A stretch of DNA of 64,000 bases. Origin: Halostella pelagica (GTDB lineage Archaea; Halobacteriota; Halobacteria; Halobacteriales; Natronoarchaeaceae). Below, piece by piece: positions 1 through 64,000 of this stretch (positions are counted from its first letter, which is position 1; each line of letters starts with the position of its first letter). Location of the stretch: assembly GCA_005954745.1 (NCBI GenBank), contig CP040678.1:434001-498000 (forward strand). Direction: 5' to 3'. Below the pieces are notes generated by a model, which did not search any database, had not been told where the DNA came from, and was given only the letters and a program-made list of their open reading frames with translations. The position numbers were made by a program, and so were the translations under genes.

Positions 1-695
1 TCCGGCCCGGCCGACGTGAAAAAGAGAACGTACAGTCCTAGGACCGACCCGACGCCGCGTGAGAAGATGGTCGCGACCGCTGCGCCGACGATGCCGAGTT
101 GGGGCGCTGGACCCCAACCGAAGATGAGCACGGGGTCGATGACGACGTTCACTGCGACGGAGACGAGCATCACGCGCATCGGCGTCTTGGTGTCGCCGTA
201 GCCGCGTAACAGCGCCGAGAAGACGAAAAAGACGAACAGGAAGGGTAGACCGAGGAAGAACACTTCCATGTAGTCGGCTGCGAGCGGGACGATCCGGGCG
301 GTCGTGTCGGTCTGGCTGGGTAGCAGTGCGAGTAGGTCCCGCGTCGCCAGATAGCCCAGCGCGCTCAGACCGATAGCGAGGAGCGTCACGAACGAGAGCG
401 TCTGGCCCGCGACGGTGCCGGCGGACCGCTCGCTGTCGGCACCGGTGTACTGGGCGACGAGGATGCTGCCGGCGGTCGTGAACCCGCCCGCGACCGAGAT
501 GAGGAGAAAGATGAGCGGGAACGCGAGGCTCATCGCTCCGACCGCGTCGGCCGACAACTGTCCCAGCCAGAACGTGTCGGTGACGTTGTAGGCGACTTGC
601 AGGAGCTGGATCACTACGATCGGCCAGGCCAACCGGAACAGCGGCCGAACGAGTCCGCCCTCGGTAATCGATCCGTCGTGTTCGTCGACGCTCAC
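1..695 (-). CDS. MATE family efflux transporter (partial, 3' end outside window)
   Basis: The reverse strand reads from a GTG at 695 (VSVDEHDGSITEGG...) to the window edge, giving about 231 codons of the N-terminal half. Seen: hydrophobic membrane segments and the stretch RLAWPIVVIQLLQVAYNVTD, followed by a DTFWLG-type sequence typical of MATE (multi-antimicrobial extrusion) proteins, and LLRGYGDTKTPM near the edge, the conserved loop of the family. MATE proteins export cationic drugs and metabolites with Na+ or H+ antiport. The C-terminal half lies outside the window. Substrate cannot be inferred. The family call is solid. Confidence 0.85.
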   Translation of the reverse strand, partial: MSVDEHDGSITEGGLVRPLFRLAWPIVVIQLLQVAYNVTDTFWLGQLSADAVGAMSLAFPLIFLLISVAGGFTTAGSILVAQYTGADSERSAGTVAGQTLSFVTLLAIGLSALGYLATRDLLALLPSQTDTTARIVPLAADYMEVFFLGLPFLFVFFVFSALLRGYGDTKTPMRVMLVSVAVNVVIDPVLIFGWGPAPQLGIVGAAVATIFSRGVGSVLGLYVLFFTSAGP

Positions 696-887
696 TGTAT
701 TTCGAAACGAAACCCCCGTAGTTGAACCCTTTGATCCGGCGAACGATGCCGATCAGAGAAGACCGGTCGGTATCTCTACTCGAGGCGTCGGCAGTTCGAC
801 AGACTGGTTCATCTCCCGAGAGCGAACCTGAATGCCGACCGATTCCGGCGAGTCCGTGACGGTTGCTGCGACTCGAATATCGCCCCC

Positions 888-2234
888 TCAATCAACTGCT
901 TCGGGTGTCGATACCGTCGACTCGTCCCCGACGACCGTCCGGTCCGGTAACTCGGGATTCGGTTCCCGACCCAGGGTGAGAAGACGCTCGGTCAGGGTGA
1001 GTTCCTCCGCGCTCGGGTTGGATTTCTCGATCGATTCGTACTCGACCGCTACGCCCTCGGACTCGGCGGCGATGCGGACGGCGCACAGCTGATAGGACGG
1101 GAAGAAAACCGGCGGCAGGACCCCGATAATCCCGTCGCGGCGGTGGAGGCGCTTGAGCCACGTCCCGCTGTTGACGAGCAGACCGCCGTCTGTCTCCCGC
1201 GTCGTCGGGCGGTGAGTGTGGCCGTAACAGAATATTGCAGTGTCCGGGCGCTCGGCGAAGACGTCGCGGGCGGCCTCGACGTAGGGTGCCTCGGCGTCGA
1301 CTGTCAACGCCGTCTCGAAAACGCCGAACCGCTGGATCGTTTTGCGAACGTCTCGTCGGATGAAATACAGCGGGATCCCGACGAGTACGAGCAGTCCGGC
1401 GATGGCCACGTTGACCGATAGCAGGAACCAGACGGCCGTCCCTGCGGTGCCGAACTGGCCGAGAAACGAAACGGTTCGGTCGACCGGCATCGACCAGACG
1501 CCGGCCAGGTCCAGTCCCGCCAGCACCGAAAGGAGCGCGCTGATGTTGAACAGGAGGAGAAACGGCACCAGAGCGTACCGGAGGAGAGGGTTCATCTCGC
1601 GGTAGAAGTACTTCGAGATCAACCAGACCGGCATTCGCTCGGTAGGGGTGACGGCTTGTACGTCCTTCAGCCAGTTGTACCGTCCCCGGTGGGAGAGCTT
1701 GCCGGCCCGGCTAGTCACGAGCGTGTTGTAGAAGTATCCCAGCGGGGACGCGTGGGGGTTCCCCCAGTCCTCGATCCGGTTGTTGGGGTCCCGCTGGTGG
1801 CCGTGCTCGAAGTGGATCGCTTGGTCGCCGACCTCCCGGGTGATCGACTCGTCCTGAACCAGATTGACGTTGTACTCGGCGAACCGCTCGACGTACTCGT
1901 CGTAGGCGGCCAGTTCGTGGTCGTGGTTGCCCGGCAGGAGCGTGATCGGCACGCTGTCGCCAGTTGCTCGGAACTGATCGAACAGCTTCGGGTACGTCTC
2001 CTCCAGGCGGTCGAACTTCGCCAGTCCCTCTATCGCGGTGAACTCCCAGAGCCCGAACGCGTCGCCGTTTATGATCAACTCCGCGTTCTCCTCGGCCGTT
2101 TCCAACCGTTCGAGAAACCCGAGTAACTCGTCGAGAAACTCGGCGTCTTCCAGTTGCTCGTCCCCGCCGATGTGCAGGTCGCTGATGACGTAGTAAACCG
2201 GCTCATCGGCCGTCGCTTCGGAGCTTTGACTCAT
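888..2234 (-). CDS. Membrane-anchored metallophosphoesterase
   Basis: 448 aa calcineurin-like phosphoesterase. Metal-site motifs in order: D19-x-H21, GD (57-58), GNHDHE (102-107), a GH near 145 and GHTHRP (338-343). Two hydrophobic segments, roughly 219-239 and 262-292, lie between the GH and GHTHR blocks, so a membrane hairpin interrupts the catalytic fold while both halves stay on the same side. The family hydrolyses phosphomono- or diesters with Mn or Fe. The substrate is unknown; UDP-diacylglucosamine (LpxH-like) and nucleotide substrates are both possible for related folds. A TATA-like tatatat at 2314-2320 is the likely promoter. MATE lies 192 bp downstream on the same strand. Confidence 0.85.
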   Translation of the reverse strand: MSQSSEATADEPVYYVISDLHIGGDEQLEDAEFLDELLGFLERLETAEENAELIINGDAFGLWEFTAIEGLAKFDRLEETYPKLFDQFRATGDSVPITLLPGNHDHELAAYDEYVERFAEYNVNLVQDESITREVGDQAIHFEHGHQRDPNNRIEDWGNPHASPLGYFYNTLVTSRAGKLSHRGRYNWLKDVQAVTPTERMPVWLISKYFYREMNPLLRYALVPFLLLFNISALLSVLAGLDLAGVWSMPVDRTVSFLGQFGTAGTAVWFLLSVNVAIAGLLVLVGIPLYFIRRDVRKTIQRFGVFETALTVDAEAPYVEAARDVFAERPDTAIFCYGHTHRPTTRETDGGLLVNSGTWLKRLHRRDGIIGVLPPVFFPSYQLCAVRIAAESEGVAVEYESIEKSNPSAEELTLTERLLTLGREPNPELPDRTVVGDESTVSTPEAVD

Positions 2235-2407
2235 TATTAGTAGCCGTCTCCCGGCCGGTGGACGGTCGATTCGGCGGCCGGGACTCGCTTACGTAGGTAT
2301 GAGGAAACAGTCGTATATATTGCCCGCTTGACGCCGCTTCGCGGCTGGGGGTTTCGAAAACGGAACTTCGACACCACCGAGCAAGCGAACCGGCGCGTCT
2401 GACCGCG

Positions 2408-2992
2408 CTACGGCGTTTCGTTGGTTTCCAACGAGAACTCGCCGCGGGGGTAGGCGACGCAGGTCAGCGTGTACCCATCGCCGAGTTCGTTCTCGTCTAA
2501 CATCTCCTGGTCGTCGTGTTCGACGAACTCGGTGGCGTCGCCGTCGGGGATGCGTCCGCCGCAGGAGACACACTGTCCCTGGCGGCAGGCGTACGGCAGG
2601 TCCCAGCCCTCGTCTTCGCCGGCCTCCAGCAGCGTCTCGTTGTTGGCGACCTCGATAGTCTCGCCCTCCTTGACGTACTCGATCTCGTAGTGTTCGATCT
2701 CGTCTTCGGGGATGTCGCCGGGACCGGAGGTTTCCTCGGCACCGCCCTCCTCACCCTCCGCCAGTTCGCCGCCGGACTCGCCCGCCGCGACCGCACCGGC
2801 ACCGCCGCCACCGCCGATAGCGCGGTTCATCGGTTCCGGGAAATCAGTCTCGGGCACCGATTCGGCCCGCCGCTCCAGGAGTTCCTGCGAGATGTCCTCG
2901 TTCGCGGTCCACTCGGTGCCTCGGGAGAAGTGCAAGATCACTGCCGTCACCGTCAGCAGCAACCCGAGACCGAGCCCAATTTCGTTCACCAT
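2408..2992 (-). CDS. Membrane-tethered plant-type 2Fe-2S ferredoxin
   Basis: 194 aa. One N-terminal membrane helix (about residues 4-22), then an acidic Gly/Glu linker (60-105), then a plant-type ferredoxin domain with C136, C141, C144 and C178 (C-x4-C-x2-C ... C), the ligands of a [2Fe-2S] cluster. It should act as a one-electron carrier held at the membrane. The acidic linker is typical of haloarchaeal secreted or membrane proteins. The partner reductase is not in the window. A TATA-like gtttaactc lies about 25 bp upstream of the ATG, suggesting a leaderless transcript. Confidence 0.88.
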   Translation of the reverse strand: MVNEIGLGLGLLLTVTAVILHFSRGTEWTANEDISQELLERRAESVPETDFPEPMNRAIGGGGGAGAVAAGESGGELAEGEEGGAEETSGPGDIPEDEIEHYEIEYVKEGETIEVANNETLLEAGEDEGWDLPYACRQGQCVSCGGRIPDGDATEFVEHDDQEMLDENELGDGYTLTCVAYPRGEFSLETNETP

Positions 2993-3097
2993 ATGCGTCG
3001 AAGTTGGAAATCCTGGTTTAACTCTGTTGTGATTATTTGCGCCGTGTAGCGGTCGTCCGGTGGGGCGTGATCTCCGGACTCGTCCCTTTCCCGCGAA

Positions 3098-3240
3098 CCT
3101 CGTGACGGCCGAAGCCTTCCCCTGCGGTATGGCTTCCCCGTCTCACTCGCCGCGAACTACCTCGTGACGGCCGAAGCCCGCCCCTGCGGTATAGCTTCCC
3201 CGTCTCACTCGCCGCGAACTACCTCGTGACGGCCGAAGCC
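3098..3240. repeat. 62-bp tandem repeat spanning the 3' end of gnd
   Basis: Copy 1 is 3098-3159, copy 2 is 3160-3221 (60 of 62 or so identical), and a partial third copy starts at 3222 (cctcgtgacggccgaagcc). The third copy is the genuine gnd C-terminal coding sequence, and copy 2 contains the gnd stop codon (TGA on the minus strand, 3205-3207). The last codons of gnd have therefore been duplicated twice downstream of the gene. The unit is not a multiple of 3, so the copies do not extend the protein. Confidence 0.85.
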
Positions 3241-4098
3241 ATACCGCAACCGATTCGCTAACCGACGCGAAAACCGCTCGTCTCGACTGGCGAACCGCTC
3301 GGAGAGCGCCTGATAGATGAGCGGCAGCGCCACCTCCTGTTCCAGCGCCTCCTGTACGGTCCACGTGCCGGTGGACCCGCCTTCGACGTGGTCCGCGACG
3401 GTACCGAGGTCGTTGCCCTCCTCGCGGAACGCTTCCTCGCAGAGTTCCAGCAGCCACGAGCGGATGACCGCCCCGTTGTTCCACGTGTTCGCGACGCTTT
3501 CGAGGTCAAGGTCGTAGCGGCCGTTCGCGAGCAGTTCGAACCCTTCGCCGTAGGTCTGCATCAGGGCGTACTCGACGCCGTTGTGGACCATCTTCACGTA
3601 GTGGCCGCTCCCGGCCGGGCCCATTCGGTCGTGGCCGTCGGGTCCCGTGGCGACGGCGTCGAAGACGGGCGTCAGTTCGTCGTAGGCCCACTCGGGGCCG
3701 CCGACCATCAGCGAGAAGCCGAGTTCCGCGCCCGCCGGACCGCCGCTGGTGCCGCAGTCGAGATACGCGGCTGCGGTGGACTCGGCGCGGCGGACGGAGT
3801 CCTCGAAGTGGGAGTTGCCGCCGTCGACGACCACGTCATCGCCGTCGAGGTGTGATTCGAGGTCGTCGAGGGCGGCGTCGACCGCCTCGCCGGCGGGCAC
3901 CATTAGCCAGATCCGCTTGTCCTCGCCCAGTCGCTCGGCGAGGTCGGAGACGGAGTCGGCGGGCGTCGCGCCCGCGTCCGCCGCCGAGGCAACGGCTTCC
4001 TCGTCCAAGTCGAAGGCGATAACGTCGTGACCCGCGTCCAACGTCCGCTCGACGACGATCTGTCCCATGCGTCCGAGTCCGATGACGCCCAGTTGCAT
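3205..4098 (-). CDS. gndA: 6-phosphogluconate dehydrogenase, decarboxylating (short archaeal form)
   Basis: 297 aa. N-terminal Rossmann motif GLGRMG (7-12), the DGGNSHFEDSVRRA substrate-loop signature, GTSGGPAGAELG (around 127) and KMVHNGVEYALMQ with the catalytic Lys/Asn pair. It converts 6-phosphogluconate to ribulose 5-phosphate with CO2 release. In haloarchaea (shown for Haloferax volcanii) this is the oxidative pentose phosphate route. At about 300 aa it is the short form lacking the long C-terminal half of the E. coli enzyme. The C-terminal tail codons (GFGRHEVVRGE) lie inside a tandem repeat. Confidence 0.92.
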   Translation of the reverse strand: MQLGVIGLGRMGQIVVERTLDAGHDVIAFDLDEEAVASAADAGATPADSVSDLAERLGEDKRIWLMVPAGEAVDAALDDLESHLDGDDVVVDGGNSHFEDSVRRAESTAAAYLDCGTSGGPAGAELGFSLMVGGPEWAYDELTPVFDAVATGPDGHDRMGPAGSGHYVKMVHNGVEYALMQTYGEGFELLANGRYDLDLESVANTWNNGAVIRSWLLELCEEAFREEGNDLGTVADHVEGGSTGTWTVQEALEQEVALPLIYQALSERFASRDERFSRRLANRLRYGFGRHEVVRGE

Positions 4099-4200
4099 GG
4101 TGGGGGCTGTCGGGCGGGCGCAGGTAGTGGTTGCGGTTCGTCAGAGCGATACGTGCGGTTCGTCAGCGGCGCACCTACGCGGTCCGCGGCGGCGCGTCCG

Positions 4201-4629
4201 TCAGTAGGACAGACTGTCAACGCGTTCGTATCCGACGGCAGTGACGACGACCGTCGCACCGCCGTACTTGACGTAGACGCCGCTCTCGTGCGGTTCGTCT
4301 CCCGACGAGACGTAGTACGGCAGGTCATGCTGGAGAACGTCGACGAGTTCGAGCGTGTCACGGCCGGAGAGGTCGACTGCCTCCCACTCGTCGCGGACGT
4401 CGCGGTCGACCGCGCGGCGGATAGCCGCCCCGACACCCGGTACGCCGTCGAGTATCCCGTCACCGTCGTAAAGCACCGTCGCTCGCGCCGGCACGTCCTC
4501 GACGACTCGCGCTGCGACGCTCGTGACGGCGTCTGCCTCGCCACTGGTACGCCGCCGGGCGAGTCCGTACGCGGCCGTGGTTACGATGATTCCCAGCGAG
4601 AAGAGCAGATCACGCAGGTCCCGATTCAT
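4201..4629 (-). CDS. Hypothetical protein with one membrane anchor
   Basis: 142 aa, family not recognised. One N-terminal hydrophobic segment (about 8-24), then a soluble domain of mixed alpha/beta character ending in repeated beta-like stretches (GVYVKYGGATVVVTAVGYE). A strong TATA box, catatattaat at 4649-4659, is 20-30 bp upstream of the ATG, so the gene is probably expressed as a leaderless mRNA. It stands alone between gndA and a CopD-like gene, all on the minus strand. Confidence 0.7.
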   Translation of the reverse strand: MNRDLRDLLFSLGIIVTTAAYGLARRRTSGEADAVTSVAARVVEDVPARATVLYDGDGILDGVPGVGAAIRRAVDRDVRDEWEAVDLSGRDTLELVDVLQHDLPYYVSSGDEPHESGVYVKYGGATVVVTAVGYERVDSLSY

Positions 4630-4647
4630 ACCGGACGGTTGGAACTA

Positions 4648-4660
4648 TCATATATTAATC
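4648..4660 (-). promoter_or_regulatory. TATA box for the 142-aa membrane protein gene
   Basis: AT-rich catatattaatc, the only such run in this GC-rich spacer, lies 20-30 bp upstream of the start codon at 4629. This is the archaeal box-A position for a leaderless transcript. Confidence 0.55.
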
Positions 4661-4796
4661 TTTTGCGTGGCCGAACGTCTGGGGAAGCCGTACTGACGTA
4701 CGGCCGTAAGTCTTCCCGACTGATTTCGCGACATCAGCTGAGCATACCCGGTTCCACGGGACGAGGGGCTTCGAGATGTCGAACGAAACGGGCGAA

Positions 4797-5255
4797 TTAG
4801 AGAAGCGCGCCCGTCGTGATGAGGCCGGCGTCGACGAGCAGGAGGACGCCGACGACCGCAGCGGCGCGAAACAGGCCGATGTTCTCTCTGGCCGGCGCTC
4901 TGACCTTCTTCATCTTCAGGTCCGCCGTCAGTTTCGAACTCCCGACTTCGACGAGGCCGGCAAGCACCAGCCACAGCGCGAGCATAGCGAGGACGAGGTT
5001 CCCGTTCGTCGTCTCGAGCAGGCTCTTTCCGGGGTATCCCTGGGCGGCCATGTGGCCGCCGGTGGCGAACAGGAGGGCGGCGCTAACCCGCGAGATGGTC
5101 TTCAGACTGCCTACGAGACGTTCGAGCGGGTCCGCGTTGAAGTGACCGTCGCGCGCTGCCGGCAGGACTGCGAGCGTCACGAACAGAACGCTACCGACCC
5201 ACAGTGCCGCAAACAGGAGATGCGTCGTCCGTATCGCCGCGTCGACCAGTGACAT
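4797..5255 (-). CDS. CopD-like four-helix membrane protein
   Basis: 152 aa from the ATG at 5255 (MSLVDAAIRTTHLLFAALW); an upstream in-frame ATG at 5294 would add 13 non-hydrophobic residues and is less likely. Four membrane helices. The first has the His followed by a W-V-G pattern (HLLFAALWVGSVLFV) seen in CopD/YgjA-type proteins, and a second His pair occurs at GGHMAA. The pattern suggests heme or copper handling in the membrane, but this is family resemblance only. No copper genes are adjacent. Confidence 0.65.
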   Translation of the reverse strand: MSLVDAAIRTTHLLFAALWVGSVLFVTLAVLPAARDGHFNADPLERLVGSLKTISRVSAALLFATGGHMAAQGYPGKSLLETTNGNLVLAMLALWLVLAGLVEVGSSKLTADLKMKKVRAPARENIGLFRAAAVVGVLLLVDAGLITTGALL

Positions 5256-5499
5256 TACTGTACTGTTCGGGCCGAAGGGTTTCAGTTTTTCCAAGGAGCC
5301 GAGATGTCAGCCAGGAGACGGTGACCCCGTCGCCGGCGGGTCCGCCCCGGTTCGTTGCCCGTATCGGGCCGTTTATGACGAGCGCGATAACATTTACTCG
5401 CATGAACGCGATATTTACCCTGCTTCCCTGCTCACGTCCCCCCCTCTTCCGTCGGACTGCGTTCGGAGGTGACGCCGCAGTACGGCGTGTGGTGCGCCC

Positions 5500-7173
5500 G
5501 TGAAACGACTGCCAACTCCGCGGCGGAGCGCGCTCGTCGCCCGCGTCGAGGTCAGGCGGACGCTCCGCTCATTCGTCGAGAACCGGACCCGTCTGGCGCT
5601 GACCGCTCTCTCGGGCGTCTTCGTCCTGGCCGTCGTGGCCGCTGGGTCGTACGGCGTCTATCTCGCCGGTCAGGCGCTTCGTTCGGGTAGCGACCTCGGC
5701 GGGTTCGACGTGACCTCTACGCTGCGCGGTGTCGTCGGTCTCGTCTGGGTTGGGATCTCGGCGCTCGTCGCCGCCCGCGCCGTCGCAAAGCGCGGCACGG
5801 TCCCCAAGGCCGACGGCCTGTTGACGACGATCCCGACGGCGGACGCCGTCGGCGGAATACTCCTCTCCGAACTGATATTCGTCCTGCTGTGGACGCTGCC
5901 GCCGCTCGTTCTTCTGACCGGGAGCTTTTCGTACGGTGCCGGGACGCCCGGCCCGTTCATCGTGATGGTCCCGGTGGTCGCCACACTCGGCGCGCTAGGG
6001 GTCGCGACGGGGTACCCCGTGGGCCTGCTTGTCCGGCAGGCCGTCACGCGCTACGACGTGCTGGCGAAATACCGTCAGGTCCTCTTTGCGTTCGCGTTTC
6101 TCGGCTACTTGGCTCTCGTCTTCGGCGGCGGCATCAACGAGATAGCGGCCGTGTTGCTTGACCCCCTCGCGCGGACGCCAGTCGGGTGGCTTGGCGACCT
6201 GCTCCTGGTCGGGATCCCCGGTATTGACGGGTCGCTCGCCCGCGCAACCGTCGCGCCCGCCGCCGTCCTCGCCGCAGTCGTTCCGGCGCTCGCCGTCACG
6301 GTTCGAATCGCCGCCGTCCACTGGTTCTCCGACCCCGCCGGACCGACATCCGAGGACGATAACGACGCTGGCGGGCGGTTTGCCGACGTACTCCCGGCGC
6401 TCCCGATAGCGCTCCCGTCCTCCGCGTTCTCCCGCCCGACGCGGGCCGTGGCCGGCGCGGTGGTCCGTCGAGCGGTGCGCGCACCGATCAAGCTTTCGTA
6501 CGTCATTTACCCGCTGTTCGGCGTGATACCAGTCGCTCAGTCAGCGATCGAGCAGGGCCGCATACCGGCGTCGCTCCCGTACGCCCTTGCGTTGTACGCC
6601 GCGTGGGCGTCGGGCGTACTCGTCACGCTGAACCCCTTCGGCGACCAGGGGGCGGTGTTGCCGGGGACGCTGACGACGCCGCTTTCCGGCCGGCAGTTCG
6701 TCGCGGGACACGTCGTCGTGGCCGCTGGGCTGATGGTGCCACTGACCGTCATCCTGACTGTCGGTAGCGGTCTCGCCAGTCCGCTCTCGCTCGCAAGCGT
6801 CGCGGAACTGGCCGTCGGTGCCGGCGTCCTCGCGGCGCTGATGCCGCTGCTGGCGACCGGTATCGGGGCACTGTTCCCGCGGTACGGCGCGGTCAACGTC
6901 GTCGGGAACCGGAAGGCGGTGATGCCGAGTAAGCGGGCGTTTCTGACCTACTCCGTGACGATCGCCGCCGCCGGTCTGGCGGCGGGGCTGACGTTCGAAG
7001 CACCGCTCCGAGAGACCGTCGCAGTTCTCGTGACGGTTCTCGTTCCCCGGATTGCGGTTTCGCCGGGGACCCTGGAAACCGTCGGTATCGTCGCACTGGC
7101 CGCGGCGCTCGTCTCGCCGTTCGTTTCAGTCGCGTACGCTGTCCGCCGGTTCGAATCGTACCACCTACACTGA
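5500..7173 (+). CDS. Multi-pass membrane protein, ABC-2 exporter-permease-like
   Basis: 557 aa starting at a GTG (MKRLPTPRRSALVARVEVRRTLRSF). About 10-12 hydrophobic segments are arranged as two halves around a soluble loop near 285-310, with an amphipathic basic N-terminus typical of ABC-2 type permeases. No ATPase gene is adjacent, so a transporter role is inferred only from topology. It is convergent with the downstream PPOX gene, and the two coding regions overlap by 9 bp at their 3' ends. Confidence 0.65.
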   Translation: MKRLPTPRRSALVARVEVRRTLRSFVENRTRLALTALSGVFVLAVVAAGSYGVYLAGQALRSGSDLGGFDVTSTLRGVVGLVWVGISALVAARAVAKRGTVPKADGLLTTIPTADAVGGILLSELIFVLLWTLPPLVLLTGSFSYGAGTPGPFIVMVPVVATLGALGVATGYPVGLLVRQAVTRYDVLAKYRQVLFAFAFLGYLALVFGGGINEIAAVLLDPLARTPVGWLGDLLLVGIPGIDGSLARATVAPAAVLAAVVPALAVTVRIAAVHWFSDPAGPTSEDDNDAGGRFADVLPALPIALPSSAFSRPTRAVAGAVVRRAVRAPIKLSYVIYPLFGVIPVAQSAIEQGRIPASLPYALALYAAWASGVLVTLNPFGDQGAVLPGTLTTPLSGRQFVAGHVVVAAGLMVPLTVILTVGSGLASPLSLASVAELAVGAGVLAALMPLLATGIGALFPRYGAVNVVGNRKAVMPSKRAFLTYSVTIAAAGLAAGLTFEAPLRETVAVLVTVLVPRIAVSPGTLETVGIVALAAALVSPFVSVAYAVRRFESYHLH

Positions 7174-7608
7174 CTCCCGTGCGGAGAGGTTGCCCCAGGA
7201 CACTACCGTCCCGGGACTGACGCGGAGGACCGGACGCGACTCGATAGCCTGATCCACGTACTGGTCGTACTTCTCACGCAGCGCCCGCACCGCCGGTTCG
7301 TGGCCGTCGTCGTTCGGCTGTCGCAGTTCCGCTGTGCCGCGGATCTGTACCCAGCCGAGTTCGTCCCAGTTCTCCGCGTAGTGGTCAACGAGAAGCGTCA
7401 CCCGCGGGTCGGCCCGGACGTTCCGGACGCGACGCAGTTCCGTCGCCTCGACTGCCTTCGGTTTCTCGTCTAGCGGCGAGACGACCGCTCCGTCGACGAG
7501 CGCGTAACAGACCGGGACGGCGTGTGGCGCGCCGTCTCCCGTCACCGTCGCCAGGCGCGCGACCCGCGCTCGTCGGACGAACCGGCGCTCTGATTCGGAG
7601 AGAGTCAT
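7165..7608 (-). CDS. PPOX-class (pyridoxamine-oxidase-fold) F420/flavin-dependent oxidoreductase
   Basis: 147 aa from the ATG at 7608 (MTLSESERRFVRRARVARLA). The N-terminal pattern RFVRRARVARLATVTGDGAPHAVPVCYAL and the LLVDHYAENWDELGWVQIRGTAEL block are characteristic of the split-barrel PPOX family (TIGR03668-like, F420-dependent enzymes). It would reduce an unidentified substrate using F420 or a flavin. The in-frame ATG 13 codons upstream lacks conserved sequence. It is convergent with the preceding membrane protein. Confidence 0.82.
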   Translation of the reverse strand: MTLSESERRFVRRARVARLATVTGDGAPHAVPVCYALVDGAVVSPLDEKPKAVEATELRRVRNVRADPRVTLLVDHYAENWDELGWVQIRGTAELRQPNDDGHEPAVRALREKYDQYVDQAIESRPVLRVSPGTVVSWGNLSARESV

Positions 7609-7660
7609 ATCCCGAGATACCGCTCGCTCCCGCTTAACGCTCCGCACGCGACGCCGACTC

Positions 7661-8215
7661 TCACTCCATCCACTCGGGCGCGAACTCGACGATTCGCTTG
7701 CGGAGAACGGTGTACACCAGCGACGTGAGAAGCGCGGCGAGGACCGCCGTCCGGATGGAGCCGTCGAACGTTACGAGCGCCGGCACCGAAACCAGCGCGC
7801 CCAGAACGAAGTCCTCTGGCGACCCGTCGTAGCGGACCCACCGCCGGGGCCGAACCCAGGTCTTCGTCGGATGGAGAAACACCGCGCGGTCGGAGGTCCC
7901 CTCCCACGGTTTCAGTTCGAGGCCGCCGCCGAAGGCGTCGCTCGCCGAATGGACCGCCGCGGAGACGAGAAACAGGGCGGCGGCGATGGTCGTCGTACTC
8001 GGGGCAACCGCGGCACCGACGACCGCAGGGACCGCGAGACCGCTGTAGTACACGGGGAAATGCAGCGTCTTGCGGTGGGCGGCGAGTAGGTCCAGGTCCG
8101 GGAATATCCCGCCCGCCGCCCCGCCGACCGCCGCGGCGACTGCGAACTCGGGTGCGACCGCGACCACCGCGCTCGCCAGCGCCAGACCGACGAACGCGTG
8201 GGTGGTCACCATCAT
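7661..8215 (-). CDS. YdjM-type membrane-bound metal-dependent hydrolase
   Basis: 184 aa from the double ATG at 8215 (MMVTTHAFVGLALA). Hallmarks are TTHAFVG at the N-terminus, then GGIFPDLDLL, HRKTLHFPVYY and a late HSASDAFGGGLELKPWEG, matching the LexA-binding/YdjM family with its His/Asp metal ligands set between membrane helices. The substrate is unknown. The region upstream of 8215 in the same frame (56 codons) lacks membrane character and overlaps the promoter of the divergent glutaredoxin gene. Confidence 0.8.
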   Translation of the reverse strand: MMVTTHAFVGLALASAVVAVAPEFAVAAAVGGAAGGIFPDLDLLAAHRKTLHFPVYYSGLAVPAVVGAAVAPSTTTIAAALFLVSAAVHSASDAFGGGLELKPWEGTSDRAVFLHPTKTWVRPRRWVRYDGSPEDFVLGALVSVPALVTFDGSIRTAVLAALLTSLVYTVLRKRIVEFAPEWME

Positions 8216-8326
8216 GGATCGCGATAGGGCCACGACGGGCAAAACGCTGTCCGTTCGGTCGCGTCCGTCGACAAACGGGTGACTGCGGCCCGCGGCTTTT
8301 TGCCGCGCGCGCCACGATCTGGTCAC

Positions 8327-8569
8327 ATGAGCCAGATCACCCTGTACGAACTCGACGGCTGTCCGTACTGCGAGAACGTCCACGAGCGCCTGCAGGACCT
8401 CGGTATCGAGTACGAGAGCGTCTGGGTCGAGGGTCTACACTCGAAACGCGACGAGGTGGCCCGCGTCTCCAATCAGCGCTCGGTGCCCGTGCTCGTAGAC
8501 GAGGAGTACGGCGTGACGATGGGCGAGTCCGAGCGCATCCTGGAGTTCATCGAGACGACGTACGCCTAA
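8327..8569 (+). CDS. Glutaredoxin-like thioltransferase
   Basis: 80 aa, MSQITLYELDGCPYCENVHE. The CPYC dithiol (12-15) and the cis-Pro TVP-like segment RSVPVLVDEEYGVTMGES are diagnostic of glutaredoxins. It reduces disulfides or carries Fe-S clusters; since haloarchaea use gamma-glutamylcysteine rather than glutathione, that thiol is the likely partner. It is transcribed divergently from the YdjM-like gene. Start chosen at the internal ATG, since the upstream 16 codons lie in the promoter. Confidence 0.9.
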   Translation: MSQITLYELDGCPYCENVHERLQDLGIEYESVWVEGLHSKRDEVARVSNQRSVPVLVDEEYGVTMGESERILEFIETTYA

Positions 8570-8735
8570 GGGGATCCTCACCGGCAGACCCTATCGAACG
8601 CGCTAGCGCAGTTTGCTCCGCGATAGAACTCCTTTAGGAGGTGTCCGTTACCGAGAACCGGGCCGGGCGTGTGTGTTCATCGTGTTCGTGTGTCGGCCAT
8701 GGTCCGTCGGCAGTACCGCCAGCGGCAACCGTCGT

Positions 8736-9797
8736 TCAGAACTCCGTCACCACGGGTATCCCGACCGTGTCGAACTCGCTCATCGCGGCGACGCGGTCCG
8801 GCACGTCCGCCAGTGCGATGGTCTCCGAGACGATGGCTCCGGGGTCGAGTTTCCCGCGTTCGACCATACGGAATATCTCGTCGTAGCGGGTCGGCGGCAT
8901 CCCGAAGGACCCGAGGAAGTCGATCTCCTTCATCACCATCGCGTCCGTCGGCAGCGGTATCTCGCCGCCTTCCTCGCTGGTCGTCAGGCCGATCTGGAGG
9001 TGCTGGCCGGTCCGTCCGAGGCTGTCGAGCGCGTTGCGACACGTCTCGGCGACGCCGAGGCCGTCCACGGCGAGGTCGACGCCCCCGCCGGCAAGCGCTT
9101 TCGCGTGACTCCCGACGTTGTCGACCGCGCTGGCGTCGAGCGTCTCGTCCGCGCCGAGGTCGGCGGCGGCGTCGAGCTTCGACTGCTGGATGTCGACCGC
9201 GACAACGTTCGCGCCGAGCGCGTCGGCGATGTGTACGGCCGAGAGACCAACGCCCCCACAGCCGTGGACGGCGACCCAGTCGCCCGCCGACAGGTCGGCG
9301 CGATGGGAGAGTCCGTGAAACGCCGTTGCGAACCGGCAGCCGAGGGCGGCCATGTCGACGGAGTCGACGCCGTCCGGGAGTTTCACCGCGTTGTAGTCCG
9401 CGGCGCGGACCGGAAACGCCTCGGCGAACGCCCCCGGCGCTATCGATGCGAACCCGAGCGGGAGGACCGTCTCACAGACGTTCGCGCGACCGTTCCGACA
9501 GTGGTGGCAGGTGCCGTCGGAGAGCGCGAACGGCACGGCGACGCGGTCGCCCTCCCGGAGCGTCTCCACGTCCTCGCCGACTTCGGCGACGACTCCCGCG
9601 GGTTCGTGTCCGAGGACCTGGCCGGGTTGGGCCTGCGCACCGACCCACTCCCAGTCGCCCTGCCAGGCGTGCCAGTCGCTCCGGCAGACGCCGCAGGCCT
9701 CTGTCTCCACGACGACCTGTTCGGGGTCGGGGTCGGGTCGCTCGACCTCTTCGATGACGAGCGGTTCTCCGTGCTCTCGGAGGACGGCGGCTCGCAT
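8736..9797 (-). CDS. Zinc-dependent alcohol dehydrogenase (MDR superfamily)
   Basis: 353 aa. GroES-like N-terminal domain with the catalytic Zn ligand Cys in ACGVCRSDWH and GHEPAGVV (His/Glu pair), a structural Zn region reduced to CHHC..C (GTCHHCRNGRANVC), and an NAD(P) Rossmann motif GCGGVG near residue 180. It oxidises a primary or secondary alcohol, or reduces the aldehyde. The ATG at 9797 begins MRAAVLREHGEPL, the standard MDR start; reading frame upstream is open but antisense to the HhH-MutS gene. The two start codons face each other across 132 bp. Confidence 0.92.
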   Translation of the reverse strand: MRAAVLREHGEPLVIEEVERPDPDPEQVVVETEACGVCRSDWHAWQGDWEWVGAQAQPGQVLGHEPAGVVAEVGEDVETLREGDRVAVPFALSDGTCHHCRNGRANVCETVLPLGFASIAPGAFAEAFPVRAADYNAVKLPDGVDSVDMAALGCRFATAFHGLSHRADLSAGDWVAVHGCGGVGLSAVHIADALGANVVAVDIQQSKLDAAADLGADETLDASAVDNVGSHAKALAGGGVDLAVDGLGVAETCRNALDSLGRTGQHLQIGLTTSEEGGEIPLPTDAMVMKEIDFLGSFGMPPTRYDEIFRMVERGKLDPGAIVSETIALADVPDRVAAMSEFDTVGIPVVTEF

Positions 9798-9929
9798 ACG
9801 GTCCGTGACACCGCGCACCACGAAAAATCCGGCGTCGAGTCCGGTCTCGGCCTCACCCGTCGCAGTGGTCCGACTCCGCGCGCCGCCGGGACCGCACCGG
9901 TTAAGACCGCCCGCTCGCCAGACGTACCC

Positions 9930-11720
9930 ATGCGACTGGAGGAGTACTGGGGCGTCGGGCCGAAGACCCGCGAACTGCTGGAGACGGAACTCGGCGTCGA
10001 GGACGCCGTGACCGCTATCGAATCGGCCGACGTTCGGACCCTGACGGAAGCCGGGTTGAGTCGCGGCCGCGCCACGCGCATCCTGCGGCGCGCGAACGGC
10101 GAGGCCGGCATGGACGTCCTGGCGACGAGCGACGGGCGGTCGGTGTACAAGGAACTGCTCGAACTGGCACGGCAGTACGCCGTCACGCAAGACGCCGCGG
10201 ACAGGATTCAGGTGTTGACGCCGACGCCTTCCCACGAGACGCGAGTGAAGCGACTCCACGCCGTGCTCTCGGCGCGCGACACGTGGACCGATCTCGACGA
10301 GGAGACCCGCGAAACCGTACTCGACGCGTTCGCGGAGTACGACGAGACGGGCGGCGGCGAGCGACCCGCAGTCGAAGCGGCGCTGGCGCTGCGCGAGGCG
10401 GACGTGACGGAGGGCGCGTTCGACGCCATCGCCGCGGTCGATCCAGACGCGCTGGCCGAGGCCGCCGACGCCCTCGCCGCGCTGGACGACGGTCGCGTCC
10501 GCGATGGCGTCGACGACGACCTGGACCGCCTCCGCAACGCGCTGACGGCTGTCGAATCGGCATCGTCGAGTCCCGTCGAAGTCGTCGACGCGGTCCGCGA
10601 CGGCGACGTTCGCCGCACCGACGCGTTCCGGGACTCGTTCGTCGACCACCTCGCGGGCAAACCGGGCGTCACCGCGGGCCGCGTCCGGGAGGCCATGCCG
10701 GACGAGGCGGCGGACGCGACGGATTTCGTCGCGCGGACGCTCCGGGCACTCGTCGACGACCTCCGGGGCGCGGTCGAGGACCGCGAGGCGGCGGTCGCCG
10801 CGGACCTCCGGGAGGAGATCGAGGCGGCCCGGGCGGACGTCGACGTCGCGGTGGAGGCGGTCGGCGACATCGCCTTTCACCTCTCGCTCGCGCGGTTCGC
10901 CGAGGCGCACGACCTGACTCGGCCGGAGTTCGTCGACGACGGGGTCGCCGTCGTCGGTGCCCGTAACCTCTCGATCGCGGCGAGCGACGAGGCGGTACAG
11001 CCGGTCACCTACGCCCTCGGCGACCACGACGTGGACGAGGTTCCGACGTCCCGCGATACGGCGGACGCGGCGGTCGGCGTTCCCGGTGAGGAGCGGGTGT
11101 CCGTCCTGACCGGGGCCAACAGCGGCGGGAAGACGACGCTACTGGAGACGCTCTGTCAGGTGGTCTTGCTGTCGGCGATGGGTCTGCCCGTCCCGGCGGA
11201 GCGAGCGGCGGTCGCGGATTTCGACACCGTTGTCTTCCACCGGCGGCACGCGAGTTTCAACGCGGGCGTACTGGAGTCGACCCTTCGCTCTATCGTCCCG
11301 CCGCTGTCGGCGTCGGACCGGACGCTGATGCTGGTCGACGAGTTCGAGGCCATCACTGAACCCGGCAGCGCCGCGGACCTCCTGCACGGACTGGTCCGCC
11401 TCGCCGTCGACGAGGGCGCTCTGGGGACGTTCGTTACCCACCTTGCGGACGACCTCGAACCGCTTCCCAACGCGGCGCGGACCGACGGCATCTTCGCGGA
11501 GGGGTTGACGCCCGACCTGGAACTCGAAGTCGACTACCAGCCCCGCTTCGGCACGGTTGGGCGTTCGACGCCGGAGTTCATCGTTTCCAGACTAGTGGCT
11601 GACGCGAGCGACCGAACCGAGCGGGCAGGCTTCGAAACCCTCGCGGAGGCGGTCGGTCACGAGACGGTCCAGCGAACGCTGGCGGAAGCGTGGGAGGAAC
11701 GGCCCGCCGACGGTCGCTGA
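9930..11720 (+). CDS. HhH-containing MutS-family ATPase (non-canonical MutS)
   Basis: 596 aa. The N-terminal 50 residues form helix-hairpin-helix motifs (YWGVGPKTRELLETELGV, then a second copy). A coiled-coil clamp-like middle part follows, then the MutS-type ABC ATPase with Walker A TGANSGGKTTLLETL near 394 and Walker B LMLVDEFEA near 470. It lacks the mismatch-binding domain I (no GDFYE motif), so it is not a canonical mismatch sensor; the organisation resembles the MutS2/MutS5 groups described in archaea. Possible roles are processing of branched DNA or recombination control. Divergent from the alcohol dehydrogenase. Confidence 0.85.
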   Translation: MRLEEYWGVGPKTRELLETELGVEDAVTAIESADVRTLTEAGLSRGRATRILRRANGEAGMDVLATSDGRSVYKELLELARQYAVTQDAADRIQVLTPTPSHETRVKRLHAVLSARDTWTDLDEETRETVLDAFAEYDETGGGERPAVEAALALREADVTEGAFDAIAAVDPDALAEAADALAALDDGRVRDGVDDDLDRLRNALTAVESASSSPVEVVDAVRDGDVRRTDAFRDSFVDHLAGKPGVTAGRVREAMPDEAADATDFVARTLRALVDDLRGAVEDREAAVAADLREEIEAARADVDVAVEAVGDIAFHLSLARFAEAHDLTRPEFVDDGVAVVGARNLSIAASDEAVQPVTYALGDHDVDEVPTSRDTADAAVGVPGEERVSVLTGANSGGKTTLLETLCQVVLLSAMGLPVPAERAAVADFDTVVFHRRHASFNAGVLESTLRSIVPPLSASDRTLMLVDEFEAITEPGSAADLLHGLVRLAVDEGALGTFVTHLADDLEPLPNAARTDGIFAEGLTPDLELEVDYQPRFGTVGRSTPEFIVSRLVADASDRTERAGFETLAEAVGHETVQRTLAEAWEERPADGR

Positions 11721-11857
11721 TAGCAACCGTTGTAACTGTGTACCGGTGCTCGCCGGTGATGTCGCCGAACTACCGAACTGACTTCCAATACCCTCTGAGG
11801 ACGGCGATACGACTGGTCGGCGAGTACGCGAAAACGGGCGTGGTCACGGCGAACGTG

Positions 11858-12106
11858 TTACCGCTTGTACGTTCGCAGTTGAGCGCGGTCGGCGTTCGGC
11901 CGTTCGGTACCGGTCACGCTGGTGAGCTTCTTGTACCCCCAGGTGAGCAGTATGAGGCCGATGACGAACCAGGCCGTCGCGCCTATCAAATGCGTTTTCG
12001 GCGGCAACGCTGCTCCGAGGAGCGGCCCCCGCATGATGAACCACGCGGCCATAAGCGTTATTAGTAATCCTGCGATGCTGACAGCGACGTTGATGCGTTT
12101 TCCCAT
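11858..12106 (-). CDS. Small two-helix membrane protein
   Basis: 82 aa, MGKRINVAVSIAGLLITLMA. Two hydrophobic segments, about 7-25 and 42-60, separated by a short loop with a Pro-Pro turn, and a basic/polar C-terminus. Both ends are probably cytoplasmic (positive-inside). Family not recognised. It lies convergent to the HhH-MutS gene with 137 bp between. Confidence 0.65.
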   Translation of the reverse strand: MGKRINVAVSIAGLLITLMAAWFIMRGPLLGAALPPKTHLIGATAWFVIGLILLTWGYKKLTSVTGTERPNADRAQLRTYKR

Positions 12107-12462
12107 AGTTACACAACCCCCCTGCGACGGCCACCCCGGACCGTCACATGGATCGCATTACCCGCTACGTACCTATTACTACGTAAATGTATGCCAAATT
12201 GTAATGCAAAAAGAAAGATTGGAAATTCTAAATAAGTCGGATCAGATATGAAATCGCACAGTCAGATCGCGGTCGCCGTCCGAACGAAGACGGACAGTGC
12301 CCTGCCTTGGTCATAGCGCATCGGCTCCGCGCCGCGTCTACTGTAACTGACGGCCGCTTCTCCGACACGTCGATGACGTACAACCTGAATAGGATACCAC
12401 TCAAACTCTGTTGGGTTAGAACAAGCACAATTGTTTTACGTGCTACTGTACTTGCTTTACGC
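12107..12462. other. AT-richer intergenic region carrying the cbiT promoter
   Basis: 356 bp without a supported gene. The stretch 12140-12260 is clearly lower in GC than its surroundings and contains cattac (12156-12161) and its reverse complement gtaatg (12201-12206), flanking tacgtacc/tacgta segments. Its role is not evident. The right end (12400-12462) carries the CAA-N6-TTG element and the promoter of cbiT. Confidence 0.5.
12404..12440 (+). promoter_or_regulatory. Putative cobalamin-regulon operator/promoter of cbiTLFG (site 1)
   Basis: Contains gttgggttagaacaagcaca followed by attgtttta. The core inverted repeat AACAA-N6-TTGTT is 12420-12435. The distance from the TTG to the cbiT ATG (12463) is 29 bp, so the trailing tttta sits at the TATA-box position for a leaderless mRNA. 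The same element occurs at four other cobalamin promoters in this window. The bound regulator is not identified. Confidence 0.6.
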
Positions 12463-13041
12463 ATGCCACGGGTGGAGCTACCCCACGACGCGAAAGCCGG
12501 GCCGACGAAATCCGAGGTGCGGGCCGTGTTGCTCGGAAAGTTGGCGCTCGGACCGTCCGACCACTTCGTCGAAGTCGGGTCCTGTACCGGGGCCGTGACG
12601 ATAGAGGCGGCACGACGCGCCGGCCGCGTGACGGCGATAGAACGCAAGGAATCGCGCGCGGAGACGACGCGGAAGAACCTCGCCGCGAACGGCGTCGACG
12701 GCGTTGAGGTCCGCATCGCCGAAGCGCCCGAGGGACTGCCGGACGACGCGGACGCGCTCTTTCTCGGCGGGAGTCGCAACTACGAGGCCGTCCTCGACCA
12801 CGCCGTCGAGGCGGGGGTCGAGACGGTCGTGATGAACGTCTCGCGGCTCGAAGTCGCGGGCGCGGCGACCGAAGCGTTCCGCGAGCGCGACCTGCTCGAC
12901 GACGTCGTCCAGTTCCAGGTGAGCCACGGCTACGAACTCGCCGGCGCGACGAGTTTCGATTCGGAGAACCCCGTGTACATGCTCGTCGGCGGAGCGAGCG
13001 ACGGACCCGTTGAGGGCGACGCGGGAGGTGCCGGCAGATGA
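12463..13041 (+). CDS. cbiT: Cobalt-precorrin-6B (C15) methyltransferase/decarboxylase subunit
   Basis: 192 aa class I SAM methyltransferase. The SAM-binding motif is HFVEVGSCTGAVTIEAAR, followed by the acidic loop AIERKESRAE. CbiT methylates C15 and decarboxylates the C12 acetate of cobalt-precorrin-6B/7. First gene of a tight operon cbiT-cbiL-cbiF-cbiG; its stop overlaps the cbiL ATG (ATGA at 13038-13041). The ATG at 12463 fits the family N-terminus (MPRVELPHDAKAGPTKSEVR) and a leaderless start below the shared regulatory element. Upstream in-frame codons are rejected for those reasons. Confidence 0.93.
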   Translation: MPRVELPHDAKAGPTKSEVRAVLLGKLALGPSDHFVEVGSCTGAVTIEAARRAGRVTAIERKESRAETTRKNLAANGVDGVEVRIAEAPEGLPDDADALFLGGSRNYEAVLDHAVEAGVETVVMNVSRLEVAGAATEAFRERDLLDDVVQFQVSHGYELAGATSFDSENPVYMLVGGASDGPVEGDAGGAGR

Positions 13042-13814
13042 CCCTCTACGGTGTCGGTCTCGGCCCCGGCGACGCCGAACTGATCACGGTCAAGGGCAAG
13101 CGAGCGCTCGAAGCGGCGGATGTCGTCTATTCGCCCGGCCGCCTCTCCCGGACGGTCGCCACCGAACACGTCCCCGAGGAGCGCATCGGCGACCTCGACT
13201 TCCCGATGACCCGCGACGAGGAGAAACTCCGGCGGGCCTGGAAGGAGGCCGCCGCCGAGATAGCGCCCGAAGCGAGAGAGAGCGACGCCGCCTTCGTGAC
13301 GCTCGGCGACCCGAACGTCTACTCCACGTTCGGCCACCTGCGCCGGACGATGGACCATTTCCACCCCGATGTCGACCTCGAACTCGTCCCCGGCGTCAGC
13401 GCGGTCACCGCGTTCACGACGGCGCTCGGCGTCGAGATAGACGCCGGTGCGGGTCTGGCGCTCCGCGAAGCCGCACAGGGGGCGTCGCCGACCGGACCGG
13501 ACCGGATGGTTCTGTTCAAAGTCACTGACGCACCGGCCACTCACGAGGGACTCGCCGACGCGGGGTACGACGTGACGTACGGCCGCCGGCTCTACATGGA
13601 GCAGGGCGAGACGCTCGTGACGGAGGACCCGGCGGAGATCGCCGAACGCGACTACTACACGCTTGCCTACGCGGAGAAGGCCGACCTGTCGGTCGACCGC
13701 GCAACGGCGAAGTTCGGCCACAGCGAGGAACGCGCGGAGGCGGCGGAACACGGGGACGAGGTCGAGCCCCGTAGGTCGGACCGCCGCGACGAGGGGGTGC
13801 CGTCCGATGACTAA
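13038..13814 (+). CDS. cbiL: Cobalt-factor-II C20-methyltransferase
   Basis: 258 aa tetrapyrrole (SUMT-like) methylase. Motifs: GVGLGPGDAELIT at the N-terminus (SAM-binding P-loop region), VTLGDPNVYSTFGH, and LVPGVSAVTAF. CbiL adds the C20 methyl group. A strong Shine-Dalgarno sequence GGAGGTG at 13024-13030 lies 7 bp before the ATG, which overlaps the cbiT stop. The C-terminal 25 residues are an acidic/basic low-complexity tail. Overlaps cbiF by 8 bp, indicating translational coupling. Confidence 0.93.
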   Translation: MTLYGVGLGPGDAELITVKGKRALEAADVVYSPGRLSRTVATEHVPEERIGDLDFPMTRDEEKLRRAWKEAAAEIAPEARESDAAFVTLGDPNVYSTFGHLRRTMDHFHPDVDLELVPGVSAVTAFTTALGVEIDAGAGLALREAAQGASPTGPDRMVLFKVTDAPATHEGLADAGYDVTYGRRLYMEQGETLVTEDPAEIAERDYYTLAYAEKADLSVDRATAKFGHSEERAEAAEHGDEVEPRRSDRRDEGVPSDD

Positions 13815-14691
13815 CGATTCCACTGACCCGCAGGCGGCGATAGACGAAGCGAGCGAACAGCGCCAGCGCGAGCGCGACCCACGCGTGTACGAACACACTG
13901 CGGGCGACGTACAGGAGGGGATCCCGTTCATCGGCGCGGGTCCGGGCGACCCCGGCCTGCTGACCGTGACCGGGAAGGAACTGGTCGAGGACGCGGACCT
14001 CGTGGTCCACGCGGGGTCGCTGGTCAACAGCGAACTACTCGACGAGTACTGCGCCGACGCCGAACTGGTCAACTCCGTCGGCAAGGACCTCGAAGAGCTG
14101 ATCCCGCTGATGCGGGACGCCTACCAGGACGACCGTGAAGTCGTGCGCCTGCACAGCGGCGACCCCGCCATCTACGGCGCGGCGCTGGAGCAGATGGACG
14201 CGCTGGAACACGAGGGCGTCCCCACCTACTTCGTCCCCGGCGTCACCTCGGCGTTCGCCGCGAGCGCCACCTTGCGGACGCAACTGACGCTGAACGAGAC
14301 GGCGAATCACGTCGCGTTCACCCGGCCGCAGGGGAAGACGCTGGACCCCGAGGACGACCACATCACGGAGTTCGCCGAGATGGGCGACGTGACGACGTGC
14401 ATCTACCTCGGCACGCACGCCGTCGCGGACACGATGGACCGCCTGCTCGACGAGGGCGTCGACCCCGACACGCCGGTGACGGTAGTTTATCACGCCTCGT
14501 GGCCCGACGAGGACATCGTCGAGGGAACCGTCGCGACCATCGGCGACCGCCTGGAGGACGCGGGCTACCGCGCTTCCGCGATGGTGATAATCGGGCAGGC
14601 CGGAACGGGTGCGGGGTACGAGCGCTCGTACCTCTACGGCGACTGGGCGAACCGCGGACAGAACGACGGCGAAACCGAGGCTGATGACTGA
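13807..14691 (+). CDS. cbiF: Cobalt-precorrin-4 C11-methyltransferase
   Basis: 294 aa. After an acidic N-terminal extension of about 40 residues come FIGAGPGDPGLLTVTGKEL, VRLHSGDPAIYGA, and VPGVTSAFAASATL, the CbiF/CobM signatures. It methylates C11 of cobalt-precorrin-4. Start at the ATG 13807 inside the end of cbiL; a GAGGGGGTG stretch about 8 bp upstream can act as ribosome-binding site. CbiG follows after 2 bp. Confidence 0.94.
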   Translation: MTNDSTDPQAAIDEASEQRQRERDPRVYEHTAGDVQEGIPFIGAGPGDPGLLTVTGKELVEDADLVVHAGSLVNSELLDEYCADAELVNSVGKDLEELIPLMRDAYQDDREVVRLHSGDPAIYGAALEQMDALEHEGVPTYFVPGVTSAFAASATLRTQLTLNETANHVAFTRPQGKTLDPEDDHITEFAEMGDVTTCIYLGTHAVADTMDRLLDEGVDPDTPVTVVYHASWPDEDIVEGTVATIGDRLEDAGYRASAMVIIGQAGTGAGYERSYLYGDWANRGQNDGETEADD

Positions 14692-14693
14692 CA

Positions 14694-15686
14694 ATGAGTA
14701 CTGACGCCAACGACACTGACGGGGACGCATCGACCGACGACAGCGGCGGGCACTGTAGCACGCCGGACAGCGACGGCGAAGTCGCCGAGGAGATAGCGAT
14801 CATCTCCTTCGAGCGGAAGCTAGACACCGCCGAGGAGATCAAGGAGGGCATCGGCGACCGCTACGACAGCATCGACATCATCGAGTACCACGGCGACGTG
14901 TTCGAAGAGCACTGGGGCGAGTACGACTGCTTCGTCGGTCTGATGGCGAGCGGCATCGCGATGCGCAAGACCGCGCCCCTGCTCGACGACAAGTGGGACG
15001 ACCCCGCCATCTGTGTCGTCGACGAGGAGTTGACGTGGGCTATCCCGATCACGGGCGGGCACCACGGTGCGAACCAGGTCGCGGACGACCTCGCGTCGAT
15101 GGGCGCGGTTCCGGCGATGACGACCGCCAGCGAGGCCGCCGACAAACAAGGCGTCGAGAAGCGGGCGAAGGCGCTCGACGCCCACGTGGTCAACGGCGAT
15201 TCGACGGTGGCGACGAACCTCGCGGTATTGGACGAGGAACTCGGCCCCATCGAGCGCCTCGACGGCCCGAAGGCCGTCCTCGTGGGCGACGACGTGACCG
15301 TCCTGAAACGCAATCTGGACGACGGCGTCGTACTCGGCACGGGGAGCGTCTCCGACGCGGACAAAGAGCAGTTCCACGCGGCGTGGGAGCGGGCGCTCGA
15401 CGAGGCGGGCACGGACTGGGACCACGTGGAGTTCGTCGCCACCGGTACGCGCAAGGAGGAGGAACCCGGCCTGCTCGAAGCGGCCGAGGCGAAGGGCCTC
15501 GGCGTCATATCGTTCGAGAAAGAAGACCTCGAATCGTACGAAGGGCCGACCCCATCGCGCTCGAAGGAACTGATCGGTTGGCCCGGTATCGCCGAAGCGA
15601 GCGCCATCGCGGCAGGCGCTGAACACGAACTCCTGCTGGAGAAGATCAGCCACGACGACGCCGTGACGGTCGCGATCGGACGGTAG
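14694..15686 (+). CDS. cbiG: Cobalt-precorrin-5A hydrolase
   Basis: 330 aa. A Ser/Asp-rich N-terminus (1-30), then the CbiG N and mid domains with LMASGIAMRKTAPLL and ITGGHHGANQVADDLA, and a C-terminal domain with FVATGTRKEEEPGLLEAA. CbiG opens the delta-lactone ring of cobalt-precorrin-5A, releasing acetaldehyde, and is specific to the cobalt-early (anaerobic) route. Last gene of the cbiTLFG operon. Confidence 0.93.
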   Translation: MSTDANDTDGDASTDDSGGHCSTPDSDGEVAEEIAIISFERKLDTAEEIKEGIGDRYDSIDIIEYHGDVFEEHWGEYDCFVGLMASGIAMRKTAPLLDDKWDDPAICVVDEELTWAIPITGGHHGANQVADDLASMGAVPAMTTASEAADKQGVEKRAKALDAHVVNGDSTVATNLAVLDEELGPIERLDGPKAVLVGDDVTVLKRNLDDGVVLGTGSVSDADKEQFHAAWERALDEAGTDWDHVEFVATGTRKEEEPGLLEAAEAKGLGVISFEKEDLESYEGPTPSRSKELIGWPGIAEASAIAAGAEHELLLEKISHDDAVTVAIGR

Positions 15687-15751
15687 CGGCGATACTGGCT
15701 GCTTTCTCCCCGTTATTCACCGGCTGGAACCGGTCGGCGGACCGCTGGGTG

Positions 15752-16219
15752 TTACGAGTGAGTCTCGGTACGTATCCCGTCGACGACCTGCAGAACGGCT
15801 CCGAGTCCGGTGCAAATGAGGCCGGCCGGAACGAACACCAGGCCCATGCTGAACGCGCTACTGATCCGCAGTACGTAGTAGCTTCCGGTGAGGCTCCAGA
15901 GTATCGATAACGCGTACTGGGAGACCAGCAGGAACACGGCACTGCCACCGACAGCGGCTCCGAGCGTAAGCAGTCGCAGCGGCCATTCTCTCGGGGTGCA
16001 CGTTTGAACGACGAGATACAGCAGTCCCGCCTCGGCGAGCGCGAGGACTCCAGCCACCAGATAGATCATGACGAAGATACCGGCGAGACCGGCCGCGAAC
16101 CCGTCTCCGGGCGGGTTTTCGGGGATGGTCGCGAACGTGACCCCGGCAGTGACGAGGGCGAACACGCCGAGAACGGCGGTTCCGATCGCGACGATGCGGG
16201 GCGTTGGAGGGAATCGCAT
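15752..16219 (-). CDS. Four-helix membrane protein
   Basis: 155 aa from the ATG at 16219 (MRFPPTPRIVAIGTAVLGVF). Four hydrophobic segments, short polar tails, no recognised motif. In the same frame upstream (78 codons) the sequence is non-hydrophobic and overlaps the DCC gene, so the internal ATG is preferred. Convergent with cbiG, 65 bp apart. It belongs to the non-cobalamin block that splits the cbi cluster. Confidence 0.65.
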   Translation of the reverse strand: MRFPPTPRIVAIGTAVLGVFALVTAGVTFATIPENPPGDGFAAGLAGIFVMIYLVAGVLALAEAGLLYLVVQTCTPREWPLRLLTLGAAVGGSAVFLLVSQYALSILWSLTGSYYVLRISSAFSMGLVFVPAGLICTGLGAVLQVVDGIRTETHS

Positions 16220-16298
16220 GAGCGTAATTCCGGAATAGAGACAATAAGTTCTCTGAAAGCGGGAAGCGTCCCGTCCCGACGAGGTGCGGAGCGCAGCG

Positions 16299-16715
16299 CT
16301 ACTCCAGTAGCCGACCGCGAACGTCGCCGTCCGGGATCTCACAGCGGTCCTTCTCGCCGAACCATCGGTACCGATTGGCGGCCACGAAGTCGTAGATCCG
16401 GTCGCGGATCGACCGCGGGACGACTCGGGCCAGTCGCAACAGCGCGTACACACCGCCCAGATGCGCGGCGATCCTGATCACGGCGTCCGTCTTCACGTAA
16501 CAGTCGTCACCCTCGATCAGCACGACTGACTCCAGTTCGTCGGTCGGGAGGTCGTGTTCGGCGAGCAGGGCTTTCCCGACGTCCGACTGGAGCGGTGCGA
16601 AGCGGAACGTCGCCTCCGGGTCCCGCGGTACGATGAACTGGACGAACCCGCTGCAGAGATTACAGACGCCGTCGAACAGGACGACCGGGCCGCCGTCCGG
16701 TTTGTCCGCGGTCAT
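16299..16715 (-). CDS. DCC-family thiol-disulfide oxidoreductase-like protein (DUF393)
   Basis: 138 aa. The diagnostic DGVCNLCSGFVQFI (CxxC variant, Cys 18 and 21) stands at the N-terminus, with RFAPLQSDVGKALL and a C-terminal RYRWFGEKDRCEIP. The family has a thioredoxin-like fold. DCC genes frequently lie next to, or are fused to, HTTM membrane proteins, as here with the divergent gene at 16863. The shared intergenic region is 147 bp. Molecular role unknown. Confidence 0.88.
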   Translation of the reverse strand: MTADKPDGGPVVLFDGVCNLCSGFVQFIVPRDPEATFRFAPLQSDVGKALLAEHDLPTDELESVVLIEGDDCYVKTDAVIRIAAHLGGVYALLRLARVVPRSIRDRIYDFVAANRYRWFGEKDRCEIPDGDVRGRLLE

Positions 16716-16862
16716 CGATCGCGTTCCCTTGGTTCCCGTGATAATTGCCCTTGGGATCCGTGATAATTGAGGGTTTCGGGCGGACGCCGCGCGTTCGTTT
16801 CACGATACAGAAAACTTATTTACACCTGGGAGGGAGGCTGGCGAACGGGTCGCCCGGTACGT

Positions 16863-18410
16863 ATGGATTCACGCACGCCCTCCCTCCCCGCGAACGACCT
16901 TGACCGTATTTCACACGCCCTCGCCCGGCGGTTCGAGGTCGACCTCCGGGCGCTCGCCGCGTTCCGAGTCGCGGTCGGAACGCTGGTTATCGTCGATCTA
17001 GTGCTCCGGTCTCGCGACCTCGTCGCCTTCTACACTGACGCCGGCGTCCTTCCGCGAAGCGCTCTGTTCGCTGACTACGGAACCCTCTACTCGCTTCACG
17101 CCCTCTCCGGAGCGGCGTGGGCGCAGGTCCTCCTGTTCGTCCTCGCGGGCACGGTCGCCCTCGCGATGGTCGTCGGATACCGGACCCGGGTTGCGACCGC
17201 CGTCTCCTGGGTGCTGCTCGTCTCGCTGCACCTTCGCAATCCGCTGGTTCTCAACGCCGGCGATACCCTGTTGCGAATGCTTCTCTTCTGGGGAACATTT
17301 CTGCCCCTGGGCGAGCGGTGGGCGGTCGACGCGGACCGAAACGACCGAGAACGGTCAGTGGTGGCTTCTATCGCGACAGTCGCGCTGTTGCTTCAGGTCG
17401 TTCTCATGTACGCGACGAACGCTGTCCACAAGACCCGGAGCGACGCGTGGACGAGCGGGAAAGCGGTCGCCTACATCTTCCAGGCCGACCACTTCACCAT
17501 CCTGCTTGGCGACGTTATCGCGGAGCATCACGCGCTGCTGGAACTGTTCACATACCTCTGGATGGCGATGATCGTCGCCTCGCCGTTGCTCCTCTTGTGT
17601 ACCGGTATTCCGCGGGCGGTGCTTGCAGCCGCGTTCGCCGGCATGCATCTCGGGATGCTCGTCACGCTCCGTATCGACCTATTCCCGCTGATCGCCGTCG
17701 CTGGGCTCGTCCCGTTCTATCCGCCTGTCGTCTGGAACGCGGTGGAGTCTCTGGCGGTCCGGACGGGAGCGGTTTCCTGGTTCCGCCGCCGGTCGGCGTC
17801 AGTCGAGTTGTCCACCGCAGTGTCTACCCCCGTCGAGTTCGTACGGGACTGCTCCGCTGTTTCGGTCCTCTCGGACGGGGTCACTCGGGCGTACGGAGCG
17901 TGTTTGACGGTCGTCCCGTTCGTCTTTCTCGTCCTCGTCGTCACGTCGAACGCCGCGGCGGTCGGCTACGCGACGATGCCGGACCACGGCGACCGGGCGT
18001 TAGACGCCATCCAGGGCGACCAGAACTGGCGCATGTTCGCGCCGAACCCGACGCGGACGACGAAGTGGTTTGCGGCCCCCGGAACGCTGGAGAACGGGAC
18101 GGAGGTCGACGTTCTCCACCGGTCGAGAGTGGACCTCGACCGGCCGGCGAGAGCGCAGGACGCGTATCCCACCTCGCGGTGGCGAAAGTACCTCTCTACC
18201 GTCCAGTCGGCCGACAACGAACGCCACCGTTCGTATCTCAGTAACTACCTCTGTAACCGCTGGAACGGGCATCACGACACCGAAGTCCGCGACGTTTCCC
18301 TCTACTTTCTGTACGAACAGTCCGACCCGTACGACGGGTCCACGTCTGGCGGGAACGTCTCCATACAGGAGTACGACTGTTCGGGCGAGTTCGTTCAGAG
18401 CGACGGCTAG
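16863..18410 (+). CDS. HTTM-domain membrane protein (vitamin-K-carboxylase-like)
   Basis: 515 aa. Several membrane helices in the N-terminal half, with the HTTM hallmarks LRALAAFRVAVGTLVIVDLV, YSLHALSG and HLRNPLVLNAGDTLLR. A periplasm-like soluble C-terminal part (about 380-515) contains the DQNWRMFAPNP motif common to these proteins. Homology is to the membrane part of gamma-glutamyl carboxylase; activity is unproven. Start chosen at the ATG 16863; upstream aaaacttattta (16811-16822) is the probable TATA region. Pairs with the divergent DCC gene. Confidence 0.82.
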   Translation: MDSRTPSLPANDLDRISHALARRFEVDLRALAAFRVAVGTLVIVDLVLRSRDLVAFYTDAGVLPRSALFADYGTLYSLHALSGAAWAQVLLFVLAGTVALAMVVGYRTRVATAVSWVLLVSLHLRNPLVLNAGDTLLRMLLFWGTFLPLGERWAVDADRNDRERSVVASIATVALLLQVVLMYATNAVHKTRSDAWTSGKAVAYIFQADHFTILLGDVIAEHHALLELFTYLWMAMIVASPLLLLCTGIPRAVLAAAFAGMHLGMLVTLRIDLFPLIAVAGLVPFYPPVVWNAVESLAVRTGAVSWFRRRSASVELSTAVSTPVEFVRDCSAVSVLSDGVTRAYGACLTVVPFVFLVLVVTSNAAAVGYATMPDHGDRALDAIQGDQNWRMFAPNPTRTTKWFAAPGTLENGTEVDVLHRSRVDLDRPARAQDAYPTSRWRKYLSTVQSADNERHRSYLSNYLCNRWNGHHDTEVRDVSLYFLYEQSDPYDGSTSGGNVSIQEYDCSGEFVQSDG

Positions 18411-18449
18411 TCTCTCCGTTCGCAGTTCACTCTCACTGGCACTCCATCA

Positions 18450-18487
18450 AAACAGAGTTGCGCTAAAACAAGCAAAATTGTTTTATG
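18450..18487 (+). promoter_or_regulatory. Putative cobalamin-regulon operator/promoter of the cbiH1 operon (site 2)
   Basis: Contains gttgcgctaaaacaagcaaa followed by attgtttta. The inverted repeat AACAA-N6-TTGTT is 18467-18482. TTG lies 29 bp before an ATG at 18510, the same spacing as at cbiT. The similarity to the cbiT site extends about 40 bp including the upstream actc...caaa stretch. Regulator unknown. Confidence 0.6.
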
Positions 18488-18509
18488 CGAAACTAGCGTT
18501 GCACTTGAT

Positions 18510-18569
18510 ATGCGACACAGCAACGGTACGCTCGCGCAAGCGGCGGTCGGGAGGTCTCCACGGGCATGA
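18510..18569 (+). CDS. Possible 19-aa leader peptide upstream of cbiH1
   Basis: An ATG at 18510 opens a 19-codon frame (MRHSNGTLAQAAVGRSPRA) whose TGA overlaps the cbiH1 ATG (ATGA at 18566-18569). The ATG sits exactly where the leaderless cbiT start sits relative to the shared promoter element. The frame contains the cbiH1 Shine-Dalgarno GGAGGT (18550-18555), so ribosomes reading it would reach the cbiH1 start. No homology is recognised. It may be a translated leader for coupling or attenuation, or simply a 5' leader. Confidence 0.4.
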   Translation: MRHSNGTLAQAAVGRSPRA

Positions 18570-19429
18570 CCGAGGAGTCGACTGCGGCCGCTTCCGACGA
18601 CCTCGGCAAGGTCTACGTCGTCGGTATCGGCCCCGGCCTGCCGGGCGACATGACCCAGCGGGCGAAAGACGTCATCCAGAGCGCCGACTGCGTCATCGCC
18701 TCCAATCTCTATCAGGAGTTCCTCCGCAAGGACGGGACGCTCCCGCCGGAGACGGCGACCGACGGCGGGACGGCGAGCGCCTCCGCCGGCGCGCGCTCGG
18801 ACCAGGAGGTGATCCGCTCCACGATGGGCCGCCAGATCGAACTCGCCCGGGAGGCGTTCGACCGCGTCCGCGACGGCGAGACGGTCGCGCACGTCTCCGG
18901 CGGGGACCCAAACGTGTACGGAAAGTCCGACCTCCTGTTCCTGATGGCTCAGGAAGACGAGGTCGAGGACGTTCCTATCGAAATCGTCCCCGGCGTCACC
19001 GCGGCACTCGGGGGCGCGGCCAACCTCGGCGCGCCGCTGTCGAACGACTTCTGTACCATCTCGCTGTCGGACAAGTGGCGCGGCTGGGACGAGATAGAGG
19101 AGAAGCTACGGGCTGCCGCCATCTCCGGGTTCGTCATCGTCCTGTACAACTGCTGGCGCAACTACGAGCGGGCGGTCGACATCGTCCGCGAGGAGCGCGC
19201 CGACGACGCCGCGGTCGCCATCGTCAACGACGCCGGCCGCGGCGACGCCGGCCGCAACGGCGAGAGCCAGACGATCACGACGCTCGGCGAGGCCACGGAC
19301 CACGACGACAAGGTCGCCGGGATGGGCACCTCGCTCGTCATCGGCAACCACGAGACGGAGGTCTGGAGCAACGACTACGAGCAGTTCCTCGTCACCCCGC
19401 GCGGCGGGCGTGACGTCGACGACTTCTGA
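18566..19429 (+). CDS. cbiH: Cobalt-factor-III / precorrin-3B C17-methyltransferase, copy 1
   Basis: 287 aa SUMT-like methylase. VYVVGIGPGLPGDMTQRAKDV at the N-terminus, HVSGGDPNVYGKSDLL, IVPGVTAALGGAANLGAPL, SDKWRGWDEIEE and FVIVLYNCW match CbiH/CobJ. It methylates C17 with ring contraction. A variable insert near 60-80 is Ala/Ser-rich. Shine-Dalgarno GGAGGT at 18550-18555. It is followed after 3 bp by a second, divergent CbiH paralogue; haloarchaea commonly carry two. Confidence 0.92.
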   Translation: MTEESTAAASDDLGKVYVVGIGPGLPGDMTQRAKDVIQSADCVIASNLYQEFLRKDGTLPPETATDGGTASASAGARSDQEVIRSTMGRQIELAREAFDRVRDGETVAHVSGGDPNVYGKSDLLFLMAQEDEVEDVPIEIVPGVTAALGGAANLGAPLSNDFCTISLSDKWRGWDEIEEKLRAAAISGFVIVLYNCWRNYERAVDIVREERADDAAVAIVNDAGRGDAGRNGESQTITTLGEATDHDDKVAGMGTSLVIGNHETEVWSNDYEQFLVTPRGGRDVDDF

Positions 19430-19432
19430 ACC

Positions 19433-20392
19433 ATGAGCACTGACGACACCACGACCGAATCGGAATCGAAGTGCGGGGCATCGAAAAACGACACGAGTAC
19501 TGAAAGCGAGTCGAAATGCGGGGCGAGCGGGAGCGATTCCGTCTCGTCGTCTTCCTGCGGCGCTTCCGGCAGTGACGAGGAGGAGGAGGTCGGCTCCACC
19601 GTCGACGACTTCGACGCGGATCCCGGCCGCCTCGTCGCGGTCGGCCTCGGCCCGGGCCAGCCCGAGGGGATGACCTCCCGCGCGAAGGCCGCGCTCGGGG
19701 ACGCCGAGCACATCGTCGGCTACACGACCTACGTCGACCTGGTGCCCGACGAGATCACCGACGACGCGGAGGAGATCTACTCGACGCCGATGTGCGGTGA
19801 AGTGTCGAGAACCGAGGAAGCCATCGACCGCGCGCTGGCGGGCAACGACGTGGCGATCATCGGCAGCGGCGACCCGAACGTCTACGCGCTCGCCGGCCTC
19901 GCGCTGGAGATAGTCGAGTCGAAGGGGGCAACGGCGTCGATGCTCGACTTCGAGGTGGTGCCCGGCGTCCCCGCCGCGCAGTCCTGCGCGGCCCGCGTCG
20001 GCGCGCCGCTGGTCAACGACACCGTCTCCATCTCGCTGTCGGACCACCTGACGGACATGCCGACCATCGAGTCGCGCCTGCACGCCGTGGCGAAGGAGGG
20101 GTTCACCATCGCCATCTACAACCCGTGGAGCCGCAAGCGCCGGGAGAACTTCGAGAAGTGCTGTGAGATCCTCACCGAGCACCGCGACGCGGACACGCCG
20201 GTCGGCATCGTCCACGCCGCGGGCCGCGACGACGAGGAAGTCGAAGTCACCACGCTCGGTGAACTCGAAGACCTCGGCGAGACGGACCTGATCGACATGA
20301 CGACCACCATCCTCGTCGGCAACGAGGACACCTACGAGTGGGACGGGCGGATGGTCACCCCGCGCGGCTACGAGACCAAATACGAGTACTGA
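19433..20392 (+). CDS. cbiH: Cobalt-factor-III / precorrin-3B C17-methyltransferase, copy 2, with Cys-Gly-Ala-Ser N-terminal repeats
   Basis: 319 aa. The N-terminal 50 residues hold three CGAS units (SKCGASKND, SKCGASGSD, SSCGASGSD) on a Ser/Thr/Glu-rich tail, then a methylase domain with AVGLGPGQPEGMTSRAKAAL, GSGDPNVYALAG, VVPGVPAAQSCAARVGAPL and FTIAIYNPWSRKRRENF. The catalytic domain is closer to classic CobJ/CbiH than copy 1. The three regularly spaced cysteines suggest a metal-binding or Fe-S-linked tail; this is inference. The stop codon TGA shares its final base with the ATG of the ferredoxin gene. Confidence 0.92.
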   Translation: MSTDDTTTESESKCGASKNDTSTESESKCGASGSDSVSSSSCGASGSDEEEEVGSTVDDFDADPGRLVAVGLGPGQPEGMTSRAKAALGDAEHIVGYTTYVDLVPDEITDDAEEIYSTPMCGEVSRTEEAIDRALAGNDVAIIGSGDPNVYALAGLALEIVESKGATASMLDFEVVPGVPAAQSCAARVGAPLVNDTVSISLSDHLTDMPTIESRLHAVAKEGFTIAIYNPWSRKRRENFEKCCEILTEHRDADTPVGIVHAAGRDDEEVEVTTLGELEDLGETDLIDMTTTILVGNEDTYEWDGRMVTPRGYETKYEY

Positions 20393-20655
20393 TGTACCGA
20401 ATCACGATCGACAAGGACGCCTGCGACGGCATCTTCGCCTGCCTGACGAGGGACCCGCGGTTCGTCGAGGACGACGACGGCCTCGCGACCGTGGACCCCG
20501 CGGCCGACCCAGTTCCCCCTGAAGGGTCCGACGACGGCACGATCCGCGAGGAGGACGGCAAGATAGTCGCGGAGTTCGACGACGACCGCGCCGACGAGGC
20601 CCGCGAGGCCGCCGCGGCGTGTCCCCCGAACGCGATCACGGTGGAAGATATCTAA
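20392..20655 (+). CDS. Single-cluster [3Fe-4S]-type ferredoxin
   Basis: 87 aa, MYRITIDKDACDGIFACLTR. Cysteines C11, C17 and C77 (C-x5-C ... CP) match the [3Fe-4S] ferredoxins of the actinobacterial P450-partner type rather than the 4Fe-4S CxxCxxC pattern. The start overlaps the cbiH stop by one base (TGATG) and the stop overlaps the next ATG (TAATG), so it is translated within the cobalamin operon. It probably feeds electrons to a corrin-ring step or to cobalt reduction; the acceptor is not shown by the sequence. Confidence 0.85.
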   Translation: MYRITIDKDACDGIFACLTRDPRFVEDDDGLATVDPAADPVPPEGSDDGTIREEDGKIVAEFDDDRADEAREAAAACPPNAITVEDI

Positions 20656-21311
20656 TGTCACTGAGCATCGGCAAGCCAGACGACATGCTCGCGGCCCACC
20701 CCGAGACGGCGTACTTCTGGGGGCGGGTCGCGGGCGACGGCGACCTCGAATCGGACTGCGTGACCGTGCGGACCAACGACGAGACGGCGGCCCGACGCCT
20801 CGCCGCCGTCGCCGGCGCGGAGCAGGTCGACCGCCGCATCCTCGAGCGCGAGTACGCCCACGACACGTCGATCACCCGCACCGAGGACGAGTACGCGGTG
20901 CAGGTGTTCGGCGACCTGGCGGACCGCGCCGGCGCGGCGTTGGGCCTGCCGGTCGACGGCGAGCCCGGCGGTTACCGCTTCGGCGCGTTCGCGGACCACG
21001 ACCGACAGCTCCTGCGCGGCCTGCTCGAAGGCTGCGGGACGGTGTGTTTCAAGTCCGACGACGGGGCGGTAGGAGTGTCGTTCGTCCATGAGGACCGCCG
21101 CCTGCTGGAGACGGTCCAGTCGCTGCTCGACGACGCGCCGGTGGACGCGCCGTACGGCGACCCGGCGGAGACGTCGTCTGGCCACTGGTTCGGCGTGGAC
21201 GACGACGCCGTTCCCGATCTCGGCCCGTGGCTGTACGACGGGAGCGAGGACACCGGCCTGTTCGCGCCGAGCCGGCGGCGGAAACTGCGGCGGAGCCTCG
21301 ACCGGATATGA
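20655..21311 (+). CDS. LAGLIDADG-fold protein embedded in the cobalamin operon, probably catalytically inactive
   Basis: 218 aa. Two LAGLIDADG-like helices: residues 21-29 (FWGRVAGDG in AYFWGRVAGDGDL) and 120-128 (LRGLLEGCG), each followed by the expected beta/alpha pattern (VTVRTNDETAARRLAAV; VSFVHEDRRLLETVQSLL). The C-terminal end WLYDGSEDTGLF...RRRKLRRSL matches the usual LYxxAxxYLxRKxxKF tail. The first catalytic Asp is kept (D28) and the second is Cys (C127), so DNA cleavage is unlikely. Start and stop overlap both neighbours (TAATG, ATGA), so it is an integral operon member. Such proteins are sometimes just annotated 'cobalamin biosynthesis protein'. Fold assignment is from motif reading. 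Confidence 0.7.
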   Translation: MSLSIGKPDDMLAAHPETAYFWGRVAGDGDLESDCVTVRTNDETAARRLAAVAGAEQVDRRILEREYAHDTSITRTEDEYAVQVFGDLADRAGAALGLPVDGEPGGYRFGAFADHDRQLLRGLLEGCGTVCFKSDDGAVGVSFVHEDRRLLETVQSLLDDAPVDAPYGDPAETSSGHWFGVDDDAVPDLGPWLYDGSEDTGLFAPSRRRKLRRSLDRI

Positions 21312-22531
21312 GCCGGACGACCGACGCGGCGGGCGGGTTCGACGACGAGGCGGTCCTGCTCGTCGGGCACGGCTCCCGCCGCGAGAAGTCGAACGAGCAG
21401 GTACGGGAACTCGCGGCCGACCTGGAGGGGCGACTCGGCATCCCGGTCGACGCCGGCTTCCTCGAACTCGCGGAGCCGGCGATCCCGGACGCTATCGGCG
21501 GGCTTGCACCGGCGGTCTCGGAGATAACGGTCGTCCAGCTATCGCTGTTCGCCGCCAGCCACGTCAAAAACGACGTGCCGCTAGCGGTCCAGGGAGCGCG
21601 CTCGGACCATCCGGGGCTGACGCTCAACAACGGCGCGCACCTCGGCATCCACCCCGCCATCGTCGACCTGCTCGACGACCGCGTGGCCGCCGTCGAGCGC
21701 GATCTGGGCGTCGACCGCGAGGCGGACGACGTGGCAGTCGTGCTGTGTGCCCGGGGGTCCTCGGACCCGGACGCCAACGCCGATGTTCACAAACTCGCCC
21801 GCCTGCTGTACGAGGGCCGCGATTTCTCTCGCGTGGAGGCCTCGTTCATCGGCGTCACGGAGCCGCTGCTCGACGACACGCTTCACTCCGTCGCCAAGCA
21901 CCGCCCCGACGCGGTCGTCGTCGTGCCGTACATGCTCGGCGACGGCGTGCTGACGGGGCGCATCCGCGACGGCGCGGGCGAGTTCGACGCGGAGTACCCC
22001 TACGTCGACGCGGCCTGTGGCGACCCGCTCGGCACCGACTCCCGACTGCTCGACGTGCTCGGCGACCGCTGGCAGGAGGCCAGGACGGGCAGCGTCGAGA
22101 TGTCCTGTGACACCTGCAAGTACAAGGTCGAACTCGACGGCTACGAGGAGGACCAGGGCGGCGCACGGGCGATGCTCCGCGCGCTGACCCACCAGGAGAC
22201 CCACGCCGACCGGGAGAACGTCGACGACGACCCGCACGTCCACGACGCGCCGGAGAAACACGTCGCCGTCTGTACGAATCAGACCTGCGCCGCCGAGGGG
22301 TCCCCGGCCGTCCTCGAACGCCTGCGCCAGGCCGCCCGCGACTCCGACGAGTGCGACGCCCGCATCACGCGGACGTCCTGCCTCGACCGCTGCGGCGACG
22401 GTCCGATGGTCGCCGTCTACCCCGACGGCGTCTGGTACGGCGGCGTCGAAGCGGACGACGCCGATCGCATCGTCTCGTCGCATCTCGACCGCGACCGGAT
22501 CGTCAGCGACATCGTGGACCAGACGCTATGA
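21308..22531 (+). CDS. cbiX: Long CbiX: sirohydrochlorin cobaltochelatase with C-terminal thioredoxin-like 2Fe-2S domain
   Basis: 407 aa. Two CbiX domains: the first with LLVGHGSRREKSNEQ (catalytic His21) and LSLFAASHVKNDVPLA (second His), and the second with VVLCARGSSDPDANADVHKL. Then comes a Cys/His segment (MSCDTCKYK ... HVHDAPEKH) and a 2Fe-2S domain with CTNQTC and SCLDRCGDGP ligands. CbiX inserts Co2+ into sirohydrochlorin or precorrin-2. The ferredoxin domain implies redox tuning or cluster-linked control. The ATG overlaps the LAGLIDADG-like gene stop (ATGA). Last gene of this operon. Confidence 0.93.
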   Translation: MSRTTDAAGGFDDEAVLLVGHGSRREKSNEQVRELAADLEGRLGIPVDAGFLELAEPAIPDAIGGLAPAVSEITVVQLSLFAASHVKNDVPLAVQGARSDHPGLTLNNGAHLGIHPAIVDLLDDRVAAVERDLGVDREADDVAVVLCARGSSDPDANADVHKLARLLYEGRDFSRVEASFIGVTEPLLDDTLHSVAKHRPDAVVVVPYMLGDGVLTGRIRDGAGEFDAEYPYVDAACGDPLGTDSRLLDVLGDRWQEARTGSVEMSCDTCKYKVELDGYEEDQGGARAMLRALTHQETHADRENVDDDPHVHDAPEKHVAVCTNQTCAAEGSPAVLERLRQAARDSDECDARITRTSCLDRCGDGPMVAVYPDGVWYGGVEADDADRIVSSHLDRDRIVSDIVDQTL

Positions 22532-22607
22532 CTGTGCGAGTCACCCGCACCGTCGGAAGCGGCCGCCCTCGCACGCGGAACGAACGGCCCGAACCGACCG
22601 ACAGACA

Positions 22608-22615
22608 CTTTATTT
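22608..22615 (+). promoter_or_regulatory. TATA box of the 125-aa membrane protein gene
   Basis: ctttattt in a GC-rich spacer, 22-29 bp upstream of the ATG at 22637. Suggests a new leaderless transcript starting after cbiX. Confidence 0.5.
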
Positions 22616-22636
22616 CACTCTCCGAAGCGTTCGGCT

Positions 22637-23014
22637 ATGCCCTCTTTCGACGAGCGATTGGACCGGATGGTCGAATTTCTCACCTACGGGGTCGGCGTGT
22701 TGGTCATCACCGGTCTCCTCGTGACCGACCCGACGAGTCTCCCGGGGTTGCTTCCGACGACTGTCGGCCTGGGGCTCGCCGTCCACGCCGCGTGGAGCGA
22801 CCGGTTAGACGAGTTCGGCTACGCGCTGATCGGATTCGTCGTGCTGGTCGCCCTGCTGGCCGTTGTCGCCGGTGCTATTTCGGCCGTCGGCGTCGACGCC
22901 TCGGGGGACGGCCGCTCCGACGCGCTGGTCCCGTTCGTCCTCACAGTCTCGCTTCTCGTCGCCTACGCGGTGGCTCTCCGCTGGCGACCGCGAGTGTCGC
23001 TCCCGACTCCGTAA
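22637..23014 (+). CDS. Four-helix membrane protein in the cobalamin region
   Basis: 125 aa. Four hydrophobic segments (about 14-30, 37-53, 60-85, 98-116) and a short acidic loop between helices 3 and 4. No family motif recognised. It has its own promoter-like TATA box 22 bp upstream and is followed after 61 bp by the DUF3209 gene. The position suggests co-expression with cobalamin genes but shows no function. Confidence 0.6.
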   Translation: MPSFDERLDRMVEFLTYGVGVLVITGLLVTDPTSLPGLLPTTVGLGLAVHAAWSDRLDEFGYALIGFVVLVALLAVVAGAISAVGVDASGDGRSDALVPFVLTVSLLVAYAVALRWRPRVSLPTP

Positions 23015-23075
23015 CGCAGTCGTCCGGTTTCGACGGACCGCATCGCCGAACGACCCGACCGACCGATACACATCC

Positions 23076-23447
23076 ATGACTTGTCACGAACTCGAAGCCC
23101 TACGACTCGGACTGATGAACGTCCTCGGCACCGAGGACCGAAGCACCCGCGAGCACGCGGAGAACGAACTCGACGGCGCACTCGACGGCCCCATCGAGGG
23201 CCTCGCGAACGCTGATTCGCTCTCCGAGATCGAGCGTCATCTCGACGCGGCGCTCGTGGATCTGGAGGAGGAAGTCGCCGAGGCCGACAGCGATTCGCAG
23301 GAGTACGACTACCTCCGCGGCCGCCTCGTCGCCGTTCGCGACGCGGAGCGTGCCGTGGGGCGACTCACCGCGCAGGGCGAGAGCGTCCTCGACGGCCTCG
23401 GGGACGCTCACCACGTCTTGCACGAGACGTTCCCGACCGATGAGTGA
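23076..23447 (+). CDS. DUF3209 family protein
   Basis: 123 aa, starting MTCHELEALRLGLMNVLG. The N-terminal Cys-His-Glu (C3, H4, E5) and the all-helical, acidic remainder fit the DUF3209 family, which is often found near cobalamin/CbiX genes. The CHE triad could bind a metal ion such as cobalt; this is inference. The stop overlaps the beta-propeller gene by 8 bp, so the two are translated together. Start taken at the ATG 23076, where the family begins. Confidence 0.75.
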   Translation: MTCHELEALRLGLMNVLGTEDRSTREHAENELDGALDGPIEGLANADSLSEIERHLDAALVDLEEEVAEADSDSQEYDYLRGRLVAVRDAERAVGRLTAQGESVLDGLGDAHHVLHETFPTDE

Positions 23448-24708
23448 CGCCGCCGACCCGACCGAGACGCCCGCCGCGCCCGACCACACGAGCGTCGACC
23501 TCGGCGACGTACCGGCGGCAGGGTCGCGCCACCGCGGTCGCCGGTCGAGCGTCCTGTTGACCGGCGACCTCGTCGTCGCTGGCACTGCAAACGGCGATAT
23601 CCGGGCGTTCGACCGCGAAAGCCTCGACCGGCGCTGGTCCGTCGATTGCGGCGGAAAACCGGTGTCTCTGGCGACGCTCGACGGGGGCGAGGGTTCCGGA
23701 ATCGTCGTCGGTGAGCGCGACCCGTCCGGCGCGGTCACCGCTCTCGACGCGACCGATGGGAACGCCCGCTGGCGCTACGAGACGGCCGCCGACGTGGGTG
23801 ACCCGCAGAAGGAAACGCGGTTTTTCTACCCGTTCGTCGCCGACATCGTCACCGACGGCGACCGGACGTACGTCGCAAGCCGGCGGTACGAGCGCGACGG
23901 GACTGAATCTGGCCCCGATCGCGTCTTCGAGAGCGTCGTCTACGCGTTCGAGGCCGACGGCTCGATCGAGTGGACGTTCGAGACGGACGCCTCCCCTATC
24001 GCGCTCGACCGCCGCGACGACCGTCTCGCAGTCGCGTTCAACCGCTGCCTCGACGACCACCAGCACGGGCTGGTCGTGCTGGACGCGGAGAGCGGCGACC
24101 CGCTGGTCGACTGGGACCCCGGCAACGAGGGGCAGCGGCGCTGCGGCGACGTGTCCCTCCTCGCGGACGGCGTCGCGGTCACCAGTCACGGCGACTACCG
24201 CGGCTACGTCCTCGACCGCGACGGGGCCGTCCGCTGGCGCGCCGACCTCGCGACGCCGGTCAAGCGCGACGGCGAGACGGTGTACGCCTACCCGAACCAC
24301 GTCCACGCGACGGACGCGGGGGTCGTCTTCGTCACGGGCAACACCTACCCGGAGGAGGGCCGCGAGACGGAGGCACGCCACCCCCGCGATCACACCGCCT
24401 TCGGCTACTCGCCCGACGGCGAGTGCCGGTGGACCGACGGGGTGGGCGGGTTCGTCACCGGCCTCGGCGCGGACGGCGACCTCGTCGCCGCGCCGGGTGC
24501 GCAGAACTTCCGGGAGCGCGACCCCGGCGACCACGCGCTCCGCGCGTTCGACGTGACGGAGGGCCGCCGCGAACTCCTCGACGCCGCGGGCGTCGTCACC
24601 GCGGCGTCGCTTTCAGGGGACACCGTCGCCGCCGTCGAGGAACCAGTCGAGTATCACGACGACGGCGAACGCCGCGGCGCGCACCGACTGCACGTTGGGC
24701 GCGTCTGA
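23440..24708 (+). CDS. PQQ-like beta-propeller repeat protein
   Basis: 422 aa, acidic, with repeated blades of the type DLVVAGTANGDIRAFDRESL / ALDATDGNARWRYET / VYAFEADGSIEWTFET / LVVLDAESGDPL, the tryptophan-docking pattern of PQQ/BamB-like propellers. No signal peptide or lipobox is seen, so it is probably cytoplasmic. Overlaps the DUF3209 gene by 8 bp, indicating a linked function in the cobalamin region. Possible scaffold or sensor; function unknown. Confidence 0.8.
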   Translation: MSDAADPTETPAAPDHTSVDLGDVPAAGSRHRGRRSSVLLTGDLVVAGTANGDIRAFDRESLDRRWSVDCGGKPVSLATLDGGEGSGIVVGERDPSGAVTALDATDGNARWRYETAADVGDPQKETRFFYPFVADIVTDGDRTYVASRRYERDGTESGPDRVFESVVYAFEADGSIEWTFETDASPIALDRRDDRLAVAFNRCLDDHQHGLVVLDAESGDPLVDWDPGNEGQRRCGDVSLLADGVAVTSHGDYRGYVLDRDGAVRWRADLATPVKRDGETVYAYPNHVHATDAGVVFVTGNTYPEEGRETEARHPRDHTAFGYSPDGECRWTDGVGGFVTGLGADGDLVAAPGAQNFRERDPGDHALRAFDVTEGRRELLDAAGVVTAASLSGDTVAAVEEPVEYHDDGERRGAHRLHVGRV

Positions 24709-24878
24709 TCCGGAGTCCTCCCGCGACACGCTCTCGACGCCGATCCTCCGGTAGTCGCCCAATTATTGTTGGAGTTTCAAAATAAAACCAGGTATTTCAC
24801 TTCCGATGATATCTCTGCATATCCGAAGTTAATTCAGCCCAGAGTACCGACGCGACGAGACGCTCCGTCCTGCGCGCT
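24709..24878. other. AT-richer spacer after the propeller gene
   Basis: Contains the AT-rich block 24760-24835 (for example caattattgttgg at 24760-24772 and aataaaacca at 24781). It reads as a promoter region for the degenerate gene that follows. No intact gene is seen. Confidence 0.4.
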
Positions 24879-25129
24879 ATGGGGGCCGGGACGGCCGGGT
24901 CGGCCGCGCTGGGGCGCTCGGTGTTCCGGCCGGTGCGACCTCGACGGTCGACGCCGTCGAGGAGTTAGAGGGCAGGCGAAAGCGGCGACTGAAGCGGCGC
25001 GTTCTCAGGTCGCGTCCCTTCGGCGAGTACCGCCGCGCCCTCGCCCGGATCGATGCGGTACGCAACGCCAAGCTATCGCCCGACGACCTGACGGCGGAAG
25101 ACGCCTGCGCGACGGTCGGATACCGCTAA
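24879..25129 (+). pseudogene. Frameshifted remnant of a small basic protein with a Tat-like N-terminus
   Basis: From the ATG at 24879 the frame reads MGAGTAGSAALG and then loses sense; from about 24915 another frame reads GVPAGATSTVDAVEELEGRR and on to ATVGYR with a stop at 25127-25129. One extra G in the GGGG run 24911-24914 would join them into one protein. Upstream in the first frame RRSVLRA precedes the ATG, giving a twin-arginine-like signal, but no start codon is available there, so a second lesion is likely. Either a decayed gene or a sequencing indel. Confidence 0.45.
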
Positions 25130-25174
25130 CGGCCCAAGACTCTTTTCGGCTCGTCGCGAAAACAACCCCGTCAG

Positions 25175-25564
25175 ATGTCGACCGAAACGCCCCGCGGCGG
25201 TCGTAGTGACGCCCCCTCCGTCGGTCAGATGGACTACGCGTACGTCACGGTCGGGCGGTCGTGGGCGGTCGTCGCCCCCGTCCTCGCGGCGTTCGCCGGC
25301 GGAGCGTGGGGTCGGTCAGACGTGCGACTCGCCGCCGTCTTCGGCGTCGTCGTGTCCCTGTTCACGGCCGTCCTCCTGGTACTGCGTCGCCGCGTCCGCC
25401 GCCACACCGCCGACCCCATCGCCGAGACGGGGTCGTCCGACTTGTCGGCGACCCAGCGCGACTTCGCCGAGCGCTGGCGGGCAGTGAACCGGCGCGTGGT
25501 CGCGGCCGCTCTCCTCCTCCCGGTCGCCGGCGGGATCGGGGCGGGCGTCGCGGTAGTCGCCTGA
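25175..25564 (+). CDS. Three-helix membrane protein
   Basis: 129 aa, MSTETPRGGRSDAPSVGQ. A polar N-terminus of about 25 residues, then three hydrophobic segments (about 28-44, 50-69, 108-128) separated by an Arg-rich cytoplasmic loop (RRRVRRH). No recognised family. Isolated between the degenerate gene and the MOSC gene. Confidence 0.6.
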   Translation: MSTETPRGGRSDAPSVGQMDYAYVTVGRSWAVVAPVLAAFAGGAWGRSDVRLAAVFGVVVSLFTAVLLVLRRRVRRHTADPIAETGSSDLSATQRDFAERWRAVNRRVVAAALLLPVAGGIGAGVAVVA

Positions 25565-25691
25565 GGCCGTCCCGGCGATACGCTCGCCTCGCCGGTGAAC
25601 GACCGCGGGGACCTCCCCGACGCGCGGCGGTCAGGGGACGGTTCTTTCACCGACCACAACCCTTGTAATCGCTGCCGAAGTATCCCCTCGC

Positions 25692-26471
25692 GTGCAACTA
25701 CCGACGGTCGAACGGATCCGGACCTACCCGATCAAGTCGCTGGACGGCGCGGAGCGCGAGCGGGCAGAACTGGTGTCGGGCGGCTGTCTCGCCGGCGACC
25801 GCGAGTTCGCTATCGTCGACAACGAGGGGGAGTACGTCAACGGCATCCGGACGCCCGACGTCCACGGCCTCTCCGTCTCAGTCGACCGCGAGAGCGAGAC
25901 GGTGGTCATCGGCCGTAGAGGCGAGAACGAGCGCCGCGAGTTCGACCTGAACGACCGTGCGGACCTGAACGCCTGGCTCTCCGACTACTTCGGCTTCGAC
26001 GTCACCGTGGTGCGCGACGAGACCGGCATGCCGGACCGACCCGACCGGGGACCGACGGTGATCAGCGCGGCGACGCTCCGAGAGGTGGCGTCCTGGTTCG
26101 ACGGCGTCACCGTCGACGGCACGCGTCGCCGCTTCCGCGCCAACGTCGAGATCGGCGGCGTCCCGCCGTTCTGGGAGGACAGGCTCTACGGTGCGGACGG
26201 AACGCGGTCCTTCGAGATCGGAGACGTTCGGTTCGAAGGCGACGGTCCCTGCGGCCGCTGTGCCGTTCCGACCCGCGATCCGGATACGGGTGAACGAACG
26301 GAGGGGTTTCAGGAACGGTTCGTCGAAAAGCGCGAGGAGACGCTTCCCGAGTGGACGCCGTCGGAGCGGTTCGACCACTATTACAAGCTGATGACGAACA
26401 CGCGCGTTCCCGGACCCGGCCGGGGAGAAACGATCAGCGTTGGCGACTCGGTACGGATGCTGTCGGACTGA
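25692..26471 (+). CDS. MOSC domain protein with N-terminal beta-barrel
   Basis: 259 aa, GTG start (MQLPTVERIRTYPIKSLDGAE). N-terminal MOSC_N barrel with the YPIKSLDG opening and a C-terminal MOSC domain with RFRANVEIGGVPPFWED and GDGPCGRCAVPTRDPDTG containing the conserved Cys. MOSC domains bind or transfer sulfur in molybdenum cofactor chemistry (as in mARC and the Moco sulfurase C-terminus). The electron partner may be a separate ferredoxin. Overlaps the convergent 2Fe-2S gene by 38 bp. Confidence 0.88.
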   Translation: MQLPTVERIRTYPIKSLDGAERERAELVSGGCLAGDREFAIVDNEGEYVNGIRTPDVHGLSVSVDRESETVVIGRRGENERREFDLNDRADLNAWLSDYFGFDVTVVRDETGMPDRPDRGPTVISAATLREVASWFDGVTVDGTRRRFRANVEIGGVPPFWEDRLYGADGTRSFEIGDVRFEGDGPCGRCAVPTRDPDTGERTEGFQERFVEKREETLPEWTPSERFDHYYKLMTNTRVPGPGRGETISVGDSVRMLSD

Positions 26472-26796
26472 CGCCGAGGCGGTCCGCCGCCGGGCCGAAC
26501 TCTCCGTCGAGCAGCGCCGGCACCTCGTCAGGGGTCACGTCGGAGTACCACTCGTTTCGCGGCTGGATCGCTATCGCGGTTCCGTCCTCGCTACAGAGGC
26601 CGAGACAGGTGGTCTCGGCGACGTAGACGTGCGACCAGAACACGTCGCGCTCGCGGAGCCACGACTTCACCGCGTCCAGCACTTCGCGGCCGCCGACGTC
26701 CGCACAGCAGGCGTACTCGGCGTCGCGGTCGTTCGTGCAGACGAGGACGTGATCGGTAAATCCCTCCTCGCGGACCTCGTCAGTGCGGCGTCTCAC
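26434..26796 (-). CDS. Thioredoxin-like (2Fe-2S) ferredoxin downstream of cbtBA
   Basis: 120 aa. Cysteines C20, C30/C31, C64 and C68 (C-x9/10-C ... C-x3-C in TTCLGLCSEDG) match the thioredoxin-fold 2Fe-2S ferredoxins, the same module as the C-terminus of the long CbiX. It overlaps the cbtA stop by 17 bp and is convergent with the MOSC gene, overlapping it by 38 bp. Its place in the cbtB-cbtA operon points to a redox role in cobalt uptake or insertion. Confidence 0.85.
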   Translation of the reverse strand: MRRRTDEVREEGFTDHVLVCTNDRDAEYACCADVGGREVLDAVKSWLRERDVFWSHVYVAETTCLGLCSEDGTAIAIQPRNEWYSDVTPDEVPALLDGEFGPAADRLGVSPTASVPSRQR

Positions 26797-27475
26797 GGGG
26801 GATCGTCAGTTCCGAGGCGGCGGTGCGGTCGAGAAGCCAAGTGTGTGCGGTCGCCAGCGTCATCCAGAGGAGGACCTGCCCGACGACGACCAGGCCGCGG
26901 TACGCCGTCGCCAGCCCGTCCGGGATCGGGCCGGACGAGGAGGCCGTCGGCGCGAAAAACGCCGCGGCGACGACGAGGCCGAACGGAAGGAGGGCGGCCG
27001 CCGCGCGAGCGACGGTCGCGGTGCCCTCGGTCCGCCGCCAGGCGAGCGCCGACAGCGCACAGGCCAGCGCTCCGAGCGCCATCATCCCCGCGTAGATGAC
27101 GAGTCTGGCGTCGCTCCCGAGCGCGTACTCCGCGCCGGGTGCCTGCGGCGGCAACGCCAGCCACGGCGCGCCGGAGACGGTGACGAACCCGGCGGCCGCG
27201 AGCAGGTAGTTCCGCGTGTCGGTAGCACCCGGTAGCGCGGGTTCGAACAGGTAGTACACCACCCCGAAGGCCGCCCCGAGCAACAGGCCGAACAGGCCGC
27301 CGCCGACGACGCTCGGTGCGGCCGCGACGAGGTCGATGCCGGACTCGTGGCCGTGGCCCGCCTCGAACGTCTCGGCGAACGCGATCGCCGGCGTCGCCAC
27401 GAGCGCGACGAACAGGCCGTACGCGACGCCTGCGACCGCTCCCGCGCCGACGCCGCGTTTCAGGGCGTCGTACAT
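26780..27475 (-). CDS. cbtA: Cobalt transporter subunit CbtA
   Basis: 231 aa, about five to six membrane helices. The signatures HGHESG after helix 1 and the HTW in the last helix (LATAHTWLLDRT) fit CbtA, with His residues near the membrane surface. CbtAB are predicted cobalt transporters, found under B12 riboswitches in bacteria. The ATG overlaps the cbtB stop by one base (CATCAG region at 27475), so the two are coupled. Confidence 0.9.
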   Translation of the reverse strand: MYDALKRGVGAGAVAGVAYGLFVALVATPAIAFAETFEAGHGHESGIDLVAAAPSVVGGGLFGLLLGAAFGVVYYLFEPALPGATDTRNYLLAAAGFVTVSGAPWLALPPQAPGAEYALGSDARLVIYAGMMALGALACALSALAWRRTEGTATVARAAAALLPFGLVVAAAFFAPTASSSGPIPDGLATAYRGLVVVGQVLLWMTLATAHTWLLDRTAASELTIPRETPH

Positions 27476-27660
27476 CAGTGGCAGGTGACGCCGGCGGCGT
27501 GCCGGAAGTTGTGCATCGCGTCGTGGGCCATCGGGTCCTGCAGGAACATGAGTGTGAAGCCGAGCGCGGCCGCGAGGCCGATCGCCAGCGCCGCTCGCGT
27601 CGGCGTCAGTTCGGTGCCCGCGCGTTCGATGCGGTCGTGAACGGTGTCTGCGGTCTCCAT
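27475..27660 (-). CDS. cbtB: Cobalt transporter subunit CbtB
   Basis: 61 aa, one membrane helix (about 22-40) and a C-terminal metal motif with H46, H50, H54, C60 and H61 (PMAHDAMHNFRHAAGVTCH), the hallmark of CbtB. It likely binds Co2+ and hands it to CbtA. First gene of the cbtB-cbtA-2Fe-2S operon. The shared cobalamin operator-like element lies 21-36 bp upstream. Confidence 0.92.
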   Translation of the reverse strand: METADTVHDRIERAGTELTPTRAALAIGLAAALGFTLMFLQDPMAHDAMHNFRHAAGVTCH

Positions 27661-27680
27661 TGAAACTCTACTTTCAATAG

Positions 27681-27696
27681 AACAAATATGATTGTA
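27681..27696 (-). promoter_or_regulatory. Putative cobalamin-regulon operator of cbtBA (site 3)
   Basis: aacaaatatgattgta on the + strand: CAA-N6-TTG core, preceded by atag as at cbiT (ttagaacaa). Located 21-36 bp upstream of the cbtB ATG. Same inverted repeat as at the cbiT and cbiH1 promoters, less perfect in the outer arm (TTGTA). Confidence 0.5.
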
Positions 27697-27777
27697 AAAC
27701 TTCCGCCTCTCGTCGCGTCCGTCTCGGCCGTCGGTCCCTTCGACCGTCGATCACTCCCGGGCCCGGCGGACACCCGG

Positions 27778-29952
27778 CTACTCTCGCGCCCGGCCGACCG
27801 CCCGCTCGACGCGCTCGGGGGTGAGCGCGGAGAGCGGCACCCGTTCGCCGCCGGTAGCCTCGACAACGTCCCCGGTCAGGCCGGTACGGTCGTCCCCGCC
27901 GGCGTCCACGGCGACGACGTGTGCGCCCCGGTCGGCGAGCGCCTCGGCGGCCGCTCGCGTCTCCGCAGTGGGGTTCTCGCTCGCGTTCGCCCGCCCGTCG
28001 GTGACGAGCACGACGACGCTCGTCCCGGGGTCGGCCCGCGCCACGACTTCGCTCGTCGTCCGCAGGCCCGCCGGAAGCGGCGTCCGGTCGCCGACGGGCA
28101 GTTCCTTCAGGTGCCGCGCCGCCAGCGTCACGCTGTCCGTCGGCGGCAGGAGCACCTCGGCGTCGTCGCCCGCGAACGCCACGACGGCGACGTCGTCGCG
28201 CTGCTCGTAGGCGTCCTGCAACAGTTCCAGCGCGACACCCTTCGCCGTCCGCATCGGCCCGCGCATCGACGCGCTCGCGTCCAGCGCGAACACGACTAAG
28301 GCGTTGCTCTCGCCCGAGCGCACCGACTGCCGGAGGTCCCGCGACTCGACGCTGTCCGACCCGCGCGCCGCGGCCGCCCTGACGGACGCGGCGGCGTCGA
28401 CGCTCCCCGATTCAGCTCGTTCGGTGCGGACTCGTGCTCCCTCGTTGTCCGCGCTGGGGGTCAGGTCGGCGCGGGAGCCGGTGCCGCCGGCGCCCGTCGC
28501 CGCTGTCGCCGCCTCCGTTTCCACGCCCGGCGCGACGGCGTCGCCGACCTCAGCCCGGGTCTGACCGGGGATCAGCGGTGTGCCGTCCACCCCGTCGTCA
28601 CCGTCGGGGCGGTTCTCGTCGTTCCCGTTCTCCGGGTCGCCCGCTTCGCCATCGTCAGTATCGCCGCGGCACCCGTCGCGCTCGTCCGGACTGTCGCCGT
28701 CGCTCCCGCCGGCTGGTCGCGGTTGGGGTGCGTCGCCTGCGCCGCCGTCCTGGCCACCGGTATCGTCGCTCTCGCCGGGTTCGCCCGATCCGCCGTCCGA
28801 CCCGTCTCCGTCCTCAGCCGGTTCGTCACTCTCTCCGTCGGCGTTGCCGGAACCGCCGGCCTCGTCGCCGTCCGCGCCGCTCTCGCCGTCGCCATCGTCA
28901 CTGTCTCTACCGTCTGCCGTGTCGTCGCCCGCGTTCTCCCCTTCGTCGAAGTGGTCGTCCACCACGTCCTCCGGGTCGGGCGCGTCCTCGAACGGTTTCG
29001 ACTGAAGCCGGTGGGGCAGGGTCAACTCCGCGGCGCGGCGTACGTCGCCCTCGATGACGCTCGCGCGGCCGGAAAGCGCCGCGATGGTCCGAGCGGCCCG
29101 TGCGGTGGCGATATCGCCGCGGTGGCCGTCGACGCCGGCATCCCGGCAGAGCTCTGCGATCTCCGCCGCGAACTCGCGGGGGAGCGTCACGTCGTCTATC
29201 AGGTCGCGGGCGGAAAGCAGCGACTCGCGGTGGTCGGCGGTGGCGTCGTCAGCGGCCGCCCACGAGTCGTTCAGCGCGCGGTCGATGATCTCCACGCGGT
29301 CGTCGACGTCCTCGCAGCCGGTCACCGTCGCCTGGAGCGCGAAGCGGTCGCGTAGCTGGGGTCGCAGATCACCCTCCTCCGGGTTCATCGTCCCGACGAG
29401 GGTGAACTCCGCGGGGTGGGCGACACTGACACCGTCACGTTCGACGCGGTTGACGCCGCTCGCCGCGGCGTCGAGCAGAACGTCCACGAGATGGTCGTCG
29501 AGTAGGTTCACCTCGTCGACGTAGAGGATGCCGCGGTTTGCCCGGGCGAGCAGGCCGGGATCGAACTCGGGGTCGCCGTCCAGCGCGTCCGCGACCGACA
29601 GCGTGCCGACGACGCGCTCTCGCGTCGCGCCCAGCGGCAGGGTGACGAGCGGGACCGGGCGCGTCTCGACCGGCGGGTCCGCGCGCTCGCGGCAGTCCGC
29701 GCACTGCCGGTCGGGGTCGTCCGGCGGACAGCCGTAGGGACAGTCCGCGACGGCACGCTGTTCCGGGAGGAGGTCGGCCAGCGCCCGCACCGCGGTGGAC
29801 TTGGCGGTCCCCTTCTCGCCGCGAACGAGCAGGCCGTCTATCGCGTCGTTCGCGCCGACGACGAGCAGCGCCTCCTTCAGCGCCGCCTGCCCGACGACCG
29901 CCCCGATCGGCACGGCCGTCGACAGCTTTTTGCCGCTCGCTAAATCAACCAT
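27778..29952 (-). CDS. chlID: ChlI/ChlD-type AAA+ and VWA subunit of cobaltochelatase
   Basis: 724 aa fusion. AAA+ domain (about 15-330) with Walker A GEKGTAKST (45-53) and Walker B GILYVDEVNLL; a four-Cys insert C71, C75, C84, C87 (CPYGC ... CADC); an acidic Asp/Gly/Glu linker (about 335-480); and a C-terminal VWA domain with MIDAS DASASMRG and VLVTDGRANAS. It works as the ATP-driven partner of CobN in Co2+ insertion, as Mg chelatase I and D subunits do with H. Divergent from cobN with only 35 bp between the start codons. Confidence 0.92.
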   Translation of the reverse strand: MVDLASGKKLSTAVPIGAVVGQAALKEALLVVGANDAIDGLLVRGEKGTAKSTAVRALADLLPEQRAVADCPYGCPPDDPDRQCADCRERADPPVETRPVPLVTLPLGATRERVVGTLSVADALDGDPEFDPGLLARANRGILYVDEVNLLDDHLVDVLLDAAASGVNRVERDGVSVAHPAEFTLVGTMNPEEGDLRPQLRDRFALQATVTGCEDVDDRVEIIDRALNDSWAAADDATADHRESLLSARDLIDDVTLPREFAAEIAELCRDAGVDGHRGDIATARAARTIAALSGRASVIEGDVRRAAELTLPHRLQSKPFEDAPDPEDVVDDHFDEGENAGDDTADGRDSDDGDGESGADGDEAGGSGNADGESDEPAEDGDGSDGGSGEPGESDDTGGQDGGAGDAPQPRPAGGSDGDSPDERDGCRGDTDDGEAGDPENGNDENRPDGDDGVDGTPLIPGQTRAEVGDAVAPGVETEAATAATGAGGTGSRADLTPSADNEGARVRTERAESGSVDAAASVRAAAARGSDSVESRDLRQSVRSGESNALVVFALDASASMRGPMRTAKGVALELLQDAYEQRDDVAVVAFAGDDAEVLLPPTDSVTLAARHLKELPVGDRTPLPAGLRTTSEVVARADPGTSVVVLVTDGRANASENPTAETRAAAEALADRGAHVVAVDAGGDDRTGLTGDVVEATGGERVPLSALTPERVERAVGRARE

Positions 29953-29964
29953 ACTTGTATTAGT
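29940..29964. promoter_or_regulatory. Putative cobalamin-regulon operator between chlID and cobN (site 4)
   Basis: gctaaatcaaccatacttgt then attag (+ strand): CAA (29946-29948), N6, TTG (29955-29957), aligned base for base with gctaaaacaa...ttgtttta at cbiH1. TTG is 30 bp before the cobN ATG, matching the 29 bp at cbiT and cbiH1. The site also overlaps the chlID start codon (29950-29952), so one protein could control both genes. Confidence 0.55.
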
Positions 29965-29987
29965 AACAATAGAGGTTTAACAACGTT

Positions 29988-32900
29988 ATGCCTACCATCG
30001 CCATCTACACCGCGACCGAGAACGAGCTCGGGGCCGTCCAGCGCGCCGCCGAGCGGATAGACGCGGATCTGGTCGTGCGCTCGGAGAGCGACCTGGACGA
30101 CGAACCCGACGTGGACGAGTTCGTCGAGGCCGCCGCCGACGCCACGGCCGCCGTGTTCTGGCTCCACGGCGCAGAGGACAGCATGCCCGGCTACGACCGC
30201 GCCGTTTCCCGTCTGGCGGAGGCCGGTACGCCGCTGGTCGTGAAAGCCACCGGCGACGCGTTCGCGTTCGAAGACACCTCCGCCGCCGCCGAGCAGCGTG
30301 AGGCGGTCTATGAATACCTCGACCGCGGCGGCGCGGTCAACGTCGAGAACTGCGTGCGCTACCTCGTCGACGAGTTCGCCGACGCGGAGCGGGAGTACGA
30401 CGAACCCGTCGCGCTTCCGACCGAGGGCGTCTACCACCCGGACCACCCCGGGGCCGAGTACGAAGAACTGCGCGCCTCGCTCGACCCCGACAGTCCCACG
30501 GTCGCCGTCTGGTTCTACGAGTCGCACTGGACCCACGAGAACACGCGGTACGTCGACGCGCTGGTCCGCCACGTCGAGGCGCAGGGCGCGGACGCGCTCC
30601 CTGTGTTTTGTAACCCGGCGACCGACACGGAAGAGCAGGAAGACGCCGAGTGGGTCACCGACGAGTGGCTCACGGACGACGAGGGCGACCCGGTCGTCGA
30701 CGCCGTCCTCTCCTCCTTTATGTTCTCGCTGTCGATGGACGAGCGGGGCCGCAGCGCCGCCGACGAGGGCGATTCCGCCGAGGACGTGTTCCTCGACCGC
30801 CTCGGCGTCCCCGTCCTGCAGACGATCACGACGATGCGGTCGCGCTCGCGCTACCAGTCCTCGGACACGGGCGTGATGGGCTTCGAACTCGCGCTGTCGG
30901 TCGCGCTGCCGGAGTTCGACGGCAACGTCATCACCCACCCGATCAGTGGGAAGGAGCGCACCGACGACGACGCCGGTATCGGCTCCGCACCGAAACAGCA
31001 CTTCCCCATCGAGGACCGGGTCGACCACGCCGCCCGCCTCGCCGTCAACTGGGCGCACCTACGCCACGTACCCAACGACGAGAAACGGGTCGCCGTCGTC
31101 CTGCACAACTACCCGCCGAGCGACGACGGCATCGGCACCGCGTTCGGCCTCGACAGCCCCGAGAGCACGGTGAACCTGCTCGACGAACTGGGCGCGCGAG
31201 GGTACGACCTCGGAGGCCGTCGGCCAGAGTCCGGCCAGTCGCTCGTCGAGACGCTCACCTCGCAACTGACGCTGGACGACCGCTGGGTCGCGCCGGAAGA
31301 CGTGCGCGAGCGCTCGGTCGACGTGGTGTCGCCGGAGCAGTACGCCGACTGGTTCGCCGAAACCGACGAGCGATTCAGAGAGAACGTGGTCGAAGAGTGG
31401 GGCGAGGCCCCCGACCGCCCGTTCGCCATCCCGGGCGTGGAGTTCGGCAACGTCCTCGTGACGGTTCAGCCCCCGCGCGGGTTCGGCATGGACCCGTCGA
31501 AGGTGTACCACGACTCGGACCTCCAACCGCCCCACGACTACGTCGCGTTCTACTCGTGGCTCCGGAACGAGTTCGACGCCGACGGCGTCGTCCACCTCGG
31601 CACGCACGGCAGTCTAGAGTGGCTCCCGGGCAAGACCGTCGGTTTGAACGGCGAGAGTGCACCCGACCAGCTTATCGACGACCTACCGAACGTCTACCCG
31701 TACATCGTCAACAATCCCGGTGAGGGGACGCAGGCCAAGCGCCGCTCCTACGCCGCCGTCGTCGACTACCTGACGCCGGTGATGTCGAACGCTGGGACGT
31801 ACGACGAGATAGCCGAACTGGAGGAACTCGCCGACCGCTACCGAGAGGCCGGGATGGAGGACGCTCGCACCGACGACGGCGAGCATCTCGAACAGCTGAT
31901 CCGGGAGACGGTGGACGAACTCGACCTCGCGGTCGAGTTGGGTATCGCCGGAGAGATAGACGAGAAGGCCGACGTGCGCGGGCCGGACGAGGCGGGAACG
32001 ACGCTGGCGGAGGGCGACGTGGACGGGGACGAGGCGGACATCGACGAACTCGTCGAGCGCGTCCACGAGTACGTCACCGACGTGAAGACGACGCAGATCC
32101 GCCTCGGCCTGCACACGATGAGCGAACCGCCCGCTGACGACCGTCTCGTGGAGTATCTTGTCGCGCTCACCCGGCTCGAAAACCCGGGCGCGCCGAGCCT
32201 CCGCGAGAGCGTCGCCGGCGTCCTCGGCGTCGACTACCAGACGATGCTCGACGAACCGGGCGCGTACGACGAGACCCTCGGGATGACCTACGCCGAGGCC
32301 GCCGACGAGGTGTACGAGACGAGCGTCGACCTCGTGGAGACGCTCGCGGAGTACGAGTTCGACCTGCCGGCGAACGAGCAGGAGGCGGGACCGGATGACG
32401 AGGTGAACGCCAACCTGCTCGTCGTCGACATCGAACCGCTCGGTGACGGTCGCGCCAAGCGCGGCGCACACGACGACCTACGGGAGGCGCTCACGTACAT
32501 CTGCGAGGAGGCGCAACCGCGTGTCCAGGGGTCCGAGGACGAGATCCCCCGCACCGCAGACGCGCTGGCCGGCGAGTACGTCCCGCCGGGCGGCAGCGGT
32601 GCGCCGACCCGCGGCGGCGTCGACCTCCTGCCGACGGCGCGGAACTTCTACACGCTCGACCCGCGGAAGGTGCCAGCGAAGAGCGCGTGGCAGGTCGGCA
32701 GCGAGGTCGCCGACGGCGTCGCCGAGCGCCATCACGCTGAGGAGGGCGAGTACCCCGAGGAGATCGGCGTCGTCGCGTGGGGCACGCCGACCGTCCGCAC
32801 CCGCGGCGAAACCATCGCGCAGGTGCTCGCGCTGATGGGCGTCGAACCGGTGTGGACAGATGCCGGTCGGGTCGACGACGTGGAACCGATTCCGCTTTCC

Positions 32901-33881
32901 GAACTGGACCGCCCGCGAATAGACGTGACGACGCGCGTCTCCGGGCTGTTCCGTGATGCCTTCCCTGCCGCGGCGGGCGTCATCCACGACGCGGTGGAGG
33001 CGGTGGTCGACCTCGACGAACCGAACGAGATGAACTACGTGAAAAAGCACGTCGAGGAGGAGGCCGAGCGCCTGACCGAAGAGCGCGGTCTGGACGAGAG
33101 CGACGCCCGGGCGGCCGCCACGCACCGCGTGTTCACGACCCGTCCCGGCGGCTACGGCGCGGGGACGAACAAGGCGGTCGACGAGGGCAACTGGGACGAC
33201 CGCTCCGATCTGGCAGAGGTGTACGTCCAGTGGGGCGGCTACGCCATGGGCTCTCGCGGCAAGGTGTCGGAGGCCCACGACGCCTTCGAGCGTCGCCTCG
33301 GCAGCGTCGAGGCGACCGTGAAGATAGAGGACACCGCCGAGCAGGACGAGTTCGACTCCTCGGACTGGTACGCCTTTCACGGCGGGTTCATCTCCGCCGT
33401 CGCGGAGACGGCGGGCGAGGAACCTGCCTCCTACGTCGGCGACTCCTCGGACCCGGACAACGTCGACGTGTACACCAACGAGGAGAAGGTCCGCAAGGCG
33501 ATGCGCGCCCGCGTCCTCAACCCGCAGTGGCTCGATTCGATGGAGGAACACGACTACAAGGGCGCGGGCGACCTCTCGACCACCGTCGACGTCGTCCTCG
33601 GCTGGGACGCGACGACCGGCGTCGTCAGCGATACGCTCTGGGAGGACGTGGCCGAGAAGTACGCCTTCGACGCCGACCGGCAGGACTGGCTCCGCGACGT
33701 GAACCCGTGGGCGCTGGAGAGCATCACCGACACCCTGCTGGAGGCGATCGACCGCGACCTGTGGGACGCCGACGACGAGACGGAGGAGCGCCTGCGCGAC
33801 CTGAACCTGCGGGTCGACGGCGACCTGGAAGCGCGTGCCAGTGGGACGGACTCCACGGAGGTGGCAAGCGATGACGACTGA
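29988..33881 (+). CDS. cobN: Cobaltochelatase CobN subunit
   Basis: 1297 aa, the large porphyrin-binding chelatase subunit (CobN/ChlH/BchH family). Recognisable blocks include GVYHPDHPGAEY, PVFCNPATDTEEQ, NYPPSDDGIGTAFGLDSPES, VHLGTHGSLEWLPGK, YPYIVNNPGEGTQAKRRSYA, GLHTMSEPP, RPGGYGAGTNKAVDEGNW and YVQWGGYAMG. It holds the corrinoid while ChlID supplies ATP-driven remodelling for Co2+ insertion. First gene of cobN-cbiC-cbiE. The coding end overlaps cbiC by 11 bp. Acidic insertions (about 635-690) are typical of halophiles. Confidence 0.95.
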   Translation: MPTIAIYTATENELGAVQRAAERIDADLVVRSESDLDDEPDVDEFVEAAADATAAVFWLHGAEDSMPGYDRAVSRLAEAGTPLVVKATGDAFAFEDTSAAAEQREAVYEYLDRGGAVNVENCVRYLVDEFADAEREYDEPVALPTEGVYHPDHPGAEYEELRASLDPDSPTVAVWFYESHWTHENTRYVDALVRHVEAQGADALPVFCNPATDTEEQEDAEWVTDEWLTDDEGDPVVDAVLSSFMFSLSMDERGRSAADEGDSAEDVFLDRLGVPVLQTITTMRSRSRYQSSDTGVMGFELALSVALPEFDGNVITHPISGKERTDDDAGIGSAPKQHFPIEDRVDHAARLAVNWAHLRHVPNDEKRVAVVLHNYPPSDDGIGTAFGLDSPESTVNLLDELGARGYDLGGRRPESGQSLVETLTSQLTLDDRWVAPEDVRERSVDVVSPEQYADWFAETDERFRENVVEEWGEAPDRPFAIPGVEFGNVLVTVQPPRGFGMDPSKVYHDSDLQPPHDYVAFYSWLRNEFDADGVVHLGTHGSLEWLPGKTVGLNGESAPDQLIDDLPNVYPYIVNNPGEGTQAKRRSYAAVVDYLTPVMSNAGTYDEIAELEELADRYREAGMEDARTDDGEHLEQLIRETVDELDLAVELGIAGEIDEKADVRGPDEAGTTLAEGDVDGDEADIDELVERVHEYVTDVKTTQIRLGLHTMSEPPADDRLVEYLVALTRLENPGAPSLRESVAGVLGVDYQTMLDEPGAYDETLGMTYAEAADEVYETSVDLVETLAEYEFDLPANEQEAGPDDEVNANLLVVDIEPLGDGRAKRGAHDDLREALTYICEEAQPRVQGSEDEIPRTADALAGEYVPPGGSGAPTRGGVDLLPTARNFYTLDPRKVPAKSAWQVGSEVADGVAERHHAEEGEYPEEIGVVAWGTPTVRTRGETIAQVLALMGVEPVWTDAGRVDDVEPIPLSELDRPRIDVTTRVSGLFRDAFPAAAGVIHDAVEAVVDLDEPNEMNYVKKHVEEEAERLTEERGLDESDARAAATHRVFTTRPGGYGAGTNKAVDEGNWDDRSDLAEVYVQWGGYAMGSRGKVSEAHDAFERRLGSVEATVKIEDTAEQDEFDSSDWYAFHGGFISAVAETAGEEPASYVGDSSDPDNVDVYTNEEKVRKAMRARVLNPQWLDSMEEHDYKGAGDLSTTVDVVLGWDATTGVVSDTLWEDVAEKYAFDADRQDWLRDVNPWALESITDTLLEAIDRDLWDADDETEERLRDLNLRVDGDLEARASGTDSTEVASDDD

Positions 33882-34608
33882 GGGAGCCGCAGACGCCGAC
33901 TCCGAGTCCGACGACGGCGACTTCGAGGAGTACGCCGACCTCGGCGCGACGACTTCGAATGCGATGGAGATAGCGGAGACGAGCATGGACCGCGTTCGGC
34001 GGATCGTGCCGGACGAGACGCTCGCGGACCGGATCCGCCAGAAGTCGGTCCACGCGACCGGCGACCCCGAGTTCCAGCACCTCGTGCGCTTTACCGGGAC
34101 CGACGACAGCGAACCGGTCCGGGTCGGCGCGCGGGCGGTGCTGGACGAACAGCCGATCGTCACGGACATCACGATGGTCATGGAGGGGATCACAGGTCGC
34201 GGCCACGATTGTCCCGTTCGGAAGGCCATCGGAAACGGTACGGAACTCGCCGCCGAGACGGGGATGACCCGAACCGCGGCGTCGGTCCTGGAACTCGACA
34301 AGGAGGGCGTCTACGACGGTGCGATCGCCGCCATTGGCAACGCCCCGACCGCGGCGCTGGCGCTCGCGGACTGCATCGAGGACGGTACCCGCCCGGCCGT
34401 CGTCGTCGCGACGCCGGTCGGATTCGTGAAGGCCGCCGAGAGTCGGGAACGCCTGCGCGAGGTCTGCGAGGAACACGGCGTCCCCGCCGTCACGAACGTC
34501 GGCCGGCGCGGCGGCAGCGGCCTCGCCGCGGGCCTGACGAACGAACTGGTACACGTGGCGAGCGACGCGAGAGACGGCGAGGTCACCCTCGCGGAGCGCG
34601 ACCCGTGA
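33871..34608 (+). CDS. cbiC: Cobalt-precorrin-8 methylmutase
   Basis: 245 aa. After an acidic N-terminus, MEIAETSMDRVRRIVPDE, RQKSVHATGDPEFQHLVRF, TDITMVMEGI, IAAIGNAPTAALALADCI and VGFVKAAESRERL are the CbiC/CobH signatures, including the catalytic His region. It moves the C11 methyl to C12, giving cobyrinate (or its cobalt form). A perfect GGAGGTG ribosome-binding site at 33857-33863 lies 7 bp before the ATG, inside the end of cobN. Confidence 0.94.
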   Translation: MTTEGAADADSESDDGDFEEYADLGATTSNAMEIAETSMDRVRRIVPDETLADRIRQKSVHATGDPEFQHLVRFTGTDDSEPVRVGARAVLDEQPIVTDITMVMEGITGRGHDCPVRKAIGNGTELAAETGMTRTAASVLELDKEGVYDGAIAAIGNAPTAALALADCIEDGTRPAVVVATPVGFVKAAESRERLREVCEEHGVPAVTNVGRRGGSGLAAGLTNELVHVASDARDGEVTLAERDP

Positions 34609-35357
34609 GCGACTACGACCTCGACGCCGGCCCTGACCCGGCGACGTTCGCGGCGGCCGAACCGGAGGATCCGGCCCCGGAAACTCCCGTCTACGCCGTC
34701 GGTATCGGCCCCGGAAACCCCGAGTTCCTGACGCCGCGGGGCGAGCGAGCGATCCGCGATGCGGACGTGCTCGTGGGTTTCGAGACCGTCGTCGAGTTCG
34801 TCGCTGACCTGACCGACGCCGACCTGCTGACCTGCGGGTACAAGGACGAGGCGGCGGCGCTGGAAACGTTCGCGGAGCGCGTCGCCGCCGGCGAGCGCGG
34901 CACCGCGGTGCTGATGGGTGACCCGAACCACTCCGGCTACCAGTTCCTCGGCAAGGTAGACGACGCGGCGGACCGCCCCGTCCGCGTCGTTCCCGGCATC
35001 TCCTCGCTCCAGGTCGCCGCCAGCAGGGCGCGGACGCCGATGGAGGACAGCGAGTTCGTCACGCTCCACAAGAGCGGCGACCTGACCGACGACCTCGACC
35101 GACTCCGCGCGGCCGTCGGCGACCGCCACCTGCTCGTCCTGCCGCGGCCGTTCGACCTGATGCCCGGCGACGTGGCGGCAGAGTTGCTCGACGCCGGCGC
35201 GGACCCGTCACTTTCGGCGCTCGTGCTGGAACGGCTGACTCACGACGACGAGTCGATCACGCGGACGACGCTCGGCAGCCTGACGGAACACGCCGGCGGC
35301 AGCGGCCCCGAGTCGACGCCGTTTTCCGACCTGTCGGTGCTGGCCGTGCGGCGGTAG
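34605..35357 (+). CDS. cbiE: Cobalt-precorrin-7 C5-methyltransferase
   Basis: 250 aa, GTG start overlapping the cbiC stop (GTGA). SUMT-like methylase motifs: YAVGIGPGNPEFLTPRGERAI, VLMGDPNHSGYQFLGK and VVPGISSLQVAASRA, with LLVLPRPFDLMPGDVAAELL. CbiE methylates C5, working with CbiT. Here the two are separate genes in different operons, unlike the CobL fusion of aerobes. Last gene of the cobN operon. Confidence 0.92.
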   Translation: MSDYDLDAGPDPATFAAAEPEDPAPETPVYAVGIGPGNPEFLTPRGERAIRDADVLVGFETVVEFVADLTDADLLTCGYKDEAAALETFAERVAAGERGTAVLMGDPNHSGYQFLGKVDDAADRPVRVVPGISSLQVAASRARTPMEDSEFVTLHKSGDLTDDLDRLRAAVGDRHLLVLPRPFDLMPGDVAAELLDAGADPSLSALVLERLTHDDESITRTTLGSLTEHAGGSGPESTPFSDLSVLAVRR

Positions 35358-35471
35358 GTACGACCCGCCCCCGCGACGGGCCTGCGACTCGCGTCGCCTT
35401 TCGCGGTCCCCGACATGACTCCTCGCCCACAGTTGCCTAGGACTACCCGTGTCCGCGGGCTATCATCGCAC

Positions 35472-35855
35472 ATGGTACAAGAGGACATCGGACAGGCGAC
35501 TATCGTGTACGAGGGACCGGACGGCGACGCCGTCGAGCGGACGGTCGACAACGAACACGTGGCGTACTTTCAGGACCACTGGATCATCAAGATAGACGAC
35601 GAGGAGACGGAAGAGGAAGAGCGGATGGAGGGGAGAGACACGGTGCGGCGGATCCCCGCACAGCGCGTCTACTACGTCGAGCGGTCCGTCGAGGAGTTCG
35701 AGGAGGAGGTCAAGACGATCAGGGACCAGGTGCAGTCGATCACGGAAGACCTCCGCTCGAAACTGATCGGCGGGGGGCAGTCCAGTCAGCAGAGCGACCG
35801 GGAACCCGAGCGCATCGAAGTCGAGCGCGGCGATACCGAGTCGGGACGGAAGTAG
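35472..35855 (+). CDS. Acidic hypothetical protein with a coiled-coil C-terminus
   Basis: 127 aa from the ATG at 35472 (MVQEDIGQATIVYEGPDG). The N-terminal half is beta-strand-like (YFQDHWIIKIDDEE ... QRVYYVERS); residues 75-105 form a charged helix (VEEFEEEVKTIRDQVQSITE). The tail is hydrophilic. No family recognised. Upstream in-frame codons (19) lack homology and are not favoured. Confidence 0.6.
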   Translation: MVQEDIGQATIVYEGPDGDAVERTVDNEHVAYFQDHWIIKIDDEETEEEERMEGRDTVRRIPAQRVYYVERSVEEFEEEVKTIRDQVQSITEDLRSKLIGGGQSSQQSDREPERIEVERGDTESGRK

Positions 35856-35952
35856 GTGACGCCGACGGACGACCAGACCCGGCGCTATCGACGCCCGTGG
35901 ACGACGAGCGGCGAGCGCTCAGCGACCAACGCGGACCGAACGGTCGGGTCGG

Positions 35953-36483
35953 CTACTCGTACGGATGGCTCTCGTCCCCGTCCGGGACGGTGTACGCCTC
36001 GATCCACGGCGGGCAGTCGCGGCCAGTCCACTCGAACAGGCCGCGTTTCTCGTTGGCGTAGTAGAGGCGGTATGCGTCCACGTAGTCGGTGGCCTGCCAC
36101 TCGCCGGTGACCTGCGGCGGGTCGGACGCCTCCTCGCTCGGCCAGTCGAGTCCGGCGACAGTCTCCTCGTCCAGCGACTCGACCGTCGCCCACGACCCGT
36201 GTTCTTTCTCGGGCGGGTGGTCGTACCGATGACGCCACTCCTCGTGAGCGAGGCGGACGTACTCGCGGAGGCGGTTCCAGTTCGCGAGCGAGTCCGCGGT
36301 CCAGACCGTAAGCGGGTGGTCCGGGTGCGTGAAATAGAGGTCGTCGGACCCTGGGTAACCGTTGAGTTGGACTGCCGTCGTCAGCACCATCGAACACTCG
36401 AAGACGCTGCTCAGCACGTGTTTGTCCACGAGGTACTCGACGGCGCGAGCGGTGTCGCGGTCCAGCCAGAACGCGTTGACCAC
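35953..36483 (-). CDS. Hypothetical protein of the phage-type DKHV/Pyr_excise-like group
   Basis: 176 aa. MVNAFWLDRDTARAVEYLVD then KHVLSSVFECSMVLTTA, with THPDHPLTVW, NWNRLREYVRLAHEEWRHRY and EKEHGSW, resembles a protein group common in phages and haloarchaea (opening D-x-D, DKHV, Glu, HP...W, NW...E..RY). Some members are annotated as pyrimidine-dimer glycosylase-like. The function is not established, and the call rests on motif order. Confidence 0.55.
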   Translation of the reverse strand: MVNAFWLDRDTARAVEYLVDKHVLSSVFECSMVLTTAVQLNGYPGSDDLYFTHPDHPLTVWTADSLANWNRLREYVRLAHEEWRHRYDHPPEKEHGSWATVESLDEETVAGLDWPSEEASDPPQVTGEWQATDYVDAYRLYYANEKRGLFEWTGRDCPPWIEAYTVPDGDESHPYE

Positions 36484-36758
36484 ACGGGCGGTAGGCGACA
36501 GCGACGATTATGTCCGTCGCCACCTCTCGCCGTTCCGAGCGATTCCGGGGCCTCGCGTCCGTCGCTGTACGCTCGGGACGCTTCCGGTGGACTGGACGGT
36601 CGCGACGACGATCCGGCTATGTTGACGGGCCCTCCCGCGCGGAAGACCTGCGCCGCGGCATGACTGTCGAGATTGTTCCGGACGAGTGAGACGTGCTTCC
36701 GGCCGTCGAGGGGCGCTCCGGTCCCTCGGCGGGGCCGCGGCGACGTAGCGTCCGCTCC

Positions 36759-37526
36759 TCAGTCGCCGCGGCCGTCGGTCGCCATCGGCCGGGCGTTCAT
36801 CGCCAGCGTCGCCTCGAACGACGACGGGTGCGAGCCGCCGGCCATGACGCGTTGCGTGTCGACCGCCGCGCGCATTGCGTCGGTCACGCCCTCGTGCGTC
36901 CCGAGCACGTCGGCGTAGGCGATGCCGCCGCGGTCGAGTTCCAGTTTCCGCGGGATCTCCTCCTCGGTCGCCCGCCCGCCGGTGAGAAACAGCGGCACTG
37001 CAACCGCGTCGTCGCCAGTGACGTTGTACCGGACACACTCCACGGCGGGATTTTGCAGCAGATAGCAGGTCTCCACCTCGTCGTAGGTGCCCCGATCCCT
37101 GAGACGCGAGGCGTGATGTTCGACGGTCTGTCGACCGTACGGGAGCGCGCTGTTACCCAACCCGACCAGAACGAGCGAGTCCGCGCGGGGGGAACGCGTG
37201 GCGGCGCGGTCGCAGATCGCTCCGGTGACGCCCGGACTGCGTCCGATCGGCTCGCAGTAGTGGACCTCTCCGGGGCAGTACGACAGCGCCGCCGGGATGT
37301 CGTCCGTCGTCTCGTAGGTGTGTGCGATCGTTACCGGCAACGCGTACACCGTCTCGGCCTCGATGTCGGTGAACTCGTCGGCCAGTTCGTGAACGGGGTC
37401 GTGTTCGTAGTAGGCGGTCCGGACCGAGTCGGCGATGTCGGACTCTCGGAGTCGCCGAGCATGGGTCCCGACCACGTCGCGGGCTTGGGTCGTGTCTCGG
37501 GCGATGAGAAGGAGCGCGTCTGTCAT
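36759..37526 (-). CDS. cbiX: Second CbiX-like chelatase protein with altered active site
   Basis: 255 aa from the ATG at 37526. Two CbiX-type domains: the first opens LLLIARDTTQARDVV where active CbiX has GHGSR, and keeps the second His (PVTIAHTYETTDDIP); the second opens LVLVGLGNSALPYGR and has PLFLTGGRATEEEIP without His. The catalytic His pair is thus mostly lost, so it may bind rather than metallate tetrapyrrole or cobalt, or act as a partner of another protein. A regulatory element shared with cbiT/cbiH1/cobN lies directly upstream. Confidence 0.8.
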   Translation of the reverse strand: MTDALLLIARDTTQARDVVGTHARRLRESDIADSVRTAYYEHDPVHELADEFTDIEAETVYALPVTIAHTYETTDDIPAALSYCPGEVHYCEPIGRSPGVTGAICDRAATRSPRADSLVLVGLGNSALPYGRQTVEHHASRLRDRGTYDEVETCYLLQNPAVECVRYNVTGDDAVAVPLFLTGGRATEEEIPRKLELDRGGIAYADVLGTHEGVTDAMRAAVDTQRVMAGGSHPSSFEATLAMNARPMATDGRGD

Positions 37527-37535
37527 TGTACTTTG

Positions 37536-37565
37536 TTCAACTGAGTTTGCTTTAGCGCAACTCAG
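37536..37565 (-). promoter_or_regulatory. Putative cobalamin-regulon operator of the second cbiX (site 5)
   Basis: On the minus strand: gttgcgctaaagcaaactca then gttgaa, matching gttgcgctaaaacaag of the cbiH1 site at 15 of 16 aligned positions. CAA-N6-TTG core at 37538-37549. It also forms a hairpin-like inverted repeat ctgagtt/aactcag (37541-37547, 37559-37565). It lies between a ttatttaa TATA-like box (near 37594) and the ATG at 37526, i.e. over the likely transcription start. Confidence 0.55.
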
Positions 37566-37659
37566 GTTGACTAACGGATCGATGGAATCGGTTAAATAAC
37601 TTGCGTCTCGGGAGGTTTCGGCGATCGTACCCCTTTCACGTCGTGCGATCCGGCCCTTG

Positions 37660-39060
37660 TCACTCCTCGACGCGGTCGCTCGCCTCACGAAAGAGGCCGT
37701 CGAGTATCTCCGGCGTCGTGGGGTGGTAGGCCCGGTCCGGCAGGTCGCGCACGTCCAGTTCCATCTCGACTGCGACCTGCATCGTCTTCGCCATGACGTC
37801 CGCGTGGTAGTGCAGTCCCTGATAGCCGAGTACCGTCCCGTCGTCGGGGTCGACGACGAGCGTCGCACGTCCCTCTGGAACGTCCTTCGACTTGAACACC
37901 CCGTCGTCGCTCGCCTCGCGCGTAACGGCGACGTGGTCGACCCCCTTTGCTTCGGCCGACTCGACCGAGTGGCCCACGCGGGCGAAGGGGTAGACGCCGA
38001 GGCCCGAGAAGATGACGTGGTGGTGGACGTTCTCGTACGAGGAAAGCGTCTGTTCGCGGCAGTGCCACAGGATGTTCTCGGCCGCTTTGAACCCCTGTTC
38101 CTTCGCGACGTGGAGGATCGGTTCGTGCCCGTTCACGTCGCCGACGACGAACACGCGCTCGTCGTCGCGGGCCTGCATCGTGTCCTGCACCCACCCCGCC
38201 CCCGGATCGAGCGCGGTCTCTTCGAGGCCGAGGCCGTCGATGTTCGGCCGGCGGCCGGTAAAGAGGAACAGTTCGTCGGCCTCGACCGCCTCGTCGACCC
38301 CGTCGCGGTCGAGATGCAGACGCACGCCGCCATCGTCGGTCGGTTCGAGCCGTTCCTCGTACGTCTCCGTCAGCACGTCTACGTCCCACTCCTCCTCGTA
38401 GAGGTCGAGGAGTTCGTCGCCGTACTCGGGGTCAGCCTCGTCCAGCGGGCGCTCGTCGTGTTCGATCACGGTGAGCGAGGTGCCCGCTTCGGCGAGATAG
38501 GGCACTAACTCCAGCCCGACGTAGCCGAACCCCATCACGACGCCCGACTCCGGGAGATCCGTGGCGTCCAGCACGTCCGCGCTCGTCGCGTAGTCCACGT
38601 CGTCTATCCCGTCGATATTGGGTACGTTCACGGTCGACCCCGTCGCGATCACCACGTAGTCGGGCTCTATCGTCCGGTCGCCGACCGCGAGAGTCCGGTC
38701 GTCGACGAACCGCGCCGCCTCGTGCAGGAACTCAACGTCGTCGCGCTCGGCCATCTCGTGGACAGCCTCGCGGCGGTGCTCCGCGAACCCGAGTACGTGG
38801 TCGTCTTTCGTCTCGACGACGCGCTCTAAGTCGACCTCGGGGAGGTCCCCGGTCAGGCGGTGGTCGTGACGGGCCTGAAAGCGGTGTGCGCCCGCCGAGA
38901 TGACCTCCTTCGACGGCATACAGCCTCGAAGAATGCAGAGGCCGCCACCGGGTTCCCCGTCGTCGATCAGCGTCAGTTCCACGTCCGACTCGTCTACGAG
39001 TTCGCCCGCGGCGGCGACGCCGGCGCTCCCGTACGCGCCGATAATGGCGACGTGTGGCAT
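37660..39060 (-). CDS. FAD-dependent pyridine nucleotide-disulfide oxidoreductase (dihydrolipoamide dehydrogenase/mercuric reductase group)
   Basis: 466 aa. FAD-binding GAYGSAGVAAAGEL (a Tyr/Ser variant of GxGxxG), redox disulfide CILRGCMPSK, NAD-binding GFGYVGLELVPYLAEAG, the second FAD motif VFVVGDVNG, and a C-terminal dimer domain with RAYHPTTPEIL (His/Glu pair). No lipoyl-complex genes adjoin, so it is probably not the E3 subunit; an acyl- or thiol-disulfide reductase role is possible. The spacer to the KDG kinase gene is 143 bp. Confidence 0.85.
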   Translation of the reverse strand: MPHVAIIGAYGSAGVAAAGELVDESDVELTLIDDGEPGGGLCILRGCMPSKEVISAGAHRFQARHDHRLTGDLPEVDLERVVETKDDHVLGFAEHRREAVHEMAERDDVEFLHEAARFVDDRTLAVGDRTIEPDYVVIATGSTVNVPNIDGIDDVDYATSADVLDATDLPESGVVMGFGYVGLELVPYLAEAGTSLTVIEHDERPLDEADPEYGDELLDLYEEEWDVDVLTETYEERLEPTDDGGVRLHLDRDGVDEAVEADELFLFTGRRPNIDGLGLEETALDPGAGWVQDTMQARDDERVFVVGDVNGHEPILHVAKEQGFKAAENILWHCREQTLSSYENVHHHVIFSGLGVYPFARVGHSVESAEAKGVDHVAVTREASDDGVFKSKDVPEGRATLVVDPDDGTVLGYQGLHYHADVMAKTMQVAVEMELDVRDLPDRAYHPTTPEILDGLFREASDRVEE

Positions 39061-39203
39061 AGGAGAGCGTGCGGCCCCCTGCCGCTTATCCGTTCGGGGA
39101 ACTGTGCGTCAGGGGCGCACGACTCGAACTCCCGTGCGTGTCGGAACGAAAGCGGCGGTGCCGGCCGGACTGAGGCTGACAGGGACGGCGGTCGTAACGC
39201 CGA

Positions 39204-40157
39204 CTACCGCGAGATCTGATTGAGTTTGTCGCCGATGACGGACTCGACTTCCCGTTTAGTCACTGTCGCGACGTCGCCGGGGATAGTGCGCTTGAGCGAC
39301 GCGGTGGCGGCGGCGTACTGGAGCGCACGCGGTACGTCGTCGCCGGTCAGGCGGCGACCGAGGAACGCGCCGACGAAGGCGTCGCCCGTGCCGATGGCGT
39401 CGACGGTGTCGGTCTCGTACACCTCTTGGTCGTGGACGACGTTGTCGTGCCAGGCGAGCGAGCCGTGTTCGCCCTGCGTGACGACGACCGTCTGGAAGTC
39501 GTACTTCGAGGCGAGGTGGTGTGCGAGTTCCGGTGCATCACCCTCGTATCCGAGCACCGTCTCCGCGTCGCGGAAGGGGATGGCGAGTATGTCTATCAGT
39601 TGAAAGAGCTTCGTCACCGTCTTGCGCGCCTCGCCCGGGGACCAGAGCTTCGAGCGGTAGTTCAGGTCGAATGCGGTCGTCGTGCCGGCCTTCTTGGCGA
39701 CCTGAAGGAGGTTCGCCGTCGTGTCCCGAAGCGTGTCGGACAGCGCCGGCGTGATCCCGCTCGTGAAGAAGGCGCGGGCGTCTCGGATGGCTTCGAGGTC
39801 GAACTCCTCGGCGCTCGCCGTCGTCACCGCGGCGTTCGCTCGGTCGTACACGACGTTCGTCCCGCGGGGCGCGCCGGCTGATTCAAGGTAGTACGTCCCC
39901 TGGCGGCCCTCGTCCGACCAGACGACATCGGTGTCGATTCCGTACCCGCGCAGGCCGTTGTCGACGCGACGACCGAGCGGGGAGTCGGGAAGTTTCGACA
40001 TCCACGTCGAGACCGCTCCGAGACGCTCGGCGGCGACCGCGGCGTTGCTCTCCGCCCCCGCCGCTCGGAACTCCAGTTCCGACGCCGTCTCCAGGCGCTC
40101 GTCTCCGGGCGGTGAGAGGCGGAGCATAGTCTCGCCGAACGTTACGAGGTCGCTCAT
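39204..40157 (-). CDS. kdgK: 2-keto-3-deoxygluconate kinase (PfkB family)
   Basis: 317 aa. PfkB signatures: [38 protein letters not shown] (sugar-acid binding with GTYY) and the C-terminal [19 protein letters not shown] with the catalytic Asp. It phosphorylates KDG in the semi-phosphorylative Entner-Doudoroff pathway of haloarchaea. A minus-strand box gacttatacc near 40236-40245 is the likely promoter. GndA elsewhere in the window acts on the parallel pentose phosphate route. Confidence 0.9.
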
Positions 40158-40321
40158 GTGTTCTTTCCGGGCGCTGGAGGGCGCTCGGCCGATTCACGTC
40201 GGTCGATCGTCCGGTTCATACCCCCGCAAACGGACGGGACTGGTATAAGTCCCCCCGATCGCTCGTGTTTCGTAGCGGTTCCGGGGCGCTGGACACGTTC
40301 GCGTTCCCCGGGCGGCCTCGG

Positions 40322-42679
40322 TCAGGCCTCGCGGCGGCCGCCGTGACCGGGGTAATCCCGCTCGAACCGCTCCGCGAGGTCGTCCTCGTCGAGTTCGATC
40401 ACGACGGGGCGGCCGTGCGGGCAGGCGTAGGGGTTCTCGCAGCCGTCGAGCGCCGTCAGCAGTTCCGTCACCGCGCCTTCCGTGAGCGAAGTGTTGCCGG
40501 TGACGGAGGGATAGCAGGCCAGGTCCGCGATGAACTCGTCCGCCAGCGACTCGACCGTCTCTCGCCCCGACGCCTCGTCTGCCGTCGAGACGAACGTCGC
40601 GAGCACGTCCCGGACGCGCGCCGGGTCGAGCGTCTCGTCGAAGACGGCGGGCACGGTCGTCACCTCGACGGTGCGGTCGCCCGCGCGGTTCGCGTAGAAG
40701 CCGAGACTCGCCAGCGCGTCGGTGTACTCCTCGAACAGCGCCGCCTCGCCCGCCGTCAGTTCGAGTTCGACCGGTTCGGCAAGCGACTGAGCCGTGGTGT
40801 CGTCCGCGAACGCTTCGCGGAGGCGCTCGTAGTTCACCCGCTCGTCCGCCGCGTGCTGGTCGACGAGCGCCAGACCGGTCTCCGTCTCCGCGACGACGTA
40901 GGTGTCGCTGAACTGTCCCAGCACCCGCATCGCCGGGAGGCTCTCGTACTCGCGGGTCCGGTCGACGGACTCGCCGGCGAGCGTTCGCTGGTTCGTGCCG
41001 CCGCCGAACTTCGACGACGCGTCCCGCCCAGCGCCGGCGGAGTCGCGTTCGGCTCCGTCGGCGTTCGTCCCGCCGGTCGCCGCGTCGTCCGCCGAGTCGA
41101 CCCCCGGACCCTCCGGGACCGCTCCGTCCGCCGCGGCACCGTCGGCTTCGGCCGTCGGTTCCTGCGTCTCCGCGGATTTCGGGGCGTGCGCGGCTCCCGA
41201 TACCTCCGCCGTCCCCGAAGTCGATCTCCCCGGATCAGGGTCCGCAGTCCGTGCTGGTGACGCGGCTCCCCTCTCGGTAGAACCGTCACCGGGCGAACGT
41301 CCGTCGAGTTCTACGGCGTCCGTAGAGCTTTCGTTCGTTTCCGCCGTCATGCTTCCACCCTCCACCGCTGTCGCGTCACCGCCGTCGTCCGCCGTCGATA
41401 CGTCGCCAGAGCCGCTCTCGTCACCGTACGACGTAACGTCGGCCGCCGTCTCGCCGGCGTTCGGGCTCCTGACGCCGTCCGCGCCGGCACCGCCGTCCGC
41501 GCTGGTTCCGCCGTTCGCGTCGGCACCGCCGTCCGACCCCCCGTCGACGCCCGCCTCGGACCGCGCTCGGCCGTCCGACGGCGAATCCGGGCTGACGGTC
41601 GCCTCGTCCGGTGCGGACCGGCCGCGCGGCGCGTTCGAGCGGACGAGACCGTTGTCGAGCAGCGCCCCCTCGACGGCCGCCTCGACCTGTCGACGGAGGC
41701 CGGCCTCGTCGCCGAATCTGGCCTCCATCTTCCGCGGGTGGACGTTGACGTCCACGTCGGCGGCGGGCACGTCCAGAAAGACGACGACGAACGGGTAGCG
41801 GTCCGACGCGAGCTGACCGCCGTAGGCGTCGATCACGGCCTCGCGGACCGCGCTCGCGGTGACGTACCGCCCGTTGACGAACGACGAGACGTACTCCCTG
41901 CTGGAGCGGTTGGTTTCGGGGTGGCTGACGTACCCCGACACCTCGTCGAGCGGCCCCGCCGGCAGGTCCTCGGCCGAGGCGTCGACCGAGATCATCGACT
42001 CCGCCACTTCGCGGCCGTACACCGAAAGCAGCGCGGCCCGGAGGTCGCCCCGTCCGGTCGTCGAGAACGTCTCGCGGCCGTCGTGGGAAAGCGACACCGC
42101 CACGTCCGGGTTCGCCAGCGCGTATCGGGTGACGACGCGGTTGACGTGCGCGAACTCCGTCGCCTCCGTCTTCAGGTACTTCTTCCGCGCGGGGGTGTTG
42201 TAGAAGAGGTCTGTCACCTCGACCGTCGTCCCGGCGGGTCGGCCGGCGGGCGAGACCGCTGTCACCTCGCCGCCCTCGAACCGGAGTTCCGTCGCCGCGC
42301 CGTCGCCGTCGCGAGCCTTCGTCGTGATCGTCGCCCGCGAGACGGCTCCGATAGTGTGTAACGCCTCGCCGCGGAACCCGAGCGTCGATAGGTCGGATTC
42401 CAGGTCCTCCACGTTCCGTATCTTGCTCGTCGTGTGTTCGCGGACGGCGGTCCGAACGTCGGTTTCGGTCATCCCCGTGCCGTCGTCGCTGACCGCGATT
42501 CGCTCGGTGCCGCCGCTCTCAACGGTGACGTCGATGCGGGAGGCGTCCGCGTCCAGGCTGTTCTCGACCAGTTCCTTTACGACGCTCGCCGGTCGCTCGA
42601 CCACCTCGCCGGCGGCGATGCGCTGGACCGTCGACTCGTCTAGCTTCCGGATGTCGGAGTCCTCGGTCGCGTCGCTCAC
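40322..42679 (-). CDS. mutL: DNA mismatch repair protein MutL
   Basis: 785 aa from a GTG at 42679 (VSDATEDSDIRKLDESTVQR). GHKL ATPase motifs ELVENSLDADA, VSDDGTGM and TLGFRGEALHTIGAVS; a long disordered Ala/Asp/Gly linker (about 360-590); and a C-terminal domain with the endonuclease metal motif DQHAADERVNYE (DQHA-x2-E-x4-E) plus ACYPSV and CPHGRPV. The endonuclease motif means this MutL can nick DNA itself. The frame is open 94 codons upstream but without homology. Confidence 0.95.
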   Translation of the reverse strand: MSDATEDSDIRKLDESTVQRIAAGEVVERPASVVKELVENSLDADASRIDVTVESGGTERIAVSDDGTGMTETDVRTAVREHTTSKIRNVEDLESDLSTLGFRGEALHTIGAVSRATITTKARDGDGAATELRFEGGEVTAVSPAGRPAGTTVEVTDLFYNTPARKKYLKTEATEFAHVNRVVTRYALANPDVAVSLSHDGRETFSTTGRGDLRAALLSVYGREVAESMISVDASAEDLPAGPLDEVSGYVSHPETNRSSREYVSSFVNGRYVTASAVREAVIDAYGGQLASDRYPFVVVFLDVPAADVDVNVHPRKMEARFGDEAGLRRQVEAAVEGALLDNGLVRSNAPRGRSAPDEATVSPDSPSDGRARSEAGVDGGSDGGADANGGTSADGGAGADGVRSPNAGETAADVTSYGDESGSGDVSTADDGGDATAVEGGSMTAETNESSTDAVELDGRSPGDGSTERGAASPARTADPDPGRSTSGTAEVSGAAHAPKSAETQEPTAEADGAAADGAVPEGPGVDSADDAATGGTNADGAERDSAGAGRDASSKFGGGTNQRTLAGESVDRTREYESLPAMRVLGQFSDTYVVAETETGLALVDQHAADERVNYERLREAFADDTTAQSLAEPVELELTAGEAALFEEYTDALASLGFYANRAGDRTVEVTTVPAVFDETLDPARVRDVLATFVSTADEASGRETVESLADEFIADLACYPSVTGNTSLTEGAVTELLTALDGCENPYACPHGRPVVIELDEDDLAERFERDYPGHGGRREA

Positions 42680-42767
42680 GGCGGAGACACCTCCGCAGTC
42701 GCGGGTCGGGGAGTCATTGCCGGCGGTTCCGTCCGAGACTACTTGAACGTGCGGGAGCGGCCGGCGG

Positions 42768-43916
42768 TCACTGCGGGACGCGCGTCGGGAGCGTCCCGCC
42801 GATATCGCGCCGCATGGCGAGGACACGCGAGTAGTCTTCCTGCGACAGCACGCCGACGACATCGCCGTTTTCCTCGACGAGCGCGCGCCCGCCGTCGGCC
42901 CGGTTGAACGTCGCGAGCGCCTCGAACGCGTCGGTCGACGATTCGATGCGGGGGACTTCACGCGCGACCGACCGCACGCTGGTCGTCTCGCGGTCGCCCT
43001 CGGAGACGGAGCGGAGGTCGGAGAGCGTCACGACGCTCGTGACCGACCCGTCGACGCGCACCGGGTAGCTGGTCCGCCGGTCTCGAAGCATGCGGTTGAC
43101 TAGCTCCGCGACGGACGAGTCGGCCGGGACGGCCTCGGCGTCGCGTGTCGCGACGTCGCCGACGGTCAGCCCTTCGAGGAGTTCGTCGATGAGGACGGTT
43201 CTGGACTCGGTCGTGGCGGCACCGTAGATGAAGAAGGCGAGCAATAGGAGGATCACGTCGAACGCCATGACGCCGACGACGGCGAAAAGCACCGCGAAGA
43301 CGACGCCGATCCGGCCCGCGATCCGCGTCGCGCCGGCGTAGGAACGGTTCCGTGCCAACAGCGCCCGGAGGATCCGGCCGCCGTCCATCGGGAAGGCGGG
43401 AAGCATGTTGAACACCGCGAGCGCGACGTTCGTGATCGCCAGCCATCCGAAGACGAACCTGACGACCGGCAGCGACGACGGCGTCGCGAGCAGGGCGACG
43501 TAGCTCACACCAGCGACGAGGACGCTCGTGAGCGGGCCGGCGATGGCGATCCAGAACTCACGGTCCCACTCGCGCGGGATGGCGCTCAGCGCGGCGAGGC
43601 CCCCGAGGATCCACAGCGTGATCGACTCGATCGACAGCCCGTACCGCATCGCCACCCACGAATGACCGAGTTCGTGCAGGAGAACGCTCGCGAACAGGCC
43701 AACGCCCGCCGCGACGCCGATGATCCATGGTGTCGTTCCCGCTTCCAGCGTTCCGGGGTCGAACTCGACGCCGGTTAGCCCCTCGATGACCCCTTCGTAG
43801 GCGGATATCTGCCCGCCGCTCCCGATGAGCCACGCCAGTACGGGAAGAAAAACGAGCAGCGACACGTTGATCCGGATCGGGATCCCCCAGATCCGGGCGA
43901 CGGTGAAGTTGCGCAT
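42768..43916 (-). CDS. Site-2-type M50 metalloprotease with CBS domains
   Basis: 382 aa from the ATG at 43916 (MRNFTVARIWGIPIRINVSL). Membrane core with the zinc motif HELGH in SVLLHELGHSWVAMRYGL, and NMLPAFPMDGGRILRALLAR carrying the second metal-ligand Asp. A C-terminal pair of CBS domains (about 250-375) may sense adenosyl ligands. These proteases cut transmembrane substrates in regulated proteolysis. It lies directly upstream of mutL on the same strand (88 bp). Confidence 0.9.
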   Translation of the reverse strand: MRNFTVARIWGIPIRINVSLLVFLPVLAWLIGSGGQISAYEGVIEGLTGVEFDPGTLEAGTTPWIIGVAAGVGLFASVLLHELGHSWVAMRYGLSIESITLWILGGLAALSAIPREWDREFWIAIAGPLTSVLVAGVSYVALLATPSSLPVVRFVFGWLAITNVALAVFNMLPAFPMDGGRILRALLARNRSYAGATRIAGRIGVVFAVLFAVVGVMAFDVILLLLAFFIYGAATTESRTVLIDELLEGLTVGDVATRDAEAVPADSSVAELVNRMLRDRRTSYPVRVDGSVTSVVTLSDLRSVSEGDRETTSVRSVAREVPRIESSTDAFEALATFNRADGGRALVEENGDVVGVLSQEDYSRVLAMRRDIGGTLPTRVPQ

Positions 43917-44126
43917 ACGTATCGAAAGGTCGAGACGCGGATAAGTCGTCCGCCAAGTACGCGTCACTCTCGGCAGAGTCCGTCGGCGCAGTCGAGACGT
44001 CGTCGCCGACGGTTCCGTTCGGACTCACTTGACCGCGCGGTGCGGGGGTGTGGACAGTGACAGGAACGGCGGATGGCGGGGAATAGCCGGCCGTTTACTG
44101 AAACCGGCGTTTGTGCCTTCCGAAAG

Positions 44127-44135
44127 GATTTACAT
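44127..44135 (+). promoter_or_regulatory. TATA box of the lipoprotein gene
   Basis: gatttacat, 21-29 bp upstream of the ATG at 44156, the usual box-A distance for leaderless archaeal genes. Confidence 0.45.
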
Positions 44136-44155
44136 CCAAATTCGGTACGGAAACT

Positions 44156-45661
44156 ATGGACAGACGTGCTTTCCTCACAGCGCTTGCGGCCGGGACGTCC
44201 GGACTGGCCGGCTGTTCGCTCTCCACGGGCAACGGCGACAGCGTGCCGACGAACGACGGGACTCGGACGACAGGTCGACCGACGGATGCTGGCGAGACAG
44301 ACACCCGGCCCGACGACCACTCCCAGCCCGAGGGGTGGGCGAGCGTCGTCGAACTGGAGACCGGGCCGCGAACGTACGCGTTCGGCCCGACGTCGATGCA
44401 CACCGACGACAGAGCGCGCATCGCGCTGTGGTTCGATAGGACAGCAACCGCCGACCACCCGGCAAGGCTTCGCGGTTGGTTCGAGAACGGAAACGACTTC
44501 GCGAACACGTTCCGAATCGAATGGATCCCCGTCGTCGGCGGGACGCACGGGCGGCAGCCCGCGGGGTACGACCACGAGGCGCGCCTCCACTTCGCGCCGA
44601 CCGAGAACAACGACCTCGCGGAGACGGTGCCGGAAGTCATTCGTACCGACGACGGCTACTGGCGAGTCAAGGATATCGGTCCCTGGATGACCGAAACCTA
44701 CCGTATGGACCCCGGTGAGCGCGTCGAACTGGAGTACGTTCTCGTCGGCGAGCGAGGGATGTCGGGCCGGCCCACGGGCACCTACGAGTACCGGGGCGAC
44801 GACCAGTCCGCCAGCGTGACCGTCTGGAACACGGACGCTCCCGGCCCGGAGGCCAAATCGCGGTTCGCCGGGCGGTCCGTCCCCGCGTTCGACAACGACC
44901 GAACTGTTCAGTGGTTCCACGAGGCAGACAGCACGACGCCCGCGTTCGTCCGCCCCTCGGCCGAGCGGATCGAACTCGACGGACGGATCGATTTCGAGAT
45001 GGTCAACAACAGCCACGAGGAGCTAGGGTGTGGCCACTGGAACCTCTACAAACTCGTCGACGGCAGGTGGTTCCACGTCGGGCCTGCCTTCCACACCGCG
45101 GACTGTCGAAGCCTCCCGCCGGGCGGGCGCGAGCAGTGGTCGCTCCGAGCGTTCAACGGCGAGGCCGTCCCCTGCGGTCACGAGAACTGCGGGTGTCGCG
45201 GCCTCACCCGGGGCTACCTCGGCGGCGGCGAGTACGCCGTGGTCGCCGGCTACGGGCACCCGGCCGACGAGAGTGCCGCGCTGGTCGAACTGACGGGTGA
45301 TCCGGTGACGCTGGTGCCGACCGACGACGCCACCGCCGAGCAAAACGGCAACACCGTCACGGTTACGACGGACCGATACGGCGACGGCGAACACCCGCCG
45401 GACGCGACGTTCGCGGTAACGCGGACTGTCTCGGCCACGGAACGGGTAATCGCCGAACAGGTGATGGGTTCCAGTGGCGGCCTGTCCCGCGGTAGAGGCC
45501 TTCGGAATGCGCTCTCTGCCATGACGGCAGACGTCGACCGCGTCGTCGTTCGTACTGACGAACATGTCGCTAACGCCGTTTTTGGATCCGACGAGTCGAC
45601 GCGGCGGTTCCGGTTCCGGGGCGAGGACTACGAAGTCAGCCGAGACGCGGCCGCCGAGTGA
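44156..45661 (+). CDS. Tat-type lipoprotein of unknown function
   Basis: 501 aa from the ATG at 44156 (MDRRAFLTALAAGTSGLAGC). A twin-arginine-like RRAFL, short hydrophobic stretch and lipobox LAGC mark a lipid-anchored surface protein. A polar Ser/Thr/Asp linker follows (22-55). The mature part is beta-rich, with a Cys-rich segment (CGHWNLYK, ADCRSL, CGHENCGCRG). No family recognised. The stop codon lies in the first unit of a 28-bp tandem repeat. Confidence 0.75.
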   Translation: MDRRAFLTALAAGTSGLAGCSLSTGNGDSVPTNDGTRTTGRPTDAGETDTRPDDHSQPEGWASVVELETGPRTYAFGPTSMHTDDRARIALWFDRTATADHPARLRGWFENGNDFANTFRIEWIPVVGGTHGRQPAGYDHEARLHFAPTENNDLAETVPEVIRTDDGYWRVKDIGPWMTETYRMDPGERVELEYVLVGERGMSGRPTGTYEYRGDDQSASVTVWNTDAPGPEAKSRFAGRSVPAFDNDRTVQWFHEADSTTPAFVRPSAERIELDGRIDFEMVNNSHEELGCGHWNLYKLVDGRWFHVGPAFHTADCRSLPPGGREQWSLRAFNGEAVPCGHENCGCRGLTRGYLGGGEYAVVAGYGHPADESAALVELTGDPVTLVPTDDATAEQNGNTVTVTTDRYGDGEHPPDATFAVTRTVSATERVIAEQVMGSSGGLSRGRGLRNALSAMTADVDRVVVRTDEHVANAVFGSDESTRRFRFRGEDYEVSRDAAAE

Positions 45662-45745
45662 CAGCAATGCCGTCCCGTCCGCCGAGTGACAGCAATGCCG
45701 TCCCGTCCGCCGAGTGACAGCGATACCGAACTGTCCGCGGAGTAA
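45651..45745. repeat. 28-bp tandem repeat at the 3' end of the lipoprotein gene
   Basis: Copies at 45651-45678 and 45679-45706 are identical; 45707-45734 is a diverged third copy and 45735-45745 a partial fourth. The first copy contains the gene's last codons and stop codon (TGA 45659-45661). The unit opens ccgccgagtgacagcaatgc. Not a multiple of 3. Confidence 0.85.
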
Positions 45746-45785
45746 TGCGGACGCGCCACTCTCAGCGCCTTATACCGCGGTGTCT

Positions 45786-48482
45786 CTACTCGCTCAGGCG
45801 CTCCTGCCACTTCTGGACTTTCGTCATCAGTTCGACCGGCGGCGTCTCGTCCACGTCGATATCGGTCAGGTTCTCCAGAACCGCTTCCGTCTCCGGGTCG
45901 AGCGCGCCGGTGTCCGCCGTACCACCGGCGTCAGTGGTATCGGTTGTGTCCGCGCCGTCCGCGCTCGCCCCGGTCGTCGCCCCGCCGTCCGCGGTCGCCG
46001 GTTTCATCTCGCCGCTGCCGACGTCGAAGACGACCTGTTTCGGTTCGCCGCCGCCCGCGTCGCCTTTCGCCTCGACGGCTTTCTCCTCGCGGAGGCGTTC
46101 GAGTACGTCCCGCGAGCGGTCGACGACGGGGGCGGGAACGCCGGCGAGGTCCGCCACGTGGATGCCGTACGACCGGTCTGTCGGGCCGTCGCGAATGGTT
46201 CGCAGGAAGGTGACGTCGCCGTCGGTCTCGTCGGCCGCGACGTGGACGTTTGCGACGCGGTCTAAGTGGTCGGCGAGCGCCGTTAGCTCGTGGTAGTGCG
46301 TCGCGAAGAGGGTCTTCGCTCTGACCTGGTTGTGTAGATACTCGGTCGCGGCCCACGCGATGGAGATGCCGTCGTACGTCGCCGTTCCCCGTCCCACCTC
46401 GTCCAGAATGACCAGCGAGTCCTCGCTGGCGGAGTGGAGGATGTTGCTCAACTCCTGCATTTCCACCATGAACGTCGAACGCCCCTGCGCGAGTTCGTCA
46501 AGCGCGCCGACGCGGGTGTAGATCCCGTCGACGAGTCCGATCTCGGCCTCGCGGGCGGGGACGAAGCTCCCGACCTGCGCCAGCAGCGTGATCAGCGCGA
46601 CCTGGCGCATGTACGTCGACTTCCCGCTCATGTTCGGTCCCGTCACGACGAGGAACCGCCGGTCACCGTCGAGCGCGGCGTCGTTCGGGACGAACTCGGT
46701 CGTCTGCTCGACGACGGGGTGGCGACCCTGTTCGATCCGGAGGTCGCCGTCGCGGCGGAGCGCCGGCCGCGTCCAGTCGTTCTCGACGGCGTGGGTTGCG
46801 AGACTCGAAAGCGCGTCGAGCGTCGCCACGGTGCGGCCGACGTCTTGGAGCAACTCGGCGCGGTCGGCGACGTCGCGGCGGAGTCGCTGGAACAGTTCGT
46901 ACTCCAGTTCGCCGCGTCGCTCCTCCAGACGAAGGATCTCCCGCTCTTTCTCCTCCAGTTCGGCCGTGACGAACCGCTCGGAGTTTTTCAGCGTCTTGAC
47001 GTTCTCGTAGTGGTCGGGCGCCCGGTCGGCCTCGCTCTTCCCGACCTGAATGTAGTAGCCGTCCGTCTTGTTCCGGTCGACCGTGACGTGCGCGAGGCCG
47101 TGTTTCGATTTCACGCGCCCTTCGAGCGTGTCGAACCACTCCTGGAGTTGCTCGTGGCGCTCGATCACCTCGTCCAGTTCCTCGTCGTACCCCGTGGTCA
47201 GCAGACCGCCCTGCCTGACGGTCGACGGCGGGTCATCGGCGAGGGCCTCGTCCAGCGTGTTCCGGAGGTCGGCCGCCGTGGCGCGGTCCGGGCGGGTGAC
47301 GATATCGGAGAGCGGCGACTCCGAGAGTTCGGGGTCGTTCTGGACGACGTCGACCAGGTCCGGCAGGAGGCCGAGCGTGTCGCGCACCCGCAGGAGGTCG
47401 GTCGCGTCGGCGCTCTCGGAGCTGGCTTTCGACGCCAGCCGTTCGAGGTCGTAGGCCGTGCCGAGCGTCTCCCGCAACCCCTCGCGGGCCATCACGCCGC
47501 GGGTCAGCGCGGCGACGCTGGCCTGTCGCCGTTCGAGCGTCTCCAGGGAGCGACGCGGCCGCTGGAGCCACTCCTTCAGCAGGCGGCCGCCGGGGCTTGT
47601 GACGGTGTGGTCGATCGTGGCGAACAGCGACCCCGATCGGTCGCCCTGCATCGTCTCCGTGAGTTCGAGGTTGCGCTGGGTGGTCGCGTCGAGTTCCACG
47701 TGGTCGTCGCCGTGGTACTGCTGGAGGCGGGTCATCGACGCTAGCACGCCCGTGCCGGTCTCCTCAACGTACGAGAGGACGGCGCCCGCCGCCTGCACCG
47801 CCGGTCCGTCGTCGTCGACGCCGACGCTGTCTAACGTCTCGTCGCCGAACTGCTCGCGGGTGGCGTGGCGGGCCCGTCCCGGTTCGAACGCGGCGGCGTC
47901 GTGCAGCGTCACCGCGGCGTCGACGCGCTCCCGGACGGCGGAGACGAACTCGTCGTCGTTGCGAACGTCGGGTCCGGGCAGCACTTCGGCGGGGTCGAAG
48001 CGGTACAGTTCAGTCAGCGCGCGGCCGGTGGCGTCCTCGCCGCCGACGTCCGTCACGAGGAACCGGCCGGTCGTCACGTCGGCGAACGCGAGGCCGTAGC
48101 CGTCGTCCGCGGCGACGACAGCCGCGAGATACTGCGCGTCGGCGGATGTCGTCTCCAGCAGGGTGCCGGGCGTGACCACGCGCTCTATCTCGCGGGCGTG
48201 GCCGGACTCTGTCTCGTACTGGTCGGCGACGGCGACGCGGTAGCCGCGTTCGACGAGCGCCTTGAGATACGGCGTCAGGTCGTCGACCGGGACGCCAGCC
48301 ATCGGATACGACGACCCGTGCGAGGATTTCTGCGAGACCTTCAGGTCGAGTTCGTCGCTGACCGTCTCCGCGTCGTCGGCGAAAAACTCGTAGAAGTCCC
48401 CGCACTGCATCGTCAGGATGTCCGCGTCGGTCTCCGCTTTCAGTCCGAGGAATTCCCCGACTATCCCCGTCGCCTCTGTCAT
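45786..48482 (-). CDS. mutS: DNA mismatch repair protein MutS (first of two)
   Basis: 898 aa from the ATG at 48482 (an in-frame GTG two codons upstream is possible). Domain I mismatch motif GDFYEF (Phe and Glu of F-x-E), connector, lever and clamp domains, then ATPase with [31 protein letters not shown] and FATHYHEL. A disordered acidic/Thr-rich insert precedes the C-terminal helices. It recognises mismatches and recruits MutL. The MutL gene lies about 3 kb downstream, separated by the S2P protease and the lipoprotein gene. Confidence 0.95.
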   Translation of the reverse strand: MTEATGIVGEFLGLKAETDADILTMQCGDFYEFFADDAETVSDELDLKVSQKSSHGSSYPMAGVPVDDLTPYLKALVERGYRVAVADQYETESGHAREIERVVTPGTLLETTSADAQYLAAVVAADDGYGLAFADVTTGRFLVTDVGGEDATGRALTELYRFDPAEVLPGPDVRNDDEFVSAVRERVDAAVTLHDAAAFEPGRARHATREQFGDETLDSVGVDDDGPAVQAAGAVLSYVEETGTGVLASMTRLQQYHGDDHVELDATTQRNLELTETMQGDRSGSLFATIDHTVTSPGGRLLKEWLQRPRRSLETLERRQASVAALTRGVMAREGLRETLGTAYDLERLASKASSESADATDLLRVRDTLGLLPDLVDVVQNDPELSESPLSDIVTRPDRATAADLRNTLDEALADDPPSTVRQGGLLTTGYDEELDEVIERHEQLQEWFDTLEGRVKSKHGLAHVTVDRNKTDGYYIQVGKSEADRAPDHYENVKTLKNSERFVTAELEEKEREILRLEERRGELEYELFQRLRRDVADRAELLQDVGRTVATLDALSSLATHAVENDWTRPALRRDGDLRIEQGRHPVVEQTTEFVPNDAALDGDRRFLVVTGPNMSGKSTYMRQVALITLLAQVGSFVPAREAEIGLVDGIYTRVGALDELAQGRSTFMVEMQELSNILHSASEDSLVILDEVGRGTATYDGISIAWAATEYLHNQVRAKTLFATHYHELTALADHLDRVANVHVAADETDGDVTFLRTIRDGPTDRSYGIHVADLAGVPAPVVDRSRDVLERLREEKAVEAKGDAGGGEPKQVVFDVGSGEMKPATADGGATTGASADGADTTDTTDAGGTADTGALDPETEAVLENLTDIDVDETPPVELMTKVQKWQERLSE

Positions 48483-48531
48483 ATCCACCCTTCGGAGCGT
48501 CGGCGGCTAAAACCCTCCGGGTTCCGCAGAG

Positions 48532-48538
48532 TATATTT
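48532..48538 (+). promoter_or_regulatory. TATA box of the 138-aa membrane protein gene
   Basis: tatattt, 28-34 bp upstream of the GTG at 48566; the divergent mutS start is 50 bp away on the other side. Confidence 0.5.
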
Positions 48539-48565
48539 CCCTCCCGTCGTGGTAGTACCATCACA

Positions 48566-48982
48566 GTGGTATCCAGACGGGAACTCCTCCGGGCGGGGTT
48601 CGCCGCCGTCGTGTTCGTCGCTTTGCTTTCGGTCGGACTTAGCTACGCTGTCAGGTCGACGGACCGGGGCGACGATGTTGGGGTCGTCAAGTGGTGGGTC
48701 GACCTGCTCGGCGCGTGGGAGGCGTTCGTCCCCGACACTTTCACCTCGACGCTGTTTTCCCTGCTCCCCGTCCGGGTGGGATTCGCCGAACTCGCCGGTA
48801 TCGCCGTTCTCTCTCTCACGCTGGTCGCCTGGACCGGGGCCGAGGCCCGCTGGGCCGGATGGACCGTCGAGTCCGCGTTGGCACAGGTTCGGTCGTTCAG
48901 CGGCGGCGAGTCAGCGGACGAGTCGCCGTCGGTGGAGGCCGAAGACCCGTCTCGTCGCACGGACGACCGGGAAAACGAGTAA
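48566..48982 (+). CDS. Two-helix membrane protein
   Basis: 138 aa, GTG start (MVSRRELLRAGFAAVVFVAL). Two hydrophobic segments (about 10-27 and 74-95) and a hydrophilic acidic C-terminus of about 35 residues. The RRELLRAGF opening resembles twin-arginine signals but the context looks like a membrane anchor. No family recognised. Divergent from mutS and convergent with thiDN (14 bp). Confidence 0.6.
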   Translation: MVSRRELLRAGFAAVVFVALLSVGLSYAVRSTDRGDDVGVVKWWVDLLGAWEAFVPDTFTSTLFSLLPVRVGFAELAGIAVLSLTLVAWTGAEARWAGWTVESALAQVRSFSGGESADESPSVEAEDPSRRTDDRENE

Positions 48983-48996
48983 CTGCTGGACTGCAG

Positions 48997-50364
48997 TCAC
49001 CGACTGACGGCCTGGTTTAGCGAACGCACTCGCTCGACTATCGTCTCGATGTCGGGCGCGACCAGTTTCGCTATCTCCTCCTTACCGACCTCGCCGCGGT
49101 CGAGGACGACCGCGGGGCTTCCGTCGGCGGCCCGGAACGCCTGCCGCGCACCCCAACCCATCGTACTCCCTTCCGTCTCCTTCACGTCCTCGGGTTCGGC
49201 GTCGCGGTCGTACTCCGCGACGGTCCAGCCGAGGTCGTCGAGCGCCGCTTCCACGTCGCCGTCGAACCGGCAGTTCACCGCAAAGCGCAGGTCGGGGTCG
49301 AACTCCCGCGCCGAGAGCAGGAAGCGCGCGACGTGACTCGACGCGCCGAAGCGCACGCCGCGGTTCGGCTGAACGCCGCTCATCGTGCGAGTGATCCGCC
49401 CCTCGACCGCGGCGGTCTCCGCCGTCTCCTCGGCGTACGGTGTCGCGCCGACGACGTTCATCCCGACCTCCGGAACGACGGCGCTCACGTCGGCATCGAC
49501 GAACTCCCGGACGACGCTGTGGACGGCCTCGGCGGTCGGCTGTCGGTCGGCGCGCTCGCGGAGCGCGGCGAGGTGATGCACCGCTCCCGGGCCCTCGCCC
49601 ATGTCGTGGTGGTAACGGATCGCCCGCTCCATGAACGCGACGCCCTGCTCGACGACGTCGACGAGCGATCCGCCGTCCGTGAGATCGGCCGCGATCGCTG
49701 ACGACAGCGTGCAACCGGACCCGTGCGTGGCTGCGCCCTCGACTCGCGGGTGTTCGAACGTCTCGACGCCGTCGGCGGTGACGAGAACGTCCCGGACCAC
49801 GTCGGCGTCAGCCTCGACGTGGCCGCCCTTCACGAGCGCCGCCTCCGCACCCATCGAGACGAGCGCCTCGCCGGCCTCGCGGGCGCTCGGTTCGTCGACG
49901 ACCTCGATACCTGTCAGCACAGCCGCCTCGTCGGCGTTTGGCGTCACGAGCGCCGCTTCAGCGACAAGATCCTCGTACGCGCTCTCGGCCTCGCGTTCGA
50001 GCAGGCGGTCGCCCGACGTTGCGACCATCACCGGATCGACGACCGCCGGCGCGTCGTCCGCGGCCACGCGCTCGGTCACCGTCTCGATCACCGCTGCGGT
50101 GGCGAGCATCCCGGTCTTGACCGCCCGCACGTCCATGTCGTCGCGGACGGCGTCGAACTGCGACGCCACCTCCTCGACGGGCAGGACGTGCGTGCTTTCG
50201 ACACCGGTCGTGTTCTGTGCGGTGACGCTCGTCACCACGCTCGTCCCGAACGCGCCGCGGGCCTCCATCGTCTTCAGGTCCGCCTGTATCCCCGCGCCGC
50301 CGCCCGAGTCGCTCCCCGCGACCGTCAGGACGACGGGACGGTCGACTGGTGCTGGCTGTCTCAT
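48997..50364 (-). CDS. thiDN: Bifunctional HMP-P kinase / thiamine-phosphate synthase (ThiD-ThiN)
   Basis: 455 aa from the ATG at 50364 ([20 protein letters not shown]). ThiD ribokinase-like domain (1-265) with [30 protein letters not shown] and [17 protein letters not shown], then an archaeal ThiN domain (about 285-455) with [14 protein letters not shown] and [11 protein letters not shown]. It makes HMP-PP and joins it to the thiazole. A long upstream open frame is Arg-rich antisense sequence to the AIR-synthase-like gene and is rejected. Confidence 0.93.
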
Positions 50365-50438
50365 ATCCGGTGGTATTACCTGGTGATACAAAGCAGTGAT
50401 GGAGTCGGGGAGTAGTCGCCTTCTGTCCGTAGTAGCTC

Positions 50439-51446
50439 TCACTCCCCCGCCAATCGCTCGTACACCGGCCACGACGAGTCGCCCTCCGGCTTCGGCACCG
50501 CCTCGCCGTCGGCGGCGACGCCCTCCCCTTCCAGAACTTCGCCGACCTCGGCGGCCGCGAGGCCTTCGCCCCGCAGCGCCTCCAGCACCCGCTCGACTGC
50601 TTCTGGCGGCGCGGTCACCAGCAGCGTCCCCGAACTCGTCGCACACCACGGGTCGAAGTCGAGAGCGTCGGCGACCTGCCGCACGTCGTCCGGCAGTGGA
50701 ACCGCGTCGCGGTCGAACTCGATCCGGACGCCGGCACCGCTTGCGAGTTCGTGGAGCGCGCCGTGAAGGCCACCCTCCGTCGCGTCGTGCATCGCAGACA
50801 CAGGGCCGGCAGCGGCAGCGGCGACCGCGCCGCGGACGTGGTTCGCTCCCGGAAGCCGGGCGGCGGCGGCGTCGACAGTCACGTCGTCCGCGGGGATCTG
50901 TCCGGAGTACAGCGATGCGAACAGCGCCGTCGCCTCGACCCCCGCGCCCGTGGTCACGAGCAGGCGGTCGCCCGGGTTCGCGCCGTCCGGCCGGACGATG
51001 TCGTCCGGGTCGCCGACCGCCATCGCGGTCGCGCCGCCGATCCAGGGGAACGAACACCCGGCGTACCGGGCGGTGTGGCCGGTGACGACCGCGGTCCCCA
51101 GTTCAGTCAGCGTTTCGTCTATCGCAGTCCAGACCGCGGCAAACGAGTCGTCGTCCATCTCCGGCGGCAGGTGGAATGCCGGGGCGAAATGCGACGGCGG
51201 AAGGCCGGAGACGGCGACGTCAGCGAGGACGATGCCGAGGGCGAACCGCGCCGCGCGCTCCCACCCGAGACCGGGGAGGATCGAGATGGGGTCCGTCGCC
51301 GTCACCAGCGCCGTCCCGTCCACGTCGACGACGCCGAAGTCGACGCCGGGGCGGGGGCCGAGCGCTACGTCACCGCGGTCGCTCCCGAGGTGCGGGTAGA
51401 TGAATTCGTCGAAGAACTCTCGGTCGACTTTCCCGGTATCGCTCAT
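50439..51446 (-). CDS. AIR-synthase-related (PurM/ThiL/HypE fold) protein
   Basis: 335 aa from the ATG at 51446 (MSDTGKVDREFFDEFIYPHL). Two-domain PurM fold: N-terminal VTATDPISILPGLGWERAAR and LADVAVSGLPPSHF, C-terminal SAMHDATEGGLHGALHELA. These enzymes use ATP to activate a substrate. The position 75 bp upstream of thiDN suggests a ThiL-like thiamine-phosphate kinase, but the motif set is nearer to HypE/SelD-like proteins, so the substrate stays open. Confidence 0.82.
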   Translation of the reverse strand: MSDTGKVDREFFDEFIYPHLGSDRGDVALGPRPGVDFGVVDVDGTALVTATDPISILPGLGWERAARFALGIVLADVAVSGLPPSHFAPAFHLPPEMDDDSFAAVWTAIDETLTELGTAVVTGHTARYAGCSFPWIGGATAMAVGDPDDIVRPDGANPGDRLLVTTGAGVEATALFASLYSGQIPADDVTVDAAAARLPGANHVRGAVAAAAAGPVSAMHDATEGGLHGALHELASGAGVRIEFDRDAVPLPDDVRQVADALDFDPWCATSSGTLLVTAPPEAVERVLEALRGEGLAAAEVGEVLEGEGVAADGEAVPKPEGDSSWPVYERLAGE

Positions 51447-51572
51447 ACCGTGGGTCCGGTCGGCGGCGGCAAAGTCGTGCTGATTTCCGGGACCGGTCGA
51501 GCGGTTCGCCGGTGCCCGACGCTGCGGAGACGGCTGAGGTTTTTGTAGGATACCGCGGCCACCTCGTCTCCC

Positions 51573-52241
51573 GTGGCCCACAGAGCGCTCGTCGCATACG
51601 AACGTCCGAACGGCAACTACGACCTGCACCGATCGCGCTGGGGCGGGTCCGACCTGTCGCTCGCCCGCCGGATCGCCGAAGATACGCCGTTCGGCGGAGC
51701 GCAGACCGGTGCCGCGCGGGTCAGACGCGGCCCGTCACTGGGATCCAGTCCGCGTCCCGTCGACCGTCGCCCCGTCGTGACCGACCTCGGCTTCGACGGC
51801 GTGGTCGACGCTGTCGACTTCCGCCAACACGAAGCGTTGTTCGTCGTCGCGACGGACTACGACACCACCGCGTACCTGTCGCTGTGGTTCGGCCTGCCGA
51901 GCGTCAGCGAGCCCTCGCTCACTGACGGTCGCGAGGGCGCCGATGAGCGAAGCAGATCGAACCCTCGTTCGACTTCGTCTCACGAGGACGCCGCCGGAAC
52001 GAGTTCCGGCGAGCCCTCGCTCGCTGACGCTCGCGAGGACGCGGGTGCGCTCGTCGCTGCCGACCCCGACGGGGGGCCGTACGGCGGCCCGCGCCTGCGC
52101 CGGTGGTTTCGAGCGACGAAGGCCGTGGTCGCAGACGTGGTTGCCGAGGGGACGGTTTCCCGCGACGAGGCGGCGGCGTATCTCGCCGACAGGGCCCGGG
52201 AACACGTCGGCGAACGACGGGAGGTGATCGTGCGAGAGTAG
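51573..52241 (+). CDS. Hypothetical haloarchaeal protein with a repeat-derived insert
   Basis: 222 aa, GTG start (MAHRALVAYERPNGNYDLHR). N-terminal and C-terminal parts are well ordered (LSLARRIAEDTPFGGAQTG; GPRLRRWFRATKAVVADVVA). Residues about 111-155 are Ser/Glu/Asp-rich low complexity encoded by palindromic repeats, as if a short element were inserted in frame. It resembles a small protein family restricted to haloarchaea; role unknown. Confidence 0.65.
   Translation: MAHRALVAYERPNGNYDLHRSRWGGSDLSLARRIAEDTPFGGAQTGAARVRRGPSLGSSPRPVDRRPVVTDLGFDGVVDAVDFRQHEALFVVATDYDTTAYLSLWFGLPSVSEPSLTDGREGADERSRSNPRSTSSHEDAAGTSSGEPSLADAREDAGALVAADPDGGPYGGPRLRRWFRATKAVVADVVAEGTVSRDEAAAYLADRAREHVGERREVIVRE
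51907..52038. repeat. Short palindromic repeats within the hypothetical gene
   Basis: Direct repeat gcgagccctcgct...gcgagg at 51907-51936 and 52009-52038 (28 of 30 bases equal), 102 bp apart. A related unit ccctcgttcgacttcg...gagg lies between at 51962-51989. Each unit has complementary arms (ccctcgc/gcgagg). Spacing is about 50 bp. The insert keeps the reading frame. Confidence 0.7.
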
Positions 52242-52382
52242 GACGATACTCGCCTCGTTCCCCACGCGGTTTCAGTTCGCGATTCCCCGGCCGGGTCCAG
52301 TCCGGATCCCGATGCAGTTCCGTTCCCTCACTCGCACCGCAACGCGGTCCGCTTTTGTCCGCCCGGCCCATACCCCGATCCA

Positions 52383-53123
52383 GTGACTGCGAGCGGAGGA
52401 CGAACGACGGATGTGACGCTGCGAGCCCCGACGGCCGAGGAGGCGCTGGCGACGGTCGAGGACGGCGTCGAACGGGGGTCACTCGTCACCCTGTTCGGCC
52501 GCTGTACCGTCGACTACGACGGTCGGGCGTCGAGCGAACTCGGCCCCGGCGACCGCCACGTGATGCTCAAGCCCGACGGGACGATACTCGTCCACACCGA
52601 CGAGGGACAAAAGCCCGTCAACTGGCAGCCGCCGGGTTGCACGCACGCTCCCGGCCTGACCGACGACGGCCGACTCCGGGTCCGTAGCCGCCGCTCCACG
52701 CCCGACGAGGAACTCGTCGTCGAGTTCGAGCGCGTCGACCAGGTGTCAGCGTTCGACGTGACGGACGCGAACGACCTCTCGCTCGAAGGGACGGAGGAGG
52801 ACCTCCGCCAGCGCATCCTCGACGACCCGTCTCTGGTCGAACCCGGCTTTACGCCGCTCGCGACCGAGCGCGAGACGCCGGCCGGTGCGGTCGACATCTA
52901 CGCGGAGGACGCGGACGGCCGCACCGCCGTCGTCGAACTCAAGCGCCGCCGCGTCGGCCCGGACGCTGTCGGCCAACTCGACCGCTACGTGGACGCGCTC
53001 GAACGCTCGCTCCACACGGAGGCGAGCGTCCGCGGCGTCCTCGTTGCGCCCTCTGTCACGGACCGCGCGCGCCGTCTACTGAACGAGAAAGGACTGGAGT
53101 TCGTTTCGCTGTCGCCGCCGTGA
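52383..53123 (+). CDS. nucS: Mismatch-specific endonuclease NucS/EndoMS
   Basis: 246 aa, GTG start (MTASGGRTTDVTLRAPTAEE). N-terminal DNA-binding/dimer domain with LVTLFGRCTVDYDGRASS and DGTILVHTDEGQKPVNWQPPG, and a RecB-like nuclease domain with PLATERETPAGAVDIYA, VVELKRRRVGPDAVGQLDRYV (Asp, ExK and QxxxY catalytic motifs). NucS cuts both strands near mismatches, working with PCNA. It is encoded between the two mutS genes and convergent with a membrane protein gene (1 bp apart). Confidence 0.94.
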   Translation: MTASGGRTTDVTLRAPTAEEALATVEDGVERGSLVTLFGRCTVDYDGRASSELGPGDRHVMLKPDGTILVHTDEGQKPVNWQPPGCTHAPGLTDDGRLRVRSRRSTPDEELVVEFERVDQVSAFDVTDANDLSLEGTEEDLRQRILDDPSLVEPGFTPLATERETPAGAVDIYAEDADGRTAVVELKRRRVGPDAVGQLDRYVDALERSLHTEASVRGVLVAPSVTDRARRLLNEKGLEFVSLSPP

Positions 53124-53124
53124 G

Positions 53125-53583
53125 TCAGGTGCGTCGGAGCGTGTTCCCGAATACGTAGCCGACGCTCCCGAAGACGATGCCGTACAGCAGTGCCATCTCT
53201 ACCGGGTAGGTGGCCGCGTACTGCGGCGTGATCGGCGCACCAGTGTGGGTGACCGCCCACCCGAACGCCGGGGCACCAGCCAGCAGGGCCGCCGGAACCA
53301 GTCCGGCCCCGAGTACTGTGGCGACCGCTGCCAGGACGACGAGCGCTGCGCCGGCGAGGAGGAAAACGCCAGTCACCTCTCCAGCGTACGTCGGAAGCGA
53401 ATGTTCGATCCACAGATAAGCGTCTCTGGCGGCGACCTGCTGTGCGGAGACGACTGCCAGCGTGAGGGCGGCGACAGTCACGGCGACGGCAGTGCGGGGC
53501 CGACCGATCAGATTCGACCGCAGGGCTGCCGCGAACTGATTGACCGCTCTGTACGTCTGCGCCGCAGTTCCTTTCGTGTACAC
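53125..53583 (-). CDS. Four-helix membrane protein
   Basis: 152 aa, MYTKGTAAQTYRAVNQFAAA. Four hydrophobic segments (about 32-48, 70-94, 96-110, 127-147) with short loops. No recognised family. Its stop is adjacent to the nucS stop. The 231-bp spacer upstream (53584-53814) holds no gene that I can see. Confidence 0.6.
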   Translation of the reverse strand: MYTKGTAAQTYRAVNQFAAALRSNLIGRPRTAVAVTVAALTLAVVSAQQVAARDAYLWIEHSLPTYAGEVTGVFLLAGAALVVLAAVATVLGAGLVPAALLAGAPAFGWAVTHTGAPITPQYAATYPVEMALLYGIVFGSVGYVFGNTLRRT

Positions 53584-53814
53584 GCTGTTCCCTCTCGGTT
53601 CTCTTCTCTCTGTCGTGCAAAAACTCTACTCATCGACCGATGAAACCACTGATACTGTCGGCTGTGATCTCTTGGAGAATATCGAACCAGCAGGGATCCG
53701 AGTATCGTTCTGAAGGTACAGCCGACAGTGTGAGGTGATATCTACCGTCATCTCCGACGCCGAACGACTGTCGACAGCCCATCGCCTTTGTGTTCCCGTC
53801 GCGTACTGTGTCCG

Positions 53815-54753
53815 ATGACCGGCGACGCCGCGGAGGAGGCGGGAGACGGAGCCCGTCGACTCATCCTGAACCCCACGAGCGGCACGGCCGACCACGTCGA
53901 ACGGACCCGCAAACTCGCCGCGGAGCGGGGATTCGACGTGGTCGAAACCGAGCGCACCGGACACGCCGTCACACTCGCTGCGAGCGCCGCCGCCGACGGA
54001 GTCGACCTGCTCGCAGTCTGCGGCGGCGACGGCACCGTCCACGAGGCCGTTCAGGGGCTGGTCGAGGCGGACGCGCTGGGCGACGTGACGCTCTCTGTCG
54101 TTCCCACGGGGACGGCCAACATCATCGCGTCGGCTCTCGGCGTTCGGGACGTGGAACACGGGTTCGCGGTCACCGACTCCGGCGAAATCAGGCGGATCGA
54201 CCTGGGGACGGCCGGCGACGAACCGTTCGTGATGTCGGCCATCGCGGGGTTGCCCGCGGACGTGAGCGCCGCGGCGACTCACGGTTTGAAACAGCGCTTC
54301 GGCCCGTTCGCGTTCGTCGTCGGCGCTGCACAGAAGGCGCTGGAGTTCGACGGTCTGCGGGTGGACGTGGAGGCCGACACAACCGAGGGCAGCGTCGAGT
54401 GGCGCGGCGAGGCGCTGGCGGTGCTCGTCGGCAACGTCCGGCAGTTCGCGAAGACGGGCGGGCAGGCGAACGCCGAGGACGGACTGCTGCGGGTGACCAT
54501 CGTCGAGGAGATGCCGCCGGACGACGCCCTCGTCGAGGCGATCGAGCAGCGACTGCTCCACGAGGAGACGTCCCACGTGACCGACCTGCGGGCATCCGAA
54601 ATAGATATTTCCAGCCTCGACGGCGGCGAGGTACGGTTCAGTCTCGACGGCGAGATCCGGCCGTTCGAAGACGTGCGGATCACCGTTCGCCCCCGTGCGC
54701 TCCGAGTGAAAGTAGCCGAGGAGTACAGCGTGGCCGCGGACGACGCGTCGTAA
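53815..54753 (+). CDS. Diacylglycerol/lipid kinase family protein
   Basis: 312 aa from the ATG at 53815 (MTGDAAEEAGDGARRLILNP). NPTSGTADHVERTRKLA, the nucleotide motif VCGGDGTVHEAVQGL and VVPTGTANIIASALGV define the DAGK catalytic domain (sphingosine kinase/YegS group). The C-terminal beta-rich domain has VRFSLDGEIRPFED. It phosphorylates a lipid alcohol in the cytoplasm or at the membrane; substrate not determined. Convergent with the second mutS, 130 bp apart. Confidence 0.9.
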   Translation: MTGDAAEEAGDGARRLILNPTSGTADHVERTRKLAAERGFDVVETERTGHAVTLAASAAADGVDLLAVCGGDGTVHEAVQGLVEADALGDVTLSVVPTGTANIIASALGVRDVEHGFAVTDSGEIRRIDLGTAGDEPFVMSAIAGLPADVSAAATHGLKQRFGPFAFVVGAAQKALEFDGLRVDVEADTTEGSVEWRGEALAVLVGNVRQFAKTGGQANAEDGLLRVTIVEEMPPDDALVEAIEQRLLHEETSHVTDLRASEIDISSLDGGEVRFSLDGEIRPFEDVRITVRPRALRVKVAEEYSVAADDAS

Positions 54754-54883
54754 TGCGGTCCGCCGTTCGCCGGTCTCGTCGCGGCGCTGTCGACGTGACG
54801 TATCCGATGCGTCGACGACGGGGAGCGGTTCTGGTCCACGGCCCGGTGGACGGGACGCCCACCGGACCCGCCCGAAAGGACGA

Positions 54884-57667
54884 TTAGTCCAGTTCGCGCT
54901 TTAACTCGTCGAGCAACTGGAGCGCCTCCAGCGGCGTCGTGTCGGCGAGACTCGCCGAGCGCAGGCGTTCGGCCACCGAGAGCGGCACGTCCGGGTCGCC
55001 GTCGGCGGCGACGGGCGGGTCGCGGTCCGCCGTCGCGGACGCATCGTCGGGCACGTCGGCGGTCGACGGGTCGCCGACATCCGCGGGTGACTCGCTCTCG
55101 GCCGCGCCAGCCGCAGTTGCCGTGGCGGACCCGCCCTCGTCAGCGCCGGCCAAAAGCGCCCGCGAGCGCTCCACGACGGGGTCGGGGACGCCCGCCATGC
55201 TGGCCACTTCGACGCCGTAGGAGGCGGTCGCCGAACCCGGCCGGAGTTCGTGGCTGAACGTCACGGACTCCCCCTCACGCTCTGCGGCGAAGTGGCGGTT
55301 GAACGCGCCGGACAGGTCCCTCGCCACGTCGGTGAGGTCGTGGTGGTGCGTGGCGAAAAGCGTCGTCGAGCCGACCTCGTCGTGGAGGTACTCGGTGACT
55401 GCCCGCGCGATGGCGAACCCGTCCGTCGTGCTGGTGCCGCGGCCGACTTCGTCCAGTAGGACGAGCGAGTCGTCGGTGGCGGCCCGCAGAATTTCGGACA
55501 GTTCGGTCATCTCGACCATGAACGTCGACTGGCCGCCGGCGATGTCGTCGCTCGCGCCGACTCGGGTGAACACGCGGTCGACGATCCGGAGTTCGGCGGC
55601 GTCGGCGGGGACGAAACTCCCGACCTGTGCGAGGACGCAGATCAGCGCCACTTGACGCATGTACGTCGACTTCCCGCTCATGTTCGGGCCGGTGATGACC
55701 CCGACGAAGGCGTCGCCGTCGAAGGAGGCGTCGTTGGGGACGAACGACTCCTGGGTACGCTCGACGACGGGGTGACGTCCGTCCTCGATCCGGATGCGGT
55801 CGTCGACCATCTCGGGCCGCGAGTAGTCGTGCTTGGCGGCCACCTCCGCGAGCGCCACGAGAGCGTCGAGTTCCGCGACCGTGTCGGCCAGGCGCTGGAC
55901 GCGCTCGGACTCCGCGGCGACCGTCGAGCGCACGTCGCGGAACAGTTCGTACTCCAGGTCGTCGGCGCGCTGTTCGGCCCGGATTATCTCGTCCTCTCGA
56001 TCCTTCAGTTCCGGGGTGTAGAACCGCTCGGAGTTCTTGAGCGTCTGCCGGCGCGTGTAGTCGTCCGGCACGCGGTCCAGATTCGGGTTCGTCACCTCGA
56101 TGTAATAGCCGTGGACGGAGTTGTGCCCGACTTTCAGCGAGTCGACGCCGGTGCGCTCGCGCTCCTGCGCTTCGAGGCTGTCTATCCACTCTTTGCCCGA
56201 CTGCTCCGTCTCGCGCAGTTCGTCGAGTTCGTCGTCGTAGCCGCGCGCTATCAGGCCGCCCTCGGTTATTTCGGCGGGCGGGTTCTCCCGGATCGCCTCG
56301 CCGACCAAGTCACGGACGTCCGCCAGTTCGTCGAGGTTCCCGCGGATCGCTCGAAGCCGCTCCGTCTCGGCGTCCGCGAGGGACGCTTTCAGCTCCGGCA
56401 CCACGTCTAGCGTCTCCTTCAAGGAGCGGAGATCCCGCGCGTTCGCCCGGCCGCGGGAGACGCGAGCGATGAGCCGTTCGATGTCGTACACGTCCCGCAG
56501 GCGGTCGTGTACCGACTCGCGGGTCCGGACGCGTTCGGTCCACTCAGCGACGGCCGCGTGTCGGGCCTCGATGCGGTCGCGGTCGACCAGCGGTCGCCGG
56601 AGCCAGTCTTTCAGCTTCCGACTCCCGATGGCGCTCGCCGTCTCGTCCAGCACGTCGACGAGGGTCGCGCCGTCCGCGCCGTGGACGCCCCGGCGCTCGA
56701 ACAGTTCGAGGCTTCGGAGCGCCACCGCGTCCATCAGCATGTACTCCCGCGGGTCGTACCGGGTCAGGTGATTGAGATAGTCGAGGTGGCCGTCCCGTCC
56801 GTCGGGGGACGACTCCGACTCCCGCTGCGCCCGCAGGTCGTCGGCCGACTTGCCGCCGCCGCGCGTGTACTCGGCGTAGGCGAGCAGCGCCCCGCAGGCC
56901 CGTATCTCCGCGTCCGATGCGAGCAGGCGGTCCGGCGAGCCGAAGTAGGCGGCGACTTTCTCGCGGGCCGCGTCGCTCTCGAACGCCGCCTCGTCGTACG
57001 GCGTCACCATGCAGTCTGCGGAGAAGACCTCTTTCGCCCCGACGCACACGTCCGGACCGGTGATAGCCTCCGGCGGCGCGAACCGGCCGACCTCGTCGGC
57101 GACGGTCGACACCGAATCGGTGCCGGTCACGTAGAAGTCGCCGGTCGAGACGTCGAGCAACGCGAGGCCGTACTCGGCGTCGTGGCTCGGGCCGTCCCGT
57201 TTCGACTCCGCTCGACCGCCGTCGACGGGCGACTCGGTGAGACAGGCGACGAAGTTGTTGTCGTCTGTCTCCAGCAGTTCGTCTTCGGTGAGCGTTCCCG
57301 GCGTGACGATGCGCGTCACCGCGCGGTCCACGACGCCGCTTGCCTCCTCTGGCTCTTGCACTTGGTCGGCGACGGCGACGCGGTAGCCCGCATCCAGCAG
57401 CGTCTCGACGTACGACTCCGCGTTGTCTATCGGGATGCCGGCCATCGGATACGTTCCCGTGCTGTCCTCGCGTTTCGTCAGCGTTATCTCCAGCAACCGA
57501 GACACCGTCTCCGCGGCCTCGCAGAACGTCTCGTAGAAATCGCCGACCTGGAAGAGGACGAGCGAGTCGTCGTACCGCTCGCAGAGGTCGTGATACTGAC
57601 TCATCATCGGCGTCAGGTCCTCGCTCTGCTCCGCCATCTTCTCGGGCGATCCCAGCGCCGGGTCCAT
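54884..57667 (-). CDS. mutS: DNA mismatch repair protein MutS (second of two)
   Basis: 927 aa from the ATG at 57667 ([20 protein letters not shown]). GDFYETF (F44, E46 of F-x-E), full connector-lever-clamp, ATPase with [30 protein letters not shown] and FATHHHDL, an acidic linker (about 820-890), and C-terminal [29 protein letters not shown]. It is closer to bacterial MutS1 than the other copy. A TATA box sits 24-30 bp upstream. Probably the main partner of MutL. Confidence 0.95.
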
Positions 57668-57690
57668 GGCTGTCCACCGTGTCCCCGGGG

Positions 57691-57697
57691 AAATATA
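57691..57697 (-). promoter_or_regulatory. TATA box of the second mutS
   Basis: tatattt on the minus strand (57691-57697), 24-30 bp upstream of the ATG at 57667; fits a leaderless transcript. Confidence 0.5.
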
Positions 57698-57824
57698 CTT
57701 CTCGGAAACCGATCCGGGTCGCCCGCTGCCGGTCGTCATCAGGACCGCTCCGCCGTCTCGGTCATTCGTCGTCGGTCGTCAGCGCCGCCGTCCTCCCGTC
57801 ATTGGCTGTCGGGGGCGGCTCCGA

Positions 57825-58598
57825 TCACTCGCCGTTGGCGGCGTCCGGACTCCGGAACACGGTGCCGTACTCGCCCGGCAACTGGCTCACGGCGTCCTCG
57901 AACTCCGCACCGCTCGCCGCCTCCCCCACGGCGTCGGTCACCGCCCGCGTGTACTCAGCGGCGGCGTCATCGTCGACACCGGCCCGGTCCGCGACGCGGG
58001 CGACGAACTCGTCGACGCCGAACCCCGGAGGGTCGCCCTCGGCGTCCTTCAGCGGCACGTCCAGGTCACCGGGAACGTACGTCGCGAGGTCCCGGGCCTC
58101 CCCGCCGGCCAGTCGTTCAGCGAGCGTCTCCAGCACCGCCGCCGTCGCGGTCCTCGCCTCGTCGCGGGACTCAGGACCGCCTCGTTCCGCGATGGTGTCG
58201 TAGAACTCGCCGGCGGCAATCCCGACGCCCGGTTCGAGTACCGTGTCGAACTCGCCAGGCAGTTGTTCGCGTGCGTTCGCCAGTTCCGCGTCGCTCGCGT
58301 GTTCACCGAGCGCGGCCGCTATCGCCCGCGCGGCCGCCAGCGGGTCGTCCACGTCCGCGCGCTCCTCGACCCTGTTTAGGAACTCTTCGCGCGAGAACTC
58401 CTCGGCCTCGTCCGGGTCGACGTTCGTGAGCGCGTCCCCAACTTCGTCGGGGAGTTCGGCGGCTAGATCTTCGGCCTCGCCACCGGTGATCCGCTCCGCG
58501 AGCGTCGTCAGAACCGCTCGTGTCGCCTCTGCGGCCGTTTCGTTCGACGCCGGTTCCCCTTCCAGTTGGACGGTGCCGTAGAAGTCGTCAGCCCCCAT
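57825..58598 (-). CDS. DUF2267 protein, two tandem domains
   Basis: 257 aa from the ATG at 58598 (MGADDFYGTVQLEGEPASNE). Two homologous halves, each with a DFYGTV/EFYDTI opening, AVLTTLAERITGGEAEDLAAELP / AVLETLAERLAGGEARDLATYVP and a following EEFLNRV/DEFVARV. DUF2267 proteins are helical, without known activity, often encoded near stress genes. A membrane segment is absent. The thioredoxin gene is divergent 129 bp away. Confidence 0.85.
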   Translation of the reverse strand: MGADDFYGTVQLEGEPASNETAAEATRAVLTTLAERITGGEAEDLAAELPDEVGDALTNVDPDEAEEFSREEFLNRVEERADVDDPLAAARAIAAALGEHASDAELANAREQLPGEFDTVLEPGVGIAAGEFYDTIAERGGPESRDEARTATAAVLETLAERLAGGEARDLATYVPGDLDVPLKDAEGDPPGFGVDEFVARVADRAGVDDDAAAEYTRAVTDAVGEAASGAEFEDAVSQLPGEYGTVFRSPDAANGE

Positions 58599-58726
58599 AC
58601 TCGGACCCACGACCGCCTGCGGTTTCAGCGTTGACAGCCCTCGGCCGGGTGACACGCCGCCGCGATAGTGTGCCTGCATCGCCCACCCCCGAAAGGAGAA
58701 AACGCGTGGAACAGCTACGAACGGTG

Positions 58727-59083
58727 ATGACCGATACGACAACTCCGGGACCCGACGCCGATGTCGACGCGCCCGTCCACATCGACACCGGGGCCGAACT
58801 GGACGCCCTCGTCGAAGAACACGACGTCGTCCTCGTCGATTTCTACACGAAGGGCTGTACGCTCTGTCAGGCGGTCGAGCCAGTCGTCGGTACGGTCGCC
58901 CGCGCGACCGACGCGGTCGTCGCGATGTGCAACCCGCGGACCGACCTCGACCTCGTCGACGAGTACGACGTGCGAAGCGTTCCGACGCTGCTTCTATTTG
59001 CCGACGGCGAAGCGGTCGACCGCCGCGCCGACGGGTTCGTCGAAGCCGACGAACTCGTCGACATGGTCGAACAGTTCACCTGA
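58727..59083 (+). CDS. Thioredoxin
   Basis: 118 aa from the ATG at 58727 (MTDTTTPGPDADVDAPVHID). Thioredoxin fold with VVLVDFYTKGCTLCQAVEPV (CTLC redox pair in place of CGPC) and the cis-Pro RSVPTLLLFADGEAV. Cytoplasmic disulfide reductase; the atypical CTLC will shift its redox potential. Convergent with the surface glycoprotein gene (35 bp). Confidence 0.9.
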   Translation: MTDTTTPGPDADVDAPVHIDTGAELDALVEEHDVVLVDFYTKGCTLCQAVEPVVGTVARATDAVVAMCNPRTDLDLVDEYDVRSVPTLLLFADGEAVDRRADGFVEADELVDMVEQFT

Positions 59084-59118
59084 CGGACTCACGCACCGTC
59101 CGCGGCCGCCCGAGGTCG

Positions 59119-61476
59119 TTACCGGCGACGGCGTAGGGCGACCAGCGCCGCAGCCGCGAGCGCGACCGCGGCCACGACCGGGCCGAACCCCGGCTGGCCT
59201 TCAGTCGAGGCCGCCTCGACTTCCGATCCCTCGCTCGTCGCAGCGGTCGTCTCGTCGGACGTCTCGGTCGCCGCTTCGCTGACGGATACCGTCGCCGTGG
59301 CGTTCCCCACCGCGACGTCGTACGTGCCCGCCTCGTCGAACGTCGGTTCGAACGCGACGGTGACCGACCCGTCTTCGGGGACAGTCGCGTTGCGGGTGGC
59401 CCGCTCCTCGCCGTCGACCTGCAGGGTCACCGTCGTCGACCCGTCGGTCGCGCCGTCGTTCGTCACGGTCGCCTCGACGGTGGCGGCGTCGCCGACCGTC
59501 GCGTCGTCGCTCGTGGTGACGTCCGCCACGTCGACTGCCGGGCGGTCGACGCCGACAGCGAAGACGGTGTCGTTGCCGACGCCGCCGGCGTCGACGTCGT
59601 AGGCTCGGCCGCCGATGGCGATCTTGCTCTCCGTCTCAACGCGTTCCCAGCCGTCGTCGGAGTGAACCATCGCCGTCACGTCCGACGGGTCAGCGTCGAG
59701 GGCGGCGAACTGTTCCTCGCTCATCGTCACCCGGAACGACTCGTTTTCGAGCGGCAGGTCGTGTGCGACCGAGAGGTACGACACGGGTTCGAAGCTCTCC
59801 GCCGACGCGTCCTCACTCACCGGCGATGTCTCGCTCGCCGCGACCGACAGGGTTCCGTCGGCGTCCGCGGTGAGCGCTGTCGACAGGTCCTCGAACGCGA
59901 CCGCGGTCGTACCGACATCGTGCTCTGCGAGGGCGATGTCGACCGGTTCGCCGCCGTTCCCGTTCAGCACGGTTGCGGTGACGCCGTCGTCGTCGCTCTC
60001 CACGTCGACGGTCATTATCGGTTCGCTGTTGGAGACGGGCACGCCGCCACCGGCGCTGCTGCCACCGTTGTCGTCGCTGTCGTCTTCGTCATCACCGTCG
60101 CTTCCGTCGTCGCCATCGTTTCCGTCGTCGCCATCGTTTCCGTCGTCGCCATCGCTTCCGTCGTCGCCATCGCCGTCATCACCATCGCTTCCGTCGTCGC
60201 CATCGCCGTCATCACCATCGCTTCCGTCGTCACCATCGCCGTCATCACCGTCACTACCGTCGTCACCATCGCCGTCATCACCGTCACTACCGTCGTCGCC
60301 ATCGCCGTCATCACCGTCACTACCGTCGTCGCCGTCACTACCGTCATTCCCATCGCCGCCGTCGCTACCGTCATCACTATCGTCGCCGTCACCTCCGTCG
60401 CCGCCATCGTCACCGTCGTGAGTGACACCGACCGGTGCAACGATGACGGGGTCGTTCGACAGATGTCCGCCGCGGATCCCGAGGGCGGTGACGGCGTTCG
60501 AGTCGCGGTCGACCCCGTTCGGTTCGTCGAACTCCGACCACGATCCGGCGTCCTCGTCGTACTGCCAGAGCGTCAGCGAGGACTCGTCGACGCCCGACGC
60601 GTCCTGGTAGTGGACGGTGAGCGTACCGAGCGTCATGTCGCCGCCGCTCATGCCGACCTCGACGTACGCGCCCACGTCGGAGCGGTTACCGGGAACGTCC
60701 GGGGTGGACGGAGCCGGCCGCAACGCGACACTACGCCCGCCGTCGAACCCGACGGACACTCTCCGTTCGCCCCCGCCGATCGTGAAGTTCTCGACGCGGT
60801 AGTTCGCCTGCTCGCCTATATCATTCGTGTAGAACGCGTTCAGGCTGTTGTTGGCCGCGTAGTTGTCGACGAGCACGTGGCCCGTGCTCTCCTGCTCGAA
60901 ATGGAACCCCCACTTGTTGTCGGTCGCGACGTTCTCGCGGTATTCGAGGTCCTCGGACCGGAGGTCAGTGAATCCGAGCGAGTTGCCTCGGGCGACGCTG
61001 TCCTCGACAGTGACGTTGTCTGAGAGTTCCGTTCGAACCCCGTAGAGGTTGCCGAGCGTCGTCACGTTCCGGACGGTGCTGTCGGACGTCCGGTCGTAGT
61101 AGACGGCGAGACGCCAGTTCTCGACGGTCATGTCCTGCACCGTGACGTTCGTCACCGACCGGCCTGCTCCGTTGACGTACACGCCGTCCGTCTGGTCACC
61201 GGACGGTCCGGTCTGGCTGAGGTAGTGCCCGTTCCCGTCGAGCGTCACGTCGCTAGACCGGATCTCGATGCACGGTCCCGACTCACTCGTGGTGATATCC
61301 CGCGTGAGTTCGTACGTGCCCGGTTCGTCGATGACGGTACAGCCGTCGACGTTCGCGGCGGGAGCGGGTGCCGCGGCCGCTCCGCTCGCGAGCGCCGTCC
61401 CGACTCCCGCGGTCGCGGCGGAGAGGACCATCAGCGCTGCCGCGAACGCGACACAGAGTTTCCGAGCGGCCGTCAT
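59119..61476 (-). CDS. Surface glycoprotein with parallel beta-helix, Asp/Gly/Ser repeats and PGF-CTERM-like sorting signal
   Basis: 785 aa. Sec signal peptide (about 1-32), a right-handed beta-helix region (about 60-230, VTLDGNGHYLSQ, VTVQDMTVENW, STVRNVTTLGNLYGVRT) with many N-x-S/T glycosylation sites, then a negatively charged Asp-Gly-Ser repeat (about 350-470), a CARDB-like domain (about 640-730), and GQPGFGPVVAAVALAAAALV followed by ALRRRR: a PGF motif, membrane helix and Arg cluster as used by archaeosortase ArtA. It is anchored in the cell surface. Function unknown; the beta-helix suggests carbohydrate binding or processing. Confidence 0.85.
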   Translation of the reverse strand: MTAARKLCVAFAAALMVLSAATAGVGTALASGAAAAPAPAANVDGCTVIDEPGTYELTRDITTSESGPCIEIRSSDVTLDGNGHYLSQTGPSGDQTDGVYVNGAGRSVTNVTVQDMTVENWRLAVYYDRTSDSTVRNVTTLGNLYGVRTELSDNVTVEDSVARGNSLGFTDLRSEDLEYRENVATDNKWGFHFEQESTGHVLVDNYAANNSLNAFYTNDIGEQANYRVENFTIGGGERRVSVGFDGGRSVALRPAPSTPDVPGNRSDVGAYVEVGMSGGDMTLGTLTVHYQDASGVDESSLTLWQYDEDAGSWSEFDEPNGVDRDSNAVTALGIRGGHLSNDPVIVAPVGVTHDGDDGGDGGDGDDSDDGSDGGDGNDGSDGDDGSDGDDGDGDDGSDGDDGDGDDGSDGDDGDGDDGSDGDDGDGDDGSDGDDGDGDDGSDGDDGNDGDDGNDGDDGSDGDDEDDSDDNGGSSAGGGVPVSNSEPIMTVDVESDDDGVTATVLNGNGGEPVDIALAEHDVGTTAVAFEDLSTALTADADGTLSVAASETSPVSEDASAESFEPVSYLSVAHDLPLENESFRVTMSEEQFAALDADPSDVTAMVHSDDGWERVETESKIAIGGRAYDVDAGGVGNDTVFAVGVDRPAVDVADVTTSDDATVGDAATVEATVTNDGATDGSTTVTLQVDGEERATRNATVPEDGSVTVAFEPTFDEAGTYDVAVGNATATVSVSEAATETSDETTAATSEGSEVEAASTEGQPGFGPVVAAVALAAAALVALRRRR
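60079..60416. repeat. Codon-level tandem repeat coding for the Asp/Gly/Ser stalk
   Basis: Repeats of 33 bp (protein unit GSDGDDGDGDD, about five clear units between roughly 60155 and 60320) flanked by shorter GDD/GND units. The DNA units are near-identical, indicating expansion by slippage or unequal exchange. The length probably varies between strains. Confidence 0.75.
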
Positions 61477-61754
61477 GCGTCGTCACCATTGTCGATCTGT
61501 CGGTTCGCGCCGTCGACGGCGGTCGTCAGGGATCGCCTCATCCGTCGCGGCGGTTCAGTTCGCCGTTCTTGCGTACGATACGGTGTCATGCTACCGTCCG
61601 AGTATCGGACAAGTACGGCCTTTGTTACGTTCGGCATTCGACCAATTAAACAGCGCCTACGTCCGCGAAAACGGCGACTACGGCGGCCGTTCGTTTCGGC
61701 CGGCTGACTCGTCGCCAGGTTCTTTGCAGGTCTCGCCGAACCACCGGCACGACT

Positions 61755-62879
61755 ATGACTGCGTTTCCCACGGACCCTGACGGGAAGCTTCGACGCCTGT
61801 TCCAGCGACACCTCGACGTGGGACTCCACCACGGCGCACAGCTCGCAGTGTACCGACAGGGGGAGCTCGTTCTCGACCTCGCGGGCGGGACGACCGGACC
61901 CGACGGGGACGAAACCGCGGCCGACCAGCAGCACCTCCTGTTTTCGTGTACGAAGCCGTTCGTCGCCGTCTGCGTCCACCAGTTAGCCGAGAGCGGCGAC
62001 CTCTCGTACGACGACCCGATCGTCGACCACTGGCCCGGGTTCGCCGACGACGGGACGGCGAAAGCCGCGGTCACCGTCCGGCAGGTGCTCAGCCACCACT
62101 CCGGGCTCACCGAGAGCGCGTTCGACGACCGCCCCGGCCTGTGGCACGACTGGGACGCCGCCGTCGCGGCGATGGAGGACGCCGAACTGACCCTCGAACC
62201 GGGGACGGCCGCCTACCAGACGCTCACGTACGGCTGGATCGTCGGCGAACTCGTCCGGCGCGTAACCGGGACGCCGGTCGAGGAGTACGTCCAGGCCAAC
62301 GTGTTCGACCCCCTCGGCATGGACGACACGACGCTCGGTGCCGACGACGCCGACGACGTCGCGACGCTCGTCGGGTTCGAGGAGTTCGACCGCTGTCGCG
62401 ACCCGGGGGAGGGGCTGGAGACGCTTGCGCCGCGGGAGGCCGCGGCCGCGTTCAACGACCCGTCGGTTCTCGAGTCCGTCGTTCCGGCGTCGACGGGCGT
62501 CGGAACGGCCCGCGACATGGCGCGGTTCTACGGCTGTCTGGCCGATGGCGGCGCGACAGACGGATGCCGGCTCCTCGACCGCGAGACGGTCGACGCGATG
62601 ACATCGCTCCACGGCGACACCCCCGACGACGGGACGCTCTCCCGACCGATGCGGTACGCGCTCGGCGTCTGGAACGGCGGCGCCGTCAACGACGGGTTCG
62701 GCACGCTGAGCGGTCCGGAGACGTTCGGCCATCTCGGCCTCGGGAGCGTCGCCGGATGGGGCGATAGCGCCGCCGACCTCGGGTTCGCCTACGTCACGAA
62801 CGGGATCCGCGAGGGGTCGTTCGAGCACTGGGCGCGGGCGAACACCGTCGCGGACGCGGTGCGACAGACGTACGGGTAG
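61755..62879 (+). CDS. Serine hydrolase, class C beta-lactamase-like (EstB/DAP-esterase group)
   Basis: 374 aa. The nucleophile motif S-x-x-K occurs in LLFSCTKPFVAVCVHQLAE, and the Tyr/Asn motif is YGW in YQTLTYGWIVGELVRRV, as in esterase members; the third motif is near GHLGLGSVAGWGD. RQVLSHHSGL is another family block. It is likely an esterase or peptidase, cytoplasmic as no signal peptide is seen, and is not evidence of drug resistance. Preceded by a 278-bp spacer without other features (61477-61754). Confidence 0.87.
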   Translation: MTAFPTDPDGKLRRLFQRHLDVGLHHGAQLAVYRQGELVLDLAGGTTGPDGDETAADQQHLLFSCTKPFVAVCVHQLAESGDLSYDDPIVDHWPGFADDGTAKAAVTVRQVLSHHSGLTESAFDDRPGLWHDWDAAVAAMEDAELTLEPGTAAYQTLTYGWIVGELVRRVTGTPVEEYVQANVFDPLGMDDTTLGADDADDVATLVGFEEFDRCRDPGEGLETLAPREAAAAFNDPSVLESVVPASTGVGTARDMARFYGCLADGGATDGCRLLDRETVDAMTSLHGDTPDDGTLSRPMRYALGVWNGGAVNDGFGTLSGPETFGHLGLGSVAGWGDSAADLGFAYVTNGIREGSFEHWARANTVADAVRQTYG

Positions 62880-62889
62880 GCGTCTCGCG

Positions 62890-64000
62890 CTACGGGCCAT
62901 CGCCGTCCGCCGCGCCGCCGTACGCCGTGACCACCGCGTCCTCGCGGTCCGCGAGATACGCCTCGATATCGCCCCGCCGCCACCCCAGCGGCGAGAGGAC
63001 GCTCTCGGCCGCCCGGAGCGCCCGGTCGCGGTAGTAGTCGGCGTCGTAGCCCTCCGGTTCCTCCGCCGCCAGCGCGACCCGTTCTCTGGTGTCTCTCTCG
63101 TTGTCCACTACGACGTAGTCGACGGACTGGCCGGGTTCGACGTCAAGTCCGGCGTCGTCCGCGCGCTCTACCGCCGCCGTCGAGTGCGTGTAATGAGCGT
63201 ACTCCCCCGATTCCTTCGAGACGCGGTTCGAGACGGCAAGGTCCGCGGGGTCGACCCGTTCCGCGTCGAGTCGCTGGAGGTACTGCGCGAGGACGCCACA
63301 AACCGGTTCCGGCTCGCGATACCGGTCCAGTGCCGCGATCAGGTCGCGCTGAACGTCGGCGACCCACTCCGGCGTCGACCGCTGGCGACACTCGACCCCG
63401 CGGTACTTGAACGCATCCTCGCCGCCGTTTCCCCCGTCATCCCTCGCCTCCGCACCGCCTTCCGTGCCGCCCTCGTTCGCCCGCTTCCCGAAGTACTTCG
63501 TGAGCGCTCCAGCGTTCGAGTCCCGCCGCGGGACGAACGCCACCCAGTCGTACGCCGACTCGTACTCCAGGCGGACGCCGACGTCGTCGGTTATCTCGGC
63601 GGCCAGCGCGTCCAGCGGCCGCCGCTTTGCGCCCTCGCGCGGCGTCACCCAGACGCTGTCGACGATACCGTGAACTACCTCCCAGCCGCCGGCTTCGAGC
63701 GCCGCCTTCGCGTCGAGCAGTATCTCCCGGGCGAACGCGTTGATCGCCTCGTGGCATTCGATCCGGCCGAACTTCGCGTTGCTGAAGCCCTGATAGCCGA
63801 AGCAGGCGACGAGGATCCACTTCAGTGCGGCCGACCGACCCGCTAACGTCTCCCGGCGCTCCGGGTCATCCGTCGACCGGCGCTCCCGCTTGATCCCGTC
63901 GCGGGCGTCGACAAGCGACGACAGCACCTCTGGCAGATACCCCTGCTCGTCGCAGACGGCGTAGCCGAGCCCCGGTACGTCCTCGCGGTCGGGGTGGCAG
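62890..64000 (-). CDS. Family B DNA polymerase, PolB2-like, C-terminal part (partial)
   Basis: About 370 codons at the C-terminus, open to the window edge (CHPDREDVPGLGYAVCDEQG before SSLVDARDGIKRERR). Polymerase palm/fingers features: ALKWILVACFGYQGFSNAKF, RIECHEAINAFAREILLDAK, and motif C reads VVHGIVDSVWV instead of the usual YGDTDS. An acidic insert lies near the middle. This matches the archaeal PolB2 lineage, in which catalytic Asp residues are altered. The N-terminal exonuclease portion is outside the window. Confidence 0.8.
   Translation of the reverse strand, partial: CHPDREDVPGLGYAVCDEQGYLPEVLSSLVDARDGIKRERRSTDDPERRETLAGRSAALKWILVACFGYQGFSNAKFGRIECHEAINAFAREILLDAKAALEAGGWEVVHGIVDSVWVTPREGAKRRPLDALAAEITDDVGVRLEYESAYDWVAFVPRRDSNAGALTKYFGKRANEGGTEGGAEARDDGGNGGEDAFKYRGVECRQRSTPEWVADVQRDLIAALDRYREPEPVCGVLAQYLQRLDAERVDPADLAVSNRVSKESGEYAHYTHSTAAVERADDAGLDVEPGQSVDYVVVDNERDTRERVALAAEEPEGYDADYYRDRALRAAESVLSPLGWRRGDIEAYLADREDAVVTAYGGAADGDGP

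Follow-up and report, generated by a model that had tools for sequence, protein, structure and literature searches.

Does the cobalamin (B12) gene region of Halostella pelagica carry one shared control site, and if so, which protein reads it? The window analysed here is a stretch of 64,000 nucleotides (contig CP040678.1, positions 434,001 to 498,000 of the forward strand), and coordinates below refer to it unless stated otherwise. A sequence-only reading had proposed that five cobalamin promoters share a CAA-N6-TTG element serving one regulator of cobalt uptake, chelation, and corrin synthesis. Direct reading finds the same control site at all five promoters. We propose, with a probability of about 0.6, that the element serves as operator for a haloarchaeal B12 regulon and that its most likely binder is a family of MarR-like proteins with a DUF7839 domain.

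The operator of the cbiT-cbiL-cbiF-cbiG operon (12402..12438, + strand) has been identified by direct reading, by tandem and extended-motif scans, and from orthologous promoters. It is a tandem of CAAACTCTGTTG (12402-12413) and CAAGCACAATTG (12422-12433), 20 bp apart, and its right half, TTGTTTTA, occupies -32 to -25 from the ATG, which is the TATA position if the transcript is leaderless. The first gene, cbiT (12463..13041, +), is assigned by blastp to orthologues and by gene context in many genomes. The split-off cbiH1 operon has its own operator (18449..18485, +; direct reading, genome scan, and tandem scan), in which a degenerate first copy, AAAACAGAGTTG (18449-18460), is followed by CAAGCAAAATTG (18469-18480). 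A 19-codon mini-ORF, MRHSNGTLAQAAVGRSPRA (18510..18569, +), begins 29 bp past the TTG and overlaps the start of cbiH1; its equivalents in Haloarcula loci begin with MRHS at the same place. The tetrapyrrole methylase gene cbiH1 (18566..19429, +; Pfam PF00590) is followed in this cbi operon by cbiH2, a ferredoxin gene, the gene of a catalytically dead LAGLIDADG-fold protein (20655..21311, +; AF2 model and Foldseek), and cbiX1.

The cbtB operator (27663..27699, - strand; tandem scan and orthologous promoters) reads CAATCATATTTG-N8-AAAGTAGAGTTT on the minus strand, a 20-bp tandem with a degenerate second copy and a core at 27683. It precedes cbtB (27478..27660, -), which is followed by cbtA (cobalt uptake) and is recognized from orthologues in other genomes. 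The operator shared by chlID and cobN, TAAATCAACCATACTTGTATTA (29941..29962, +; core at 29946), has been found by direct reading, the genome scan, and a window scan with shuffles. It spans both the expected TATA position of cobN (29988..33881, +; cbiC and a further tetrapyrrole methylase lie downstream) and the start codon (CAT at 29950-29952) of chlID, a chelatase subunit gene (27778..29952, -). Because of this overlap, part of the conservation of the site could be coding. The cbiX2 operator (37538..37569, -; direct reading, tandem scan, and orthologous promoters) is an exact tandem with a 20-bp period, CAACCTGAGTTG-N8-CAAACTCAGTTG on the minus strand with cores at 37538 and 37558, and precedes the CbiX-family chelatase gene cbiX2 (36757..37526, -; Pfam PF01903). 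The cbtB and cbiX2 copies fit the TAAAA/TTTTA flanks weakly, and they have been counted mainly because orthologous promoters have such copies.

Two further claims of the sequence-only reading hold as made: the inverted repeat AACAA-N6-TTGTT occurs without mismatch at cbiT (12420) and at the ORF before cbiH1 (18467), and the TTG lies 29, 29, and 30 bp from the ATG at cbiT, the ORF before cbiH1, and cobN, respectively. These distances fit leaderless transcripts at all three. The corresponding distances at cbtB (22 bp) and cbiX2 (about 11 bp) are new. The proposed placement of the repeat against the BRE/TATA box is supported by the ATG distance at cbiT and cobN, in the absence of transcription-start data; the operators of the ribonucleotide reductase (nrd) genes described below lie upstream of the TATA box.

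The predicted rarity of the motif has been confirmed for its extended form and not for its short core. In pattern searches allowing mismatches, GCTAAANCAA-N6-TTGTTTTA (GCTAAANCAAN6TTGTTTTA, up to 3 mismatches) occurs in the whole 3.94 Mb genome only at the cbiT, cbiH1, and chlID/cobN sites, while a reversed-pattern control gives one match per strand. Within the window, TANANCAAN6TTGTNTTA (up to 2 mismatches) gives 7 matches at 4 places against 0.00 in 100 dinucleotide shuffles. On the other hand, the genome holds 13 copies of the bare core ACAA-N6-TTGT and 9 of its control; the core is thus near background and uninformative as a genome-wide marker. A lone CAA-N6-TTG at 24760 is not at any B12 promoter.

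The usual form of the operator, missed by the earlier reading, is a tandem repeat, CAA-N6-TTG-N8-CAA-N6-TTG, whose period is 20 bp. Allowing up to 2 mismatches, CAAN6TTG-N8-CAAN6TTG occurs four times in the window (12402, 18449, 27663, and 37538) where 0.12 are expected, and the 20-bp tandem has been found at six promoter classes. The partner copy is offset by -20 at cbiT (z 4.9), by +20 at nrdR (z 4.7), and by +20 at nrdA (z 4.4).

Conservation at orthologous promoters, a check set by the earlier reading, extends across the Halobacteria, which that reading had not seen. The operator is present at 30/32 cbiT promoters, and in 27 of these 30 the TTG lies 28-31 bp from the ATG, where TATA/BRE would be expected. 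Sites have also been found at 20/44 cobN upstreams (score at least 11/16; distance 29-30 bp; a further CAA-N6-TTG-like core at +20), 8/18 cbtB promoters (score at least 11/16), and 11/15 cbiX2 promoters. The upstream regions of operon-internal genes mostly carry the site in 0-1 of roughly 30-40 cases, with 0.00 in shuffles. A site precedes cbiH1 in both Haloarcula loci whose cbiG-cbiH1 junction is likewise interrupted, and no site has been found in the other cbiH1 upstream regions of relatives. Across the order, strong sites number 117 and control sites 28 in the 82 genomes with a cbi-operon marker gene; in the 113 genomes without it the numbers are 45 and 51, respectively. Related promoters are not independent samples. 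The cobN sites have much flanking sequence in common, and the overlap with the chlID start codon is a partial confounder of their conservation. Dyad symmetry, conservation at orthologous promoters, a fixed promoter position, and rarity elsewhere are thus all established, as a transcription-factor operator requires; there are no binding data.

The operator is not restricted to the cobalamin cluster. It precedes the cobalt uptake gene cbiM in three genera (CbiM identity confirmed for one, TIGR00123), nrdR-nrdA in 23/30 loci against 0.20 in shuffles (NrdR and NrdA identities confirmed), and nrdA in 6/8. The nrdR-nrdA and nrdAB genes encode the class I, B12-independent ribonucleotide reductase, and their operators are often found in genomes without cbi genes; class I NrdA was found in 6/8 searched genomes without cbiG versus only 2/22 with it. 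The sites at cbiM and class I nrd in relatives suggest that the signal is B12 status rather than cobalt. The targets (cbi, chlID/cobN, cbtB, cbiX2, cbiM, and class I nrd) span corrin synthesis, cobalt/B12 transport, and a B12-independent isozyme, as a functional B12 regulon should. From this gene set we infer a logic of repression by B12 that goes beyond cobalt handling alone; no data exist on the B12 response or on the direction of control. The earlier proposal of one regulator is thereby supported and its scope widened to cbiM and class I nrd, but a single regulator remains an inference without binding or expression data.

Bacterial cobalamin-riboswitch regulons are kept off in the presence of B12 and cover cobalt/B12 transport, corrin synthesis, and isozymes that work without B12, for example class I ribonucleotide reductase. 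The haloarchaeal element resembles these regulons in target logic. However, riboswitches act on RNA, whereas this element is a DNA palindrome at the promoter, without an RNA element: no cobalamin riboswitch (RF00174 and relatives) matches at the Rfam gathering score between 11000 and 40000 of the window. In the literature searched, judged mainly by titles and abstracts, there is no evident description of the element or of an archaeal B12 regulator.

The regulator is not encoded in the window, as the sequence-only reading had stated; that reading had no candidate. The best candidate combines a MarR-like winged helix with a DUF7839 domain (PF25211); the evidence for this protein is gene linkage only, binding and ligand being inferred. 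In 36/88 cbiG-containing genomes its gene is no more than 6 kb away from cbiG, and the linked gene is divergent from cbiT with the operator in between. In one genus it directly follows nrdB in an nrdAB operon with the operator before nrdA, and in two other genomes it adjoins a CobT-like gene. The helix-turn-helix (HTH) matches MarR_2/HTH_24 above Pfam cut-offs, and no B12-binding domain has been found among the best 25 Pfam families. In the window genome a single family member was found, a paralogue with 51% identity (G000:C1:735330-736106, genome coordinates), 240 kb outside the window. This paralogue and the linked clade do not differ in the recognition-helix residues Q41, A42, V43, S44, and Y46, and the paralogue is present in all 20 tested genomes that bear the motif or cbi genes but lack the linked clade. 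Here, as in most Haloarcula, the family member belongs to this B1 clade and is unlinked to B12 genes, and the operator is absent from B1-clade gene promoters. Some genes of the linked clade (B2) adjoin unrelated genes, e.g., sulfur genes (Haloarcula pelagica; L202, L204). Autoregulation has been considered and rejected: a CAAANNTACTTG-like element precedes linked-clade genes but also occurs in cbi-free genomes, and it has not been counted because its flanks are asymmetric there. The CAA-N6-TTG-like element at the B2 gene's own promoter in cbi-free genomes may be no more than a core promoter.

Known regulators offer partial parallels. The haloarchaeal HTH-ThiN (thiamine) vitamin repressors combine a helix-turn-helix with a small C-terminal domain (PMC8305020). 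The DUF7839 protein likewise joins an HTH to a small C-terminal domain and is predicted to control a vitamin pathway, but that domain is DUF7839, of unknown function, and the putative targets are B12 and nrd genes. In CarH/AerR-type regulators, B12 status is also read by a DNA-binding system, as is inferred here. By contrast, the DUF7839 protein has no detected B12-binding Pfam domain and its putative targets are the B12 pathway itself.

In the proposed mechanism, cooperating winged-helix dimers would bind CAA-N6-TTG dyads 20 bp apart; this is two helical turns, which would place the dimers on the same face of the DNA. The site would lie over the BRE/TATA region at the promoters of cbi, cobN, and cbtB, so a protein bound there should exclude TBP/TFB and repress transcription. 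With ample B12 (probably adenosylcobalamin), class I ribonucleotide reductase would be off together with corrin synthesis and the uptake and chelation of cobalt, and scarcity would release them. Simple TATA occlusion fails to cover every case, since the nrd operator is upstream of the TATA box. Computation has shown how the sites are conserved, spaced, and arranged in tandem, which genes they precede, and how the genes of the regulator family are linked, while binding, cooperativity, repression, B12 as the ligand, and the role of the 51% paralogue of the window genome are inferred.

The rival that survives best, and which remains possible, is that the operator marks a B12 regulon but is bound by another factor, such as a DtxR, NikR, or ArsR cobalt sensor, DUF7839 being a mere neighbour. 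In its favour, the window genome and Haloarcula have perfect operators without a linked DUF7839 gene, and the B12-cluster targets are mostly cobalt-related too. Against it, an operator at class I ribonucleotide reductase promoters suits B12 status better than cobalt, and linkage of the DUF7839 gene extends to two distinct target types, cbiT and nrdAB.

The LAGLIDADG-fold protein of the cbi operon has also been considered, as a pseudo-twofold monomer reading the conserved positions at roughly 4-11 bp from the centre. Its geometry and fold are attractive: the fold is confident (AF2 pLDDT 86.8) with the catalytic acid lost, the leading Foldseek PDB matches are LAGLIDADG endonucleases/maturase and WhiA, the last being a precedent for a transcription factor of this fold, and the gene was found in 82 genomes versus 88 with cbiG. 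However, cbiT operators are kept in four genomes without a homologue by profile search (G010, G012, G039, and G184), and operators occur at nrdR/nrdA in cbi-free genomes. This candidate is rejected because operators persist without the protein; the distributions largely refute it and leave it very improbable.

It is similarly hard to sustain that the conserved sequence is merely a lineage-specific core promoter (BRE and TATA) common by descent. The right half, TTGTTTTA, does lie at TATA distance from the ATG, and much flanking sequence is common to the cobN sites. However, neither the left half nor the copy 20 bp away, both conserved, is needed by TATA/BRE, the remaining genome has almost no further copy of the extended motif, and split-off cbiH1 operons have their own copy. 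Finally, that the element is an NrdR box through which NrdR controls both nrd and cbi is all but ruled out: the operator does precede nrdR-nrdA in many genomes, and NrdR boxes are likewise palindromes upstream of class I nrd operons, but NrdR was found in only 31/195 genomes and not in the window genome at E<=1e-20 though the sites are there, and NrdR-box-like elements (ACCAGATATTG and CCCATATATGGG), different in sequence and spacing, stand separately within the same promoters, downstream of the TATA box.

Returning to the DUF7839 reading, a bolder version is possible, though less likely than not. In this version the winged-helix family, shared by nearly all haloarchaea, would sense cobalamin directly and represent a new class of transcription factor. 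Acting through tandem operators spaced 20 bp apart, it would repress cobalt import, B12 synthesis, and the B12-independent ribonucleotide reductase, with the domesticated LAGLIDADG protein of the cbi operon as an accessory part.

B12 supply in bacteria is sensed mostly by riboswitches, and no description of an archaeal B12 regulon has been found in the literature searched. The sites at B12 genes, at a cobalt importer, and at a B12-independent reductase in relatives probably represent a previously undescribed archaeal B12-control system. An operator, its architecture, and a target list including the B12-independent ribonucleotide reductase are now in hand, together with one candidate family of regulators, named here and shared by nearly all Halobacteria. 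The operator can also help to annotate cobalt transporters and those genes of cobalamin clusters that are still unassigned, and archaeal B12 sensing becomes testable in genetically tractable haloarchaea.

The CAA-N6-TTG dyad is present at five promoters of B12 genes in the window (cbiT, cbiH1, cbtB, chlID/cobN and the second cbiX, cbiX2). Direct inspection of the DNA upheld the five positions claimed by the sequence-only reading, the exact AACAA-N6-TTGTT repeat it reported at cbiT and cbiH1, and its TTG-to-ATG gaps of 29 bp at cbiT, 29 bp at the mini-ORF before cbiH1, and 30 bp at cobN. An extended operator pattern gives 7 matches at 4 places in the window and none in 100 shuffles. Across the whole 3.94 Mb genome (four contigs, the window being C1:434001-498000), this pattern matches only the cbiT, cbiH1, and chlID/cobN sites. 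The bare core, ACAA-N6-TTGT, occurs 13 times genome-wide against 9 for the control, which is background. Specificity is therefore carried by the AT-rich flanks and the position.

The sequence-only reading overlooked that the operator is paired. Exact CAA-N6-TTG pairs, 20 bp apart, occur at 12402 and 12422 and at 37538 and 37558, while the second copy is degenerate at cbiH1 and cbtB. With up to 2 mismatches, CAAN6TTG-N8-CAAN6TTG has 4 matches in the window against 0.12 expected. The second copy is also the strongest offset signal among orthologous promoters, with means out of 6 of 4.47 at cbiT (offset -20), 4.0 at cbiX2 (-20), 3.95 at cobN (+20), 4.33 at cbtB (+21), 5.0 at nrdR (+20), and 4.83 at nrdA (+20), against a background mean of ~1.4. 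Since 20 bp is about two helical turns, two dimers would be expected to share one face of the DNA.

Conservation has been assessed in haloarchaeal loci gathered by ChlID and by place, with sites scored out of 16. A site of at least 12 precedes cbiT in 30 of 32 loci, 27 of them 28–31 bp from the ATG. Sites of at least 11 precede cobN (20/44), cbtB (8/18), and cbiX2 (11/15). Most operon-internal genes of the fetched loci have no operator before them (shuffles, 0.00). Across the order, 117 strong sites against 28 for the control occur in genomes that have the marker gene of the cbi operon; in genomes without it the figures are 45 and 51. The chlID start codon falls within the cobN site, which partly confounds the conservation seen there. 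The stretch of chlID inside the operator (29941-29952, minus strand) includes a TTA leucine codon (GTT GAT TTA GCG), unusual for this GC content. Over identical operator letters the Haloarcula chlID encodes different residues, suggesting that the codons here are constrained by the DNA site.

Among the orthologous loci examined, cbiH1 normally has no operator. The exceptions are the window and two Haloarcula loci, all with an interrupted cbiG-cbiH1 junction; in these, the downstream piece of a split cbi operon carries an operator of its own. In the window, the cbi genes are interrupted (16863-18410, plus strand) by non-B12 sequence that includes an HTTM-domain gene (PF05090). A 19-codon mini-ORF (MRHS..., 18510-18569, plus strand) starts 29 bp past the operator and runs into the cbiH1 start; the Haloarcula loci have an MRHS start at the same place.

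The regulator has been sought among two candidates. The first, a cbi-operon protein with a LAGLIDADG fold (20655-21311, plus strand), was rejected as the binder, being absent where operators persist. It has a catalytically dead homing-endonuclease fold fixed in haloarchaeal cbi operons (82 genomes; cbiG, 88). In repeat 2 the acid is replaced by an invariant Cys, and C131 and H69 are also invariant. Judged by operon position it appears to correspond to HVO_B0055, listed as unassigned (PMC8305020); a role as a metal- or DNA-binding accessory is only a possibility.

The second candidate combines a winged helix with a C-terminal DUF7839 domain (PF25211). Of 88 cbiG-containing genomes, 36 have its gene no more than 6 kb from cbiG (the G004 copy being a more divergent match), divergent from cbiT and with the operator in between. 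Genus g16 (family f14) has an operon that reads operator-nrdA-nrdB-candidate gene, and in genomes G034 and G179 the candidate adjoins a CobT-like gene, so called by resemblance to a protein of locus L371 that passes NF003371. The family is nearly universal (193/195 genomes), and the tree splits a linked clade, B2, from B1, which holds the window genome's copy; HTH residues are nearly identical between them. Counting against this candidate are the lack of B12-gene linkage in B1, the unrelated genes that adjoin some B2 members, and the absence of binding evidence. On the Haloarcula pelagica plasmid NZ_CP126162.1 (locus L373), a B2 gene adjoins sulfur genes (DsrE/TusA/YeeE) without any operator close by; other targets are thus possible for this family. 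A B12-regulon operator, taken alone, is very probable; the operator together with the DUF7839 regulator is favoured only modestly (~0.6), without binding evidence. No description of the element or of an archaeal B12 regulator was apparent in the literature searched, which missed most subscription journals and so is not proof of novelty. Rfam found no cobalamin riboswitch in 11000-40000.

Leaderless mRNAs make up 72% of the protein-coding transcripts of Haloferax volcanii, where the TATA motif reads TTWT (PMC4983044). If the cbiT transcript starts at the ATG, TTTTA occupies -29 to -25 and the dyad therefore covers BRE and TATA; occupancy would then keep out TBP/TFB. At nrd promoters the second dyad abuts the TATA box and the first lies upstream of it, and repression may therefore follow a different mechanism at these genes. 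Both the direction of control and the ligand are inferred.

The regulon very likely extends beyond cobalt and corrin genes. The operator precedes cbiM, of the cobalt ECF transporter, in G011 (whose CbiM passes TIGR00123), G039, and G060. In G089, a genome without cbiG, one match of the order-wide search precedes nrdR-nrdA. Upstream regions of nrdR have the operator at about -130 in 23 of 30 cases (0.20 expected) and those of nrdA in 6 of 8, with the assignments as NrdR and NrdA both passing NCBIfam cut-offs. In L330-L356, conserved ACCAGATATTGCGG-like elements resembling NrdR boxes lie between operator and nrdR, downstream of the TATA box, so these promoters are probably under two regulators. 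NrdA is the class I, B12-independent ribonucleotide reductase; the B12-dependent class II is the most widespread B12 enzyme of archaea (PMC2667541). Across 30 searched genomes, the class I enzyme and the cbi cluster show a largely complementary distribution, with NrdA found in 6 of 8 without cbiG (G006, G014, G040, G054, G057, G065) and 2 of 22 with it (G081, G189). Known B12 control joins corrin synthesis with cobalt import and an isozyme that needs no B12; one operator before all three fits this logic.
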